Source: Ornithinimicrobium faecis
Lineage (GTDB): Bacteria > Actinomycetota > Actinomycetes > Actinomycetales > Dermatophilaceae
Assembly: GCF_023923225.1 (NCBI RefSeq)
Contig: NZ_CP099489.1
Location: forward strand, 2,604,001-2,668,000
Length of the DNA: 64,000 nucleotides
Direction: 5' to 3'
A model generated the notes under the pieces. It was given only the letters and a program-made list of their open reading frames with translations, searched no databases and had not been told where the DNA came from. Positions 1-64,000 of this stretch are shown piece by piece. Every line of letters begins with the position of its first letter. Position 1 is the first letter of the stretch. A program made the position numbers and the translations under genes.

Positions 1-203
1 CCGCGCCAGTTCCGTCCTTCACCGGACGCACCGTCACGCCGCCGGCCATCGCGATCCTGGCGACGCTCACCGCCGCGGTAACCGCCGCCACGGGGCGCGC
101 CACCGCGACGATCATCGCGACGGTTGGGCCCGCCGCCCTGGCCGGTCTCGCGGTCACTCTTCCGGTCCTCCGGACCAGGGGTGTCCGGCGTCTCGTCAGC
201 CAT
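1..203 (-). CDS. N-terminus of an Arg/Gly-rich protein (partial)
   Basis: An ATG at 201-203 on the minus strand follows a strong AGGAGG ribosome site (208-213) at 4 nt. The 67 visible codons begin MADETPDTPGPEDRKSD and continue as a low-complexity stretch with repeated GG, RR and RGG-like groups (GGAPRGGGYRGGERR). The gene runs off the left edge, so no folded domain can be seen. Such basic tails occur on RNA-binding proteins, but that is only a hint. It lies downstream of the rRNA operon, beyond its terminator hairpin, and is read in the same direction. I do not recognise the family. Confidence 0.6.
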   Translation of the reverse strand, partial: MADETPDTPGPEDRKSDRETGQGGGPNRRDDRRGGAPRGGGYRGGERRQDRDGRRRDGASGEGRNWR

Positions 204-307
204 GCGGCCTCCTCGTTTCAGTTCTCGGGCAGTCTACGCGGCATTCCGCCGGGGGCCCGCGTTCCTGACCGCCTTCTCGACGGTCATCTGACGGGCCCAG
301 AAATGCG

Positions 308-347
308 TCTAGCCCCACCCGAACCAGAAGGTTTGGGTGGGGCTAGA
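308..347 (-). terminator. rRNA operon terminator hairpin
   Basis: A perfect 13-bp inverted repeat (308-320 with 335-347, core CTAGCCCCACCC) with a 14-nt loop sits just beyond the 3' end of 5S rRNA. There is little T-tract after it, as is common for terminators in high-GC Gram-positives. Confidence 0.8.
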
Positions 348-357
348 GCCAATGTTT

Positions 358-476
358 GTCCGGCGGTGTCCTACTCTCCCACACCGTCACCAGTGCAGTA
401 CCATCGGCGCTGAGAGGCTTAGCTTCCGGGTTCGGTATGTGTCCGGGCGTTTCCCTCTCGCTATGGCCGCCGTAAC
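358..476 (-). rRNA. rrf: 5S ribosomal RNA
   Basis: Read on the minus strand, the segment begins GTTACGGCGGCCATAGCG and contains the conserved CCCGGACACATACCGAACCC and CCGATGGTACTGC blocks typical of actinobacterial 5S rRNA. Its ends pair with each other. It lies about 125 nt after 23S in the usual 16S-23S-5S order. Ends are accurate to a few bases. Confidence 0.95.
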
Positions 477-599
477 TCTATGGAAATATAAACCAACCGT
501 GTTGCGGGTTACACGCACCGGGGCTTTAGGTCGGTGCGTGTGGGTTGTGGTTCGTATCTCGGGAACCACACAGTGGACGCGTAGCATCTTTGTTGTTTA

Positions 600-5663
<5,064 letters not shown>

Positions 5664-5992
5664 AATCAAACACCCAACCAACACCACCACAAAGGCAGCA
5701 CCAGCCGAGCAAACTTTGACCCACAAAGGGCACAATCACTAGCAGACAGAAACGAGTCAACTGACTCAATCCATCAATCTAATTCAAAGAAATCCTTGCC
5801 ACCACGACACACCACACACCCACAAAAGATGCATGACACGCCCTGGGACAGGGTTAAAATTGGCATCGATTACTGACACGCTGTTGAGTTCTCAAAGATC
5901 GGACACACACCACCCACCACACAAACCATTTCGATCTGCTAGGCGTTTGGGGCAACCTGACTACTGTACCATCTTCCGGCGCACTCTGTGCA
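5664..5992 (-). promoter_or_regulatory. rRNA operon leader and candidate promoter
   Basis: Upstream of 16S the minus strand carries TTTGAGAACTCAACAGCGTG (5878-5897), a block shared by many actinobacterial rRNA leaders and linked to precursor processing. Farther upstream a -10-like TACAGT (5963-5968) lies 18 nt from TGCACA (5987-5992), a weak -35. The mapping of this promoter is inference. The rest of 5664-6150 has no supported gene. Confidence 0.5.
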
Positions 5993-6150
5993 CCCGGCTT
6001 TGCAGCGAACTGCGGCCAGCTTCGGCGTGATGGGTTGCCATGATCCTGCGGGACCGGCCACTCCGGTGAACCGGGTGTCCGTGCCTCCCTGCTGGGCTGG
6101 CGAAGGACAACATTAGGTCACGTTGTCCGCAGAACACAAATCCGCTGGTC

Positions 6151-6168
6151 AGCGCCCTGCCGGGCGCT
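6151..6168 (-). terminator. Candidate tyrS terminator hairpin
   Basis: AGCGCCC (6151-6157) pairs perfectly with GGGCGCT (6162-6168) around a 4-nt loop, about 70 nt after the tyrS stop. No T-tract follows. It separates tyrS from the rRNA promoter region. A related GGGGCGCTCAC copy lies between it and tyrS. The remainder of 5993-6238 holds no gene that I can support. Confidence 0.45.
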
Positions 6169-6238
6169 CACCATCGCCTGGCGGGGCGCTCACTCTGCCG
6201 GCTGGACAGTGTGGGCGCCCCGCACGAAGCCGTTGGGC

Positions 6239-7504
6239 TCAGGCGTCTGCCTTGTGCGCGGCAGCGAGGTTCTTGCGTCCGCGGCGCAACAGCGCGATGG
6301 CACCGTGCAGGAAGTCGGCCTCGGCCAGGACGTGCTCGGCGTCGTCCACCTTGACGTTGTTGATGCTCACGCCGCCCTCCCCCACGAGCCGGCGGGCCGC
6401 GCCCTTGCTCTCGGCCAGGCCGGTCGCCACGAGGGCGTCGACGACGGACGCCCCCACGGCTACCTCTCCGCTCGGCAGCTCGGCGGTCGCATCAGCGAGA
6501 GTGCGGGCATCGAGCTGGCCCGGCTCTCCCTTGCCGAAGAGCACCTGACTGGCCGCCTGCACCTGTGCCGTCGCCTCAGGTCCGTGCACCAGCGTCGTCA
6601 CATCCGCTGCCAGCACGCGCTGCGCCTCGCGCAGGTGAGGGGTGTCCGCCGTGGACCGCTCCAGATCCGCGATCTCCTCGGGGGTGCGGGCCGTGAAGAC
6701 CTTGAGCAGCTTGCTCGCCTCGGAGTCGGGGACGTTGATCCAGTACTGGTAGAAGGCGTAGGGGCTGGTCATGTCCGCGGACAGCCAGACCGCATTGCCC
6801 TCGGACTTCCCGTATTTCTGCCCGTTCTCGTCCGTGAGCAGCGGAGTGGTCATCACATGGACGGTCTCGCCCTCGACCCGGTGCACGAGGTCGACGCCGG
6901 CCGTGAGGTTGCCCCACTGGTCCTGGCCACCGGTCTGCAGTGTGCAGCCGTGCTCGCGGAACAGGTGCAGGTAGTCCAGTGCCTGCAGGATCTGGTAACT
7001 GAACTCTGTGTAGCTGATCCCGGCCTCACTGCGCAGGCGAGCGGCGACGGCGTCCTTGCGGATCATCTGGTTGACCCGGAAGTGTTGTCCGATGTCCCGC
7101 AGGAAGTCCAGGGCCGACATCGGCGCTGTCCAGTCCAGGTTGTCGACCAGGATCGCGGCGTTGTCCCCCTCGAAGTCGACGAAGGGACGGACCAGGGCCT
7201 TGATCCGGGCCACGTTGGCGGCCGTCTGGTCCTTGGTCTTCATCAGGCGCTCGGACGTCGGTTTGGGGTCACCGATCAGGCCGGTCGAGCCACCGACCAG
7301 AACAATCACGCGGTGACCGGCCCGCTGCAGGTGCCGGAGCATGACGAGCTGGACCAGGTTGCCGAAGTGCAGCGACGGAGCGGTCGGGTCGAAGCCGCAG
7401 TAGACCGTGATCGGGCCCTCGCCCAGCGCCTTGCGCAGGGCGGACTCGTCGGTGGTCTGGGCCACCAGGCCGCGCCACTGCAGTTCGTCAAAGATGTCGC
7501 TCAC
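6239..7504 (-). CDS. tyrS: Tyrosyl-tRNA synthetase
   Basis: A class I aminoacyl-tRNA synthetase that charges tRNA-Tyr in the cytoplasm. The 421-residue product is typical in length. The Rossmann catalytic domain carries the HIGH-type signature HFGN (residues 46-49) and a KMSKS-type loop KYGKS (230-234). The tyrosine-binding segment YTEFSYQILQALDY is intact, and an S4-like RNA-binding domain fills roughly residues 355-421. I chose the GTG at 7504 because homologs begin near MSDIFDEL; the open frame extends upstream without family similarity. It follows the glycosylase gene by 82 nt and precedes the rRNA operon, an order also seen in other actinobacteria. Confidence 0.95.
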   Translation of the reverse strand: MSDIFDELQWRGLVAQTTDESALRKALGEGPITVYCGFDPTAPSLHFGNLVQLVMLRHLQRAGHRVIVLVGGSTGLIGDPKPTSERLMKTKDQTAANVARIKALVRPFVDFEGDNAAILVDNLDWTAPMSALDFLRDIGQHFRVNQMIRKDAVAARLRSEAGISYTEFSYQILQALDYLHLFREHGCTLQTGGQDQWGNLTAGVDLVHRVEGETVHVMTTPLLTDENGQKYGKSEGNAVWLSADMTSPYAFYQYWINVPDSEASKLLKVFTARTPEEIADLERSTADTPHLREAQRVLAADVTTLVHGPEATAQVQAASQVLFGKGEPGQLDARTLADATAELPSGEVAVGASVVDALVATGLAESKGAARRLVGEGGVSINNVKVDDAEHVLAEADFLHGAIALLRRGRKNLAAAHKADA

Positions 7505-7586
7505 AACTACCTCAGGTCTCGTGTTGATCGGTGCTCGAACGTCGCCATTGTCGCCCCTCGGGCGGACTTCCGGCGACACCGCCCAG

Positions 7587-8261
7587 TCACCCGCGCCGAC
7601 GCAGCGGCGCGGCGGGGCGATAGACGGAGACCGTCGGGTCGCCGTCCAACCAGAACCGCCAGGGGTATGCCGTGCCGTCACCACCGGCGCCGCGCACCCC
7701 GACTCTCGGCCCAGTACGGATCACCGGCCGACCAGCAGGCTCACCGGAGTCCCCCGGGTGGTCCCCCACGGCATGCTGCCCGTCGGCCCTCTTGCGGAGC
7801 ACCACCGCTCCCCCGGCGAGCAGGTCAGTCCCGTAGTCCTCGAGCGTCAGCCCCAACGCCTTCGCCAGCCGGGCCGGACCGCGCGCCAGGTCCCGATCCA
7901 CCGGCACCTGACCGGTCCGAGCCGAGGTCCGGCGCTCCCGTGCCCGCTCGAGCCCCCGCACCACCTCACCCCCGCGCAGCAGCACGGCCTGCGCCTCGCC
8001 GTCGGGTCCGCACACGACATTGGCGCAGGTGTGCATGCCATAGGTGAAGTAGACGTAGAGGTGCCCGGCCGGCCCGAACATGACCCGGTTGCGATCTGTT
8101 GGCCCACGGAAGGCATGGGACCCGGGGTCTGACTCCCCGGCATACGCCTCGACCTCGGTGAGTCGCACGGCCACGTCACCGTGCTCGATGACCGCGCCCA
8201 ACAGCGCGGGTGCCACCTCGACTGCTGGCCGAGCGAGGAACTCGCGGCTGAGATCAACCAC
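7587..8261 (-). CDS. mpg: DNA-3-methyladenine glycosylase (AAG/MPG family)
   Basis: The 224-residue protein matches the alkyladenine DNA glycosylase fold, which flips out alkylated purines and cuts the N-glycosidic bond in base-excision repair. Diagnostic segments are LTEVEAYAGESDPGSHAFRG near residues 34-53, holding the catalytic Glu, then PTDRNRVMFGPAGHLYVYF and the MHTCANVV strand. The C-terminal part WFLDG-type motif appears as FWLDGDPTVSVYR. It starts with GTG at 8261, 2 nt after the argH stop, so it is probably co-transcribed with argH and tyrS. The gene looks complete. Confidence 0.93.
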   Translation of the reverse strand: MVDLSREFLARPAVEVAPALLGAVIEHGDVAVRLTEVEAYAGESDPGSHAFRGPTDRNRVMFGPAGHLYVYFTYGMHTCANVVCGPDGEAQAVLLRGGEVVRGLERARERRTSARTGQVPVDRDLARGPARLAKALGLTLEDYGTDLLAGGAVVLRKRADGQHAVGDHPGDSGEPAGRPVIRTGPRVGVRGAGGDGTAYPWRFWLDGDPTVSVYRPAAPLRRRG

Positions 8262-8263
8262 GG

Positions 8264-10256
<1,993 letters not shown>

Positions 10257-10259
<3 letters not shown>

Positions 10260-10293
10260 CCGCACAACTATACAAGTCATTGCATAGTCATGC
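10257..10293 (-). promoter_or_regulatory. argR promoter with candidate ARG box
   Basis: The minus strand has TATAGT (10267-10272) 7 nt before the GTG. Just upstream is the inverted repeat GCAT-AGTC-ATGC (10282-10293), beside TATGCAATG, which matches half of the ARG-box sequence described for Streptomyces clavuligerus. The box falls in the -10/-35 spacer, a position that would block RNA polymerase. No convincing -35 is visible. Functional assignment is inference. Confidence 0.45.
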
Positions 10294-10310
10294 GTCGAGA
10301 GCCGGGGAGG

Positions 10311-10375
10311 GGCGTGCGAGACCTCTATCTTTTTGCGGGGAGGGTGTGCGAGACCTTTATCTTTTTGTGGGGGGG
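10311..10375 (+). repeat. Dispersed GTRCGARACCT repeat, cluster A (2 units)
   Basis: Two tandem units with a 32-nt period lie between argR and the phosphotransferase stop. Each reads GTGCGAGACCT, then three variable bases, then TCTTTTTG and a G run. The units start at 10314 and 10346 and differ at few positions. The same core recurs at 30254-30382, 43253-43339 and 61430-61493. The AT-rich TCTTTTTG tract is conspicuous in this GC-rich genome. The second unit runs into a GGGGCGCGGCGCCCC hairpin next to the stop codon at 10387. Confidence 0.85.
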
Positions 10376-10386
10376 CGCGGCGCCCC

Positions 10387-11382
10387 TCAGGGAGCGAGTC
10401 GCTCGCGCACCCAGGCGAGGCTGGCCACGGCGTGCGCGCGCTGGAAGGCCCGCAGGGTCGGCAGTCCCGTCGGCGGCGCCAGGCGGCTGGCATGCAGGAA
10501 GTAGCCGCACAGCGCCACCAGGACCGCGTCGATGTCCTCCCTGGTGGCGCCCAGGTCGGTCAACCGCCCCTCGTATGCCGTGGGGTCGGGTCCTCCGAGG
10601 AGGCGCAGGTTGAGCAGCAGGGTCAGGGTGTCGAACCAGGGCGCTCCGCGGGAGGCAAAGGGCCAGTCCACGACGCGGACCTGGCCGGTGTCAGGACCGC
10701 TGCCGGCTGCGCCGGGGCTGCTGCCGACGCCGGTGACCAGGAGGTTGTCGGCGCGAATGTCGGTGTGCACCAGATGATCTCCGCGCAACCGGCCCGGGGC
10801 GTCGGCGGCGACCGCGACGAGTCGGTCCAGGTTGTCGCGCACCCACGGGTCCAGGTCGTGCGGCGGGTCGGCGGCGAGGTGCGGCCAGCACGACAGGTCA
10901 CCAGCGATGTCCTCCTCCAGTCTGGGCAGCTCGATGGTCCGCGCCAACGGCTCGCTGACCAGGGAGCTCAGGGCCTCGAGCGTCGCGTCCAGTTCCGGGC
11001 CCACCCACGGAGTCTGCGGGTGCCTGCCGGGGATGTCCTCCACGAGCAGGGCGACCCAGCGCTCCCCCTCGATCCGCTCGTCGAGAGAGGACAGGAGAAG
11101 GGGCGCTGCGGCATACGGCGGCAGGTGGTCCAGGACCGCGATCTCGCGGGCGACCAGGTCTGGGGTGCGCGCGTTGAGGCTCTCGCCCACCGCCTTGACG
11201 AACGCGCTCCCCCGCGTGCCGTGCACCCGGTCGGCCGTGCCGGGCGAGAAGCCGCCCTGCTGTGGCGCCACCTCGGTGACCTCGCCGAGCTCCTGCGTCA
11301 CCCAGGCCCGCACCCGCTCAGGGAGATCGTCCCAGGTGATCCGCACTCCGTGGGACCTGATCGGCTCGGTGGACTCAGACAC
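10387..11382 (-). CDS. Aminoglycoside phosphotransferase-family kinase
   Basis: A 331-residue protein-kinase-like fold of the APH/choline kinase superfamily. The catalytic loop [10 protein letters not shown] and the metal-binding VVDWPFAS segment are intact in the C-terminal half. The N-lobe shows [11 protein letters not shown] in place of a glycine loop and a possible ATP-binding Lys in SAFVKAV. The substrate cannot be told from sequence; many such actinobacterial genes do not confer drug resistance. The start GTG (11382) has a -10-like TAACGT (11389-11394) 6 nt upstream, predicting a leaderless mRNA. Repeat cluster A lies directly after the stop. Confidence 0.82.
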
Positions 11383-11506
11383 GAGAGCACGTTAACAAGC
11401 ACGGATCGTGCTCACCCAGCGCCGTTCGGGTCCGCCACAGGACGGAGGGCGAATCTCCCTCGTGGTGGCGATGCGGGCCGAGCGCAGGTTCGGCAGTGTG
11501 GTGGTC

Positions 11507-11719
11507 ATGGATACCAACCAGAGCAAGAGCAAGCGTCCGGACCCCTCCTGGAATGGCCTGCTGGTCGGAGTCGTGATCGGCGTGATCCTGTCCATGGTGC
11601 TCGACAGCTGGGCCTGGATGGGGGCCGGTGTCGGCATCGGCCTCGTGCTGAGCGGGATGCCCCTGTTTGGCCGTCGCAAGGATGCCGGGGAGGAGTCAGA
11701 GCAGGCTGGGGACCGTTGA
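11507..11719 (+). CDS. Small two-helix membrane protein
   Basis: The predicted 70-residue product starts with a charged segment MDTNQSKSKRPDPSWNG. Two hydrophobic stretches follow (GLLVGVVIGVILSMVLDSW and MGAGVGIGLVLSGMPLFG), then an acidic/basic tail. This looks like a small integral membrane protein of unknown function; similar proteins are common in actinobacteria. The open frame extends upstream, but the upstream residues show no membrane or family pattern. It is divergent from the phosphotransferase gene. Function is unknown. Confidence 0.6.
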   Translation: MDTNQSKSKRPDPSWNGLLVGVVIGVILSMVLDSWAWMGAGVGIGLVLSGMPLFGRRKDAGEESEQAGDR

Positions 11720-11788
11720 CCCACAACACGCGATGGACTGCGACGGCGACTCTCCGGGCTCAGGGCCGGGCGGGTCGCCGTCGGTGAC

Positions 11789-12562
11789 TCAGGCCAGGGG
11801 GTCGTCGGCTCCCCAGGGCCGCAGTCGGAGCATGCGCTCCCCCTCGCCCAGGCCCTGCGCGGACTTGGCCCGCAGCACGTCCAGGTCGTCGGCACCGGCG
11901 CGCACCATCCGGCCGGAGAAGCCGTCGAGCTCGCCGTCGGCAATGGCCAGGGCGAGGGCCGTCAGGTCCTGCGGGCTCGTCCACTCGGTGCGGCCCTGGT
12001 GCATCTGCATGCTGTGCGTCATGTCGGTCTCAATAACGCCCGGGGCCAGGTCGAAGGCCTGCACATTGTGCTCGGCGCCCGCCACCGCGACGCCGCCGGT
12101 CAGGCGGGCCAGGGCGGATTTGCTGGCGTGATAGGCCGTCAGCACCGGGCTCTCCCGGGTGCCGGACCCACTGTTGAGGTTGATGACGCGCCCTCCACCG
12201 GCTGCGATCATGTGCGGCACCACGGCGCGGGTCACCAGGAACGGGCCGCGCACGTTGGTCTCCATCACCTGCCACCACTGCTCAGCGTCGGCCTCCCACA
12301 GGGGGACCTCCGGCTCGACCAGTCCAGCGTTGTTGACCAGCAGGTCGATCCGGCCGTCCTCAGCGATGACTGCGTCGACCACCGTCTGCACGGCTGCCTC
12401 GTCGGTCACGTCACAGGCGGTGGTGGGCTCCCCTGCCGGGTCGTCCCCTCCGCGACGGGACAGGCCGACGACCTGCCACCCCGCGCCGCGCAGCGCACCG
12501 GCCAGGTGGGCACCGATCCCACGGGAGGCGCCCGTGACGAGCGCCACCTTCGGCATACTCAT
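11789..12562 (-). CDS. Short-chain dehydrogenase/reductase
   Basis: The 257-residue protein has a classical SDR Rossmann fold. It shows the cofactor loop TGASRGIGAHLAG near residues 10-22, the NNAG motif, a Ser in LNSGSG, and the catalytic YHASK segment. It oxidises or reduces a hydroxyl/carbonyl substrate with NAD(P)(H); the substrate is not predictable. Its ATG overlaps the pheT stop codon (ATGA, 12559-12562), so it is translationally coupled to pheT. It is not a usual member of the pheST operon, so this coupling may be lineage-specific. Confidence 0.88.
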   Translation of the reverse strand: MSMPKVALVTGASRGIGAHLAGALRGAGWQVVGLSRRGGDDPAGEPTTACDVTDEAAVQTVVDAVIAEDGRIDLLVNNAGLVEPEVPLWEADAEQWWQVMETNVRGPFLVTRAVVPHMIAAGGGRVINLNSGSGTRESPVLTAYHASKSALARLTGGVAVAGAEHNVQAFDLAPGVIETDMTHSMQMHQGRTEWTSPQDLTALALAIADGELDGFSGRMVRAGADDLDVLRAKSAQGLGEGERMLRLRPWGADDPLA

Positions 12563-15108
12563 CGCTGCACCGCGCCGTGGTCCTTGGCCGCGCGCGCGAC
12601 CGCTGCGTCGCGGGCAGCGTTGACCTCCTCGGTCTTCAACGTCCGGTCCGGTGCCCGGAAGGTCAGGTGGAAGGCCAGGCTCTGCTGGTCGGCCCCGATC
12701 TGGTCACCGCGATAGGCGTCGAACAGGCGGACCGACTCCAGCAGGTCACCCGCGCCAGCCCGGACGGACTCGAGCAGGTCCCCGAAGCTGACGCTCCGGG
12801 AGACCGTGAGTGCGATGTCCGAGCCAGCCGGTGGGTGGTTGGACATCGGCTGGCCCTGGGCGCGACGGTCACTGGCCGCGATCAGCACGTCCAGATCGAG
12901 CTCGGCCGCGACGGTGCGCTCGGGCACGCCGAGGGCCTTGACGACCTTGGGGTGCAGCTCGCCGGCCCACCCGATGGTCGTGCCGTCCGGCAGTGCGAGC
13001 TCGACACAACGGCCGGGGTGGAACGGCTCCCGCTCGGTCTGCCGGCGCTCGACCACGACTCCGAGGGCGTCGCAGACGGCGTGGGCCCAGCCCACGACGT
13101 CAGTGACGTCGGTGGTGCGCCCTGCGCCCCACCACCCGGCACGTTCGGTCTGGCCGGTGGCGACCATTGCCACGTGCAGCGGCTGGTGCGGGACAGCGGC
13201 GCGGATCTCCTCCAGCACCCCGTCGTCGGGCCTGACGCCGACGCCTGGGACTGGTGCCTTGCGCGCCAGGTCCGGGAGCGTGACGGTGTCGATCTCGAAG
13301 AGCGCGACGTCCTTGGCGCCACGTCCCAGGTTGCGGCGCACCGCATCGGGGAGCGTCTGCAGCAACTCGGTGCGCATCAGGGGTGCCTCGTCGGACAGCG
13401 GGTTGGCCAGGCGCACGGCGTGGCGGCGCTGGTCATCCGCGGAGAGCCCGAGGTCATCGAAGCGGGAGTCGCCCACGAAGGGATAGGTGAGGACCTCGTC
13501 GAGGCCCTGGCCGGCCAGAGCGGCGGCCACGGTGCGACGCACCCGCTGGGCGTGGGTGAGACCGCGACCACCCGGGGCGGTCGGCAGCAGCGACGGGATC
13601 TTGTCGTAGCCGTCGATCCGCGCGACCTCCTCGACCAGGTCCGGGCCGGTGAGCAGGTCCGGGCGCCACGACGGCGGGGTGACCGTGAGGGTGTCGTCGC
13701 TGCCGGGCGTGACCGCGCACCCGATGATCTCCAGGATCTCGCGCACGCGGTCGGTGCTGTAGTCCACGCCGACATAGCGCGTCGGCATCGTGGGGTCGAA
13801 GTCGATCGACTCGGGGGCGCTGACCTGGCCCGCATCGGTCACGGCAGGGTCAGCGGAGCCACCGCCGAGCTCGACCATCAGCTCGACCATCAGCTGGGCC
13901 GCCTGCGGGGCGAGCTCGGGGTCGACCCCGCGCTCGAAACGCTTGGACGCCTCGCTGGAGAGCCGGTGCCGTCGAGAGGTGCGAGCGACCGTCTTGGGGT
14001 CAAAGTGCGCGGCCTCGATGAGCACATCAGTGGTGGTCTCACTGACCTCGCTGGAGGCACCGCCCATGACGCCGGCGATGCCGAGCACCGTCTCACCGCC
14101 AACGGTGATGAGCAGGTCCTCGGGGTCCAGCGCGCGCTCGACGTCGTCCAGGGTGGTGAGTTTCTCCCCGGCCCGAGCGCGGCGCACCACGATCGGCCCG
14201 GTGACCTTGTGCAGGTCATAGGCGTGCGTGGGCTGACCGAGGGCGAGCATCACATAGTTGGAGATGTCGACCGCGAGGCTGATCGGGCGCATGCCGGCCT
14301 CGGTGAGGCGGGTGGCCATCCAGGCCGGGGTCGGCGCCTGCGGGTCCAGGCCCCGCACGATGCGGGTGACGAACCGGTCGCAGCCGTCGGCAGCGTCGAG
14401 CGGTGCCTCGTCCTGCAGCTCGACGCCGAACCCGTCGGGCGTGGCCGCGGGGGCGGTCAGCGGCTGCTCCTGGCCGTCGACCACGCGCACCAGGGCCGGG
14501 TCGCGATAGACGACGCCGGTGCTGTGCGAGAACTCCCGCGCGATGCCGCGCAGGGAGAAGCAGTAGCCACGGTCCGGGGTCACGTTGACCTCGACGGTCT
14601 CGCGGTCCAGGCCGAGCAGCGCGATCGCGTCCTGGCCCGGGGTCAGGTCCTGCGCCCCGGCACCCAGCCAGTCGGTGAGCACGATGATGCCGTCGTGGTC
14701 CTCGCCGAGGCCGAGCTCCAGGGAGGAGCAGATCATGCCGGCGCTGACGTGGCCATAGGTCTTGCGGGCCGAGATCTCGAAGTTCCCCGGCAGCACACCA
14801 CCGGGCAGGATCACCACGACCAGGTCGCCGGCCGCGAAGTTGTGGGCACCACAGACGATGCCCTGGGGCTCGCCGGTGCCGTTGGCGTCGCCCACATCGA
14901 CCTGGCACCAGTTGATCGTCTTGCCGTTCTTCTGCTCCTCCGGAGTCATCTCCAGGACGCGGCCGACCACAAGGGGGCCCTGCACGTCACCGCCGTGCAG
15001 GCCCTCCTCCTCCAAGCCAACCCGGACGAGGTCAGCGGCCACCTGGGTGCCGGTCGTGCCTGCTGGCACCTCGGCATACTCCCTCAGCCAGTCAAGGGGA
15101 ACCCGCAT
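12559..15108 (-). CDS. pheT: Phenylalanyl-tRNA synthetase beta subunit
   Basis: The 849-residue subunit pairs with PheS in an alpha2-beta2 enzyme. Domains are visible in order: an N-terminal tRNA-binding EMAP-like domain (LVVGRVLEMTPE through ICSSLELGLGEDHDG), the B3/B4 editing region, B5, a catalytic-like core and the C-terminal anticodon-binding FDX-ACB domain (SNHPPAGSDIALTV, then YRGDQIGADQQSLAFHLTFR). A 12-nt tandem duplication gives LMVELMVELGGG (13868-13893). The ATG overlaps the pheS stop by 1 nt (TGATG). Confidence 0.96.
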   Translation of the reverse strand: MRVPLDWLREYAEVPAGTTGTQVAADLVRVGLEEEGLHGGDVQGPLVVGRVLEMTPEEQKNGKTINWCQVDVGDANGTGEPQGIVCGAHNFAAGDLVVVILPGGVLPGNFEISARKTYGHVSAGMICSSLELGLGEDHDGIIVLTDWLGAGAQDLTPGQDAIALLGLDRETVEVNVTPDRGYCFSLRGIAREFSHSTGVVYRDPALVRVVDGQEQPLTAPAATPDGFGVELQDEAPLDAADGCDRFVTRIVRGLDPQAPTPAWMATRLTEAGMRPISLAVDISNYVMLALGQPTHAYDLHKVTGPIVVRRARAGEKLTTLDDVERALDPEDLLITVGGETVLGIAGVMGGASSEVSETTTDVLIEAAHFDPKTVARTSRRHRLSSEASKRFERGVDPELAPQAAQLMVELMVELGGGSADPAVTDAGQVSAPESIDFDPTMPTRYVGVDYSTDRVREILEIIGCAVTPGSDDTLTVTPPSWRPDLLTGPDLVEEVARIDGYDKIPSLLPTAPGGRGLTHAQRVRRTVAAALAGQGLDEVLTYPFVGDSRFDDLGLSADDQRRHAVRLANPLSDEAPLMRTELLQTLPDAVRRNLGRGAKDVALFEIDTVTLPDLARKAPVPGVGVRPDDGVLEEIRAAVPHQPLHVAMVATGQTERAGWWGAGRTTDVTDVVGWAHAVCDALGVVVERRQTEREPFHPGRCVELALPDGTTIGWAGELHPKVVKALGVPERTVAAELDLDVLIAASDRRAQGQPMSNHPPAGSDIALTVSRSVSFGDLLESVRAGAGDLLESVRLFDAYRGDQIGADQQSLAFHLTFRAPDRTLKTEEVNAARDAAVARAAKDHGAVQR

Positions 15109-16202
15109 CAGATCTCCATCCCGAACTGCGCGTTGAAGCGCACGTCTCCCTCGATGATTTCGCGCATGTCAGCCAGGTGGTTGCGGAACATCAGCGACCG
15201 CTCGATGCCCATGCCGAAGGCGAAGCCCTGATAACGCTCCGGGTCGACCCCACAGGCGCGCAGCACGTTGTGGTTGACCATGCCGCAGCCGCCCCACTCA
15301 ATCCAGCCGGTGCCGCCACAGGTGCGGCAGTCCGTGTCCTCGCCGCGGCAGACGAAGCACTGGAAGTCCATCTCGGCGCTGGGCTCGGTGAACGGGAAGT
15401 ATGCCGGGCGCAACCTGGTCTTCAGACCGTCACCAAACAGGGCGCTGGCCAGGCGGTCCAGGGTGCCCCGCAGGTGGGCCATGGTCAGGCCCTCGTCGAT
15501 CGCCAGGCCCTCCATCTGGTGGAAGACCGGCGTGTGGGTGGCGTCGAGCTCGTCGGTGCGGAAGGTCTTGCCGGGCACGGCGACATAGAGCGGGGCGCCA
15601 CGCTCGAGCAGCGAGCGGGCCTGGCCGGGTGAGGTGTGCGTGCGCAGCACGATGCCGGCGTCGGCGGGGTCGACGAAGAAGGTGTCCTGCATCTGCCGGG
15701 CCGGGTGGTCCTTGTCGAAGTTGAGCGCGTCGAAGTTGAACCACTCCGCCTCGACACCGGGTCCCTCGGCGATCTCCCAACCCATGCCGACCATGACGTC
15801 GGCCATCCGCTCGGCGGTCAGCGTCAGCGGGTGCCGGTGCCCGAACGGGCGACGGTCCGGGCGCACCGTGAGGTCCATCGCCTCCTCGACCAGGATGCGC
15901 TCGTCCCGCTCGGCCTCCAGCTCGGACTGCCGGGACGCAAGGGCCTTGTTGACCTGCCCGCGGGCCTGGCCGACGCGCTTGCCGGCCTCGGCCTTGGCAC
16001 TCGGCGGCAGGGCTCCGATCTCGCGGTTGGCCAGCGCCAGCGGGCTCTTCTCGCCCGCGTGCGCGATGCGCGCGGCCTTGAGGTCGTCCAGGCTGGCTGC
16101 AGCGGCAATGGCGGCGAGGGCGTCGGTGACGTTCTGCTCGACCTGTTCGGGATCGAGGGCGCTCACCTCGACAGGGTCATAGTTCGTGTTGGGTCCGGAC
16201 AC
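15108..16202 (-). CDS. pheS: Phenylalanyl-tRNA synthetase alpha subunit
   Basis: The 364-residue class II subunit has an N-terminal coiled-coil segment that contacts tRNA. A catalytic core follows with motif 2 (FRTDELDATHTPVFHQMEGLAI is split across this region) and motif 3 (GFAFGMGIERSLMFRN). A CFVCRGEDTDCRTCGG insertion contains four cysteines and may bind zinc, as in other actinobacterial PheS proteins. The GTG start at 16202 follows a -10-like TAGACT (16210-16215) by 7 nt, which suggests a leaderless mRNA that begins pheS-pheT-SDR. Confidence 0.96.
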   Translation of the reverse strand: MSGPNTNYDPVEVSALDPEQVEQNVTDALAAIAAAASLDDLKAARIAHAGEKSPLALANREIGALPPSAKAEAGKRVGQARGQVNKALASRQSELEAERDERILVEEAMDLTVRPDRRPFGHRHPLTLTAERMADVMVGMGWEIAEGPGVEAEWFNFDALNFDKDHPARQMQDTFFVDPADAGIVLRTHTSPGQARSLLERGAPLYVAVPGKTFRTDELDATHTPVFHQMEGLAIDEGLTMAHLRGTLDRLASALFGDGLKTRLRPAYFPFTEPSAEMDFQCFVCRGEDTDCRTCGGTGWIEWGGCGMVNHNVLRACGVDPERYQGFAFGMGIERSLMFRNHLADMREIIEGDVRFNAQFGMEI

Positions 16203-16263
16203 GCGCCCGAGTCTAAGTTGCCGAGGGTGCCCAGGACGAACGGGTTGTGCTTCGACTCACCGC

Positions 16264-16986
16264 TCAGTTCGGCGGGAACAAATCGTCCCCGGACGGGACA
16301 GGCGGACACTGGTCGATGGTCTCGAAGGGCAGATCACCAGCCGTCTGCGCGATCCATTGATCGCCCCTGGCCCGGTACGTCTCGACGTAGACCTCCACGC
16401 TCGGAGGCTCAGGGGTCGTATAACCCAAATCTTGCAAGCACGGAATGGTGGTGTTCACGTGATACTCGTAGGACTGCCGCAGTCGGGCATCGTCGAGGGG
16501 CTGATAAAACTGCGGCTGCAGCGGATACTGCGCGATACAGACATATTCCGCCAAGGCGATTGCCTCCGCTTGGCCTGGCCCGCCGCGCGTCTCCCAACTC
16601 TGGTCCGGAAAAGCTCTGGCCTCAAACCCCTGCTCTCGAACGCAATCCGCGACAAGCTCCCCCATCTCTTCGGGACGAGTCTCCCGAACGACCTCCACTT
16701 GAGGCGGATCCTCGATTCCCCGACTGTCTGCCCACCCCGCGAGCCATCCTTCGGGCGTGTCCTTCCAAGCAAGAACGCCGTCACTCGGGGCCACGGTCTC
16801 ACCAGCCCTGGCGCTCGATGCGGACACGCTGGTCTCTGCATCGCTGGTCCGCAGCGCAGCGCCAGTCTCCACAGCACCGGACGGCACGGGGGGCTCAGAG
16901 TTCTGTTGCACATCCTGCGGCCCTCCGCATGCGGTGAGGAGCAGGACGGTTATCAGACCCACGCCCTGCAGAACACCTCTGGACAT
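16264..16986 (-). CDS. Putative lipoprotein
   Basis: A 240-residue secreted lipoprotein by its signal: MSRGVLQGVGLITVLLLTAC ends at the lipobox Cys, followed by GGPQDVQQNSE. I chose the ATG at 16986 because GGAGGGG precedes it at 5 nt. The mature part is Glu/Pro-rich with paired Cys residues (VADCVREQGF and VCIAQYP, then IPCLQDLGY) that may form disulfides outside the cell. No family is recognised. Its base composition is lower in GC than the flanking genes and it separates trmH from pheS, so it may be a later insertion into the conserved block. Confidence 0.8.
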   Translation of the reverse strand: MSRGVLQGVGLITVLLLTACGGPQDVQQNSEPPVPSGAVETGAALRTSDAETSVSASSARAGETVAPSDGVLAWKDTPEGWLAGWADSRGIEDPPQVEVVRETRPEEMGELVADCVREQGFEARAFPDQSWETRGGPGQAEAIALAEYVCIAQYPLQPQFYQPLDDARLRQSYEYHVNTTIPCLQDLGYTTPEPPSVEVYVETYRARGDQWIAQTAGDLPFETIDQCPPVPSGDDLFPPN

Positions 16987-17040
16987 CTCGCCCCTCCGGC
17001 AGCCTGTCGCACGACCCACGACGGTGTGGTCGCTCACATG

Positions 17041-17853
17041 CTAAGGCAACAGCATGCGCGACGATGAGGCGTGAAGGCAGACTGTCGCGGCCATCGCCAG
17101 ATTGAGCGACTCCGCACGCACGATCGGGATGGACACGACGTCGTCGCAGAGGTCACGAACCTCGGGCTCCAGGCCCCACGCCTCGTTGCCCATCACCCAG
17201 GCGTGTGGAACGGACAGGTCTGCGTCAGGCAGCGACGTGGTGCCGGAGCCGTCGGCGGCCAGGATGCGAAGGCCGGCCGCCTGGCACGCGGCCAGCAGCT
17301 CAGCCACGGGAGTGCCGACGCTCACCGGCAGGTGGAACAGCGACCCCACCGTGGAGCGCACCACCTTGGGGTTGTAGATGTCGACGCTGGCGTCGCTCAC
17401 CAACACCGCGGACGCCCCGAACGCATCAGCGGCTCGCAGGACCGTGCCGGCGTTGCCGGGATCGCGCACGTTGGTGAGCACCGCGACGAAGCCGTCCCCC
17501 ACGGCAGCCAACGCCTCGGCCAGTGGAACGTCCACCGGGGCAGCGACGGCGATCATGCCCTGCGGGTGTGGGGTGTCGGTCATGGCGGCCAACACCTCGT
17601 CCGTGCACGGACGCACCCGGACACCGGCCTGCTCGGCCAGCCCCACGATGTCGGCGTGCCGCTCAGCAGCAGAGGGGGTGAGATACAGGTCTCGGGCGAC
17701 CGATCCGGCATACGAGAGCAGTTCCCGGACGCCCTGAGGGCCCTCGACCACAAAGAGTCGCTGCCGCTCCCGGACAGCACGACGGCCCAGGGACCGGACC
17801 GACCTGACCCGTTCGCTGCGAGCGTTGCTCAGCAGGTCGGGGTCGGTGGTCAC
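17041..17853 (-). CDS. TrmH-family (SpoU) RNA 2'-O-methyltransferase
   Basis: The 270-residue protein has an N-terminal L30e-like substrate-binding region (FVVEGPQGVRELL) and a C-terminal knotted SPOUT domain. SPOUT motif 1 is NVRDPGNAGTVLRAADAFGA, motif 2 is WVMGNEAWGL and motif 3 is IPIVRAESLNLAMAATVCLH. It uses S-adenosylmethionine to methylate a ribose in rRNA or tRNA; the exact site is unknown. It lies 32 nt after rplT in the conserved order infC-rpmI-rplT-trmH-pheST. It starts with GTG. Confidence 0.93.
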   Translation of the reverse strand: MTTDPDLLSNARSERVRSVRSLGRRAVRERQRLFVVEGPQGVRELLSYAGSVARDLYLTPSAAERHADIVGLAEQAGVRVRPCTDEVLAAMTDTPHPQGMIAVAAPVDVPLAEALAAVGDGFVAVLTNVRDPGNAGTVLRAADAFGASAVLVSDASVDIYNPKVVRSTVGSLFHLPVSVGTPVAELLAACQAAGLRILAADGSGTTSLPDADLSVPHAWVMGNEAWGLEPEVRDLCDDVVSIPIVRAESLNLAMAATVCLHASSSRMLLP

Positions 17854-17885
17854 AGTGCCCTGGGCCGTCGGGATGTTGCGGTGGC

Positions 17886-18281
17886 TCAGGCGGCAGAGGT
17901 GTCGTCGGCCTTGGCGTCAGCCTGGGCCGGAACGTTGGCCTTGGCGATCTCGACGAGCGCGGTGAAGGCTGCCTCGTCGTGCACGGCCAGCTCGGCCAGC
18001 ATGCGACGGTCGACCTCGACCTCGGCGATCTTCAGACCCTGGATGAACCGGTTGTAGGTCATGCCGTTGGCGCGGGCCGCAGCGTTGATGCGCTGGATCC
18101 AGAGGCGACGGAAGTCACCCTTGCGGGCGCGACGGTCACGGTAGCTGTAGACCAGCGAGTGGGTGACCTGCTCCTTGGCCTTGCGGTAGAGACGGGACCG
18201 CTGGCCCCGGTAGCCGCTGGCGCGCTCGAGAACAACCCGACGCTTCTTGTGGGCGTTGACCGCCCGCTTCACGCGTGCCAC
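17886..18281 (-). CDS. rplT: 50S ribosomal protein L20
   Basis: The 131-residue basic protein begins [19 protein letters not shown] and contains [19 protein letters not shown], both L20 signatures. L20 binds 23S rRNA early in 50S assembly. The C-terminal tail is slightly longer than the E. coli protein and acidic. It lies 32 nt after rpmI in one operon with infC. In many bacteria L20 represses this operon by binding its leader; I cannot tell whether that happens here. Confidence 0.97.
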
Positions 18282-18313
18282 GTGAGAACTCCTTTAGTTG
18301 ATGGGGTGCTGGC

Positions 18314-18508
18314 TCAGCGGCCGAGCAGCTTCTTGGCGGTCTTCTCGTCCGGGGCGGACAGGACCTTGTCGTTGGCCAGGCGACGGGCCGCGGTGGCGGT
18401 GCGCTCCTGGAACTTGTGGACGTGGCGGGCACGCTGGTGCATGATCTTGCCCGTCCCGGTCACCCGGAAACGCTTCTTGGCGCCGCTGTGCGTCTTCATC
18501 TTCGGCAT
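18314..18508 (-). CDS. rpmI: 50S ribosomal protein L35
   Basis: The 64-residue protein starts MPKMKTHSGAKKRFRVTGTG and ends DEKTAKKLLGR, both diagnostic for L35. It is the middle gene of infC-rpmI-rplT. A GAGGAG-like ribosome site lies just upstream of the ATG at 18508. It is complete and of normal length. Confidence 0.97.
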   Translation of the reverse strand: MPKMKTHSGAKKRFRVTGTGKIMHQRARHVHKFQERTATAARRLANDKVLSAPDEKTAKKLLGR

Positions 18509-18579
18509 GGCCGACTCCTCGTTGCTCGATGCAGCCCGTTCGGGCCGCGTGCTTGCGTGGAAAATCCTGTGCTGCTGAC

Positions 18580-19227
18580 TCAGCTGGCAGTGCTGGTCTC
18601 GGCGTCCTGCGGAGCCTCGGTGGCCTCGCTGACGTCCGTTGCGCTGGGGTCGTCGTGCGACTCCTCAGCCGCGGCCGAAGCAGCCTTCTCGGCACGCTTC
18701 TCGTTGCGCACGGCCGTCTTCTTCTTGGCCGGCCCCAGGACCATGACCATGTTGCGGCCGTCCTGCTTGGGCGAGCTCTCGACGAAGCCGAGCTCGACGA
18801 CGTCCTCGGCCAGCTTCTGCAACAGCCGGAAGCCCAACTCGGGTCGCGACTGCTCGCGACCGCGGAACATGATCGTCACCTTGACCTTGTCGCCACCCTT
18901 GAGGAAGCGCACGACGTGACCCTTCTTGGTCTCATAGTCGTGGCTGTCGATCTTCGGGCGGAGCTTGATCTCCTTGATGATCGTGTTGACCTGGTTCTTC
19001 CGTGCCTCACGGGCCTTCACGGCGGCTTCGTACTTGTACTTGCCAAAGTCCATGAGCTTGGCCACCGGCGGTCGCGCCATGGGGGCCACCTCGACCAGGT
19101 CGAGGTCTGCTTCGGCGGCCAGGCGGAGCGCGTCCTCGACGCGCACGATCCCAACCTGCTCACCGTTAGGGCCAACCAACCGCACTTCCGGGACCCGGAT
19201 GCGGTCGTTGATTCGAGGCTCGCTGAT
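18580..19227 (-). CDS. infC: Translation initiation factor IF-3 (ATC start)
   Basis: IF-3 prevents premature 50S joining and checks the start codon. The product has the N-domain ([20 protein letters not shown]), the linker and the C-domain ([20 protein letters not shown]), plus an acidic Ala/Ser-rich tail. The family begins near [17 protein letters not shown]. The only codon that fits is ATC at 19225-19227, 6 nt after the Shine-Dalgarno AAGGAG, and an in-frame TAG lies two codons upstream. The first canonical start, GTG at 19185, would remove part of the N-domain. Rare infC starts are known to mediate IF-3 autocontrol. Confidence 0.93.
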
Positions 19228-19502
19228 TGCCTACTCCTTCGTTTCGTGTCAGTGGACACCCCCCGAAACGAGGAGAGGCCCCTCGGCACGGGTGCACGAG
19301 AGGCCTGGAGTGTCGCCACAGAACAAGACGCATGCCGATGGGTTGCCCCGTCGACCGTCTCACCCTCACGAGGTGGCGGACCAGTGAACCCGGCAACCCA
19401 AAGGGTCAACGCGGGTGGAAGCTCAAGGCCTCACTTGCACAGTGTCCCGAATGCTTCAGCGCGAGCGCCGTGACAGATGGAACACCTGGATGCGTCCATG
19501 GT
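19228..19502 (-). promoter_or_regulatory. infC operon 5' leader with three hairpins
   Basis: Before infC the minus strand can form three stems: GGGTTGCC/GGCAACCC (19392-19399 with 19340-19347), an AGGCCTCTCG/CGAGGGGCCT stem near 19275-19305, and TCGTTTCG...CGAAACGA with inner GTGTC/GACAC (19239-19271) ending at the Shine-Dalgarno. Structured leaders that control infC-rpmI-rplT are known in several phyla. A possible -10 TACCAT is at 19497-19502. The stretch 19503-19693 holds nothing that I can identify. Confidence 0.5.
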
Positions 19503-19693
19503 AGCAGGCAGGCGGTTCCCGACTCCAATCGGTTGGGCCCTGTGCAACTCCCACGCAGTTCCCTCGCCGCTCCTCCGTCGTGGACGCACCTGCTCCACAC
19601 CCCCGCGTGTCCTGCACTGTGCGCTCTTCGATGCGGCGTGTCGTGGGCCAGGGCACAGGTTCGGCAACACCACTTCGGCACCAACCGGTCCGA

Positions 19694-21043
19694 CTAGGAG
19701 TCCTGACCTTCATAGTCTGGCCCATCCTGAGATGAGAGCGCCGTCGAGGAAAGCGCAGACTCCTTCGCCGGGGGAAGATCCACGTCACGCATGCGCGGTG
19801 GACGAGCGACCCATGCCTTGAGTTGCTGGAGCACATCTGCATAACACGTGTCCACTGACTCCACGACAGAGTCGATGAAGGCACCGCGTCCGCGCCCTCG
19901 CTTCGTTCCCAACGGGAAGCTCACGGCAACCCGGAAGGACTTGATCTCGCGTTTGGGATCCTGGACCAGCAAACTCGGATCGTCGCGGACCTTCCCAAGG
20001 AGTTCAGTCACACCAGGGCCGCGACCGTTCAGGACGAACGCCTCAAGACGAGCGTCGGCAGGGGCGTTCTTGAGTTGCCGAATGAGCCAGTTGACCCGCG
20101 TTGTTGGACGACCCTCACGTGGCGCCTCCACATCTACGTGGCAGGAAACTTGGCCAGCGCGCAGGTCCGCGGTGATATGGATAGGCGCCACCGCATCTGG
20201 CACCTTCAGCGCGCCAAATAGTTGGCCTTGAGACGCTAGCGATTCAACAAGTGCCTGCACACGCAGTTGTGGCTCCGCCACTTCTTTTCGTGACAGCACC
20301 TGAGTCACATCCGTGCCCAGTTCCCTCCCCAAACGGAGGCCGACATACCGGAGGAGAGCATCCCAGCGTGCGACGACATCAGCCGCACCCACATCACCGC
20401 TCCTGAGCGTCCCCGAAGTGACAGCCTGCCTCACCGGGACCCATGAGCTGCCCATGTCTTCCAACTCCATCGCACCGGACCGTGGATGCTCCAGATAGCG
20501 GATCAGCTCGCCAAGGATCCAGGCCTGCTCGGGATCAGAGACGCCGCGATGCTCCTTCTGCACGACTGCCGTCGACAGCACAAAAGTCCAACTCCAGTGG
20601 TGAATCGCAACTTTGCGCAATTTCCGCTTGTCCACCTTCGTAGGGTGCACACCGACCGCGGGCGGGATTTCATTGCTGATCGTGATCAGTGCATCGAACC
20701 CTTGCTCCTTGGCCACGTCGAGGTAGTTCTCGAGCTGCTCGCCGTTTAGGTTGTTGCGACCAGTCTTGACCTCCACAAGGGACACCCACTCACGCTTGCC
20801 ACGTGTGACCCTGATCAGGCCATCGGGAAATATCCGGCGTCCTGCCAGATCAAACGGAACCTCGACAAACGTCTCAATGAGGCCCGACGGTGCTCCAAGT
20901 GGCTTGAGGAGGCCCTGTCCAAATTCTCGGACTGCCCCGAGGACAGCCAGCAGTGCCGACGTGGCCCTTTGCTCTTGCTCTTCTGCACCGGAAATGCCCG
21001 AAGTAGGGATCAGTCGCGCTTCATGCCACGCTGCCTCAGTCAC
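19694..21043 (-). CDS. PD-(D/E)XK nuclease-like protein of unknown function
   Basis: I do not recognise this 449-residue family. Residues 58-93 read ETFVEVPFDLAGRR, then PDGLIRV, then SLVEVKTGRNN, giving the spacing of a PD-(D/E)XK nuclease core (D74, E91, K93). The C-terminal half is mixed alpha/beta with no motif that I know. The gene uses more A/T-ending codons than its neighbours, a sign of transfer. It starts with GTG at 21043 after AGGAG at 7 nt and has its own -35/-10-like sequence. It interrupts the housekeeping run between infC and priA. A role in DNA defence is possible but unproven. Confidence 0.65.
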   Translation of the reverse strand: MTEAAWHEARLIPTSGISGAEEQEQRATSALLAVLGAVREFGQGLLKPLGAPSGLIETFVEVPFDLAGRRIFPDGLIRVTRGKREWVSLVEVKTGRNNLNGEQLENYLDVAKEQGFDALITISNEIPPAVGVHPTKVDKRKLRKVAIHHWSWTFVLSTAVVQKEHRGVSDPEQAWILGELIRYLEHPRSGAMELEDMGSSWVPVRQAVTSGTLRSGDVGAADVVARWDALLRYVGLRLGRELGTDVTQVLSRKEVAEPQLRVQALVESLASQGQLFGALKVPDAVAPIHITADLRAGQVSCHVDVEAPREGRPTTRVNWLIRQLKNAPADARLEAFVLNGRGPGVTELLGKVRDDPSLLVQDPKREIKSFRVAVSFPLGTKRGRGRGAFIDSVVESVDTCYADVLQQLKAWVARPPRMRDVDLPPAKESALSSTALSSQDGPDYEGQDS

Positions 21044-21102
21044 GAACTTCTCCTAAAACTCAGTTCACGGGATGCCCAGACCTTAGCTGTGGCCTCTGAC
21101 GC

Positions 21103-21132
21103 ATCTCAATGAGCCACGCCAAAAGAGGTCAA
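21103..21132 (-). promoter_or_regulatory. Candidate promoter of the PD-(D/E)XK-like gene
   Basis: Minus-strand TTGACC (21127-21132) and TGAGAT (21103-21108) are 18 nt apart, about 60 nt before the GTG start. This would let the gene be expressed independently of the SseB-like gene upstream. Confidence 0.35.
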
Positions 21133-21175
21133 GAACACCAGTGCCCTTCTAGAATCGATGCCGCTTCGTCCGAAG

Positions 21176-22063
21176 CTAACTCGCCGCGGTCACGCTGAAG
21201 GCCAGAGCGTCGATGCGAGCGCGGACCTCGCCATCAAGCGCGATGCGCTCCCCCACACGCTGCGCGAGCTGTTGCAGATCCTCGGGAGCCAGGCCCGGCA
21301 GGAGGGCCAAGTCGATGCGCAGGGCGCCGCCGGGACCTCCCGCGAGTGCCACCCGGACGACGGCCGGCTCGTCCGCCACGGCGGCTTCCACGCCGGCCCG
21401 CACCTGGGGGTCACGGTGCGGAGCGACCCACGGGCGGTCCATCGCCAGGGACCAGACCATCGACCCGCGCAGCACGCCATAGCTCGAGGCACCCACGTCG
21501 AGCACGATCTGATGGCAGCCCTCCTGCACCGCGGCCTGGGCAGCACGCTGCGCCGTAACTGGGACCGGACGAGCACTGGAGTCCCAGTCGGCGAGGGTCT
21601 GCAGACTGGTGAATGCTGGCAGCGCCTTCTCACCCTGTGGGCTGACCAGCGTCACGGCGGCCATGTCACTGGAGGCATCACTGACCAGCCCGTTGACCTC
21701 GGTCATCTCGCCGGCGACGGCCACGACGGGCACGAGCAGGCGAGCGGCAGCGACGAGCTCCACCAGGGCGGTGTCGGCGTCAAAGGCCGCCTCGACATCC
21801 CCAGCCTCGACATCCCCAGCAGGGGCGGGCGTCGTCAGCAGCTCCAGCAGGCGCGCATCGGCTGTGCCGGTGTCACCGTCGAAGCCGGTGCTGGTGAGCT
21901 GGCGCCCGGCCCACGGGGTGCCCCCGGTGTCGGTGCCGGCTGCTGGGTCGTGACCAGCAAACCGGCGCTGGATCTGCTGCGCGGCGTCCGCGCCCGCTGA
22001 GGCAGTCTCAGGGCTGTTTTCTCGGCTGCCGTTGTCAGGGTGGCCGTTGTCAGGGTTGGTCAT
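21176..22063 (-). CDS. SseB-family protein
   Basis: The 295-residue product matches actinobacterial SseB-domain proteins of unknown role, often encoded beside hisA/priA. The first 100 residues are low-complexity (MTNPDNGHPDNGSRENS, and a GDVEAGDVEA tandem repeat from a 15-nt duplication near 21790). The conserved domain includes LLVPVVAVAGEM, LVSPQGEKALPAFTSLQTLA and DVGASSYGVLRGSMVWSLA. The ATG at 22063 overlaps the priA stop (ATGA). Function is unknown. Confidence 0.8.
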   Translation of the reverse strand: MTNPDNGHPDNGSRENSPETASAGADAAQQIQRRFAGHDPAAGTDTGGTPWAGRQLTSTGFDGDTGTADARLLELLTTPAPAGDVEAGDVEAAFDADTALVELVAAARLLVPVVAVAGEMTEVNGLVSDASSDMAAVTLVSPQGEKALPAFTSLQTLADWDSSARPVPVTAQRAAQAAVQEGCHQIVLDVGASSYGVLRGSMVWSLAMDRPWVAPHRDPQVRAGVEAAVADEPAVVRVALAGGPGGALRIDLALLPGLAPEDLQQLAQRVGERIALDGEVRARIDALAFSVTAAS

Positions 22064-22818
22064 GGGTTCCTTCCTCCGGCCACCTCGAGGGCCTCTGCCA
22101 GTGTGAACGCCCCGTGATAGAGCGCGGCGCCGAGGACCACGCCACTGACACCCACAGCTGCCAGGGCGGCCAGTCGCTGCAGGTCCTCGAGCGAGGCGAC
22201 ACCGCCGGACGCGACGACCCGGCCATCCACGCGCTCGGCAACATAACGGAACAGGTTGTCGTCGGCCCCGTGCAGGCTGCCGTCCCGGCTGGCATCGGCC
22301 ACGACATACGTGCGACAACCGGTGCCGTCCAGGTCAGCCAGCACGTCATCAAGGGCACCCAGTCGGGCATCGCTCCCCCGCGCCACCACCTCGTGGCCCC
22401 GCACATCGATGCCGACGGCGATGCGATCTCCGTGCTCGCGCACCGCTGCGCGCACCCACTCGCGGTCGCGCAGGGCCGTGCTGGCCAGGTTGATGCGGGC
22501 CGCCCCGCTCGCCAGGGCAACGGCCAGCGACTGATCGTCGGCGATCCCTCCCGAGACCTGCACCGGGACCGGTTGTGCCGCCACCAGTTCGGCGATCAGA
22601 GCGGCGTTGTCACCCCGGCCAAAGGCTCGGTCGAGGTCCACCAGGTGCAGCCACTGGGCGCCGTCTGCGACCCAGCCGGCCGCCACCAGGGCCGGCTCGT
22701 CCTCGGCATCGCCGACGACCTGACTCGCCCGCCCGCCCGCGATGTCGACGGCCGGCAGCAGGGTGAGCTCCGGCGCCAGCACGCCGGCCACCGAGTCGGC
22801 AGGCTCGAGCGGGCTCAC
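22060..22818 (-). CDS. priA: PriA: bifunctional HisA/TrpF isomerase
   Basis: A 252-residue (beta-alpha)8 barrel. The first strand TLLPAVDIAGGRASQVVG carries the catalytic Asp. The phosphate loops VSGGIADDQS and VASGGVASLEDL and the second acidic site DASRDGSLHGADDN are present. In actinobacteria this enzyme isomerises both ProFAR (histidine) and PRA (tryptophan); the dual role here is inferred from family, not shown. The GTG start overlaps the end of the next gene upstream by 4 nt, so the three genes from 23447 to 21176 are translationally coupled. Confidence 0.9.
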   Translation of the reverse strand: MSPLEPADSVAGVLAPELTLLPAVDIAGGRASQVVGDAEDEPALVAAGWVADGAQWLHLVDLDRAFGRGDNAALIAELVAAQPVPVQVSGGIADDQSLAVALASGAARINLASTALRDREWVRAAVREHGDRIAVGIDVRGHEVVARGSDARLGALDDVLADLDGTGCRTYVVADASRDGSLHGADDNLFRYVAERVDGRVVASGGVASLEDLQRLAALAAVGVSGVVLGAALYHGAFTLAEALEVAGGRNP

Positions 22819-23447
22819 GCCTCCAGCTCCTGCCGCAGCGTGACGGCGTCCCGGACGGCGTCGTTGAAATAGCCGACCTCCCGGGGCGCCGGCAGCACTG
22901 ACGTGGCGCCGGGCAGGTCCGCGACACCGCTGGCATCGACCAACAACTTGGCTCCGGGGAGCTCGAGGACCGCGACCACCGCAGCCAGCAACCGGTCAGG
23001 CTGGACATAGACCTCGTGCAGGATCTCGACCAGCTCGTTGCGTCGGCCAGCACCAGCCACCCGCTGCAACGTCACCGGACCGGCGACGGGCAGGTCGGGC
23101 GGGGTGACGACACCACGCTCGGGCTCCCAGACCACCCAGCGGATGCCGCGACGCCCCCGCGTCTGGACGGTGATGACGGCCCGGCCCTCCACGATCCAAA
23201 AGCCCAGCCCCGGGCCGAGCTTGCGTGGCACGTGCCTCCCGGCGAGCAGCAGCCCACCGTTGGTGTAGGGCGGCTCGGCAAACGACCGTTCCTCAGGCAG
23301 GACAGCGGTCCACCCCTCCATCGGCACCACGGCGGCGGGGACAATCCCGCGACGCACCCAGGCCGAGACGTCTGACAGCCCGCCGCGCAACAGCAGCAGA
23401 CCCGACCTGTCAGCCCCAGCTGTGGGATGGGGCTGACGGCTGTTCAC
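22815..23447 (-). CDS. Conserved hypothetical protein upstream of priA
   Basis: A 210-residue protein that I cannot assign. It has a repeated alpha/beta texture, an RGRRGIRWVVWEPERGVV strand-rich core and no signal peptide or membrane segment. Its start GTG (23447) lies 6 nt after a -10-like TAGGAT (23454-23459), so a leaderless mRNA is likely and would also carry priA and the SseB-like gene. It overlaps priA by 4 nt. Genes of this type beside priA may be actinobacteria-specific. Confidence 0.7.
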   Translation of the reverse strand: MNSRQPHPTAGADRSGLLLLRGGLSDVSAWVRRGIVPAAVVPMEGWTAVLPEERSFAEPPYTNGGLLLAGRHVPRKLGPGLGFWIVEGRAVITVQTRGRRGIRWVVWEPERGVVTPPDLPVAGPVTLQRVAGAGRRNELVEILHEVYVQPDRLLAAVVAVLELPGAKLLVDASGVADLPGATSVLPAPREVGYFNDAVRDAVTLRQELEA

Positions 23448-23573
23448 CCCTGCATCCTACGAAGGACCACGGCCCCGAGACGACTGCCACGCACGGCCAA
23501 CGGCCCGGACGTATGCCGCACGGTCGGCTCGGGTGGTCGCCGGCCGTCTGGCGGTGGTCACGTGGGGTGATCG

Positions 23574-26500
23574 CTAGCCACGGGGTCGCACGGGACCCCG
23601 GGCGTCCGCACTCGGGGTGCGCTCGGGCCCCAACGGGCCGCCATAGAGCAACTCCTCGACGACGTGCCGACACCGTCGGGCGGTGCGGCGCCACTCATCG
23701 GCGAGCTCGGCCCCGTGACCCGGCGGGCGGCCGACGATGCGGGAGACTCCCTCAGCTTCCCGGCTATCGCTGGGCACCGAGTCGACCGGGCGGCCGCGCC
23801 AGAGCACTCCGGCGTCGCGCAACCGCGAGGCCAGAGTCCACGCCCGGCGCAGCACGGAGGCGTCCTCCTGCGAGACCAGGCCGGCCTCGACCGCCGCATG
23901 CAGGGCCGAGAGGGTGCCCGTGGTGCGCAGTCCCTCGTGCTCGTGCGCATGCTCCAACTGGTTGAGCTGCACGACCCACTCGACGTCGGTGAGACCGCCC
24001 AGCCCGAGCTTGAAGTGCGTGCGCGGGTCGGCGCCGCGCGGCAGCCGCTCCCCCTCCATCCGAGCCTTGAGCCGGCGGATGTCGCGCACCGCGCTGGGGT
24101 CAATGCCGCCCTCGGGCCAGCGCAACGGCTGGATCAGCGCCAGGAACCGCTCGGCAAGATCCTGGTCGCCTCCCACCGGGCGGGCGCGCAGCAGCGCCTG
24201 GGACTCCCACCCGGCCGACCACCGCTCGTAGTAGGAGGCATAGGACTCCAGACTGCGCACCAACGGACCAGCCTTGCCCTCGGGACGCAGCCCGGCATCC
24301 AGCTCGAGCACCGGGTCGGGTCCATTGCCGGACAATCCCTTGCGCAGGTGCGTGATGACCGAGGCGGCCTGCTCTCCAGCGCCCTCGGCTCCCTCGATCG
24401 GCTCATAGACATAGAGCACGTCAGCGTCGCTGGCATAGCCCATCTCGCGCCCGCCCAACCGGCCCATCCCCATGATGAGCATCCGGACGGCAGGCTGCCC
24501 CTCACCGACGGCTGCTCGGGTGGCGACCAGCAGAGCGGCCGACAGCAGCTCGTCGGTCAGCTCGGTCAGGGCGGCCCGCAGCGCGGGCTGGTCGATCTCG
24601 CCAACCAGGTCCGCCAGGACCAGCCGGAGCAGTTCCTTGGCTCGGACCGCGCGGATGCCGGTGAACGCGTCAGCTGGGTCCGCGTGCCGCTCGGCAGCAG
24701 CCGTCATGCGGGCACGCAGCGTCTCCCCACTAACCGGCCGCAGGCCGGTCGCCTCACCCAGCAGGGAGACCGACTCGGGGGCCCTGATCAGCAGCTCCAC
24801 GGCATACCGGCTGGTGGAGAGCACGTGGGCGAGCCGTTCGGCGGCGCTGCCCTCGTCGCGCAGCATCTTCAGATACCAGTGGGTCGTGCCCAGGGTGTCG
24901 CTGATCCGGCGGAAGGCGAGCAGACCGGCGTCGGGGTCCGCGCCGTCGGCGAACCAACCGAGCATGACCGGCAGCAGGTGCCGCTGGATCGTGGCGCGGC
25001 GCGAGACGCCCTCGGTCAGCGACTCCAGGTGCCGCATCGCGCCAGCCGGATCGCGGAACCCGAGAGCGCTGAGCCGCTCGCGCGCCGCCTCAGGAGACAG
25101 GCGGACCTCGTCGGTGCTCAGCTTGGCCACGGCGGCGAGCAGCGGACGATAGAACAGTCGCTCGTGCAGCCGGCGCACCTCGCGCTGTTGCGAGCGCCAG
25201 CGCTGCACCACGGTGGCTGCGGCGTCGCGGCGCGCGCCGATGGAGCGGCCGAGCCGGCGCTGGTCACCCTCCGCGGAGGGCATCAGGTGGGTGCGGCGCA
25301 GCCGGTGCAGCTGGATGCGGTGCTCCAGGACGCGCAGGAAGCGATAGGCCTCGTCCAGGGCGTGGGCGTCATCGCGAGCCACATAACCGCCATCGCGCAG
25401 GGCCCCGAGCGCCTGAAGCGTTGTGCCGGAGTGCAATTCCGCGTCCGTGCGACCGTGCACGAGCTGCAGCAGTTGCACGCTGAACTCGATGTCGCGCAGC
25501 CCGCCGGGTCCCAGCTTCAGCTGCCAGGGCGCCTCGGCGGCCGGCACGTGCTCCTCGACGCGGCGGCGCATCGCCTGGACGTTCTCTACGAAGCCGTCGC
25601 GGGCGCTGGCCTCCCACACCATGGGCCGCACCAGGTCGAGCCACTCCCGCGAGAGCGTCTCGTCACCGGCGGCGTGCCGGGCCTTGAGCAGGGCCTGGAA
25701 CTCCCAGGTCTTGGCCCAGCGGGTGTAGTACTCCCGGTGCGAGTCCAGCGAGCGCAGCAGTGGGCCGTTCTTGCCCTCGGGGCGCAGCGCGGTGTCCACC
25801 TGCCACAGGGCACCCTCGCCGGTCGACTGGCCGCAGATCCGCACGACCGCTGTGGCGAGCTTGGTGGCAATGGCCACGGAGTCGTCGGAGGCCGTCTCGT
25901 CGTATGCCGAGTGGGCGGGGGCGTCGTCCCCGTCACCGGCGGCGTCGCCCCCGTCCGCGTCTGCCAGCGGTGCAACGAGGAAGACGACGTCGACGTCGGA
26001 GATGTAGTTGAGCTCGCGCCCTCCGGTCTTGCCCATGCCGATCACCGAGAAGCGCACCCGCTCGGAGTTTTCCACCACTGCCCGGGCCAGGATCAGCGCC
26101 GCCTCGAGGGCGGCGCACGCCAGGTCGGCCAGGGCCGCGGCCACCTGCGGCAGCACGTCAGGCGGGTCCTCAGCGATCAGGTCGGCGGCGGCGATCAGCA
26201 GCAGCTCACGTCGGTAGGCCACGCGCAGCGCGTCCATGCCGTCGCGCTCCGACAGGCCCTCGACGGCTGTGGTCAGACGCTCGACGAGTTCCTGCGGGGT
26301 GGGCATCAACTGGCCCCGGCCGAACGGCGCAGGGTCGGCGAGGACGGCTGTGTGCTCGGGATGGCGCACCAAGTGGTCGGCCAGGGCACTGGAGCCGCCG
26401 AGCACAGCCAGCACCCGGTCTCGGGCGGTGCCGGCCTCGGCCAGGATCGCGGCGGTTCCCGGGTCTGCCTCAACCAGCCGGACCATCCCGAGCAACGCGT

Positions 26501-26657
26501 CGTCGGGGTCGGCCACGACCGACAGGGCGCCGGTGAGATCGTCGGCGCCCGTGCCCCTCGGCATACTCTCGAGCAGTTCGTCCAGGAGCCGCTCGGCCCG
26601 GCGGGCGTCGGTGAATCCTGCCCGAACCAGGCCGCCCGGCAGTGGCTGCGTGGTCAC
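23574..26657 (-). CDS. glnE: Glutamine synthetase adenylyltransferase
   Basis: The 1,027-residue GlnE has two nucleotidyltransferase domains. The N-terminal adenylyl-removing domain carries GMGKTGGRELNYISDVDVVF and the C-terminal adenylyl-transferase domain carries GMGRLGGREMGYASDADVLY. Both metal-binding DxD pairs are intact. GlnE adds or removes AMP on a glutamine synthetase Tyr according to nitrogen state. The GTG at 26657 overlaps the glnA2 stop by 4 nt (GTGA); the longer upstream frame is the shadow of glnA2. Its length is normal for actinobacteria. Confidence 0.96.
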   Translation of the reverse strand: MTTQPLPGGLVRAGFTDARRAERLLDELLESMPRGTGADDLTGALSVVADPDDALLGMVRLVEADPGTAAILAEAGTARDRVLAVLGGSSALADHLVRHPEHTAVLADPAPFGRGQLMPTPQELVERLTTAVEGLSERDGMDALRVAYRRELLLIAAADLIAEDPPDVLPQVAAALADLACAALEAALILARAVVENSERVRFSVIGMGKTGGRELNYISDVDVVFLVAPLADADGGDAAGDGDDAPAHSAYDETASDDSVAIATKLATAVVRICGQSTGEGALWQVDTALRPEGKNGPLLRSLDSHREYYTRWAKTWEFQALLKARHAAGDETLSREWLDLVRPMVWEASARDGFVENVQAMRRRVEEHVPAAEAPWQLKLGPGGLRDIEFSVQLLQLVHGRTDAELHSGTTLQALGALRDGGYVARDDAHALDEAYRFLRVLEHRIQLHRLRRTHLMPSAEGDQRRLGRSIGARRDAAATVVQRWRSQQREVRRLHERLFYRPLLAAVAKLSTDEVRLSPEAARERLSALGFRDPAGAMRHLESLTEGVSRRATIQRHLLPVMLGWFADGADPDAGLLAFRRISDTLGTTHWYLKMLRDEGSAAERLAHVLSTSRYAVELLIRAPESVSLLGEATGLRPVSGETLRARMTAAAERHADPADAFTGIRAVRAKELLRLVLADLVGEIDQPALRAALTELTDELLSAALLVATRAAVGEGQPAVRMLIMGMGRLGGREMGYASDADVLYVYEPIEGAEGAGEQAASVITHLRKGLSGNGPDPVLELDAGLRPEGKAGPLVRSLESYASYYERWSAGWESQALLRARPVGGDQDLAERFLALIQPLRWPEGGIDPSAVRDIRRLKARMEGERLPRGADPRTHFKLGLGGLTDVEWVVQLNQLEHAHEHEGLRTTGTLSALHAAVEAGLVSQEDASVLRRAWTLASRLRDAGVLWRGRPVDSVPSDSREAEGVSRIVGRPPGHGAELADEWRRTARRCRHVVEELLYGGPLGPERTPSADARGPVRPRG

Positions 26658-27991
26658 AGCCGGACCAGATACCGGTCCAGCTCGAAGGGGGTCACCTGAG
26701 CGCGGTAGTCGTACCACTCCTGGCGCTTGTTGCGCAGGAAGAAGTCGAAGACCGTCTCCCCCAGGGTCTCGGCGACCAGCTCGCTCTCCTCCATCACCTG
26801 GATCGCCTCGGACAGGCTCTGCGGCAGCTCGTCGATGCCCATGGCCCGCCGCTCCCCGTCGGTCAGCGCCCACACGTCGTCCTCGGCCTCCGGCGGGAGC
26901 TCATAGCCCTCCCGGACGCCCTTGAGCCCGGCGGCCAGGATGAGCGCGAAGGACAGGTAGGGGTTGCAGGCCGAGTCCAGCGAGCGGATCTCGATGCGCC
27001 GGCTGTGGCCCTTGCCGATGCTGTACATCGGCACGCGGACCAGGGCGCTGCGGTTGTTGTGGCCCCAGCAGACGTGCGCCGGTGCCTCGCCGCCGCCCCA
27101 GATGCGTTTGTAGGAATTGACCCACTGGTTGGTGACGGCGGTGATCTCGCGCGCGTGCCGCAGCACCCCGGCGGTGAACCGGCGCCCGGTCGTGCTGAGC
27201 TCATAGCTCGCGGTCGGTTCATAGAAGGCGTTCTTGTCGCCCTCGAAGAGCGAGACGTGCGTGTGCATCGCCGAGCCAGGCTGTCCGGCAAGGGGTTTGG
27301 GCATGAACGAGGCCAGTGCGCCGTGCTGCAGGGCGACCTCGCGCACCACGGTGCGGAAGGTCATGATGTTGTCGGCCATCGACAGGGCGTCGGCATAGCG
27401 CAGGTCGATCTCGTTCTGTCCCGGGCCGCCCTCGTGGTGGGAGTACTCCACCGAGATGCCCATCTTCTCCAGCATCGTGATCGCGGCCCTGCGGAAGTCG
27501 TGGCCGTCGCCGCGGGCGACGTGGTCGAAATAGCCCGCCTGGTCGATCGGGACGGGACCGACCTTGGCGTCGTAGGGCTCCTTGAACAGATAGAACTCGA
27601 TCTCGGGGTGGGTGTAGAAGGTGAACCCGTCCTCGGCGGCCGAGTCCAGGGCGCGGCGCAGCACGTTGCGCGAGTCGTTGCCGGCCGGTGCGCCGTCGGG
27701 CATCCGGATGTCGCAGAACATGCGTGCGGTGCCGGGGTTGTCGCCGCGCCACGGGATCACGGTGAAGGTGCTCGCGTCGGGCTGGACGATCATGTCCGCC
27801 TCATAGACCCGGGTGAAGCCCTCGATGGCGCTGCCGTCGAAGCCGATGCCCTCGGCGAAGGCCTGCTCGAGCTCTGCGGGAGCCACGGCCACCGACTTCA
27901 GCGCACCGAGCACGTCGGTGAACCAGAGCCGGACAAACCGGATGTCCCGTTCCTCGATGGTGCGGAGGACATATTCCTGCTGACGATCCAT
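26654..27991 (-). CDS. glnA: Type I glutamine synthetase (GlnA2-like)
   Basis: The 445-residue enzyme would make glutamine from glutamate, ammonia and ATP. Visible motifs include FDGSAIEGF (51-59), the metal-binding HPEIEFYLF (128-136), the ATP-binding MPKPLAGQPGSAMHTHVS and NRSALVRVP. The C-terminus DFFLRNKRQEWYDYR matches the GlnA2 type that neighbours glnE in other actinobacteria. The loop GYELPPEAED (Tyr363) resembles the NLYELPPE adenylylation site of GlnA1-type enzymes. It is followed at once by glnE with a GTGA overlap. Some GlnA2-like paralogs act on polyamines; glutamine synthesis is inferred here. Confidence 0.93.
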   Translation of the reverse strand: MDRQQEYVLRTIEERDIRFVRLWFTDVLGALKSVAVAPAELEQAFAEGIGFDGSAIEGFTRVYEADMIVQPDASTFTVIPWRGDNPGTARMFCDIRMPDGAPAGNDSRNVLRRALDSAAEDGFTFYTHPEIEFYLFKEPYDAKVGPVPIDQAGYFDHVARGDGHDFRRAAITMLEKMGISVEYSHHEGGPGQNEIDLRYADALSMADNIMTFRTVVREVALQHGALASFMPKPLAGQPGSAMHTHVSLFEGDKNAFYEPTASYELSTTGRRFTAGVLRHAREITAVTNQWVNSYKRIWGGGEAPAHVCWGHNNRSALVRVPMYSIGKGHSRRIEIRSLDSACNPYLSFALILAAGLKGVREGYELPPEAEDDVWALTDGERRAMGIDELPQSLSEAIQVMEESELVAETLGETVFDFFLRNKRQEWYDYRAQVTPFELDRYLVRL

Positions 27992-28162
27992 GCCGTCATC
28001 CTGCCGTATGCGCCCGCGACATCCAGAGCCACGCCGTCATCGTCTCGATCTGCGGTCACTGAATGGGCACACCCTGGGCCTCAGCCTTGACCCGGTGCCG
28101 GGCCAGGGGACACTCAGGTGAGGCCCGTGTCTCGGGAGTTCGCGACGGATCGGAGATGGAGC

Positions 28163-28267
28163 ATGCGGAAGCGGTCATCAATGAGTGCTGGGACACTGAT
28201 CTGCCTGCTGGCGGTCGCGAACGTCGGCTGTTCCGTCGACAATTCAGGGCCGGGCACCAACGACTGA
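28163..28267 (+). CDS. Possible short lipoprotein (34 aa)
   Basis: An ATG after a GGAG site encodes [20 protein letters not shown] and then [14 protein letters not shown] before TGA. That is a basic N-terminus, a hydrophobic core and a lipobox-like VGC. It could be a tiny lipoprotein or the start of a lipoprotein gene whose 3' part has been lost. It occupies the 311-nt gap between glnA2 and the next minus-strand gene; the rest of the gap shows nothing else. Confidence 0.3.
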
Positions 28268-28302
28268 CGGGAGCGCGTCGCCGAACTCCCGCCCACCTTG
28301 GG

Positions 28303-28536
28303 TCAGCCGTTGAGCGGGTTGTTGTCCGAGCGGTTGGAGTCGGCGTCCCCGGTCTCCCACTCGCGCTCGCGCCGCTCGGCCTCGTCCCACTCCTCGGTGC
28401 GCTTGCGGGCCGACTCCAGCGCCCCCGAGGCCTCGGTCTCGGTCTCGTAGGGGCCCATCAGATCACCGCCCTGGGCACGGCCGGGATCGTCGTGGGCCTC
28501 AACCTGGCCGGTCTTGACGTTGAACCAGTAGGACAT
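28303..28536 (-). CDS. Small SPOR-like hypothetical protein
   Basis: The 77-residue product starts [20 protein letters not shown] and contains [19 protein letters not shown], then a charged coiled tail. This small hydrophilic family is common in actinobacteria; its function is unknown. I chose the ATG at 28536 because AAGGAG lies 7 nt upstream and homologs begin MSYWFNV. It is divergent from map, with 45 nt between the two starts. Confidence 0.8.
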
Positions 28537-28581
28537 CACGCGACTCCTTGTCGTCCGGGGCTGTTGCCTAGACTCCACCGT

Positions 28582-29445
28582 ATGCCGAGTGTCACCGCAA
28601 CCGTTGCCCCCGGGCAGGTCTCCCCACGCCGCCCTGTCCCCGCCTCGATCGAACGGCCCGAGTATGTCGACCGGCCGGCTCCGGCGAAGTTCACCGGCTC
28701 AGAGGTCAAGGACTCCGAGACGATTGAGCGGATGCGCATCGCCGGGCGGATCGGTGCCCAGACGCTCGAAGCCGTCGGCGCGGCCGTCGCGCCGGGTGTG
28801 ACCACCGAGGAGCTCGACCGGGTCGGCCACGAGTTCATGCTCGACCACGGGGCCTATCCCTCGACCCTGGGCTATCGCGGCTTCCCCAAGTCGCTGTGCA
28901 CCTCGGTCAACGAAGTGATCTGCCACGGCATCCCCGACTCACGCCCGCTCGAGGACGGCGACATCGTCAATGTCGACGTCACCGCCTTCATCGGTGGCGT
29001 GCACGGCGACAACAACGCGACCTTCCTGGTCGGCGATGTCGACGAGGAATCGCGGCTGCTGGTCGAGCGGACCGAGGAGTCGTTGCGCCGCGCGATCAAG
29101 GCCGCGCTGCCCGGGAGGCCGATCAACGTTATCGGGCGGGTCATCGAGTCCTACGCCAAGCGCTTCGGTTATGGCGTGGTGCGCGACTACACCGGCCACG
29201 GCATCGGCGAGAGCTTCCACTCCGGCCTCGTCATCCCGCACTACGACGCCGCCCCGGAGTATGGCCAACTGATCGAGCCGGGCATGACGTTCACCATCGA
29301 GCCCATGCTGAATCTGGGGAGTCCAGACTGGGACGAGTGGGACGACGGGTGGACCGTGGTCACCGCTGACCTGCGCCGGTCAGCGCAGTTCGAGCACATG
29401 ATCCTGATCACCGAGACCGGCAACGAGATCCTGACACTGCCCTGA
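28582..29445 (+). CDS. map: Methionine aminopeptidase, type I
   Basis: The 287-residue protein removes the initiator methionine from new proteins. It has the pita-bread fold with metal ligands in [20 protein letters not shown] (two Asp), [15 protein letters not shown] and QFEHMI. An N-terminal extension of about 40 residues ([20 protein letters not shown]) is the SH3-binding-like extension seen in MetAP1c of mycobacteria. The ATG lies 7 nt after TAGACT (28569-28574), so transcription probably begins at the start codon. Confidence 0.95.
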
Positions 29446-29496
29446 GCCGGTCCAGGCACTAACGTGCTGCTGCCAGCAACCGATGAGGAGACACGC

Positions 29497-30270
29497 ATGA
29501 GCACGTCCAAGGGCAAGGGCCTGGTTCTGGGCATCGACATCGGCGGCAGCGGCATCAAGGGTGCCCCCGTGGATCTGGACAAGGGCGAGTTCGCGACCGA
29601 GCGGATCCGCATCGACACCCCCAAGAAGGCCAAACCTCAGGACGTCGCTGAGATCGTCGCGCAGATCGCGGACGACTTCGCTGACGAGGTTGGCAAGGAC
29701 TCCCCCGTCGGTGTGACCGTCCCGGCCGTCGTTCACCACGGCGTGACCCAGAGCGCCGCCAACATCGACGACTCCTGGATCGACACTGATGCGGACAAGT
29801 TGTTCACCAAGGTGCTCAAGCGACCGGTGGTGGTCATGAACGACGCCGACGCCGCCGGCGAGGCCGAGGTGCACTATGGCGCGGGCCGGGACGTGAAGGG
29901 CGTCGTGCTGCTGACCACCCTGGGCACCGGCATCGGCTCAGCCCTCTTCCTCAACGGCCAGCTGGTGCCCAACACGGAACTGGGCCACCTGGAGCTGGAC
30001 GGCAAGGAGGCCGAGCACCGGGCCGCCGCCAGCGTCCGGGAGGACAAGGACCTGTCCTGGGAGGAGTGGGCCGAGCGCCTGCAGGACTTCTATCGCCACG
30101 TTGAGGACCTGTTCTGGCCCGAGCTGATCATCGTCGGCGGCGGGGTCTCCAAGAAGGCCGACAAGTTCCTGCCGCTGCTGGACCTGCGCACCAAGATCGT
30201 CCCCGCAAAGCTGCGCAACGACGCCGGCATCATCGGCGCCGCCTGGCACGCCTCCCACCAAAAAATATAA
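29497..30270 (+). CDS. ppgK: Polyphosphate glucokinase
   Basis: The 257-residue ROK-superfamily kinase phosphorylates glucose with polyphosphate or ATP. The phosphate-binding loop [16 protein letters not shown], the [10 protein letters not shown] catalytic Asp region and [20 protein letters not shown] with GHLE are present. The ATG (29497) follows GAGGAG. Start sites farther upstream lack support. The last codons (CAC CAA AAA ATA TAA) lie inside repeat cluster B and are unusually A/T-rich, so the C-terminus has been replaced or extended by the repeat. It converges on guaB1. Confidence 0.93.
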
Positions 30271-30382
30271 AGGTCTCGCACGCCTTCCCCAGCTTTTGAT
30301 AAAGGTTTCGCACGCCCGTCCGGCGTACGAAACCTCTACGAAAATGCGTGGGACGTGTACGAAACCTTTATCTTTTTGCGGG
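30254..30382. repeat. Dispersed GTRCGARACCT repeat, cluster B (4 units, inverted)
   Basis: Four units fill the gap between convergent ppgK and guaB1. Two are in reverse orientation (30254-30284 and 30285-30316) and two are direct (30321-30352 and 30353-30382), so the cluster can fold into a long imperfect hairpin. The outer units carry ATTTTTT or TCTTTTTG, and the inner ones AAAAG or AAAAT. The left unit supplies the ppgK stop codon and the right unit abuts the guaB1 stop at 30383. It may act as a bidirectional terminator here. Confidence 0.85.
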
Positions 30383-31849
<1,467 letters not shown>

Positions 31850-31959
31850 CTACGTGGCCACGGGCCAAAGATGGGTGTCGAGCCGCTCCCCCGCCCACCT
31901 TCGTCACACCCCTGGGGCACCCTGCTGCGGGACCCAGCCACTCGGCATACGGTGGGCCC

Positions 31960-32622
31960 ATGCAGATCACTCACCTGGGCCACTCGTGCGTGCTGCTCGA
32001 GGTGGCCGACCAGCGCATCCTGATCGACCCGGGCACCTTCAGCGACGTCTCCGGCCTCCATGACCTGACCGCTGTCCTGGTCACCCATCAGCACCCCGAC
32101 CATGCCGACCCGGCGCAGCTGCCCGGGCTGCTGGCTGCCAACCCGCAGGCCAGGGTGCTGCTCGAGGAGCAGACCGTGGAGGCACTCGCCGAGGCGGCTG
32201 GGGAGCACCGCGACCGACTGGAGCGTATGCCGACAGGCACCGACGTCGATCTCGGCACCGTGACCGTGACCCCAGTGGGGCAACGGCACGCCTTCATCCA
32301 CGACTACGTGCCGTGGATCGACAACACCGGCCTGGTCATCCGGGCCGACGACGAGCCGACGATCTTCCACCCCGGCGATGCACTGGACGCGGAGCCGGGT
32401 CACGTGGACGTGTTGTTGGTGCCAGTTAATGCGCCGTGGGCCCGCGTCGGGGACACCGTGAACTTCGTGCGCCGGATCGCGCCCACGCGGGTGGTGCCGA
32501 TCCATGACGGGCTGCTCAACGACACCGGGCGCGCCATGTATCTGAACCACGTCGGCACGTTCGGCGCCGACGGCGGCGTGGAGGTCCTCGACCTGCGTGG
32601 GCAGGGCGCCACCTCGCTCTGA
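31960..32622 (+). CDS. Metallo-beta-lactamase-fold hydrolase
   Basis: A 220-residue MBL-fold protein of the UlaG-like/UPF0173 type. The metal-binding motif is THQHPDHAD (residues 47-55), with later ligands in FHPGDAL and PIHDG. The N-terminus MQITHLGHSCVLLEVADQRI is typical. The substrate is unknown. GCATACG ends 8 nt before the ATG, a weak -10-like position. It converges on the VIT-family gene. Confidence 0.85.
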   Translation: MQITHLGHSCVLLEVADQRILIDPGTFSDVSGLHDLTAVLVTHQHPDHADPAQLPGLLAANPQARVLLEEQTVEALAEAAGEHRDRLERMPTGTDVDLGTVTVTPVGQRHAFIHDYVPWIDNTGLVIRADDEPTIFHPGDALDAEPGHVDVLLVPVNAPWARVGDTVNFVRRIAPTRVVPIHDGLLNDTGRAMYLNHVGTFGADGGVEVLDLRGQGATSL

Positions 32623-32662
32623 GACGGCGCACCGCCGTGGAACCGCGCCCGGCTCAGGGCCA

Positions 32663-32713
32663 CTAGCCGATCTGGTCGGCTAGCCGATCAGGCCCGCTAG
32701 CCGATCAGACCCG
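32663..32713. repeat. 17-nt tandem repeat (3 copies) copying a gene end; palindromic
   Basis: Three copies of CTAGCCGATCNGRYCCG-like 17-mers (32663, 32680 and 32697) cover the last codons and stop of the VIT gene. Two extra stop-containing copies follow the true stop. Adjacent copies create the palindromic core CGGCTAGCCG with flanking complementary bases, so the array can form hairpins between convergent genes and may terminate transcription. Confidence 0.8.
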
Positions 32714-33803
32714 CGGCTCCGAAGGCGAGGCCGAGCAGATAGGTGATCGCTGCCGCGCCATAGCCAATGGCCAACTGGCGCAGCGCTCTCCGCAGGGGCG
32801 GGGCACCGGAGAGCAGACCGACGACGCTGCCGGTGACCATCAGGGCCAGCCCCACCAGGACCGCCGCGACGATCAGAGCGGGAAAGCCGGTCATGCCGAA
32901 GACGAACGGCAGGATCGGGATCAGGGCGCCGCTGGAGAAGAAGCCGAAGCTGGAGGTTGCTGCGCCCCAGGCGTTCCCCACCGCCTCCTCGCTGTCCACG
33001 TCGACGGCCACGTCGGGCATCGCACCGTCGGGCAGCAGACGCTCCGGGTGGCCGTGGACGGCCGTCATCACGGCATGCGCCTTGGTGCGGGCCTCCTCGT
33101 CGCCCATGCCGCGGGAGCGGTAGACGAGAGTGAGCTCGTTTTCCTCAAGGTCCAGGTCCGGCACGGCTGCTCGCGCGTCCTGGCTCGGGTGGGAGGCAGC
33201 CAGCAGTTCGCGGGCAGAGCGCACCGAGATGTATTCGCCGGCGCCCATCGACAGGGCCCCCGCCAGGAGACCGGACACCCCCGCAGCGAGCACGACGCCG
33301 CTCCCGACGCCCGTGCCGGCCATGCCCATGACCAGGGCGAGGTTGGAGACCAACCCGTCGTTGGCGCCAAACACGGCCGCCCGGAAGTTGCCCGTCATGT
33401 GGGCGCGACCACGAGCGGCGAGACCCCGCAGGACCTCCTCGTGGATCGCCTCGTCGGCCGCCATCTGCGGGGTCGCCGCGACCTCGGTGGCGTAGGGGGT
33501 GCGGGCCTCGGCGCTCTGCGCGAGAGCGAGGACGAAGACCGACCCAAACCGCTTGGCGAGCAGCCCCAGCACCCGGTTGCGCAGCCCGGGAGCGACGGGC
33601 TTGCCCACGTCGTCGCCCAGCAGTTCGACCCAGTGGGTCTCATGGCGCTTCTCGGCCTCCGCCAGCCCGAGCAGGATCTCGCGCTCCTCGCCCTCACGAC
33701 GCTCGGCGAGGGAACGGTAGACCTGGGCCTCCGCGCGCTCGTCGGCCAGGTAGCGGCGCCACTGGCGGGTCTGCTGTGGCGTCGGGCTGGTGGTCACGGT
33801 CAT
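32697..33803 (-). CDS. Ferritin-like/VIT1 membrane iron-manganese transporter (MbfA-like)
   Basis: The 368-residue protein joins an N-terminal rubrerythrin-like helical domain to a C-terminal VIT1/CCC1 membrane domain. Its metal-binding Glu/His pairs appear in ADERAEAQVYRSLAERREGE, EAEKRHETHW and DEAIHEEVL. The membrane domain begins FRAAVFGANDGLVSNLALVMG and includes GALSMGAGEYISVRSAREL. Related MbfA proteins export iron from the cytoplasm; metal specificity here is inferred. The stop codon falls in the 17-nt tandem repeat. Confidence 0.88.
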   Translation of the reverse strand: MTVTTSPTPQQTRQWRRYLADERAEAQVYRSLAERREGEEREILLGLAEAEKRHETHWVELLGDDVGKPVAPGLRNRVLGLLAKRFGSVFVLALAQSAEARTPYATEVAATPQMAADEAIHEEVLRGLAARGRAHMTGNFRAAVFGANDGLVSNLALVMGMAGTGVGSGVVLAAGVSGLLAGALSMGAGEYISVRSARELLAASHPSQDARAAVPDLDLEENELTLVYRSRGMGDEEARTKAHAVMTAVHGHPERLLPDGAMPDVAVDVDSEEAVGNAWGAATSSFGFFSSGALIPILPFVFGMTGFPALIVAAVLVGLALMVTGSVVGLLSGAPPLRRALRQLAIGYGAAAITYLLGLAFGAAGLIG

Positions 33804-33917
33804 GATCCTCCGGGTCAGGCGTGGCAGGGCCCCCGCCCAGCCGTGGTGTGTCTCACCAGGGTAGGCGGGGACCCTGCCCCTGACCAGGAAGGCCAGGCTA
33901 TCCAGCCATGACCTCGA

Positions 33918-34811
33918 TCAGATGGGCGCGTGGTCCCGGGCGCCCAGGTAGTGCGGCCGCGGCTGTGGTGCCGCGAACGGCTCCACGCAGGCGTTCTCCA
34001 CCGAGTTGAAGACGATGAAGACGTTGGACCGCGAGTAGGGCGTGACGTTGCCGTTCGAGGCGTGCATGCAGTTGGAGTCGAACATGGTCGCCCCACCGGC
34101 CTGGCCGGTCAGCACGTCGATGCCGTAACGGTCGGCGAAGTCGCGCAGGACCTTGGTGTCCGGGGTGCCGGCCCCCTGCATCACCAGGGACTCCTTGAAG
34201 TTGTCCTCCGGCGTCTCACCGACACAGGAGATGAACTCCTGGTGCGAGCCCGGCATGATCATCAGCGGCCCGTTGTAGGAGTAGTTGTCGGTCAGTGCGA
34301 TGGAGATGCTGATCGCCCGTGGCCCGGGCATGCCGTCCTCGGCGTGCCAGGTCTCGAAGTCCGAGTGCCAGGAGAACTCCTTGCCCACGAAGCCGGGCTT
34401 GAAGTTCACCCGGCTCTGGTGGATGTAGACGTCCGAGCCGAGCACCTGCCGCGCTCGCTCCACGACCCGTGGGTCGTGGGCGATGGCGGAGAACACCGGG
34501 TTGCTCAGGTGCACCTCGAAGATGGAGCGCACCTCCTGGGACGTGCTCTCCACGACGGTCCGCTCGTCCGCGAGGACCTCGGGGTCCTGGGACAGCCGAC
34601 GCAGCTCGGCACTCATCGTCTCGACCTCGTCGGGGGTCACCAGGTCCGGCACCTGCAGATAGCCGGTCTGCTCCAGGCGGCCCAGCTCCTCTGCGGTGTA
34701 GGGACCGGAGTCCGCCGTGCCGAAGACGACCGGCTCCTCCCTGGCGATCACGTCGGGTTCACCGTCCAGGCGGGTCCGGTAGCGGTCGCGCATGGTGGTG
34801 GGGGTTGTCAT
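33918..34811 (-). CDS. ectD: Ectoine 5-hydroxylase
   Basis: The 297-residue Fe(II)/2-oxoglutarate dioxygenase converts ectoine to 5-hydroxyectoine. The EctD signature FKPGFVGKEFSWHSDFETWH (137-156) holds iron ligands His149 and Asp151, and His250 in NCMHASNGN is the third. Arg in PYSRSNVF should bind 2-oxoglutarate. The ATG follows GAGGAAAGG at 7 nt. It is the last gene of the ask-ectABCD operon, 90 nt after ectC. It is complete, so the organism probably makes hydroxyectoine. Confidence 0.97.
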   Translation of the reverse strand: MTTPTTMRDRYRTRLDGEPDVIAREEPVVFGTADSGPYTAEELGRLEQTGYLQVPDLVTPDEVETMSAELRRLSQDPEVLADERTVVESTSQEVRSIFEVHLSNPVFSAIAHDPRVVERARQVLGSDVYIHQSRVNFKPGFVGKEFSWHSDFETWHAEDGMPGPRAISISIALTDNYSYNGPLMIMPGSHQEFISCVGETPEDNFKESLVMQGAGTPDTKVLRDFADRYGIDVLTGQAGGATMFDSNCMHASNGNVTPYSRSNVFIVFNSVENACVEPFAAPQPRPHYLGARDHAPI

Positions 34812-34901
34812 TATCTATCCTTTCCTCGGGTTCGGGATGAGACATCGGGATCTCTTGGTCAGGATGGGTGGGCGCCCTCAGGCCGGGCAGCCAGAGGTGG
34901 C

Positions 34902-35303
34902 TCAGGCGGGGCTGGGCTCCTCGGTGAGCAACGGGTAGACGCCGTCCTCGTCGTGCACCTCGCGGCCGGTGACCGGCGGGTTGAACACGCAGGCACACCG
35001 AATGTCCTCCACGGCACGAATGGTGTGCTTCTCGTGGCCGTCCAGCAGATACATGGTGCCGGGGGCCAGGGGGTGCTCCTCGCCGGTCTCGCGGTTCACC
35101 AGGGTGCCGGTGCCGGCATACACGTAGACACACTCGATGTGGTTGGCGTACCACATGTCGGTCTCGGTGCCGGCGTAGAGCACGGTGTCGTGGAAGGAGA
35201 AGCCCACCTGGTCACGGGCGAGCACAAAGCGCCGGCTGCGCCAGTTGCCGTGCTCCACATCGTTGTCCGTGCCGTTCAGGTCGTTGAGGTTGATGACCTT
35301 CAT
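34902..35303 (-). CDS. ectC: Ectoine synthase
   Basis: The 133-residue cupin cyclises N-gamma-acetyl-diaminobutyrate to ectoine. It begins [20 protein letters not shown] and contains [20 protein letters not shown] and the metal-binding [16 protein letters not shown] region, all EctC hallmarks. Length is standard. It lies 27 nt after ectB. Confidence 0.97.
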
Positions 35304-35330
35304 CTGATGTCCTTTCGTTCGCTTGAGGGG

Positions 35331-36593
35331 TCAGGCAGCCGCTGCGGCTGTGCTCGTGGTGGCCTCGCGCAGGATGTCGAGACCCTGCTGCAGCTCGGCC
35401 GCGGAGATCGTCAGCGGTGGCATCACCTTGACGACCTCACTGTCGGCACCCGAGGTCTCGACCAGCAGGTGGCGCCGGAAGGCTTCCGCGGCAACCTGTT
35501 CGGCCATGTCGGGGTCCTCGAACCGGATCCCCGCCAGCAGCCCGCGACCGCGATAGTCGGCGCCAGGGATCTGGGCTGCGATCTCCTCCAGGCCGGTGCG
35601 CAGCTCCGCGGAGCGCTCCTGGACCTGGGCGGCGAAGGTGTCGTCGGCCCAGAACTTGCGCAGGGCCGCCGTGGCGGTGACGAAGGCGGGGTTGAAGCCG
35701 CGGAAGGTGCCGTTGTGCTCTCCGGGCTCCCACAGGTCCAGGTTGGGCCGCAGCAGGGTGGCCGAGAAGGGCAGCCCCAGGCCGGAGAGCGACTTGGACA
35801 GGCACACGATGTCCGGCACGATCCCCGCCTCCTCGAAGGAGAAGAACCGACCGGTGCGACCGCAGCCGGCCTGGACGTCATCGACGATCAGGAGCACACC
35901 AAAGCGCTCGCACAGCTCGGCCAGTGTCTGCAGCCACTCGGTGCGGGCGGCGTTGAGCCCGCCCTCCCCCTGGACCGTCTCGACGATGACGGCAGCGGGC
36001 AGGGACAGCCCCGACCCGCTGTCGGCCCACACCCGCTCCAGCCAACCGAAGTCGGGGGTCGAGCCGTCGAGGTAGTCGTCGTAGGGAGCCGTCGACGAGT
36101 GGTAGAGCGGGGTCCCGGCACCAGCGCGTTTCATGGAGTTGCCCGTGACGGCCAGCGAGCCGAGGGTCATGCCGTGGAAGGCGTTGGTGAAGGAGACGAC
36201 GTCCGTGCGGCCGGTGGCCTTGCGGGCGATCTTCAGCGCCGTCTCGACTGCGTTGGTCCCGGTCGGACCGGGCAGCTGGACGCGATAGTCCAGTCCGCGG
36301 GGCTGCAGGATCGTCTCCTCGAAGGTCTCGAGGAACTCACGCTTGGCCACGGTGTACATGTCGAGCGAGTGGATGACATTGTCGTCAGCCAGGTAGTCGG
36401 TCAGCGCCTTCTTCAGGACCGGGTGGTTGTGGCCGTAGTTCAGGGCCCCGGCTCCGGAGAAGAAGTCCAGGTAACGCTCCCCGTCCTCGGTGACCTGCTC
36501 GGCGCCGGTGGCCTTCTCAAAGACGACCGGCCAGTTGCGGCAGTAGCTGCGGACAGTGGACTCACGGCGTTCGAAAATCGTCTGGTCAGTCAC
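35331..36593 (-). CDS. ectB: Diaminobutyrate-2-oxoglutarate transaminase
   Basis: The 420-residue class III PLP aminotransferase forms L-2,4-diaminobutyrate from aspartate semialdehyde. PLP-binding features are FFSGAGALNYGHNHP, LLIVDDVQAGCGRTG and the Lys in VCLSKSLSGLGLP. Its start [20 protein letters not shown] is typical of EctB. It overlaps ectA by 4 nt (ATGA), so the two are translationally coupled. Confidence 0.97.
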   Translation of the reverse strand: MTDQTIFERRESTVRSYCRNWPVVFEKATGAEQVTEDGERYLDFFSGAGALNYGHNHPVLKKALTDYLADDNVIHSLDMYTVAKREFLETFEETILQPRGLDYRVQLPGPTGTNAVETALKIARKATGRTDVVSFTNAFHGMTLGSLAVTGNSMKRAGAGTPLYHSSTAPYDDYLDGSTPDFGWLERVWADSGSGLSLPAAVIVETVQGEGGLNAARTEWLQTLAELCERFGVLLIVDDVQAGCGRTGRFFSFEEAGIVPDIVCLSKSLSGLGLPFSATLLRPNLDLWEPGEHNGTFRGFNPAFVTATAALRKFWADDTFAAQVQERSAELRTGLEEIAAQIPGADYRGRGLLAGIRFEDPDMAEQVAAEAFRRHLLVETSGADSEVVKVMPPLTISAAELQQGLDILREATTSTAAAAA

Positions 36594-37141
36594 GAGAGCT
36601 CCTTTGCGCTGGGCGTGGTGCCCGGCTGGTCGGTGGCTGTATTGCGTAGGGGGGTGATGCGGTGGAGGAGTTCGGCGTCCCAGTCCTTGCCGGCCGGGAA
36701 GTGCTCCTGGGTGAACAGGTCGGTGACACTGTGCTGCGCACCGTGCCGCTCGGCGAAGGATGCGAACAGGCGCTGGGAGGCCCCGTTGTCAGCGGTGATC
36801 GTGGTCTCCAGGGAGTAGGCCCCGGTGCGCTGCGCCACCTCGTCGAGGAGCTGGCCGGCCAGTCCACGCCCGCGGAACTCCTCGTCCACGGCGACCTGCC
36901 AGATCATCAGCGTGGTGGGCTCCTCGGGTCGGCGATAGCCCGTCACGAAACCGCCGACCTCACCGTCGACCTCCAGCACCAGGGAGGTGGCATGGAAGTC
37001 CCGGGCCCACAGGATGTAGGCGTAGGGGGTGTTCAGGTCCAGTCGGATGGAGTCGCGGGCGACCCGCCACATCTGCGCGCCGTCATCGATCGTCGGCTGG
37101 CGCAGCACCGTCTGCAGGGCAGTTGCCGTTGTGGTGCTCAT
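36590..37141 (-). CDS. ectA: Diaminobutyrate acetyltransferase
   Basis: The 183-residue GNAT protein acetylates the gamma-amino group of diaminobutyrate. The acetyl-CoA loop is [19 protein letters not shown], and the substrate segment [20 protein letters not shown] is characteristic of EctA. The ATG overlaps the ask stop by 4 nt. It is the second gene of the operon. Confidence 0.96.
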
Positions 37142-38469
37142 CGGCCGCTCCCAGCGTGAGCCAGGGCTCGCGGACTGCCGTCACTCGGCACCCCGTCCTC
37201 GTCCAGCTCGACATCGAGGCCGAAGGCGGTGTGCACGGCCTGGGTCGCAGCGTCCAGCTGGGACCCTTCGACCACCACGGAGAGGCGGATCTCGGACGTG
37301 GCGAGCAGGTGCACGGTGATGCCTGCCGCGCTGAGGGCGCGGAACAAGGTGGCGGGGACCTCGGGTGAGGACCGCATGCCGGACCCCACGACGGACAGTT
37401 TGCCGACGCTGTCGTCGCGAGTGACGGCGGTGAAGCCGAGCTCGCTCTGTCGTGCCTGCAGCGCCTCGACCGCCTTGTGGGCGTCCTCCACCGGCAGGGC
37501 GAAGGAGAAGTCGATGACGCCGGTGTCACTGGCGGTGTGTGTCTGGCCGATCATGTCGAGCGACTCCACCGCATCGGTGATGACGGCAAAGATGGCGGCG
37601 GCACGGCCCGGCACGTCAGGCACGTTCACGACCGTGAGCTTTGACTGGTCGTGGCTATGGGCCAGGCCGCGGATGCGCGGTTCCTCCATGGGATCCTCCT
37701 GGTTTTTGTGTGGAACCGGGCGCTGGGGGACGACGCGTGGGTCGTCAGACACCCAGGTGCCCGGAAGGTCGGTGAAGCTGGAACGGACGTGCAGGGGCAC
37801 GTCATAGCGGCGCGCGAACTCGATGGAGCGCAGGTGCAGGACCTTCGCGCCGTGTGCAGAGAGCTCGAGGGCCTCCTCGGTGGACAGGTGCGGCAACTGC
37901 CGCGCCAGGGACACCACACGAGGGTCGGCTGAGAACAGCCCGTCGACGTCGGTGAGCACCTCACAGACGTCCGCGTCCAGAGCTGCGGCTAACGCCACTG
38001 CCGTGGTGTCCGAGCCGCCACGACCCAGGGTCGTGACGTCATCATCGGCGGAGCCTCCCTGGAAGCCGGCGACGATCGCAACGCCACCGTCATCCAGGAC
38101 GGACCGGATGCGATCTGGCGCCACATCCAGGATGCGGGCCCGGCCAAACTCATCATTGGTGCGAAGCCCGGCCTGCACCCCGGTGAAGGAGGTGGCCGGG
38201 TGCCCGAGCTCGTGAATTGCCATGGCCAACAACGCCATTGAGATGCGCTCACCGGCGGTGAGCAGCATGTCGAGCTCGCGAGCAGTCGGTTTTCGGGTGA
38301 TTTCTCGGGTGAGATCGAGCAGGTCGTCGGTGGTGTCTCCCATGGCCGAGACCACGACTGCGACGTCGTGACCGGCGGCGCGGGTGGCCACGATCCGACG
38401 GGCCACTCGTGCAAGCCCGTCAGCGTCGGCCACCGAGGACCCACCGTATTTCTGAACGACCAGAGCCAT
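37138..38469 (-). CDS. ask: Aspartate kinase of the ectoine operon
   Basis: The 443-residue kinase makes aspartyl phosphate, the first precursor for ectoine. It begins [20 protein letters not shown], has the [16 protein letters not shown] nucleotide motif, and ends with two ACT domains ([18 protein letters not shown] and [20 protein letters not shown]). The ATG at 38469 follows GGAG. Ectoine-linked kinases are often last in their operon, whereas this one is first and overlaps ectA. Whether it escapes threonine/lysine feedback cannot be read from sequence. A second housekeeping ask probably exists elsewhere. Confidence 0.93.
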
Positions 38470-38508
38470 ACATACTCCATTGAGGGGTTGAGGACTGGAC
38501 GTCAAACA

Positions 38509-38537
38509 ACGTTAACGGGGATCGCGCGCAGACCCAA
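38509..38537 (-). promoter_or_regulatory. Candidate promoter of ask-ectABCD
   Basis: Minus-strand TTGGGT (38532-38537) and TAACGT (38509-38514) are 17 nt apart, about 40 nt upstream of the ask ATG. The TAACGT overlaps an AACGTT/GTTAAC palindrome that could bind a regulator. No EctR box can be named with confidence. Confidence 0.35.
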
Positions 38538-38642
38538 GGGCGGGGGGACCCCCTTGCGCCCCAACACAATCTGTTACCGAAGGGGCGCACGCGCACGCGC
38601 ACGCGAGGCCGGTTCCGGAGGTCGTCCTCTACAGTTTTGGAC

Positions 38643-39383
38643 ATGGCGTCGGCAACGGGTGCAGCCTCCGACCAGGTCTGGGGGCGACTGGATCTGCCGG
38701 GCACCCACAACTTCCGGGAGGCTGCCCCCGGGTCACTGCGGGCGGGACAGCTCTATCGCTCCGACGGATTGCACCGCCTCACCCGCGCCGGACGGCGGGC
38801 CCTGGCTGACCTTGGCGTCGAGGTGGTGATCGACCTGCGGTCCGCCTTCGATCGACGCTTCGGTGGGCGGGACCGGCTGCGGGGCACCGGCGCGGAGCTG
38901 ATCTCCATCCCGATCGCCGGGGCTCCCCCGAGCGCAGACCCCTCGGGGATCGACCTGCGCTGGGTCTACCGCTCAATCCTGACCCACCACCAGGCCGAGC
39001 TGGGCACGGTCATCCGGATCATCTCTGAGGCGGAGGGGCCGGTGGTCGTCCACTGCACCGCGGGCAAGGACCGCACGGGACTGGTGGTGGCGCTGACGCT
39101 CTCCCTGCTGGGCGTCGACTATGACACGATCGCCGCCGACTACACCGCGACCCAGGCCAATCTGGATGGTGAGTGGACCGAGCGGATGCTGCGCAAGGTG
39201 CGCCGGTTCAGGGTGCCGGTCACCGACACCCTGCTCGAGGTGCTCGCTCACTCCCCCGAGCCGGTGCTGCGGGACACCTTCGACTGGCTCGAGGCCGAGC
39301 ACGACGGCGCGGCGGCCTATCTGGCGCGCGCTGGCATCGACGACCGGGTCATCGTCCGGTTGCGAGAGCGGCTGCTCCCCTGA
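38643..39383 (+). CDS. Tyrosine-protein phosphatase
   Basis: The 246-residue protein belongs to the DSP-like Tyr/Ser phosphatase family (PtpB type). The catalytic P-loop is HCTAGKDRTG with Cys138 and Arg144. Upstream GTHNFREA and LYRSDGLHRLT are family markers, as is VVIDLRSAFD. It removes phosphate from proteins or phosphoinositides; targets are unknown. The ATG lies 7 nt after TACAGT (38630-38635), a likely leaderless start. It is divergent from ask. Confidence 0.92.
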   Translation: MASATGAASDQVWGRLDLPGTHNFREAAPGSLRAGQLYRSDGLHRLTRAGRRALADLGVEVVIDLRSAFDRRFGGRDRLRGTGAELISIPIAGAPPSADPSGIDLRWVYRSILTHHQAELGTVIRIISEAEGPVVVHCTAGKDRTGLVVALTLSLLGVDYDTIAADYTATQANLDGEWTERMLRKVRRFRVPVTDTLLEVLAHSPEPVLRDTFDWLEAEHDGAAAYLARAGIDDRVIVRLRERLLP

Positions 39384-39418
39384 TCGCGGGGCTGGACGAG
39401 GCCCGAGACAGGACCAGC

Positions 39419-39898
39419 TCAGCCGACGGGCGGTGGTGGGCTGGCGCCTGACTCGCCGTCGCTGGCGGTGAAGAACGACAGCTGTCCGTTGGTCTCCAGC
39501 ACGGCCAGTTGGATGGTGGAGATGAGCTCGATGCCCTGACCCCGCGCTGCGGAGAGCAGGTCGTCCAGGCCCAGCCGTTCCCGGCGCATCACCTCCAGCA
39601 ACGGATCGCCGCCACTGACGACCACCACTGGCACGCCGTGGGTCAACCGGGCGGCCCGTCGGGACCGAGAGTTCACCAGCGAGACGGCGACGGTCAGGAT
39701 GGCGACGGTGCTCACCGCCAGGACCGCCGCCGTGCTGGAGTAGTCCTGCCCGATGACACCCTGCGCCACGAAGTCTCCCATCGTGACAAACAGGATCAGC
39801 TCGAAGGAGCTGAGCTCGCCCAGGGTCGAGCGCCCAGCGACGCGGGTGACGAGCCACAGGAACACGAAGATCGCTGCCGCGCGGATAACGATGTCCAT
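39419..39898 (-). CDS. DUF421 (YetF-like) membrane protein
   Basis: A 159-residue protein with three N-terminal membrane segments (IRAAAIFVFLWLVTRVAG, FELILFVTMGDFVAQGVIG, VLAVSTVAILTVAVSLV) and a soluble C-terminal domain. The latter has DPLLEVMRRERLGLDDLLS and ISTIQLAVLETNGQLSFF, both DUF421 hallmarks. Function is unknown; relatives are linked to spore or envelope properties in Bacillus. GGAGG precedes the ATG at 39898. It may be co-transcribed with the membrane-anchored gene upstream. Confidence 0.88.
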   Translation of the reverse strand: MDIVIRAAAIFVFLWLVTRVAGRSTLGELSSFELILFVTMGDFVAQGVIGQDYSSTAAVLAVSTVAILTVAVSLVNSRSRRAARLTHGVPVVVVSGGDPLLEVMRRERLGLDDLLSAARGQGIELISTIQLAVLETNGQLSFFTASDGESGASPPPPVG

Positions 39899-39965
39899 GG
39901 ATCCTCCGGATCGACGGCGGTGACCGCACAACGGCCACACGTGAAGGGCGTGAGAGAATCAAGGG

Positions 39966-40484
39966 TTAGGGAAACAAGAACGTGCGGAACGAGAGCGGAT
40001 CCACCGGCTCACCGTCGACGACGACCGCGAGCTGACCCGATCGAGGCAGCACGGCGTTGGGTTGGATGTAGGCATCGAAGTCGATAACCATGACCGGTTG
40101 CCCTTCGGTCGCAAAGGTCAGATAGACCCACTGACCGTCCCGTGTCTGCTCGGAGGGTTCGGGATACCACCCCTGCGTCTCATACAGCCGCAGATAGTCG
40201 CCCGTGATCGCCAACGTGACCTCGGGGTCCAGCCCCTCGGGACGGGTCACCGTGATCTGGAACGGGACGTCCAGGCCTGGTCGGGAAGTCTGCGCATATT
40301 CCAATCTCAGGTGATGACCATCGCCTGCCGTGCCCTCCACAACACCCACCCGATCCCCGAGGAACCCGAACAGACCGGCCACGACCACCACCACGAGCAT
40401 GAGCAAACCAACTCGGCGCCACAGAAGAGGCCGCGGACCCGCGGTGACGGGCCGCACACCGTCCAACGTCGACGTCTCGGACAT
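39966..40484 (-). CDS. Membrane-anchored extracytoplasmic protein, unknown
   Basis: The 172-residue product has one N-terminal membrane helix (RVGLLMLVVVVVAGLFGFLG) and an extracytoplasmic beta-rich domain with LDVPFQITVTRPEGLDPEV and QPVMVIDFDAYIQPN. Such proteins are often encoded just before DUF421 genes in actinobacteria, and that holds here with 67 nt between them. No enzyme motif is visible. The ATG at 40484 is about 50 nt after the 3' end of rnpB. Confidence 0.7.
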   Translation of the reverse strand: MSETSTLDGVRPVTAGPRPLLWRRVGLLMLVVVVVAGLFGFLGDRVGVVEGTAGDGHHLRLEYAQTSRPGLDVPFQITVTRPEGLDPEVTLAITGDYLRLYETQGWYPEPSEQTRDGQWVYLTFATEGQPVMVIDFDAYIQPNAVLPRSGQLAVVVDGEPVDPLSFRTFLFP

Positions 40485-40532
40485 GTCCCTTGTCTACACC
40501 GCCGTCCACAATGGGGCGCGGTGGAAAGAGTG

Positions 40533-40925
40533 GGTGGATGAGTCGGTCGATACGCCGGGTCCTGTCCCGTCGCGCCGTTGCCGGCACTGCGACGGGGGCG
40601 ACCATCCATCTTGGGTGACTGTTGCCAGCCACCTCTAGCGATCTACCCGCACACTCGGGCGGGCCGCCCTCAAACGCGTGCTGTCTGACCTTGCTCCCAG
40701 TGGGGTTTACCTAGCCGCGCCGGTCACCCGGCGCGCTGGTGGTCTCTTACACCACCCTTTCACCCTTACCGCCGGTCGGAACCGGAGGCGGTCTACTCTC
40801 TGTGGCACTGTCCCGCGGGTCACCCCGGGTGGCTGTTAGCCACCACCGTGCCCTGCGGAGCCCGGACGTTCCTCGGCGAGTCCCCGAAGGGCTCGACGCG
40901 GCCGCCTGACCGACTCATCCAGCGG
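40533..40925 (-). ncRNA. rnpB: RNase P RNA (bacterial type A)
   Basis: The catalytic RNA of RNase P. The terminal helix P1 is a perfect 13-bp pair, GGATGAGTCGGTC (minus strand, 40908-40920) with GACCGACTCATCC (40536-40548). Conserved blocks include GAGGAACGTCCGGGCTCC, CAGGGCACGGTGGTGGCTAA, GGGTGACCCGCGGGACAGTG, GGTAAGGGTGAAA, and AGGTAAACCCCACTGGGAGC. The length of about 390 nt fits. A -10-like TAGACT lies at 40929-40934 on the same strand. Ends are estimated. Confidence 0.95.
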
Positions 40926-40983
40926 CCCAGTCTACGTGCAGAAAACGAGGCCGTATGCCGATCGCCTGGGTCCGTTGGACCAC

Positions 40984-42393
40984 TCACCCAACCCGGTGGT
41001 CGGTGTGCTCCTTGACCGGCACCATGGCCAGCGCACCGGCGATGAGGATCAGCACGATGCCGAGGATGCCCCAGTACTGCGTGTTCTCCTCACCGGTGAC
41101 GCGGGCTCCCAACCAGATGCCCACGCCGAAGGCCGCCGGTGACAGGAAGGAGACCACCCGGCCGGTCGTGGCATACAGCCCGAAGATCTCACCGCTCTTG
41201 CCCTCGGGGATCAGGCGGGCCAGGAACGAGCGCGAGGCTGCCTGGGCCGGGCCGACAAAGACCGTCAGGCCGAGGCCGAGGACCCAGAAGACGCTCTTGC
41301 CACCGTCGTGCAGGAAAAAGATGAGCAGCCCCAGGACCGACAGGGCCACGAGGGACAACATGATGACCTTCTTGGGCCCGATCCGGTCATCCAGCAGACC
41401 GAAGGCGATCGTGGCGACGCCGGCCACGATGTTGGCCGCTGCGCCGAAGATGATGACCTCGCCGGCACTCATGCCGAAGGTCCCGGCCGCCAGGACCGCG
41501 CCGAAGGCGAAGACACCGGCCAATCCGTCCCGGAACAGCGCCGAGGCCAGCAGGAACCACACCGTGTGACGGGACGTCTTCCACAGCCGGCGGACCGTCC
41601 CGAAGAGCAGCCGATAGGACTCGATGACCCCCACGCGCGGGGCCCGCTCCACGGGGCGATCCTTCAGCTTCACCAACGCGGGGATGGTGAACAGGGCGAT
41701 CCACAGGCCGCACAACAGCATCGACACCCGGATGTCGAGCCCGTCCTCGCCGGTGACCCCGAACAGGCCAACCTCGGGCTGGATGAACAGGAAGTACATC
41801 GCCAGCAGCGCCACGATGCCGCCCAGATAGCCGAAGCCCCAGCCATAACCGGAGATCCGCCCGATGTTCTTGGTGGTGGCCACCTGCTCGATCGTGGCGT
41901 TGTAGTTGACGCCTGCGATCTCTGAGACGACCGACCCGACACCCAGCAGCACCAGGCCCAGCACGAGATAGCCTGGATCGGCCCTAACGAAGAACAGGCT
42001 CGCGGCGAGCGCGGCCAGCACCCAGGTCTGCCAGCGCAGGTTGCGCACCGTGCGGCCGGACCGGTCCGAGTTCTGACCCAGGACCGGCGCGAGGACGGCG
42101 ACGAAGAGTCCGGCAATCGCGGTTGACCAGGCCAGCATCTGCGAGGTGTGGTTGGTCGAGCCGAAGCCGTCGCTGGTGAGATAGACCGCGAACACGAACG
42201 TCGTGATGACGGTGTTCCACGGCTGCGCGCCCCAGTCCCACAGCGCCCAGGCCGTGATCTTGCCCTTGGAGGCGCCACCACTGGCACCCAGTGCCGTCGG
42301 AACCTCGTCGGGGTCCAGGGACTGACCAGCAGTTGGGTCGACCGGGCCCTGCTCGCCGGGGCCGGTGGCTGTCGTGTCATCGCGCGAGGTCAC
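40984..42393 (-). CDS. MFS transporter, Atg22/UMF1-like
   Basis: The 469-residue protein has about 12 membrane helices after a soluble 45-residue N-terminus. ITAWALWDWGAQPWNTVITT and YNATIEQVATTKNIGRISGY mark the UMF1/Atg22-like branch of the major facilitator superfamily, whose relatives export amino acids. The substrate is not known. The GTG start is 6 nt after TACGGT (42400-42405), predicting a leaderless mRNA. It lies between the lone hydrolase gene and rnpB. Confidence 0.88.
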   Translation of the reverse strand: MTSRDDTTATGPGEQGPVDPTAGQSLDPDEVPTALGASGGASKGKITAWALWDWGAQPWNTVITTFVFAVYLTSDGFGSTNHTSQMLAWSTAIAGLFVAVLAPVLGQNSDRSGRTVRNLRWQTWVLAALAASLFFVRADPGYLVLGLVLLGVGSVVSEIAGVNYNATIEQVATTKNIGRISGYGWGFGYLGGIVALLAMYFLFIQPEVGLFGVTGEDGLDIRVSMLLCGLWIALFTIPALVKLKDRPVERAPRVGVIESYRLLFGTVRRLWKTSRHTVWFLLASALFRDGLAGVFAFGAVLAAGTFGMSAGEVIIFGAAANIVAGVATIAFGLLDDRIGPKKVIMLSLVALSVLGLLIFFLHDGGKSVFWVLGLGLTVFVGPAQAASRSFLARLIPEGKSGEIFGLYATTGRVVSFLSPAAFGVGIWLGARVTGEENTQYWGILGIVLILIAGALAMVPVKEHTDHRVG

Positions 42394-42472
42394 AGCCCGA
42401 CCGTATTGCCCCAGACCCCCAAACCCTCGCTGAACCCGCCGAGTTCACCCAGCCGACACCCGGGAGCACTGC

Positions 42473-43171
42473 TCAGGGAGCGGCAGTATGCCGATCGGCC
42501 AGGTCCGCGATGATCGTCGCCAACTCGGTGGGCGCGCTGGTCATCGGCCAGTGGCCGCTGTCGATGTCGACATAGTCGAGGGTCGTGGCCGCTGCCAGCT
42601 CGGGCACATCACCCGAGGCGACCCACTCCTTGGCGTCGTCCGGTCCAAACTCGGGACAGATCAGGGTGACGGGCACTGCGGACCGCCGCTGGTCGGCATA
42701 CTGCACGATCCCTCGGCTGACGCCCACCGGCACCGCCACCATGGCAGCCTCCATCTCCGCCCGGGTCGCCTCGTCGAGGTCTGCCGAGTCCGGCCCCTCA
42801 AACGCCGGCCACCCCGGGAAGGCCATCTGCCCGTCCACGGGCTCGAAGAAGTCGGCATAGGCCGCGCCGTCCGAGCTGGGGAATCCCCCGATGAGCCCGA
42901 CCGCCGAGACCTTTTCGGGCCGCCGGTCGGCCGCCAGCCAGGCCAGGGTGCAGGCCGCCGAGTGGCCGATCACCAGTGCCTTGCCGTCTGTTGCGTCGAC
43001 GGCGGCCACCGCGCTGGCGATCTGGTCCTCCAGCGTGGCCGCGTCGTTGCCGTCCCCCTGCCCTGGCAACGTCACCGGCACTGCGCGGTGCCCACGGGCG
43101 GACACCTCCTGCGCCACCGCATCCCAGGCATCGCCGGTCAGCCACAGCCCACCCAGCAGGATCACATCCAT
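42473..43171 (-). CDS. Alpha/beta hydrolase
   Basis: A 232-residue alpha/beta hydrolase with the nucleophile elbow GHSAACTLAW, an oxyanion region LLGGLWLTGDAW and a C-terminal catalytic His in DSGHWPMTS. The acidic residue is probably in ICPEFGPDD. No specific substrate can be named. It starts at 43171 after an AAGGAG-like site. The divergent gap upstream contains repeat cluster C. Confidence 0.87.
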   Translation of the reverse strand: MDVILLGGLWLTGDAWDAVAQEVSARGHRAVPVTLPGQGDGNDAATLEDQIASAVAAVDATDGKALVIGHSAACTLAWLAADRRPEKVSAVGLIGGFPSSDGAAYADFFEPVDGQMAFPGWPAFEGPDSADLDEATRAEMEAAMVAVPVGVSRGIVQYADQRRSAVPVTLICPEFGPDDAKEWVASGDVPELAAATTLDYVDIDSGHWPMTSAPTELATIIADLADRHTAAP

Positions 43172-43252
43172 GTCCGCACTCCTTCGTCGTTGATCGGGTC
43201 TCCCCCTGTGCCAGCCACGCTAAGCCCCATCCCGGACAATCCACGTCCTCTT

Positions 43253-43339
43253 CCGGGAAGGCCTCGTACGTCTTCCCCCGCATTTTGAGGCAGGTCTCGT
43301 ACGCCCCACCCGCATTTTGAGGGAGGTCTCGTACACCCT
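43253..43339 (-). repeat. Dispersed GTRCGARACCT repeat, cluster C (3 units)
   Basis: Three tandem units, read on the minus strand, lie between the divergent hydrolase and FMN reductase genes. Two carry CGTACGAGACCT and then CTCAAAATGCGGG. The third (43253-43272) is degenerate, with CGTACGAGGCCT. The position between diverging starts shows that the family is not only a terminator. The array may influence either promoter. Confidence 0.85.
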
Positions 43340-43401
43340 GGCGTGCGCACCCGCGCGTCGTCGGCGACGATGGACGTTGCCCCTCAACACCAAGGAGACA
43401 C

Positions 43402-43962
43402 ATGAAGATCGGCATCATCATCGGATCCGTCCGCGACGACCGCAAGGGCGATGACGTGGGCGCCTGGCTCAGCAAACTGGCGCAGGACCGCGACACCGAC
43501 GCGACCTATGAGGTCATCGATCTGCGTGCGTTCGACCTTCCGGTCCTCACCTCCGCGACGGTCCCCGGTGCGGCCAACCGGCAGTATGACGACGAGCGGG
43601 TCACCCGGTGGGGCCAGACGATCGATGGTTACGACGGATTCATCTTCGTGACACCGGAGTACAACCACGGCGTCCCGGGCGGCTTCAAGAACGGCTTCGA
43701 CTGCATCTATCCCGAGTGGGTCAAGAAGGCGGTCGCCTTCGTGTCCTACGGCGCGCTCTCGGGCGCCCGGGCGGTCGAGGCGTGGCGCATCGTGGTCGCC
43801 AATGCCGACATGTATGACATCCGGGCGCAGGTCGCGCTGAGCACCTTCACCGAGTTCGACGGCGAGACCTTCACCCCGGCGGACCGGAACGCCGAAGAGG
43901 CAGCTGACCTGTTCGCCTCCCTCGAGGCCGCCACGGCGGCGCTCGCCACGCTGCGCGGCTGA
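43402..43962 (+). CDS. NADPH-dependent FMN reductase-family protein
   Basis: A 186-residue flavodoxin-fold protein. The FMN phosphate loop is IIIGSVRDDRKGDDVG, the isoalloxazine-binding motif is VTPEYNHGVPGGFKNGFD, and SYGALSGARAVEAWR is typical. It would reduce flavins, quinones or azo compounds with NADPH; the physiological substrate is unknown. AAGGAG precedes the ATG at 43402. It stands alone, divergent from the hydrolase. Confidence 0.9.
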   Translation: MKIGIIIGSVRDDRKGDDVGAWLSKLAQDRDTDATYEVIDLRAFDLPVLTSATVPGAANRQYDDERVTRWGQTIDGYDGFIFVTPEYNHGVPGGFKNGFDCIYPEWVKKAVAFVSYGALSGARAVEAWRIVVANADMYDIRAQVALSTFTEFDGETFTPADRNAEEAADLFASLEAATAALATLRG

Positions 43963-44043
43963 CGTGGGCCGTCCTTGCCTTCGCGCCAGCTGGGCTGTGG
44001 ACAACTTCCGGCTGACGTCAGACGACCGCCGTAGACTTGGGTC

Positions 44044-44295
44044 ATGAGTCTGGATGCTGCGTCGGTTGAACGAGGGCTCCTTGCCCTCGATCCAGAGGAG
44101 CGTGCCGCAGTGATCCGGCAGGGCTTGCTCAGCCTGGACACTTCCCACGACATGGACCACGCTGACGTCCAAAATGCCTGGTACACAGAGGTCCACCACC
44201 GTGTGGATTCGTATGTCAACGGCGATGAGCCACTGGTCGATGCCGGTGAACAGCTCGCCCGCCTCAGGGCGCAACTCCTCGCTCGGGACCAGTGA
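44044..44295 (+). CDS. Putative antitoxin of a ParE-type pair
   Basis: The 83-residue acidic/helical protein resembles the addiction-module component family: LDPEERAAVIRQGLLSLD in the N-terminal half and AWYTEVHHRVDSYVNG, then a helical tail. Such proteins neutralise ParE/RelE-fold toxins encoded directly downstream. The ATG is 6 nt after TAGACT (44032-44037), a likely leaderless and autoregulated promoter. The stop overlaps the start of the toxin fragment by 4 nt. Confidence 0.7.
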   Translation: MSLDAASVERGLLALDPEERAAVIRQGLLSLDTSHDMDHADVQNAWYTEVHHRVDSYVNGDEPLVDAGEQLARLRAQLLARDQ

Positions 44296-44395
44296 CCCTG
44301 CAGCCGCGCGAGCTCATTGAGGCCGCGGCCGAGCTCGACGCCGCGGTCGAGTGGTACTCCAACAGGCACCGCCGCGCCATCGCGTCCGCGACTAA
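44292..44395 (+). pseudogene. Truncated ParE-type toxin
   Basis: A GTG overlapping the antitoxin stop opens VTLQPRELIEAAAELDAAVE WYSNRHRRAI, the typical first helix of a ParE/RelE toxin (helix rich in Ala/Glu with WY). After about 30 codons the similarity stops where the minus-strand ribonuclease gene ends (stop at 44399). The frame stays open only as an antisense shadow of that gene. The toxin therefore lacks its beta-sheet core and should be inactive. Confidence 0.65.
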
Positions 44396-44398
44396 CCG

Positions 44399-45835
44399 TC
44401 ACACAATCCGGAAGCGCACCTGCTGCGTGGCGATGTCTGCCTCGACGAGCTCGACGCGGACCTCGCTGCCCAGTTCGGCCTGCCCCTCGGCGACCGCGTT
44501 GACCGCCGGCTCGGTGAGCTGCACCTGCCAGCCATTCTTGCCGGCGTCGTCGACCACGACCGCGTCAAACTGCTCGCCGACCCGGTGCGCCAGAACGGCG
44601 GCCTCGGTGGCGTCGGTGCAGGCCCGCTCCACGGCCTTCGCCAGTCGCCCCGAGTCATTCATGATCTCCGGCAGCGTCGGCAGCGCCTCGCGTGCCCACG
44701 CCGGCACGTCCTGCCCCTGAGTCAGCGCCTCGCAGACCACCAGCACAAACCGGTCGATCAGGCGGCGCAGCGGCGCTGTGACGTGGGTGTAGGGCGCGGC
44801 GATCGCGGCCTGCTCCGTCTGCTCCGGCGGGGTCCCGTCGAACGCCTCATAGCTCGCGCCGCGGAACAGCGCCGTCGCGTCGTGGATGATCGCCAGGTGC
44901 TGGGGGTCGGTGCGGTCCAGCGTGCGCAGAAAGTCGCCATAGGCCAACCCCTTCGGCCAGTCCACCCCCAGAGCCTTCACCTGTCGGCGGAACCGGGCCA
45001 CGTCACGCTGCTCCGCCGGGGGCATAGTGCGCAGGATCCCGACCTCGCCCTCGAGCATGATCTCGGCGGCGACCATCCCGGTGAGCAGGCTGATCTGCGC
45101 GTTCCAGTCCTCCACCGGCAGCAGCGGCCGGAACTGCAGGGCGTAGGTGCCGTCGTCCTTGACGTGCACCTCCTGCTCCGGCATCGGCAGGCTGGCCCCA
45201 CCGCGCTCGGACTCGCGACGGATCCGGTGCTCCCCCACCTCCTTGAGCAGCAGCAGGGTCTCCTCCGCGTCACCGCCGTCGATCAGCCCCTGCACCTCCT
45301 CATAGGTGTAGCGCCGCACCGACCGCACCATCGCGCGATAGAGCTCGGCACTGTCCCGGGTCCCGTCGGGCTTCAGGCGCATGTCCCAGACGTATGCCGG
45401 ACGGCTGGCCTCGGGGAGCAGGCTCGCCGCCCCCTCGCTCACCTCGGTGGGGTGCAACGGCACCCGGGTGTCGGGGCAGTAGATCGTCTGGCCGCGCAGC
45501 CGCACCTCGGTGTCCAGGGCGCCGCTGGGCTCGACGAAGGCTGGCACGTCGGCGATGGCATACCTGATGCGATATCCTTCACCGGCACGCTCAATGTGCA
45601 TCGCCTGGTCCAGGTCCATCGAGCCGGGCGGGTCGATCGTGATGAACGCCAGGCCCGTCTCGTCCCGCTCGGGCAGGTCCGGGTTCTCGACCGCGGCCCG
45701 TGCCTCCGCGAGCGCGGCCTCGGGGAACTCGTCCCGCACCTCCATGCTCGTCCTGATGTCCGCGAATGCCCGCTCGAGAGCGGTGCCGTCCGGGGTCGTG
45801 CGGTCGTCGTGGATCCTCGTCGCTCGCTGGGCCAT
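44399..45835 (-). CDS. RNB-domain ribonuclease (RNase II/R family)
   Basis: The 478-residue exoribonuclease has the RNB active site ITIDPPGSMDLDQAMHIER, with Asp residues for magnesium, and the RNA-clamp region YTHVTAPLRRLIDRFVLV. It lacks the long N-terminal cold-shock domains of E. coli RNase R and has a short C-terminal beta domain (GWQVQLTEPAVNAVAEG). This compact form is common in actinobacteria. It degrades RNA 3' to 5'. Its 3' end borders the toxin fragment, so a deletion probably brought the two together. Confidence 0.92.
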   Translation of the reverse strand: MAQRATRIHDDRTTPDGTALERAFADIRTSMEVRDEFPEAALAEARAAVENPDLPERDETGLAFITIDPPGSMDLDQAMHIERAGEGYRIRYAIADVPAFVEPSGALDTEVRLRGQTIYCPDTRVPLHPTEVSEGAASLLPEASRPAYVWDMRLKPDGTRDSAELYRAMVRSVRRYTYEEVQGLIDGGDAEETLLLLKEVGEHRIRRESERGGASLPMPEQEVHVKDDGTYALQFRPLLPVEDWNAQISLLTGMVAAEIMLEGEVGILRTMPPAEQRDVARFRRQVKALGVDWPKGLAYGDFLRTLDRTDPQHLAIIHDATALFRGASYEAFDGTPPEQTEQAAIAAPYTHVTAPLRRLIDRFVLVVCEALTQGQDVPAWAREALPTLPEIMNDSGRLAKAVERACTDATEAAVLAHRVGEQFDAVVVDDAGKNGWQVQLTEPAVNAVAEGQAELGSEVRVELVEADIATQQVRFRIV

Positions 45836-45885
45836 TGCGCCACCCTACGCAGATCATGGCCCGGTGCGCTCGGCATACTGATGGG

Positions 45886-46905
45886 GTGATCCCCACGACC
45901 GAACTCGGTGACCAGCTGACCGTCAGCTCCCTCGGCTTTGGCGGGATGGGCCTGACGCAGGTCTATGGCGGCACCACGCCGGAGGCTGCGCTGGCAACGA
46001 TCCACGCCACGACCGACCTGGGGGTGACCCTCCTGGACACCGCCGACGTCTATGGCGAGCCGCGGCCCGGCACGTCGGGTCCACCCGGCACGAACGAGGA
46101 GTTGTTCGGGCAGGTGCTGGCGACGCGCCGCTCCGAGGTGCAGATCGCGACGAAGTTCGGCATCACCGGAGCGGTCGGCGACGGCATCCCGACACGCGGC
46201 GACGCGGCCTATGTCCAGGCCGCCTGCGAGGCGAGTCTGCGCCGGCTCGGGGTGGAGACCATCGATCTCTATTATCTGCATCGCCGTGAGCTGGACCGCC
46301 CGATCGAGGAGACCGTCGGCGCTATGGCCGACCTGGTGCGGCAGGGCAAGGTGGCGCACCTGGGGCTCTCGGAGGTCACCGGTCCCGAGTTGCGAGCGGC
46401 CGCAGCAGTGCACCCGATCGCTGCCGTGCAGAGCGAGTGGAGCCTGTGGTCACGCGACGTCGAGACCCACGTCATCCCGGCTGCTGTCGAGGTGGGCGCC
46501 GGGTTCGTGCCCTACTCACCGCTGGGTCGTGGCTTCCTCACCGGCGCGCTCACGAAGGAGTCGATCGCGGGCACGATGCTGGCCGGTCAGGCCCGCTTCG
46601 ATGAGCACTTCGAGGTCAACCAGCGGGTCGTTGAGGTCGTCCGGTCCGTGGCCGCCGACGTCGGGGCCACTCCGGCGCAGGTCGCCCTGGCCTGGCTCTA
46701 TGCCCAGGGCCAGCGGCTGGGGATCCCGGTCGTGCCGATCCCTGGCACGCGCCGCGCCGAGCGGATGGCCGAGAACGCTGGCGCTCTGTCCATCACGCTG
46801 AGCGAGGATCACCTGTCCCGGCTGGACACCGTGGCGGAGGCTGTGCAGGGCGGTCGCAACCTGGGCTTCGCGGGCCCGACCTGGATCTCCGCAGGTCGGG
46901 AGTAG
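45886..46905 (+). CDS. Aldo/keto reductase
   Basis: A 339-residue TIM-barrel oxidoreductase. Catalytic Asp and Tyr lie in LLDTADVYGEPRPGTSG, Lys in IATKFGI and His in YYLHRREL. The NADPH-binding tail is IPVVPIPGTRRAERMAENAG. It reduces carbonyls such as aldehydes; the substrate is unknown. The GTG at 45886 follows CATACT (45874-45879) by 6 nt and is preferred over upstream starts that lack family similarity. A remnant of yaaA begins 4 nt after its stop. Confidence 0.92.
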   Translation: MIPTTELGDQLTVSSLGFGGMGLTQVYGGTTPEAALATIHATTDLGVTLLDTADVYGEPRPGTSGPPGTNEELFGQVLATRRSEVQIATKFGITGAVGDGIPTRGDAAYVQAACEASLRRLGVETIDLYYLHRRELDRPIEETVGAMADLVRQGKVAHLGLSEVTGPELRAAAAVHPIAAVQSEWSLWSRDVETHVIPAAVEVGAGFVPYSPLGRGFLTGALTKESIAGTMLAGQARFDEHFEVNQRVVEVVRSVAADVGATPAQVALAWLYAQGQRLGIPVVPIPGTRRAERMAENAGALSITLSEDHLSRLDTVAEAVQGGRNLGFAGPTWISAGRE

Positions 46906-46908
46906 TCC

Positions 46909-46944
46909 GCGTGCTGATCCTGCTGCCCCTGTCGGAGTCCAAGA
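46909..46944 (+). pseudogene. 5' fragment of yaaA (duplicate)
   Basis: These 36 nt match the start of the intact yaaA gene (47668-47703) with 2 mismatches: both read GCGTGCTGATCCTGCTGCCC followed by near-identical codons for SESK. Translation gives VLILLPLSESK, then the similarity fades. The vapBC-like pair lies exactly between this fragment and the intact gene. Confidence 0.8.
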
Positions 46945-46965
46945 AGAGGGACGACCGCCGCGGAC

Positions 46966-47361
46966 TCAGCCTGGGATCGGGCCGCCCCACCACGTTGGCA
47001 CTGGGTAACGGTCCAGGGTCCGGTCGGCCGTAACCAGGATGGCGTTCTCCGCCAGACCCTGAGCCACAAGAAGTCGATCGAAGGGGTCGCGGTGGTGCCA
47101 CGGCAGTGCCTCGACACCGACCGCGTGCTCGGCTGTGACTGGAAGGTGCTCAAAGTCGAGGCTCATCAGTGTGCGGTGCCACGACTCGGCGATCTGCAAC
47201 TTGCCGAGCGATCGCTTGATCGCGATCTCCCACACAGAGGCGGCGCTGACGAAAACCGCCGCAGACGGACTGGACACGGCGTCCGCAACGTCGTGGGGCA
47301 CAGATCTGCGCTGGTTGAGCAGGAGCCAGATCACCACATTCGTGTCGAGCAGCAGCCTCAT
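46966..47361 (-). CDS. VapC-like PIN-domain toxin
   Basis: The 131-residue PIN-domain ribonuclease has the acidic metal-binding residues Asp6 (LLLDTNVVIWLL), Glu45 (VSAASVWEIAIKR), Asp92/Asp95 (HHRDPFDRLLVAQ) and Asp113 (VTADRTLDRY). VapC toxins cut tRNA or rRNA until neutralised. The gene overlaps its antitoxin by 4 nt (ATGA), and the catalytic set looks intact. It lies between the yaaA fragment and intact yaaA. Confidence 0.9.
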   Translation of the reverse strand: MRLLLDTNVVIWLLLNQRRSVPHDVADAVSSPSAAVFVSAASVWEIAIKRSLGKLQIAESWHRTLMSLDFEHLPVTAEHAVGVEALPWHHRDPFDRLLVAQGLAENAILVTADRTLDRYPVPTWWGGPIPG

Positions 47362-47579
47362 GACACGTAGGGCTCGAAGTCATCCAGCGGCTCGTCGAAC
47401 TCGGACGTCAGTTCCCCATCGAGGTCACCCCAGATGTTCCGGCGTTCGGTGATCACCGGGGCGGGGCCGAGCACCGCGACCCTGGTGCGCCCACGGCGGA
47501 TCACCACAGTCTCTCCCGCCTCAACCCTGCGGAGCAGCCGGGAGAGGTGCGTTTTGGCTTCCTGGACCGTGACCTCCAT
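47358..47579 (-). CDS. Phd/YefM-type antitoxin
   Basis: The 73-residue product begins MEVTVQEAKTHLSRLLRRVE and contains AGETVVIRRGRTRVAVLGPA, the DNA-binding Phd/YefM fold, with an acidic C-terminus (FDEPLDDFEPYVS) that would occupy the toxin active site. The ATG at 47579 is 6 nt after TATTAT, so the mRNA is probably leaderless. A perfect palindrome overlaps the -35. It is coupled to the toxin by an ATGA overlap. Confidence 0.88.
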   Translation of the reverse strand: MEVTVQEAKTHLSRLLRRVEAGETVVIRRGRTRVAVLGPAPVITERRNIWGDLDGELTSEFDEPLDDFEPYVS

Positions 47580-47585
47580 CTCCTG

Positions 47586-47616
47586 ATAATAGGTCGACCA
47601 ACTTGACCAGGTCAAG
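47586..47616 (-). promoter_or_regulatory. Promoter and operator of the vapBC-like module
   Basis: Minus-strand TTGACC (47610-47615) and TATTAT (47586-47591) are 18 nt apart. The palindrome CTTGACC-T-GGTCAAG (47602-47616) covers the -35, the expected place for an antitoxin/toxin complex to repress its own operon. Confidence 0.7.
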
Positions 47617-47669
47617 CTTTTGGCACCCCAAGGACTGCCGCCCGGTCGGGCTCTGGCTACTCTGCCTGC

Positions 47670-48422
47670 GTGCTGATCCTGCTGCCCCCGTCGGAGTCTA
47701 AGACCGGCCGCACCCGCGGGCGCCCCCTCGACCTGGAGCGCCTCTCGCTGCCCGGACTCACCGCGGCCCGTGCCGCCCTCCTCGGCCCGGTTGCCGAGGT
47801 CAGCGGCCGCCCCGCCGCCGCAGACCTGCTCGGCGTGAGCCCGAACCTGACCGAGGAGATCGCCCGGAACACCCGGCTCACGACGGCGCCGAGCGTGCCG
47901 ACCGCGGACCTCTACACCGGCGTGCTCTATGACGCCCTCGACCTGGCCTCGCTCGATGCCACGGCACGGCGGCGCGCCAACCGTCGGGTCCTGGTGATCT
48001 CGGCCCTGTTCGGTGCCCTGCGCCTGACCGACCGGGTGCCGCCCTATCGCCTCTCGATGGCGGTCAACGTCCCGGGTGTGGGACCGCTGGCTGGGCACTG
48101 GCGACAGCCGCTGGCCCAGGAGTTGCCGGCCGTGGTCGGGCGCGGCCTGGTCATCGACTGCCGGTCAAGCACGTATGCCGCAGCCTGGGTTCCCCAGGGG
48201 GACCTGGCTCGTCGTTGGGTCCAGATCCGGGTGCCGGGTGCCACCCACATGGCCAAGCACACCCGAGGACTGGTCACCCGTGCACTGTGTCAGTCACAGC
48301 AGGACCCGCGGACACCCAGCGGACTGGCCGAGGTGCTCGCCGAGGCTTTCCGCGTGGAGCTCCACCAGCCAGCCAGCGCCACCAAGCCCTGGGTCCTCGA
48401 CGTGCACACACCCAAGAGTTGA
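47670..48422 (+). CDS. yaaA: YaaA/DUF328 peroxide-stress protein
   Basis: A 250-residue UPF0246 protein starting MLILLPPSESKTGRTRGRPL. Family blocks include LYTGVLYDALDLASL, LVISALFGALRLTDRVPPYR and a C-terminal AWVPQGDLARRWVQ region. E. coli YaaA lowers free iron and protects DNA during peroxide stress; the same role here is inferred. The GTG start is 6 nt after TACTCT (47658-47663). Its 5' end is duplicated at 46909, beyond the inserted vapBC. Confidence 0.9.
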   Translation: MLILLPPSESKTGRTRGRPLDLERLSLPGLTAARAALLGPVAEVSGRPAAADLLGVSPNLTEEIARNTRLTTAPSVPTADLYTGVLYDALDLASLDATARRRANRRVLVISALFGALRLTDRVPPYRLSMAVNVPGVGPLAGHWRQPLAQELPAVVGRGLVIDCRSSTYAAAWVPQGDLARRWVQIRVPGATHMAKHTRGLVTRALCQSQQDPRTPSGLAEVLAEAFRVELHQPASATKPWVLDVHTPKS

Positions 48423-48466
48423 CGACGCAGCCGCGCTCGCGCCAGACGGTGACGGTTCCCCGCGTG

Positions 48467-48562
48467 CACCCAGACAGGAAACGTCACAGCCGCTTGTGCA
48501 AACGTGCAGGTCAGCGACCTGCACTTCCGCGGTCCCACTGACTTTGCCTGTTCGGGTGCACG
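48467..48562. repeat. 96-nt structured repeat, copy 1
   Basis: Starts CACCCAGACAGG and ends TTCGGGTGCACG, and lies 45 nt after the yaaA stop. Its centre is a perfect 9-bp hairpin, GTGCAGGTC-AGC-GACCTGCAC (48504-48524), and its outer ends (GTGCACCC/GGGTGCAC) also pair. It aligns without gaps to copy 2 (49387-49482) with 14 mismatches by eye. One hairpin difference is compensatory. Confidence 0.85.
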
Positions 48563-48635
48563 CCCCGCGGGTCCCGCCCGGGTGCTCGTGGGCCTGAGCT
48601 CAACCCAGTTGGGACCGCGCGATAGGGTCTGCCCC

Positions 48636-49325
48636 ATGAGCCCGGAGCCGCCCCCGCCCGGCTCGACTGGTGTGGACGAGTCTCCTGGTGTGGGGCGCTC
48701 TGCTGGTGCGGTCGGCTCGACTGGTGTGGACCGGTCTGGCGTGGCCCGCGGCGGCCGAACGGTGCTGGCGTGCCTGGCCTGGCTGCTGCTGTGGCACCTC
48801 ACCCCGGGGCTGCTCGCCAACGGGATCGGAACGTTGGTCTCGGAGGATGCCAGCATCGCGACGCTCGTCGAGTGCGGAGTTGCGCTGATCGTGCTGGCCG
48901 TGTTGCTCGCAACGCACCGTCGTCGCAACACCGTCCTGTTCGCCCGTTCCCGGCTGATGTGGTTGTATGCGCTGCCGGCCGTGTTGGCGCTGGTGCTGCC
49001 GCTGCACTATGGCCTGCCGCTGCCGGTGGGGGTCTACATCTTCTGGATGACGGTGTCGGTGCTCTGGCAGAACTACCTGACCTTTGGATTGCTGCAGAGT
49101 TATCTGCGCGATGACCTCCCCGCCTGGCTGACCATCGTGGTCGTGACGACGACGTTCTGGCTGGGCCACGTCGTCGCCCTGCCCGATCAGTTCGGGCCAG
49201 GCAACCCGCTGGCGAGCCTGCCGATCGTCGCCATGGGGGCGGTGTTCGCGCTGCTGCGCGCCAGGCTGGGCACCTTGCACCTGCTCTTGGTGCTGCACCT
49301 GACCTTCTACTTCATCTTTGCCTGA
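48636..49325 (+). CDS. CPBP-like membrane protein lacking catalytic residues
   Basis: A 229-residue membrane protein with about six hydrophobic helices after an N-terminal Gly/Ser-rich region (STGVDESPGVG, repeated as GSTGVDRSG). WQNYLTFGLLQSYL aligns with the CPBP motif EExxxRG.LQ, but both Glu are replaced by Gln and Asn. FWLGH and a final HLTFYF resemble motifs 2 and 3. It is therefore probably a non-proteolytic member. The ATG lies 7 nt after TAGGGT (48623-48628). It sits between the two 96-nt repeats. Confidence 0.6.
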   Translation: MSPEPPPPGSTGVDESPGVGRSAGAVGSTGVDRSGVARGGRTVLACLAWLLLWHLTPGLLANGIGTLVSEDASIATLVECGVALIVLAVLLATHRRRNTVLFARSRLMWLYALPAVLALVLPLHYGLPLPVGVYIFWMTVSVLWQNYLTFGLLQSYLRDDLPAWLTIVVVTTTFWLGHVVALPDQFGPGNPLASLPIVAMGAVFALLRARLGTLHLLLVLHLTFYFIFA

Positions 49326-49386
49326 TCCGTGTCGACGTCGCGGCACTTATCGCGGCTCTGCCATCGGGGATCCGCCGCGGGGCGGA

Positions 49387-49482
49387 CACCCAGACAGGCA
49401 ACGTCCCAGCCGCTTGCACAAACGCGCAGGTCAGCGGCCTGCGCTGCCGCGGGCCGGCTCACGTTGGCTGTTCGGGTGCACG
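49387..49482. repeat. 96-nt structured repeat, copy 2
   Basis: Same length and orientation as copy 1, located 61 nt after the CPBP-like stop and 12 nt before the metB stop. Its hairpin is GCGCAGGTC-AGC-GGCCTGCGC (49424-49444): the T-A pair of copy 1 has become C-G, and another pair has become a T-G wobble, so the fold is kept while the sequence changes. Confidence 0.85.
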
Positions 49483-49494
49483 GTGCAGGGCGGC

Positions 49495-50640
49495 TCAGCC
49501 GAGGCGGTCGAGGGCCTGCTGCACGTCGGCGACCAGGTCGGCCTCGTCCTCGATGCCCACCGAGAGCCGGATGATGTTGTCCGCCACCTCGAGCTCGGTG
49601 CCACGCACGGAGGCGTGGGTCATCTCGGCCGGATAGTTGACCAGCGACTCGACGCCGCCGAGGCTCTCGGCGAGCTGGAAGACCGACATCGACTCGGCAA
49701 ACTGTCGGGCAGCTGCGGCTCCCCCGGCCAGCGCGAGCGAGACCATGCCGCCGAAGTTGCTCATCTGCCTGGCCGCGATCTCGTGACCGGGGTGGTCTGC
49801 CAGACCGGGGTAGTACACCTGCTCAACGGCCGGGTGCCCGACCAGCGACTGGGCGATCGCGGCCGCGTTGGAGCTGTGCTTGTCCATCCGCAGCGCGAGG
49901 GTCTTGATGCCGCGGATGGTCAGGAAGACCTCCCACGGCGCGGAGACGCCTCCGGCCGCGAACTGCAGGAACTGGACCTTCTCGCCCAACTCCTTGCCCG
50001 CGGTGACGACGACGCCGCCGAGGACGTCGGAGTGACCGCCCAGGTATTTCGTCGCCGAGTGCACGACAGCATCGGCGCCGAGCGCGATCGGCGTCTGCAG
50101 GGCCGGTGAGGCAAAGGTGTTGTCGACGACCACGGTCAGGCCGTGCTCGTGTCCCAGCGCGGCGACCGCCTCCAGGTCGGTGATCTTCATCAGCGGGTTG
50201 CTGGGCGTCTCCACCCAGAGCACCTTGGTCTCCGGGCGGATCGCAGCGCGCACCGCGTCGAGGTCACTCATCTCCGCGGTGCTCAGCTGGACACCCCACG
50301 GCACGAGGATCTGGTTGACGAGCCGGTGCGTGCCGCCATAGACATCGTTGCCCATCAGCACGTGGTCGCCCGGGGACAGCAGTGCCCGCAGCAGCGCGTC
50401 CTCGGCGGCCAGTCCCGACGCGAAGGACAAGCCCTGCGCGCCACCCTCGAGGTCGGCGACCAGCTCCTGCAGCGCATCACGCGTGGGGTTGGTGCCACGG
50501 GCGTATTCGTAGCCGTTGCGCAGGCCTCCGACGTGCTCCTGCACGAAGGTGGAGGTCTGATAGACCGGCGGGATCACCGCTCCGGTCGTGGGGTCGAAGG
50601 CCTGGCCGGCGTGGATGGCGCGGGTGGAGAATCCGGACAC
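49495..50640 (-). CDS. metB: Cystathionine gamma-synthase
   Basis: The 381-residue PLP enzyme of the Cys/Met metabolism family joins cysteine to an activated homoserine. PLP-binding Lys198 lies in VVHSATKYLGGHSDV, and YARGTNPTRDALQ and VVDNTFASPALQTP are conserved. Family members can act as gamma-lyases; beside cbs, either direction of transsulfuration is possible. It lies about 60 nt downstream of cbs in the same direction. Confidence 0.92.
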   Translation of the reverse strand: MSGFSTRAIHAGQAFDPTTGAVIPPVYQTSTFVQEHVGGLRNGYEYARGTNPTRDALQELVADLEGGAQGLSFASGLAAEDALLRALLSPGDHVLMGNDVYGGTHRLVNQILVPWGVQLSTAEMSDLDAVRAAIRPETKVLWVETPSNPLMKITDLEAVAALGHEHGLTVVVDNTFASPALQTPIALGADAVVHSATKYLGGHSDVLGGVVVTAGKELGEKVQFLQFAAGGVSAPWEVFLTIRGIKTLALRMDKHSSNAAAIAQSLVGHPAVEQVYYPGLADHPGHEIAARQMSNFGGMVSLALAGGAAAARQFAESMSVFQLAESLGGVESLVNYPAEMTHASVRGTELEVADNIIRLSVGIEDEADLVADVQQALDRLG

Positions 50641-50671
50641 GTCAGAGATTTCCGTTCACTCGGTGGTGGTG

Positions 50672-50710
50672 CTGGTGCTCACTGGGACAGACTGGTGCTC
50701 ACTGGGACAG
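50672..50710. repeat. 20-nt tandem duplication of the cbs 3' end
   Basis: Two copies of CTGGTGCTCACTGGGACAG(A/G) follow each other directly (50672-50691 and 50692-50710). The right copy contains the cbs stop codon, and the left repeats it downstream of the gene. Confidence 0.85.
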
Positions 50711-52057
50711 GAAGGTCAGCAGGTCGGGGCGGGTCAGCACGGCGACGGGCTTGCCACCCTCTGTCACCAACAACGCATCGGCATCGGTGAATGCTTCCCG
50801 GGCGGCCGACACCGAGTCGTTGACCCCGATCAGTGGCAGTGCCGGACCGGTCAGCGCGGTGAGCGTGTCGGTCAGTTTTGCCTCGCCGTGGAAGACGGCA
50901 TCGAGCAGGGCACGCTCAGTCAGGGACCCCTTGACCTCCCCCATGACCACCGGCGGCTCGGCGCCGAGCACGATCAGCTGACTGACGGCATACTCCGCCA
51001 TGATGTCGATCGCGTCGCGCACCGTGTCGGTGGGGTGCACGTGCACCAGGTCGGGCAGCTGGCCGGTCTTGGCCGAGAGCACGTCGCCGACCGTCTTCTC
51101 CTCGCCGACAGCGGTGAAGCCGTAGGAACGCATCCACCCATCGTTGAAGATCTTGCCCAGATAACCGCGGCCCCCGTCGGGCAGCAGCACCACCACGGTG
51201 TCATCCGGGCCCAGCTCCCTGGCTGCCTTGAGGGCAGCGACCACGGCCATGCCGGACGAGCCGCCGACGAGCAGCCCCTCCTCCAGCGCCAGGCGGGTCG
51301 TCATCTCGAAGGACTCCGCGTCGGTGACGGGGATGATCTGGTGCGGCACGCTGGTGTCATAGGCACCGGGCCACATGTCCTCGCCGACGCCCTCGACCAG
51401 ATAGGGCCGGCCCGTCCCGCCGGAATAGACCGAGCCCTCGGGGTCGGCGCCGATGATCGTGACGTCACCGACCTCACGCAGATAGCGCCCGGTGCCCGAG
51501 ATCGTGCCGCCGGTGCCGATGCCTGCCACAAAGTGCGTGACGGTGCCGTCCGTGTCGCGCCAGATCTCCGGCCCGGTCGACTCGTAGTGCGAGGCGGGGC
51601 CGTTGAGGTTCTCATACTGGTTGGGCTTGTAGGCGCCCTCGATCTCCGCGGCCAGGCGGTCACTGACCGAGTAGTAGGACTCCGGGTGCTCGGGCGGGAC
51701 CGAGGTGGGCGTCACCACGACCTCGGCGCCGTAGGCCTTGAGCACGTTGATCTTGTCCTCGCCGACCTTGTCCGGGCACACGAAGATGCACTTGTAGCCG
51801 CGCTGCTGAGCCACCAGCGCAAGACCGACGCCGGTGTTGCCACTGGTCGGCTCGACGATCGTGCCGCCGGGCTTGAGCTTGCCCTCGGCCTCGGCCGCGT
51901 CGATGATCTTGATCGCGATCCGGTCCTTGACCGAGCCGCCGGGGTTGACGTACTCGATCTTGGCCAGAACCGTGGCGGCGATGCCCTCGGTCACGTGGTT
52001 GAGCTTGACGAGCGGCGTGTCGCCGATCGTGTCGAGAATGGTCTCTGCGACGCGCAT
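50699..52057 (-). CDS. cbs: Cystathionine beta-synthase
   Basis: The 452-residue protein has an N-terminal PLP domain with Lys44 in NPGGSVKDRIAIK, the phosphate loop GTGGTISG and SGNTG (EPTSGNTGVGLAL). Two C-terminal CBS domains follow, roughly residues 335-452 (VGDVLSAKTGQLPDLVHVHP and the LIGVNDSVSAAREAF repeat). It condenses serine with homocysteine; the CBS pair may sense adenosyl ligands. I chose the ATG at 52057 with GGGAG upstream. Its end is tandemly duplicated. Confidence 0.94.
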   Translation of the reverse strand: MRVAETILDTIGDTPLVKLNHVTEGIAATVLAKIEYVNPGGSVKDRIAIKIIDAAEAEGKLKPGGTIVEPTSGNTGVGLALVAQQRGYKCIFVCPDKVGEDKINVLKAYGAEVVVTPTSVPPEHPESYYSVSDRLAAEIEGAYKPNQYENLNGPASHYESTGPEIWRDTDGTVTHFVAGIGTGGTISGTGRYLREVGDVTIIGADPEGSVYSGGTGRPYLVEGVGEDMWPGAYDTSVPHQIIPVTDAESFEMTTRLALEEGLLVGGSSGMAVVAALKAARELGPDDTVVVLLPDGGRGYLGKIFNDGWMRSYGFTAVGEEKTVGDVLSAKTGQLPDLVHVHPTDTVRDAIDIMAEYAVSQLIVLGAEPPVVMGEVKGSLTERALLDAVFHGEAKLTDTLTALTGPALPLIGVNDSVSAAREAFTDADALLVTEGGKPVAVLTRPDLLTFLSQ

Positions 52058-52141
52058 CAGTGGTGGCTCCCGGGTTGGTGGATGGCTGGTGCTCAGCCTA
52101 GGCGACCGGGATGCGGTCCCGACCCTCGGCATACAGCCAGG

Positions 52142-53404
52142 TCAGGTCAGATCGTGCAGGTGGTGGGTGTCGTTGACGAAGGCGACCTGGACGCCGCCGT
52201 CCGGCCAGAACTCGAAGGCGGTCAGCGACGCGGGTGCGGTCGCGATCGACCAGGCGCGGTTGCTGTCCAGGCCCAGCACCTGGGAGAGCACCATCATGAC
52301 CGGCAGCCGGTGCGTGGCGACGACGACCGTGCCGCCGCGGGCGACGGCCCGCCCCAGGGCAGCGGTCACCCGGCTCATGAGCTGGGTGCGGCTCTCCCCA
52401 CCCGGACGGGCGTATGCCGGATCCTGGCGAAGCGCGAGCAGCTCGGCCCCGGAGTGGGTCACCAGATCGGCCATCGTGGCCCCGTCCCAGTCACCGAAGG
52501 CCTGCTCGTCCCAGTCACGGTCGACCTCAGGGCTGACCCCGAGGGCGTCGGCCACGGCTCCCCCGGTCTGCATGGCGCGCGTGAGCGAGGAGGTGACCAC
52601 CTGGATCGGCGTCGGCCCCGAGCGGTCCACGAGTCGCTTGACGGCCCCTGCCGCAGCGGCGGCCTGGGCCAGACCGTCCTCGTTGAGTGGTGGGTTCGAT
52701 CCGCCGCGACCGTCGAGCTTGTGGCTGCGGGTGAAGTCCGTGACGCCGTGGCGCACCAGGATCAGCCGGCAGGACCCCTCCAGCGTCGGGTCGGTCTCGG
52801 TGCTGAAGACCTCGTCGCTGACCGGGGCCTTCACCTCGCCGAAGGTGGGCTGGACCCGCTCCGGGTGCGCGCCGCTCCCTGCGGTGTCGCCGCTGTGGTC
52901 TTCCGTGGTGTCGCCGCTGTGGTCGCGCCGGACAGTCTCTCCATCCATCCCGACGTTGGACAGCGCGTCGGCGGCGGCGTTGTCCTCACGCGGGATCCAG
53001 GTGTAGCTCACGGTGCCCCCGTCGGCCTCGATCGTGTCGACGAGCTCCTGGGCCTGTCGGGCGAGGCGGCGCATGTCCTCGTGCTTGATCTTCCAGCGGC
53101 CGCTCATCTGCTCCACCACGAGCTTGGAGTCCATCCGGACCTCGATGGTGGCGCCTGCCGCGAGCCCGAGGTCCAGGACGGCGCGCAGCCCCTCGATCAG
53201 CCCGGTGTATTCGGCGACGTTGTTGGACGCGGTGCCCAGCGGGGCCGCGCGCTCAGCCAGGAGCGTGCCATCCACCTCGCGCACCAGGGCGCCATAGCCA
53301 GCCACCCCCGGGTTGCCCCGGGAACCACCGTCGGCCTCGACGACGAGGTGCCGCCGGCGAGCGGTCGGCATACGCGTCGTGGTCTTGTGTGTCGACCCGG
53401 TCAC
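52142..53404 (-). CDS. Bifunctional RNase H / histidine phosphatase
   Basis: The 420-residue fusion has an N-terminal type I RNase H domain (EADGGSRGNPGVAGYGALVR, NNVAEYTGLIEGL, RMDSKLVVEQ) that cuts RNA in RNA-DNA hybrids. A Gly/Asp-rich linker with repeated DHSGDT leads to a histidine phosphatase domain (LILVRHGVTDFT with catalytic His). The same fusion is known in mycobacteria. The GTG at 53404 overlaps the zinc-ribbon gene stop by 4 nt. Confidence 0.93.
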   Translation of the reverse strand: MTGSTHKTTTRMPTARRRHLVVEADGGSRGNPGVAGYGALVREVDGTLLAERAAPLGTASNNVAEYTGLIEGLRAVLDLGLAAGATIEVRMDSKLVVEQMSGRWKIKHEDMRRLARQAQELVDTIEADGGTVSYTWIPREDNAAADALSNVGMDGETVRRDHSGDTTEDHSGDTAGSGAHPERVQPTFGEVKAPVSDEVFSTETDPTLEGSCRLILVRHGVTDFTRSHKLDGRGGSNPPLNEDGLAQAAAAAGAVKRLVDRSGPTPIQVVTSSLTRAMQTGGAVADALGVSPEVDRDWDEQAFGDWDGATMADLVTHSGAELLALRQDPAYARPGGESRTQLMSRVTAALGRAVARGGTVVVATHRLPVMMVLSQVLGLDSNRAWSIATAPASLTAFEFWPDGGVQVAFVNDTHHLHDLT

Positions 53405-54138
53405 AGGCCGGACTCGGCCGTGCGCACCAGGATGCGACGGCACTCCTCGCAGCGCAGCACCTCATCCTCGGGCGCCGAACGGATCCGGCTGAGGTCGACC
53501 TGGTTGAGCTCGAGCTGGCAGCCACCGCAGCGACGCTGTTGCAACGGTGCCGCCCCGGTGCCGGACTGGACGCGGATCTTGTCATAGAGCGCGATCAGCT
53601 CGGCGCTGATGTCGGCCACGATCGCCTCGCGGCCAGCGGCCACCTCTGCCCGGTCGGTCTCCAGGGCACCGGCCTTGGCGTCGCGACTGCGCGTGACCTC
53701 GGCCGTCTCTGCGGCGAGCTCGTCGCGGTTGGTCTCGGCCTGGGTGACCTCGGCGTCAAGAGCCTCGGCGCGCTCCATCACCTCCAGCTCCTCGTCCTCG
53801 AGGGTGGACTGGCGACGGGCGAGGGACTCGATCTCGTGCTGGAGCGCCTGCAGGTCCTTGGCGGTGCCGACGCCGTCGTCGAGGCGCTTCTGGTTGCGGG
53901 CCGAACGGTCCCGCACCAGCTGCACGTCCTGCTCGGCCTTGGTCAGCTCACGCTGCACGTCGCCCCGGGCGGTGGTGGTGCGCACGACCTCGGCGTCGAG
54001 GTCCCCGGCGCGGGCGGTCAGTGCCTGCAGCTCGGCGTGCTCGGGCAGGCTGCGCAACTGGTGGTCCAGCTGGTCCAGTCGGGTGTCGAGGGCCTGCAGG
54101 TCCAACAGTCGCTGCTGGTCGGTGGGGTCGGCTTTCAC
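53401..54138 (-). CDS. Coiled-coil zinc-ribbon protein (CT398-like)
   Basis: The 245-residue protein is mostly long coiled coil (RLDQLDHQLRSLPEHAELQ onward) and ends in a C4 zinc ribbon (CGGCQLEL and CEECRRILV). This family is typically encoded between Nif3-like and RNase H/phosphatase genes, as here. Its role is uncertain; links to secretion or nucleic-acid handling have been proposed. The GTG at 54138 overlaps the Nif3 gene stop (GTGA), making a three-gene coupled operon. Confidence 0.9.
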   Translation of the reverse strand: MKADPTDQQRLLDLQALDTRLDQLDHQLRSLPEHAELQALTARAGDLDAEVVRTTTARGDVQRELTKAEQDVQLVRDRSARNQKRLDDGVGTAKDLQALQHEIESLARRQSTLEDEELEVMERAEALDAEVTQAETNRDELAAETAEVTRSRDAKAGALETDRAEVAAGREAIVADISAELIALYDKIRVQSGTGAAPLQQRRCGGCQLELNQVDLSRIRSAPEDEVLRCEECRRILVRTAESGL

Positions 54139-55079
54139 GCGTGGTCTCCTGCGTCGTTCGTGTGGGGTTCGCTCTCGGGGTGCTGCTCTGGTCCGGACGC
54201 CCCAGGTCCAGTCGCACCGAGGACGAAGTCCCACGGGTCGGTCCGCACCTGCGAAACGTGCACGTCCAACCTAGCCGCAGCAGCCCCGAGTTCCGCCACC
54301 AGACCCTGCGCCAGACCGGGCAGCCACAGGGACTCGCTGGCGAAGTGACCGGCGTCGATCAGATAGGGCGTGCCCCCGGCGACGGCCGCCTCCTCACGGG
54401 CCTCGAGGGCAGGGTGGTGGCGCAGGTCGGCCGTGACATAGACGTCGGCGCCGCTGGCGCGGACCGCATCGAAGGCACCGTCCCCCGCCCCGCCCAACAC
54501 AGCGACCCTGCGCACGGTGCCGTCGGCAGGTCCCGCGACCCGGATCCCGGACGCGGTCGCCGGGAGGTGCTCGTGCAGCCGGCGCGCGAACTCAGCGAGC
54601 ATGAGCGCCTCGGGCAGGTCCCCGACTCGGCCGAGCTCCTGGCCCTCGGTGACCTCCAGTGCCTGCGTCTCGCTGAGGCCGCAGGCTGTCGCAAGAGCCT
54701 GCCCCACACCGGGATCGGCCACGTCGGCGTTGGTGTGAGCGCAATAGAGCGCGATGTCGTTGACGATCAGCTCGGTGACCGAGGCGCCCTTGGCGCTGGA
54801 GGTCGCGACCGAGTGGATGCCCCGCAGCAGCAGCGGGTGGTGGGTGATGATCAGGTCCGCGCCGGCCGCTCTGGCCTCCTCGATGACCGCCAGCGTGGGG
54901 TCCACGGCCAGGTGGATGCGGCTGATCGGCTGGTCGAGATCGCCGGCAACGAGGCCAACCCGGTCCCAGGACTGAGCGGTGTCGAGCGGATACCTGCGCT
55001 CCAGCACGGCCACCACGTCGCGCAGCGTGAGTTGCCCGTCATCGCGTGTCGTCTTAGCAGTCTGCGTCACGATGCCCAT
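54135..55079 (-). CDS. Nif3-like dinuclear metal-centre protein
   Basis: The 314-residue NIF3/DUF34 protein has metal ligands in LIITHHPLLLRG (His-His) and YCAHTNAD, and a C-terminal DAGHFASE motif. Biochemical role is debated; GTP cyclohydrolase-like activity has been proposed. The ATG at 55079 has no Shine-Dalgarno. The GTG three codons later lies 7 nt after TACGAT and may be the true, leaderless start. It heads the operon with the zinc-ribbon and RNase H genes. Confidence 0.9.
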   Translation of the reverse strand: MGIVTQTAKTTRDDGQLTLRDVVAVLERRYPLDTAQSWDRVGLVAGDLDQPISRIHLAVDPTLAVIEEARAAGADLIITHHPLLLRGIHSVATSSAKGASVTELIVNDIALYCAHTNADVADPGVGQALATACGLSETQALEVTEGQELGRVGDLPEALMLAEFARRLHEHLPATASGIRVAGPADGTVRRVAVLGGAGDGAFDAVRASGADVYVTADLRHHPALEAREEAAVAGGTPYLIDAGHFASESLWLPGLAQGLVAELGAAAARLDVHVSQVRTDPWDFVLGATGPGASGPEQHPESEPHTNDAGDHA

Positions 55080-55138
55080 CGTAGGTGGCACAATGGTGCG
55101 CCGCAGCGCTGCGCGGGTCACCGGGCTGAGCGCCGCAG

Positions 55139-55211
55139 GGGCCTGTAGCTCAGTTGGTAGAGCATCGCGTTTACACCGCGGTTGTCGTCGGTTCGAGCCC
55201 GGCCGGGCCCA
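55139..55211 (+). tRNA. tRNA-Val (UAC anticodon)
   Basis: A complete 73-nt cloverleaf: acceptor GGGCCTG/CGGGCCC, D-stem GCTC/GAGC, anticodon stem TCGCG/CGCGG with loop TTTACAC (anticodon UAC), and T-stem GTCGG/CCGGC around TTCGAGC. The 3' CCA is not encoded. It reads GTA valine codons. Confidence 0.97.
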
Positions 55212-55281
55212 CGCACGCGCCATCCGGTGGGCACCCCATGGCGACCTTGGGCACTCCGGCGCAGACTGTGGCACGTCAGCA

Positions 55282-55345
55282 CCCTCAGATCACCGCAATG
55301 GGCAGTTGCAACGCCCTCAGATCACCGCAGCGGGCAGCTGCGACA
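55282..55345. repeat. 32-nt tandem duplication of the ctlX 3' end
   Basis: Two 32-nt units, each beginning CCCTCAGATCACCGCA (55282 and 55314), differ at a few positions. The right unit holds the last codons and stop of ctlX; the left unit is a downstream copy including an equivalent stop. Confidence 0.85.
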
Positions 55346-56294
55346 CTTGGCCCTGTGTCGTGCCCGCCTGGGGGCGCGCGTCGAGGTGGATGCTCGCCAG
55401 CATGCAGCGCACTGAGCCACCAGCCAACTCAATGGTGGGGACGTCGAGCGGCAGCAGGGTGCAGCTGCGCTCGATGATCTCGCGCTGCTCGTCGCTGAGC
55501 GAGGCTGCGGCGCGGGTCGAGAGTGCCAGGAAGCGCTCCCCGTCCTCGCCCTCGAGCTCGATCGCGTTGCCCGCAAAGTCGTGGATCTGCTGATCACTCA
55601 GCTCCAGCACGTGACGCTTGCCCCGGCGCCCCGCCAGTCGCTCGACCACCTCGGCCCGCCGGGCGGGGTCAGTGATCATCGACAGCCCGATGAGCACAAA
55701 GTCCGAGGCAATGCACATCAGCACATTAGTGTGATAGACCGGCGTGCCGCCCTGGTCAGCGGCATCGAAAGCCATGGGTTCATACCCGAACGTCGTGCAG
55801 AACCGTTCCAGCACAACGGGGTCCGCCCGACGGGACCGAGCGGCATACGCAATCCGGGAGAGGTGGTCGAGCACCATCGCACCGGTGCCCTCCAGGAAGA
55901 TGTTGTCGTATTCCAACCCGGAGTAGTCGATGACGTCCTGCACGCGATAACGCGCCTTGAGCATCTCGACGATGTCGGGGCGTCGCTCGGTGCGCCGGCT
56001 CGGCGCATACATCGGATAGAGGGCGACCCGTCCCCCAGCGTGGGTGGAGAACCAGTTGTTGGGAAAGACGCTGTCCGGGCGGGTGGCGTCCTCATCGTCG
56101 AAGAGGTGGACCGTGACCCCCACGGACTCGAGTGTCTCCGCGGCCCGCGTCACCTCCTGGAACGCCCGGGCCGCCAACTCCTCGGGGTCACCCGCGGCCG
56201 CGACCTGGAAGGCGTTGTCCGCCGCAGTGTCGGGGTTGGGGGTGAACTTGTGGGGACGGATCATCACCACGGCACCGGGGGCCTGGACTGGCAT
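55317..56294 (-). CDS. ctlX: Citrulline/arginine deiminase-superfamily hydrolase (CtlX-like)
   Basis: The 325-residue guanidine-modifying enzyme shows FPNNWFSTHAGGRVALYPM, the acidic LEGTGAMVLD segment, the His of PVYHTNVLM and the catalytic Cys in GGSVRCMLASIHL. Family members hydrolyse citrulline or arginine-like substrates; the exact one is inferred. The ATG at 56294 has GAGGT upstream. Its 3' end is duplicated in tandem, giving an alternative downstream stop. Confidence 0.85.
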   Translation of the reverse strand: MPVQAPGAVVMIRPHKFTPNPDTAADNAFQVAAAGDPEELAARAFQEVTRAAETLESVGVTVHLFDDEDATRPDSVFPNNWFSTHAGGRVALYPMYAPSRRTERRPDIVEMLKARYRVQDVIDYSGLEYDNIFLEGTGAMVLDHLSRIAYAARSRRADPVVLERFCTTFGYEPMAFDAADQGGTPVYHTNVLMCIASDFVLIGLSMITDPARRAEVVERLAGRRGKRHVLELSDQQIHDFAGNAIELEGEDGERFLALSTRAAASLSDEQREIIERSCTLLPLDVPTIELAGGSVRCMLASIHLDARPQAGTTQGQVSQLPAAVI

Positions 56295-56410
56295 GGACAC
56301 CTCACTTCGGGTTGGCGGACTGCGCTGTTGCCCAGCGCTGCTGACACGAGTGTCCCACCCTTGGCGCCCGGGACGTCCCTCCCCGGTCGCCGGCTTGTCC
56401 CACCCTGCGG

Positions 56411-56893
56411 TCAGAGGTCCTTGACGGCGGCGTGGAGCACGCCGATGTCGCGCTGCTCGCCGGGACCGTTGACCAGGCTCCACACGATCCGCATCTGCGG
56501 GTCGACCACGAAGGTGCCGCGCACGGCCATGCCGGACTCCTCGTCGAAGACGCCATAGGACCGCGCGACCTCGCCGTGCGGCCAGAAGTCGGACAGCAGC
56601 GAGAAGCGATAGCCCTCGTGCGCCGCCCAGGCCGCCTGCGAGTGGCCGGGGTCGCAACTGAGGGCATAGACGTTGACGCGCTCGTTGACGAACTCGTCCA
56701 CGTTGAGCTGGATCTCCAGCAACTCACCGGTGCAGATGTTGGAGAACGCGAACGGAAAGAAGACCAGCAGCGCGTGCCGGTCCTGCACGACCTGCGAGAG
56801 CGTGATCGTGGCACCGCTCTGGTCGATCAGGGTGAAGTCTGGCGCCGTGTCACCGACCTGGGGTGGCAACAGCAGCGCCGCGTCGACGGTCAC
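56411..56893 (-). CDS. Peroxiredoxin (AhpE-like)
   Basis: The 160-residue thioredoxin-fold peroxidase reduces hydroperoxides. The peroxidatic Cys54 lies in FPFAFSNICTGEL, and Arg in GMAVRGTFVVD is conserved. No clear second Cys is visible, so it is probably a one-Cys enzyme like mycobacterial AhpE. The GTG at 56893 overlaps the DUF3052 stop (GTGA); the ATG farther upstream would overlap that gene by 34 nt. Confidence 0.92.
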   Translation of the reverse strand: MTVDAALLLPPQVGDTAPDFTLIDQSGATITLSQVVQDRHALLVFFPFAFSNICTGELLEIQLNVDEFVNERVNVYALSCDPGHSQAAWAAHEGYRFSLLSDFWPHGEVARSYGVFDEESGMAVRGTFVVDPQMRIVWSLVNGPGEQRDIGVLHAAVKDL

Positions 56894-57309
56894 CGTCGGC
56901 CCACCAGGCGCTGGGCGTGCCACTGGTCGCCCTCCCCGAGGGGCACGGCTCCGCTGGCAGTCAGGCCAGCGGTGTTGCAGGCCTCCTGCACGTCGTGCGC
57001 GGGCACGCGGTCACTCCGGCCGGCGCCGGGGGTCACCAGCGCGATGAAACCGCCGTCCTCCAGGAGCGCGAGGCAGTCGACCAGCTCGTCGGTCAGGTCG
57101 CCATCGTCCTCGCGCCACCAGACCAGCACGGCGTCGACGACCCCGGTGTAGTCCTCACCTTCCAGAGCGCTCCCGACGACCGCCTGAACCTGTTCGCGGA
57201 AGGCTTCGTCGACGTCGTCGTCGTAGCCGTATTCCAGCACGATCTGGTCGTGTGCGAACCCCAATTTGTCTACCGCGCCACCCCGTGGGCGGGTCCCTTC
57301 GTCAGCCAT
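56890..57309 (-). CDS. DUF3052 protein
   Basis: The 139-residue protein starts MADEGTRPRGGAVDKLGFAH and contains LEYGYDDDVDEAFRE and VVDAVLVWWREDDGDL, typical of DUF3052, a family near aceE and ahpE in actinobacteria. Function is unknown. The start could be three codons upstream (GTG at 57318). It is divergent from aceE and coupled to the peroxiredoxin gene. Confidence 0.85.
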   Translation of the reverse strand: MADEGTRPRGGAVDKLGFAHDQIVLEYGYDDDVDEAFREQVQAVVGSALEGEDYTGVVDAVLVWWREDDGDLTDELVDCLALLEDGGFIALVTPGAGRSDRVPAHDVQEACNTAGLTASGAVPLGEGDQWHAQRLVGRR

Positions 57310-57529
57310 AGTGACCACAGTCCACTAGAGAACGGCCGCAGAGGCAAGACGCGACACGCGCGCAACCTCCGGGACAGGGGCACCAGCAGGGACACAAGCG
57401 GGGGTATGCCGCATGGTCCGGCGGGTGGGGAGGTGCGGGTCGGCGGGTGTGGGGTGGGCCATGCGGCCACCGTACCCGTCGTGCGAGGATGACTGAAGGA
57501 GAGTGCTGCTCGCAGTGGAAGGAACGTCA

Positions 57530-60280
57530 GTGACAACCAAGAAGCCGGGTCCGATCGTCAACGGCCTGCCCAGTCAGATCCCGGACACCGACCCCGAGGA
57601 GACCCAGGAATGGCTGGACTCCCTCGACGGTGCCATCGACTCCGGTGGGCGGCGCCGCGCGCGTTACCTGATGCTCAAGATGCTGGAGCGGGCCCGAGAG
57701 TCCCAGGTCGGCATCCCCTCGCTGACCACGACTGACTACGTCAACACGATCCCGCCCGAGCGCGAGCCCTGGTTCCCCGGTGACGAGGACGTCGAGCGGC
57801 GTTACCGCGCGTGGATCCGCTGGAATGCCGCGGTGATGGTGCACCGAGCACAGCGCCCGGACATCTCCGTGGGCGGGCACATCTCCACCTACGCCTCAGC
57901 GGCGACGCTCTATGAGGTCGGCTTCAACCACTTCTGGCGGGGCCGCGACCACGAGGGCGGTGGTGACCAGATCTTCTTCCAGGGGCACGCCTCCCCCGGC
58001 ATGTATGCCCGCTCCTTCCTCGAGGGACGCCTGGAGGAGGAGGACCTGGCCGGGTTCCGCCAGGAAAAGTCGCACATCGTCGACGGCAAGATCCGCGCGG
58101 TGCCGTCCTACCCGCACCCGCGCAGCATGCCGGACTACTGGCAGTTCCCGACGGTGTCCATGGGCATCGGGCCGATGAACGCGATCTATCAGGCCCAGTT
58201 CAACAAGTACCTCCACAACCGCGGCCTGAAGGACACCTCCCAGCAGCACGTCTGGGCCTTCCTGGGCGACGGCGAGATGGACGAGCCTGAGTCGCGTGGC
58301 CTGCTGCACGTCGCCGCCAACGACGAGCTGGACAACCTGACGTTCGTGGTGAACTGCAACCTGCAGCGACTGGACGGCCCGGTCCGCGGCAACGGCAAGA
58401 TCATCCAGGAGCTGGAGTCCTTCTTCCGCGGCGCCGGCTGGAATGTCATCAAGGTCGTCTGGGGCCGCGGCTGGGACGAGCTGCTGGCGGCCGACCCCTC
58501 CGGTGCCCTGGTCAACCTGATGAACGCCACGCCGGATGGTGACTACCAGACCTACCGCGCCAAGGACGGCGGGTTCATCCGCGACCACTTCTTCGGCCGC
58601 GACCCGCGCACCAAGGAGCTGGTCAGGGACTGGTCCGACGAGCAGGTGTGGTGGGCGCTGAAGCGCGGCGGTCACGACTACCGCAAGGTCTACGCGGCCT
58701 ACAAGGAGGCCATGGAGCACACCGGTCAGCCGACCGTGATCCTGGCCAAGACGATCAAGGGCTACAGCCTCGGCTCCAACTTCGCGGGCCGCAACGCCAC
58801 GCACCAGATGAAGAAGATGACCGTGGAGGACCTCAAGTCCTTCCGCGACGGGCTGAAGATCCCGATCACCGACGAGCAGATCGAGAAGGACCCCTACGCT
58901 CCCCCGTTCTATCGCCCGGCCGACGACGACCCGACGCTGCAATACATGCGCGAGCGCCGGGCCAAGCTCGGCGGCGGCCTGCCCAAGCGGCAGCCGGCGA
59001 AGGCGCAGAAGCTGGCCCTGCCCGGTGACGACACCTACAAGGTGGGCAAGAAGGGCTCGGGCAAGCAGCAGATCGCCTCGACGATGGCCTTCGTGCGCAT
59101 CTTCAAGGACCTGATGCGCGACAAGGAGTTCGGCAAGCACATCGTGCCGATCATCCCGGACGAGGCACGCACCTTCGGCATGGACAGCTTCTTCCCGACG
59201 GCCAAGATCTACAACGTCCACGGCCAGAACTACACCTCCGTGGACGCCGAGCTGATGCTGGCCTACAAGGAGTCCGAGCAGGGTCAGCTGCTCCACCTGG
59301 GGATCAACGAGGCCGGCTCGGTCGCTGCCCTCACCGCCGCCGGCACGTCCTACGACACCCACGGCGTGCCGATGGTGCCGTTCTACGTCTTCTACTCGAT
59401 GTTCGGGTTCCAGCGCACCGGTGACGGCATCTATGCCGCAACCGACCAGCTGACCCGCGGCTTCATGATGGCCGCCACCGCCGGGCGCACGACACTGACC
59501 GGTGAGGGCCTGCAGCACGCCGACGGACACGGCCACCTGCTTGCCTCCACCAACCCCGCCGTCGTGGCCTACGACCCCGTCTATGCCTACGAGATCGCGC
59601 ACATCGTGCAGGACGGCATCCGGCGGATGTATGGCGACAACCCCGAGGACGTCCTCTACTACATCACCCTCTACAACGAGCCGATGGTGCACCCGCCCGA
59701 GCCCGAGGGCGTCGATGCCGAGGGCATCCTGAAGGGAATGCACCGCATCGCCGAGGGCGGCAGTGGCGACAAGAATGTGCGCCTGCTCGCCTCCGGTGTG
59801 GGCGTGCCCTGGGCCCTGGAGGCTCGCGACCTGCTCGAGCAGGACTGGGGCGTGACGTCCGAGGTCTGGTCGGTGACCTCCTGGACCGAGCTGCGCCGCG
59901 AGGCGATGCGCTGCGACGACGAGCGCTTCCTGCACCCCGAGAACGAGCGCAAGGTGCCCTACGTGACCCAGCGCCTGTCCGAGGGCACCGGCCCAGTCAT
60001 CGCCACGAGCGACTCGATGCGTGCCGTGCACGATCAGATCGCACCGTGGGTGCCAGAGGACTACTACGCCCTGGGCGCCGACGGGTTCGGGTTTGCCGAC
60101 ACGCGGGCGGCTGCGCGCCGGTTCTTCCACATCGACGGCCCGTCGATGGCGGTCAAGGCCCTGCAGATGCTGGCCGACCGCGGCGAGATCGACGCCAAGC
60201 TCCCGCAGGAAGCGATCGAGAAGTATCAGCTCCACGACGTGCGCGCCGGCACCAGTGGTGTGGCTGGCGGCGACGCCTAA
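57530..60280 (+). CDS. aceE: Pyruvate dehydrogenase E1 component
   Basis: The 916-residue homodimeric E1 decarboxylates pyruvate with thiamine diphosphate and passes the acetyl group to E2. The ThDP motif is [20 protein letters not shown] through [20 protein letters not shown], and [16 protein letters not shown] and the C-terminal transketolase-like half are intact. The GTG at 57530 follows GGAAGGAA at 5 nt. Its TAA overlaps the stop of the convergent glycerophosphodiesterase gene, so no terminator separates them. Confidence 0.97.
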
Positions 60281-61299
60281 CCGGACCCTGGCTGCGCCTG
60301 CGCCCGGGCCTGCACGCCCAGGTCGGTGTGGTCGGTGAAGAAGCCGTCCACACCGGCAGCCAGGTGCGCCCGGATCTCGGCCACCACATCGCCGGCCGCG
60401 CCCGGGTCGCCGCCTGCTCCCCGCAGGTCGGTGGGCAGGAAGGCGTTCTCCCGGCGAAAGGTCCACGGGTGCACGACGAGTCGGGCCTCGTGCGCGTCGG
60501 TCACCAGTGACGTGGGCTCCCCCAGCGTGCCGTCCGCCCCCGGCGCGATGACCAGGTCCTTGTGCGGTCCGATGCCGTCGACCCACCGCGCCAGCTCGGC
60601 CAGCCCGGCGGGCGTCAACAGGTCGGCGAACGTGCGTGGGTCCTGCGCCGCGACGAAGTCGTAGGGGGCGCCTGCCGCCTCGGCGAGGAAGACCAGTGGC
60701 GCGCGGGCACCGAGGTCGCGGCGCAGGTGGATCAGGTTGCCCAGCTCGAAGGACTGCAGGAAGACCGGTGCCCCGTCCTCATTCAGGCCAGCTCTCTCCA
60801 GCACCGCGACCAACGGCTCATCGAGGGGCAACCCGATGTCGCGGAAGTGGGTCGGGTGCTTGGTCTCGGGGTAGACCCCCAGGTCACGTCCGAGCTCTGC
60901 AGAGAGCCGGGCGCGCAGGTCGAGGATCTCCTCCAGCGTGGGCACAGTGAACTGCCCGTCGTATGCCGTGTTGCCCGGGCGCAGGTCGGGCAACCGTTCT
61001 CGGCAGCGCAGGGTCCGCAGCTCGGCCAGGGTGAGGTCCTCGGTGAACCACCCGGTGACGGTGTGGCCGTCGATCACCTTGCTGGTCGCCCGGTCGGCGA
61101 ACTCGGGGTGGTCGGCGATGTCGGTGGTGGTGCTGATCTCGTTCTCGTGCCGGGCGACCAGGTGTCCGTCGGCGGTCGCGACCAGGTCGGGCTCGAGATA
61201 GTCCGCACCGAGCCGGGCTGCCAGCTCATAGGCCGCCAGGGTGTGCTCGGGCCGTGCCCCGCTCGCTCCCCGGTGCGCGATCAGGATCGGCTCAGGCAT
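60277..61299 (-). CDS. glpQ: Glycerophosphodiester phosphodiesterase
   Basis: The 340-residue TIM-barrel enzyme splits glycerophosphodiesters to glycerol-3-phosphate and an alcohol. Catalytic His9-Arg10 lie in [18 protein letters not shown], with [17 protein letters not shown] next. The end reads [14 protein letters not shown]. No signal peptide is visible, so it is probably cytoplasmic. It overlaps the DinB-fold gene by 8 nt, and its TAG stop overlaps the aceE TAA on the other strand. Confidence 0.93.
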
Positions 61300-61921
61300 C
61301 CGCTGCGCCGCTCGTCGGGAGACGGTCGCCAGCGCCCACGTCGTGCAGGTGGTGGGCCAGGTCGTGCACCAGATAGCGCGCTAACGACAGCGCGGTGAAC
61401 TCCGCCCCGTCCGAGCGCTGCGCCCCCCTCCCCCACAAAAAGATAGAGGTTTCGCACGCCTCTCCCGCATTTTCATCAAGGTTTCGTACACCCTCCGGGG
61501 ACCCCCCTCCGTCAAACCGGGCCAGGATGTCAACGAGCGCCGTGGTGCGCTCTGGGATCTCGCGGGCGAGGACGACCGGGTCCTGGGCCGCATAGTCGCC
61601 CTCGATCGAGGCGGCGTCCTGGTCCCAGTTGGGCAGCAGCGGGTTGTCCTCGCTCAGCACCAGCTCGAAGCGACCGGCAAAGACGTCGAGCACCTCGTGG
61701 ACGTGCGCGGCATACTCCAGTGGCGACCAGGTGGTGGGCTGCGGCCGGACCCGCACGTCCTCCCGGGTCAGCACGTCCTGCCACGGGGCCGTCAGGGCGG
61801 GGATCAGGTCGCCGAGGTCGGCAGCCGCAACGGTGGAGGCGTCAAAGCCGCACTCGGCGCAGCGACGCTGCGTCGTCCAGGTCCAGTCCTTGGTGTCGGG
61901 CGCGATGGGATCGGTGCTCAT
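61292..61921 (-). CDS. DinB-fold protein carrying an in-frame repeat insertion
   Basis: A 209-residue DinB/YfiT-like four-helix protein with metal-binding His in EYAAHVHEVLDVF and LVHDLAHHLHDVG, and an N-terminal CAEC pair. Residues about 144-166 ([20 protein letters not shown]) are encoded by repeat cluster D, between helix 3 (TALVDILARFDGG) and the final helix (SDGAEFTALSLARYLV). Homologs normally have a short loop here. The frame is kept across both repeat units. Substrate unknown; thiol-dependent transfer is common in the family. Confidence 0.82.
   Translation of the reverse strand: MSTDPIAPDTKDWTWTTQRRCAECGFDASTVAAADLGDLIPALTAPWQDVLTREDVRVRPQPTTWSPLEYAAHVHEVLDVFAGRFELVLSEDNPLLPNWDQDAASIEGDYAAQDPVVLAREIPERTTALVDILARFDGGGSPEGVRNLDENAGEACETSIFLWGRGAQRSDGAEFTALSLARYLVHDLAHHLHDVGAGDRLPTSGAADA
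61430..61493 (-). repeat. Dispersed GTRCGARACCT repeat, cluster D (2 units, in a gene)
   Basis: On the minus strand the first unit (61461-61493) reads GTGTACGAAACCTTGATGAA then AATGCGGG. The second (61430-61460) reads GCGTGCGAAACCTCTATC then TTTTTGTGGG. Together they add about 64 nt and no stop codon to the DinB-fold gene. The two alternative 3' blocks (AAAAT and TTTTT) occur side by side. Confidence 0.88.
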
Positions 61922-62048
61922 GACCCGAACCTACCGACGTCGCCGGCGTCGTGGTGTCGCGGTCCAACTCGCAGCTCTGCCTGCGACTCGCTGATTGTGC
62001 GCCGCCCACAAACGAGGCGCTGCGCGACAGCGGCGCTACAGTGCCCGG

Positions 62049-63239
62049 ATGGACGGTGAACCCGGCGGCGAGCGGGCGCCCGCGCTGCGCAACGTGGGGA
62101 CCGTGGCGACCTATGCCGCCCAGCGGATGGAGCGCGAGCACCAGTGGTATCGCGAGCTGCCCGCCGAGGACCGCTCCTGGGTCGCGCTGGTGGCTCAGGC
62201 TGGCATCCACGGGTTCCTGACCTGGTATCGCCAGGACGACGACTCCCTCCCGGTGACGGCCGACATCTTTGGGACCGCCCCGCGCGAGCTGGCGCACACG
62301 ATCACGCTGCGGCAGACCCTCGACCTGGTGCGCACCACCATCGATGAGGTGGAGGAGCACGTCGAGCTGCTCGCCCGCCCCGGCGAGGAGGAGCGCGTGC
62401 GTGACTCCCTGCTGCGCTACTCCCGCGAGGTCGCCTTTGCAGCGGCCCAGATCTATGCCGCTGCCGCCGAGTCCCGCGGTGCGTGGGACGCCCGCCTCGA
62501 GTCCCTCGTCGTGCACGCCGTCGTGCGCGGCGAGGCCGACGACACCCTGCAGTCCCGAGCCGCTGAGCTGGGCTGGGAGCAGGTCACGGACGTCGCCGTC
62601 GTGGTCGGAGCCACACCACAGCGCACCAGCGCCGAGGTGGCCGTGGCGATCCGGGGCGCAGCGGCACGCAACGGCCTGGAGGTGCTGATTGCGGTGCAGG
62701 GCAACCGGCTGATCGTGGTGCTCGGCAAACTCACCGACCCCATGGCCACGGCCCAGGGCCTGGTCGCCCAGTTTGGCCCCGGTCCCATCGTGGTCGGCCC
62801 CATGGTGCCCCACCTGTTTGCCGCCGGTCGGTCCGCTCGCTCGGCGCTGTCGGCCCTGGACGCCGCAGCAGCCTGGGTCGACGTCCCGCGGCCGGTGCTG
62901 GCCGACGACCTGCTCGCCGAGCGCGCCCTCAACGGAGACGGACCCGCGCGCCGCCTGCTGGTCGACCGGGTTTATCGCCCGCTGGCCGAGCACGGCGATC
63001 TCCTGGAGACTGCGACCGCCTATCTGGAGTCCGGCGGCCGTCTCGAGGCCACCAGCCGGGAGCTCTTTGTCCACGCCAACACGGTCCGTTATCGCCTCGG
63101 GCGGATCGCCGAGGTGATTGATCTCGACCTGACCCGGCCCCGAGAGGCGTGGGTGGCGCGAGTCGCCCTCGCCTATGGTCGGATCGCCAGCGGAGGGCAG
63201 GTGGCGTGGCGCCGTCGAGCGGATCCACCCAGGTTGTAG
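62049..63239 (+). CDS. fasR: PucR-family regulator of fatty-acid synthesis (FasR-like)
   Basis: The 396-residue regulator has an N-terminal sensory region, a central GGDEF-like fold (DVAVVVGATPQRTSAEVAVA) and a C-terminal PucR helix-turn-helix (LEATSRELFVHANTVRYRLG). Its position directly before fabD matches FasR of Streptomyces, which activates the fabD-fabH-acpP-fabF operon; the role here follows from that context. The ATG lies 6 nt after TACAGT (62037-62042). Confidence 0.92.
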   Translation: MDGEPGGERAPALRNVGTVATYAAQRMEREHQWYRELPAEDRSWVALVAQAGIHGFLTWYRQDDDSLPVTADIFGTAPRELAHTITLRQTLDLVRTTIDEVEEHVELLARPGEEERVRDSLLRYSREVAFAAAQIYAAAAESRGAWDARLESLVVHAVVRGEADDTLQSRAAELGWEQVTDVAVVVGATPQRTSAEVAVAIRGAAARNGLEVLIAVQGNRLIVVLGKLTDPMATAQGLVAQFGPGPIVVGPMVPHLFAAGRSARSALSALDAAAAWVDVPRPVLADDLLAERALNGDGPARRLLVDRVYRPLAEHGDLLETATAYLESGGRLEATSRELFVHANTVRYRLGRIAEVIDLDLTRPREAWVARVALAYGRIASGGQVAWRRRADPPRL

Positions 63240-63255
63240 GTTTCCTCCAAGAAAC
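63240..63255. promoter_or_regulatory. Candidate operator before fabD
   Basis: A perfect inverted repeat GTTTC-CTCCAA-GAAAC lies in the 79-nt gap between fasR and fabD, near a possible -10 (TAGGTT, 63237-63242). It could be a FasR site, but I cannot compare it with a proven one. Confidence 0.35.
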
Positions 63256-63318
63256 GTGCCGAGATGTCGTGGCAAACGATGTCGCCGGTGGCCACCAGAG
63301 AACGGGAGAGTGGACCTC

Positions 63319-64000
63319 GTGCTTGTGATCGTCGCGCCCGGACAGGGCTCCCAGACCCCCGGTTTCCTGACCCCCTGGCTCGAGCTGGAGGGCTATCGCG
63401 ACCGGCTGGAGTGGCTCTCGGCCGTGGCTGGCCTCGACCTGGTCGCGCACGGCACCACCTCGGACGCCGACACCATCCGCGACACCGCCGTCGCCCAGCC
63501 CCTCCTGGTCGCGGCTGGCCTGACCTCCCTCCCGGCCCTCTTTGAGGACCCGGCCGACGCCGGTCTCGTGGGCGCTTGGGGTGGTCACTCGGTGGGCGAG
63601 CTCACCGCGACGGCAGCTGCGGGCGTGCTCAGTCACGAGCAGGCGATGGTCCTGGTCCGCGAGCGCGGACGGCTGATGGCCGAGGCCGCTGCGGCCACCC
63701 CGACCGGCATGAGTGCCGTGTTGGGCGGCGTGCCCGACGAGGTGGCCTCGGCGCTCGAGGGGCACGGACTGACCCCGGCCAACATGAACGGCGCTGGTCA
63801 GGTCGTCGCGGCGGGCACGATGGAGCAGCTCGCTGCCCTGAGCGAGGCTCCCCCGGCCCGTGCCCGCGTGATCCCCCTGCAGGTTGCCGGGGCGTTTCAC
63901 ACCCACCACATGGCCAGCGCCGTCGACCAGTTGCAGCGCTATGCCCGGGCCATCGTCACGCTGGACCCGCACACGCCACTGGCCTCCAACGCCGACGGCA
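63319..64000 (+). CDS. fabD: Malonyl-CoA:ACP transacylase (partial)
   Basis: The gene runs off the right edge after 227 codons. It begins MLVIVAPGQGSQTPGFLTPW, with the acyltransferase loop GHSVGELT (nucleophile Ser91) and the catalytic-His region GAFHTHHM (about 194). It loads malonyl groups onto acyl carrier protein. I chose the GTG at 63319, which follows GGGAG by 10 nt and matches family starts; GTG at 63310 is too close to that site. It is the first gene of the fab operon behind fasR. Confidence 0.94.
   Translation, partial: MLVIVAPGQGSQTPGFLTPWLELEGYRDRLEWLSAVAGLDLVAHGTTSDADTIRDTAVAQPLLVAAGLTSLPALFEDPADAGLVGAWGGHSVGELTATAAAGVLSHEQAMVLVRERGRLMAEAAAATPTGMSAVLGGVPDEVASALEGHGLTPANMNGAGQVVAAGTMEQLAALSEAPPARARVIPLQVAGAFHTHHMASAVDQLQRYARAIVTLDPHTPLASNADG

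Follow-up and report, generated by a model that had tools for sequence, protein, structure and literature searches.

We analysed a window of 64,000 nucleotides from Ornithinimicrobium faecis (bases 2604001-2668000 of a 4.62-Mb single-contig genome), in which short units with the core GTRCGARACCT lie in four clusters. Array 1 (10311..10372, + strand) has two T-tract units (cores 10314-10324 and 10346-10356) and runs antisense to an APH (phosphotransferase-like) gene of the - strand; the stop triplet of this gene (10387-10389) lies 15 nt past the array. On the other side of the array is an ArgR gene, which starts near 10259 by our own gene call. The second cluster has two arrays. Array 2a (30255..30317, - strand; two units, cores 30271-30281 and 30303-30313) is antisense to a ROK-family gene, and the TAA stop of this gene (30268-30270) falls within the last unit. 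Array 2b (30321..30382, + strand; two units, cores 30325-30335 and 30357-30367) is antisense to an IMP dehydrogenase gene, whose TGA stop (30383-30385) follows the array without a gap. At this junction, six sister species have other motifs, either in arrays or as single units.

Array 3 (43253..43339, - strand) consists of two CCT-subtype units with A-tracts (cores 43292-43302 and 43324-43334) and a degenerate unit (core 43259-43269). Its neighbours on either side are divergent genes, starting at 43171 and 43402, which makes it an exception to the stop-codon rule described below, and the orthologous site in the sister genome G152 is without an array. Array 4 (61431..61493, - strand; two units, cores 61447-61457 and 61479-61489) lies inside the ORF 61292-61921, in the sense direction. 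We found it to be an in-frame insertion: the ORF has 21 more codons than its counterpart in G152 (61% amino acid identity) and 22 more than that in a second sister, G153.

All eleven units that a preliminary description of this DNA had placed in four clusters are present, as ten exact cores and one mismatched core (43259-43269). At up to one mismatch, the window holds 13 core matches versus 3.46 expected, and none of 100 shuffles reached 13; the remaining two one-mismatch matches, at 14524 and 42038, look like chance. The repeat had been proposed to be a dispersed family, and a whole-genome search bore this out with many further copies: 217 exact cores (115 forward and 102 reverse) versus 5 for a reversed-pattern control. 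An assembly artefact, about which the description had cautioned, is ruled out because the arrays differ from one another and because orthologous arrays occur in independent assemblies. These orthologous arrays and the excess over the control leave negligible room for an origin in chance, low complexity or faulty assembly.

We examined 68 stretches around listed core clusters together with the window and found 207 exact cores, 10 of which were set aside as chance matches, the remainder of the unit being absent. A weight matrix applied to these stretches and the window gave 225 units in 88 arrays, with one unit in 3 arrays, two units in 49, three in 21, four in 14 and five in 1; by eye, the single-unit arrays at 2230867 and 4121566 have a degenerate second unit in the flank. 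A profile search of the same genome gave at least 194 matches and led to five more arrays beyond the 88. Three of these five belong to a minority subfamily that has ACCG where the others have ACCT and that forms whole arrays (stretches L233-L235 of this genome, G000:C1:1448000-1458000, 1176000-1186000 and 2941500-2951000).

An exact full-unit scan of genome contigs, a set in which this genome or a very near one is possibly not included, gave no match, and a looser scan of the same set gave one, in O. murale DSM 22056. A scan of viral contigs gave no match to the unit. At gathering thresholds, Rfam returned rRNAs, RNase P and a tRNA from the window.

Unit anatomy and spacing

The unit reads GTRCGARACCT-NTAYN-WWWW-TGCGGG followed by a free spacer, about 32 bp in all. 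The two alternative 3' blocks first described are better taken as a W-tract (AAAA, TTTT or mixed) and then GCGGG; in the eleventh unit (43259), which is degenerate, the AT block is missing. T-tracts cluster in the last unit of an array (44/88 last units versus 17/136 others; Fisher p 1.6e-9).

The tandem period near 32 nt noted earlier holds in the window, where it is 32 or 33, and across the genome, where it is 31 or 32 in 134 of 137 gaps (core-to-core spacing of 32 bp in 109, 31 bp in 25 and another value in 3). Hence, successive cores lie three helical turns apart. Gaps of two periods, as expected from a decayed interior unit, were absent among the 137. Nine positions of the core are fixed, each deviating in at most 2 of 52 interior units, and the spacer positions are free to vary; this conservation is partly ascertained, since the core was used to locate the arrays and the weight matrix to locate the units. 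We compared each two-unit stretch with its nearest relative in another array and found a maximum of 91.7% identity, with 0 of 109 at 95% or above. Hence, near-identical copies are absent, and nothing points to recent spread.

Direct arrays of 2-5 units make up 85 of the 88, the other 3 being single units, and orientations are mixed in 6 of the 88 clusters. Units toward the 5' end are more degenerate (17/87 versus 8/88, p 0.054), a polarity of decay that is suggestive only.

We folded the 88 arrays as RNA and found no hairpin signal in the sense of the array (mean z +0.13; 6 below -2 and 5 above +2). In antisense, the arrays are unusually unstructured (mean z +0.99; none below -2 and 17 above +2). 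Since they fold no better than shuffles, both hairpin terminators and structured RNAs are disfavoured, and we rejected them as candidates.

Placement relative to genes

From the variety of neighbouring gene arrangements, the preliminary description had concluded that no single role such as terminator explains the arrays. That position follows no rule was wrong: in most arrays the AT-block end adjoins the stop codon of a gene on the opposite strand. Using gene positions from our own simple codon-usage caller rather than a standard annotation, we found the stop of an opposite-strand gene at the 3' end of 60 of the 88 arrays. Within -25 to +30 bp, this arrangement holds for 53 of the 88, versus 8 for the mirror arrangement, in which the 5' end meets a stop on the same strand (p 3e-9). 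Among the 54 arrays of this genome with a stop in reach, the stop falls inside the last unit in 24 (offset 11-20 from the core start) and beyond it in 30 (offset 23-53). The exceptions include 21 of the 88 arrays, in which the 3' end points at a gene start. Arrays inside ORFs run in the sense direction in 7/7 cases here and in 2/2 cases in relatives, and the unit has no stops in its sense reading.

The stop-codon rule recurs in sisters that carry other motifs. Of the 41 arrays in G152 and G153, 33 face a stop on the opposite strand, and in 23 of these the offset is the same to within 1 nt; abutment was found in 32 of the 41 versus 7 in the mirror arrangement (p 7e-5). The 41 were left after a tract filter removed 4 of 45 candidates. 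The 20 stretches from G153 were contiguous around the orthologue of the window; for G152, 14 stretches and 2 of 20 more were chosen for containing motif matches, and the other 18 were contiguous around the window's orthologue.

The main rival to the explanation that we develop below builds on this rule. On this view, a host DNA-binding protein would bind the array cooperatively and block or terminate transcription where the antisense gene ends, the specificity of this protein would have co-evolved with its sites, and insertion or de novo origin would be secondary. We consider this possible but unlikely. In its favour, antisense abutment of the stop codon is seen in three species with different motifs, the three-turn spacing is fixed and orthologous sites are held in common. 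In a descriptive comparison at tandem genes, hairpins are few in the stretch after an array, with a z below -2 in 1 of 22 cases (mean -0.09), versus 19% of 116 controls (mean -0.94). At convergent pairs, however, hairpins after the array are as abundant as in controls (27 cases, mean z -1.21; 58 controls, mean z -1.45). Arrays also occur within ORFs, in the promoter regions of divergent genes and before dnaJ, several sites are empty in sisters, and no candidate protein was found.

A second rival places the function in RNA, as a 3' UTR element of the antisense gene such as a Rho-utilisation (rut) tract exposed after the stop codon. Read in the sense of the abutting gene, the arrays of this genome have the unstructured character given above (mean z +0.99, 17/88 above 2) and more C than G (0.327 versus 0.222), as this reading would have it. 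In the same sense, however, G exceeds C in G152, in G153 and in the GGTCC-type units; the Rho tract was rejected because the bias toward C over G is not kept in sisters. Arrays inside ORFs and in promoters do not fit either, and Rho does not need a strict 11-bp core, which we also counted against an RNA-level element. All told, such an element is improbable.

Two observations concern the neighbours themselves. In this genome an array lies directly upstream of dnaJ (Pfam DnaJ, L097:2466-3600), in sense, and by eye an array stands before the start of apparently the same dnaJ gene in G150 (L156). Arrays also adjoin two genes for peptide-chain release factors (domains PCRF and RF-1, GGQ motif; G000:C1:2926978-2928097 in L078 and 3727827-3728925 in L092), which among 144 neighbours may be coincidence.

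Sister species and turnover at orthologous sites

Among the 186 genomes of the bacterial family that were searched, the repeat is confined to a single clade, which comprises seven Ornithinimicrobium-type species. The unit profile matched 7 of the 31 genus genomes, with counts that are lower bounds: 194 in the genome of the window (G000), 26 in G152, 24 in G163, 9 in G153 and 2 each in G150, G159 and G165. A more general pattern for the right half, RACCNCYMYVARAATG, gave 41 matches in our genome, 66 in G152, 59 in G163, 56 in G165, 42 in G153, 33 in G159 and 22 in G150, and 0-2 in each of the other 179 of the 186 family genomes. In a tree of IMP dehydrogenase genes from 20 of the 31 genus genomes, the seven species with arrays are monophyletic (100/100), and the arrays probably have one origin in this clade.

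We compared orthologous sites in about 0.4 Mb each of G152 and G153, where 12 of 79 loci of our genome had flanks; locus #23, with flanks of 68-69% that are probably paralogous, was dropped. In G152, five sites are occupied (#47, 49, 54, 56 and 57) and five are empty (#46, 50, 51, 52 and 53), of which #52 and #53 are one region that is possibly missing from G152 as a whole. In G153, three sites are occupied (#49, 54 and 57), two are empty (#48 and 51), #56 is doubtful and #50 is not assignable. This makes 15 resolved sites, 8 occupied and 7 empty.

At none of the 8 occupied sites did we find the exact core of our genome, the nearest core-like word differing at 1-3 positions. The exact core is likewise found in 2 of 97 units of the G152 candidate arrays and in 0 of 14 of those of G153. 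The sister genomes are mixtures of left motifs rather than having one each (G152 holds several left halves); the right half is common to the sisters, and our genome is dominated by the GTRCGARACCT left half. Hence, with sites that are occupied, empty or differently lettered, some are shared, some were gained or lost, and the lettering has turned over. Because sister arrays at some of the same spots use a different motif, the word that is recognised seems to vary from one species to the next.

Mechanism and comparison with known systems

We tentatively favour the explanation that the arrays are a clade-specific, non-autonomous, dispersing family of direct repeats, recognised by a putative sequence-specific protein whose motif drifts between species. 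The module would be two or more direct units, three helical turns apart, and a putative sequence-specific DNA-binding protein (recombinase, nuclease or transposase-like) would recognise and spread it. The modules are placed mainly in antisense, right behind stop codons, and in ORFs were found in sense only; the preferred left-half motif would have drifted among species while the right half stayed common. The in-frame case and the empty orthologous sites support the probable insertion of a two-unit module; by eye, a target-site duplication, which together with terminal inverted repeats marks IS-derived MITEs, was not apparent in six usable site alignments. We infer a trans-acting protein because the core is near-invariant, the phase is fixed and the motifs have shifted; that this protein would drive the spread, and the direction in which the motif may have changed, we infer as well.

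The dispersing family is weighed down by several results: a cognate gene was not found among the neighbours or the paired-array interiors inspected, near-identical copies are absent, 21 of the 88 arrays face a gene start, and the sisters are mixtures of left motifs. Both the mobile short repeat and the protein-binding array that were first suggested stay in play, but the RAYT partner suggested with them is absent: Y1_Tnp (PF01797) was found in 0 of 31 genus genomes and was detected in 5 of 14 control genomes. No recombinase or other mobiliser recurs among the 25 listed of 198 Pfam families from the neighbouring genes (124 of 144 scanned; 20 left out, 5 for a low coding score and 15 others), nor does a mobiliser recur among the families listed from a PHROGs scan of these genes. 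We considered paired arrays of the form '-- X ++' as a composite element and rejected them; by eye, X comprises ordinary host genes with no shared mobiliser. Between two outward-facing arrays lies an IS3-type OrfA-like ORF (HTH_Tnp_1; L065, G000:C1:2214546-2215174), which we take to be an IS remnant.

The junction of the ROK and IMP dehydrogenase genes (window 30270-30383; L101-L119) is a hot spot. Elsewhere in the genus it holds AbiEi_4 genes by Pfam, with their own repeats (L109 and L118), genes that are of AbiEi_4 type by likeness only (L117 and L119) and further repeat blocks (L106); L115 gave no Pfam match. DUF559 genes in the genus look like single-gene units, and the three loci examined for repeats (G000:C1:2065797-2066616 in L061, L222 and L226) have gene-specific inverted short-repeat arrays (arms of 51 nt with 82%, 73 nt with 79% and 85 nt with 76% complementarity) that are unrelated to the GTRCGARACCT family.

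Single-gene elements of the AbiEi/DUF559 type have inverted short-repeat arrays of their own on either side in this genus, and it is very unlikely that the present arrays are cognate repeats of such elements. The AbiEi_4 genes at the shared junction in other species (L109 and L118) and the gene-specific inverted repeats at the three DUF559 loci speak for such a link, but a unit of the general motif was near 0 of 12 DUF559 loci of the clade (flanks up to 1.5 kb; DUF559 genes only), and the single DUF559 gene of our genome is flanked by other repeats. DUF559 was rejected as the cognate gene.

In a further reading, about a hundred sites per genome would co-evolve with one drifting recognition protein, and the array would be a true gene-end element, not a parasite. 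Behind the same kind of stop codon, the seven sisters would then have re-lettered their left halves and kept position, orientation, 32-bp phase and right half. We regard this joint claim as one that could be right but probably is not; the change in the left half is strong in the sisters sampled, though G152 has several left halves at once. If it held, it would show sites and their factor co-diverging at gene 3' ends in a bacterial system.

The family adds a phased direct repeat without hairpin signal or RAYT to the few bacterial interspersed repeats, and its placement rule, antisense and abutting a stop codon, is sharp. Seven sisters with the same class of site in different letters are a natural experiment on whether such arrays are parasites or gene-end elements, and they also inform how DNA-recognition specificity shifts at a hundred sites at once. 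We consider the family a variant among known bacterial interspersed repeats; we did not find an earlier description of it in the literature searched, and our claim of novelty reaches as far as those searches.

That the arrays are REP, BIME or REPIN sequences mobilised by a RAYT is extremely unlikely. The lifestyle is similar: REPs are high-copy, short, mostly extragenic and downstream of genes, with some intragenic copies, and their termini often supply the stop codon (available portion of PMC3733652). Their families include GTAG- and CGTC-tagged repeats, some of them species-specific (available portions of PMC3733652 and PMC3116915). In contrast to the stem-loop palindromes and inverted doublets of REPs and REPINs, the 88 arrays fold no better than shuffles and 85 of them are direct, with a fixed 31-32 bp period, and a cognate RAYT is absent from the 31 genus genomes searched. 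Hence, they are not REPs. Some units (CTAC variants) contain GTAG when read in reverse, with no palindrome attached.

The arrays also differ from CRISPR arrays, which have unique spacers of about the length of the repeat; here the 32-bp period leaves about 6 freely varying bases. Rickettsia palindromic elements (RPE) insert in frame into coding genes (available portion of PMC10969869), as array 4 does, but RPEs, palindromic by name, have a length of about 150 bp, whereas here a 32-bp direct repeat has few intragenic copies. The AbiEi/DUF559-type genes with their flanking inverted short-repeat arrays share with the present family the genus, one common junction and short iterated repeats, but the sequences differ and a DUF559 gene was not found beside GTRCGARACCT arrays.

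Nearest in form, as generally described, are the mycobacterial interspersed repetitive units (MIRU), actinobacterial tandem direct repeats in gene junctions. Their insertion was reportedly linked to stop codons, at 'DTGA' sites, by Supply et al. in 1997. MIRU units are longer than the present unit and have the same sense as the operon, with insertion in the translational direction at stop/start overlaps. The GTRCGARACCT arrays are likewise tandem direct repeats in gene junctions, but their 32-bp unit is shorter and most of them lie in antisense behind the stop codon.
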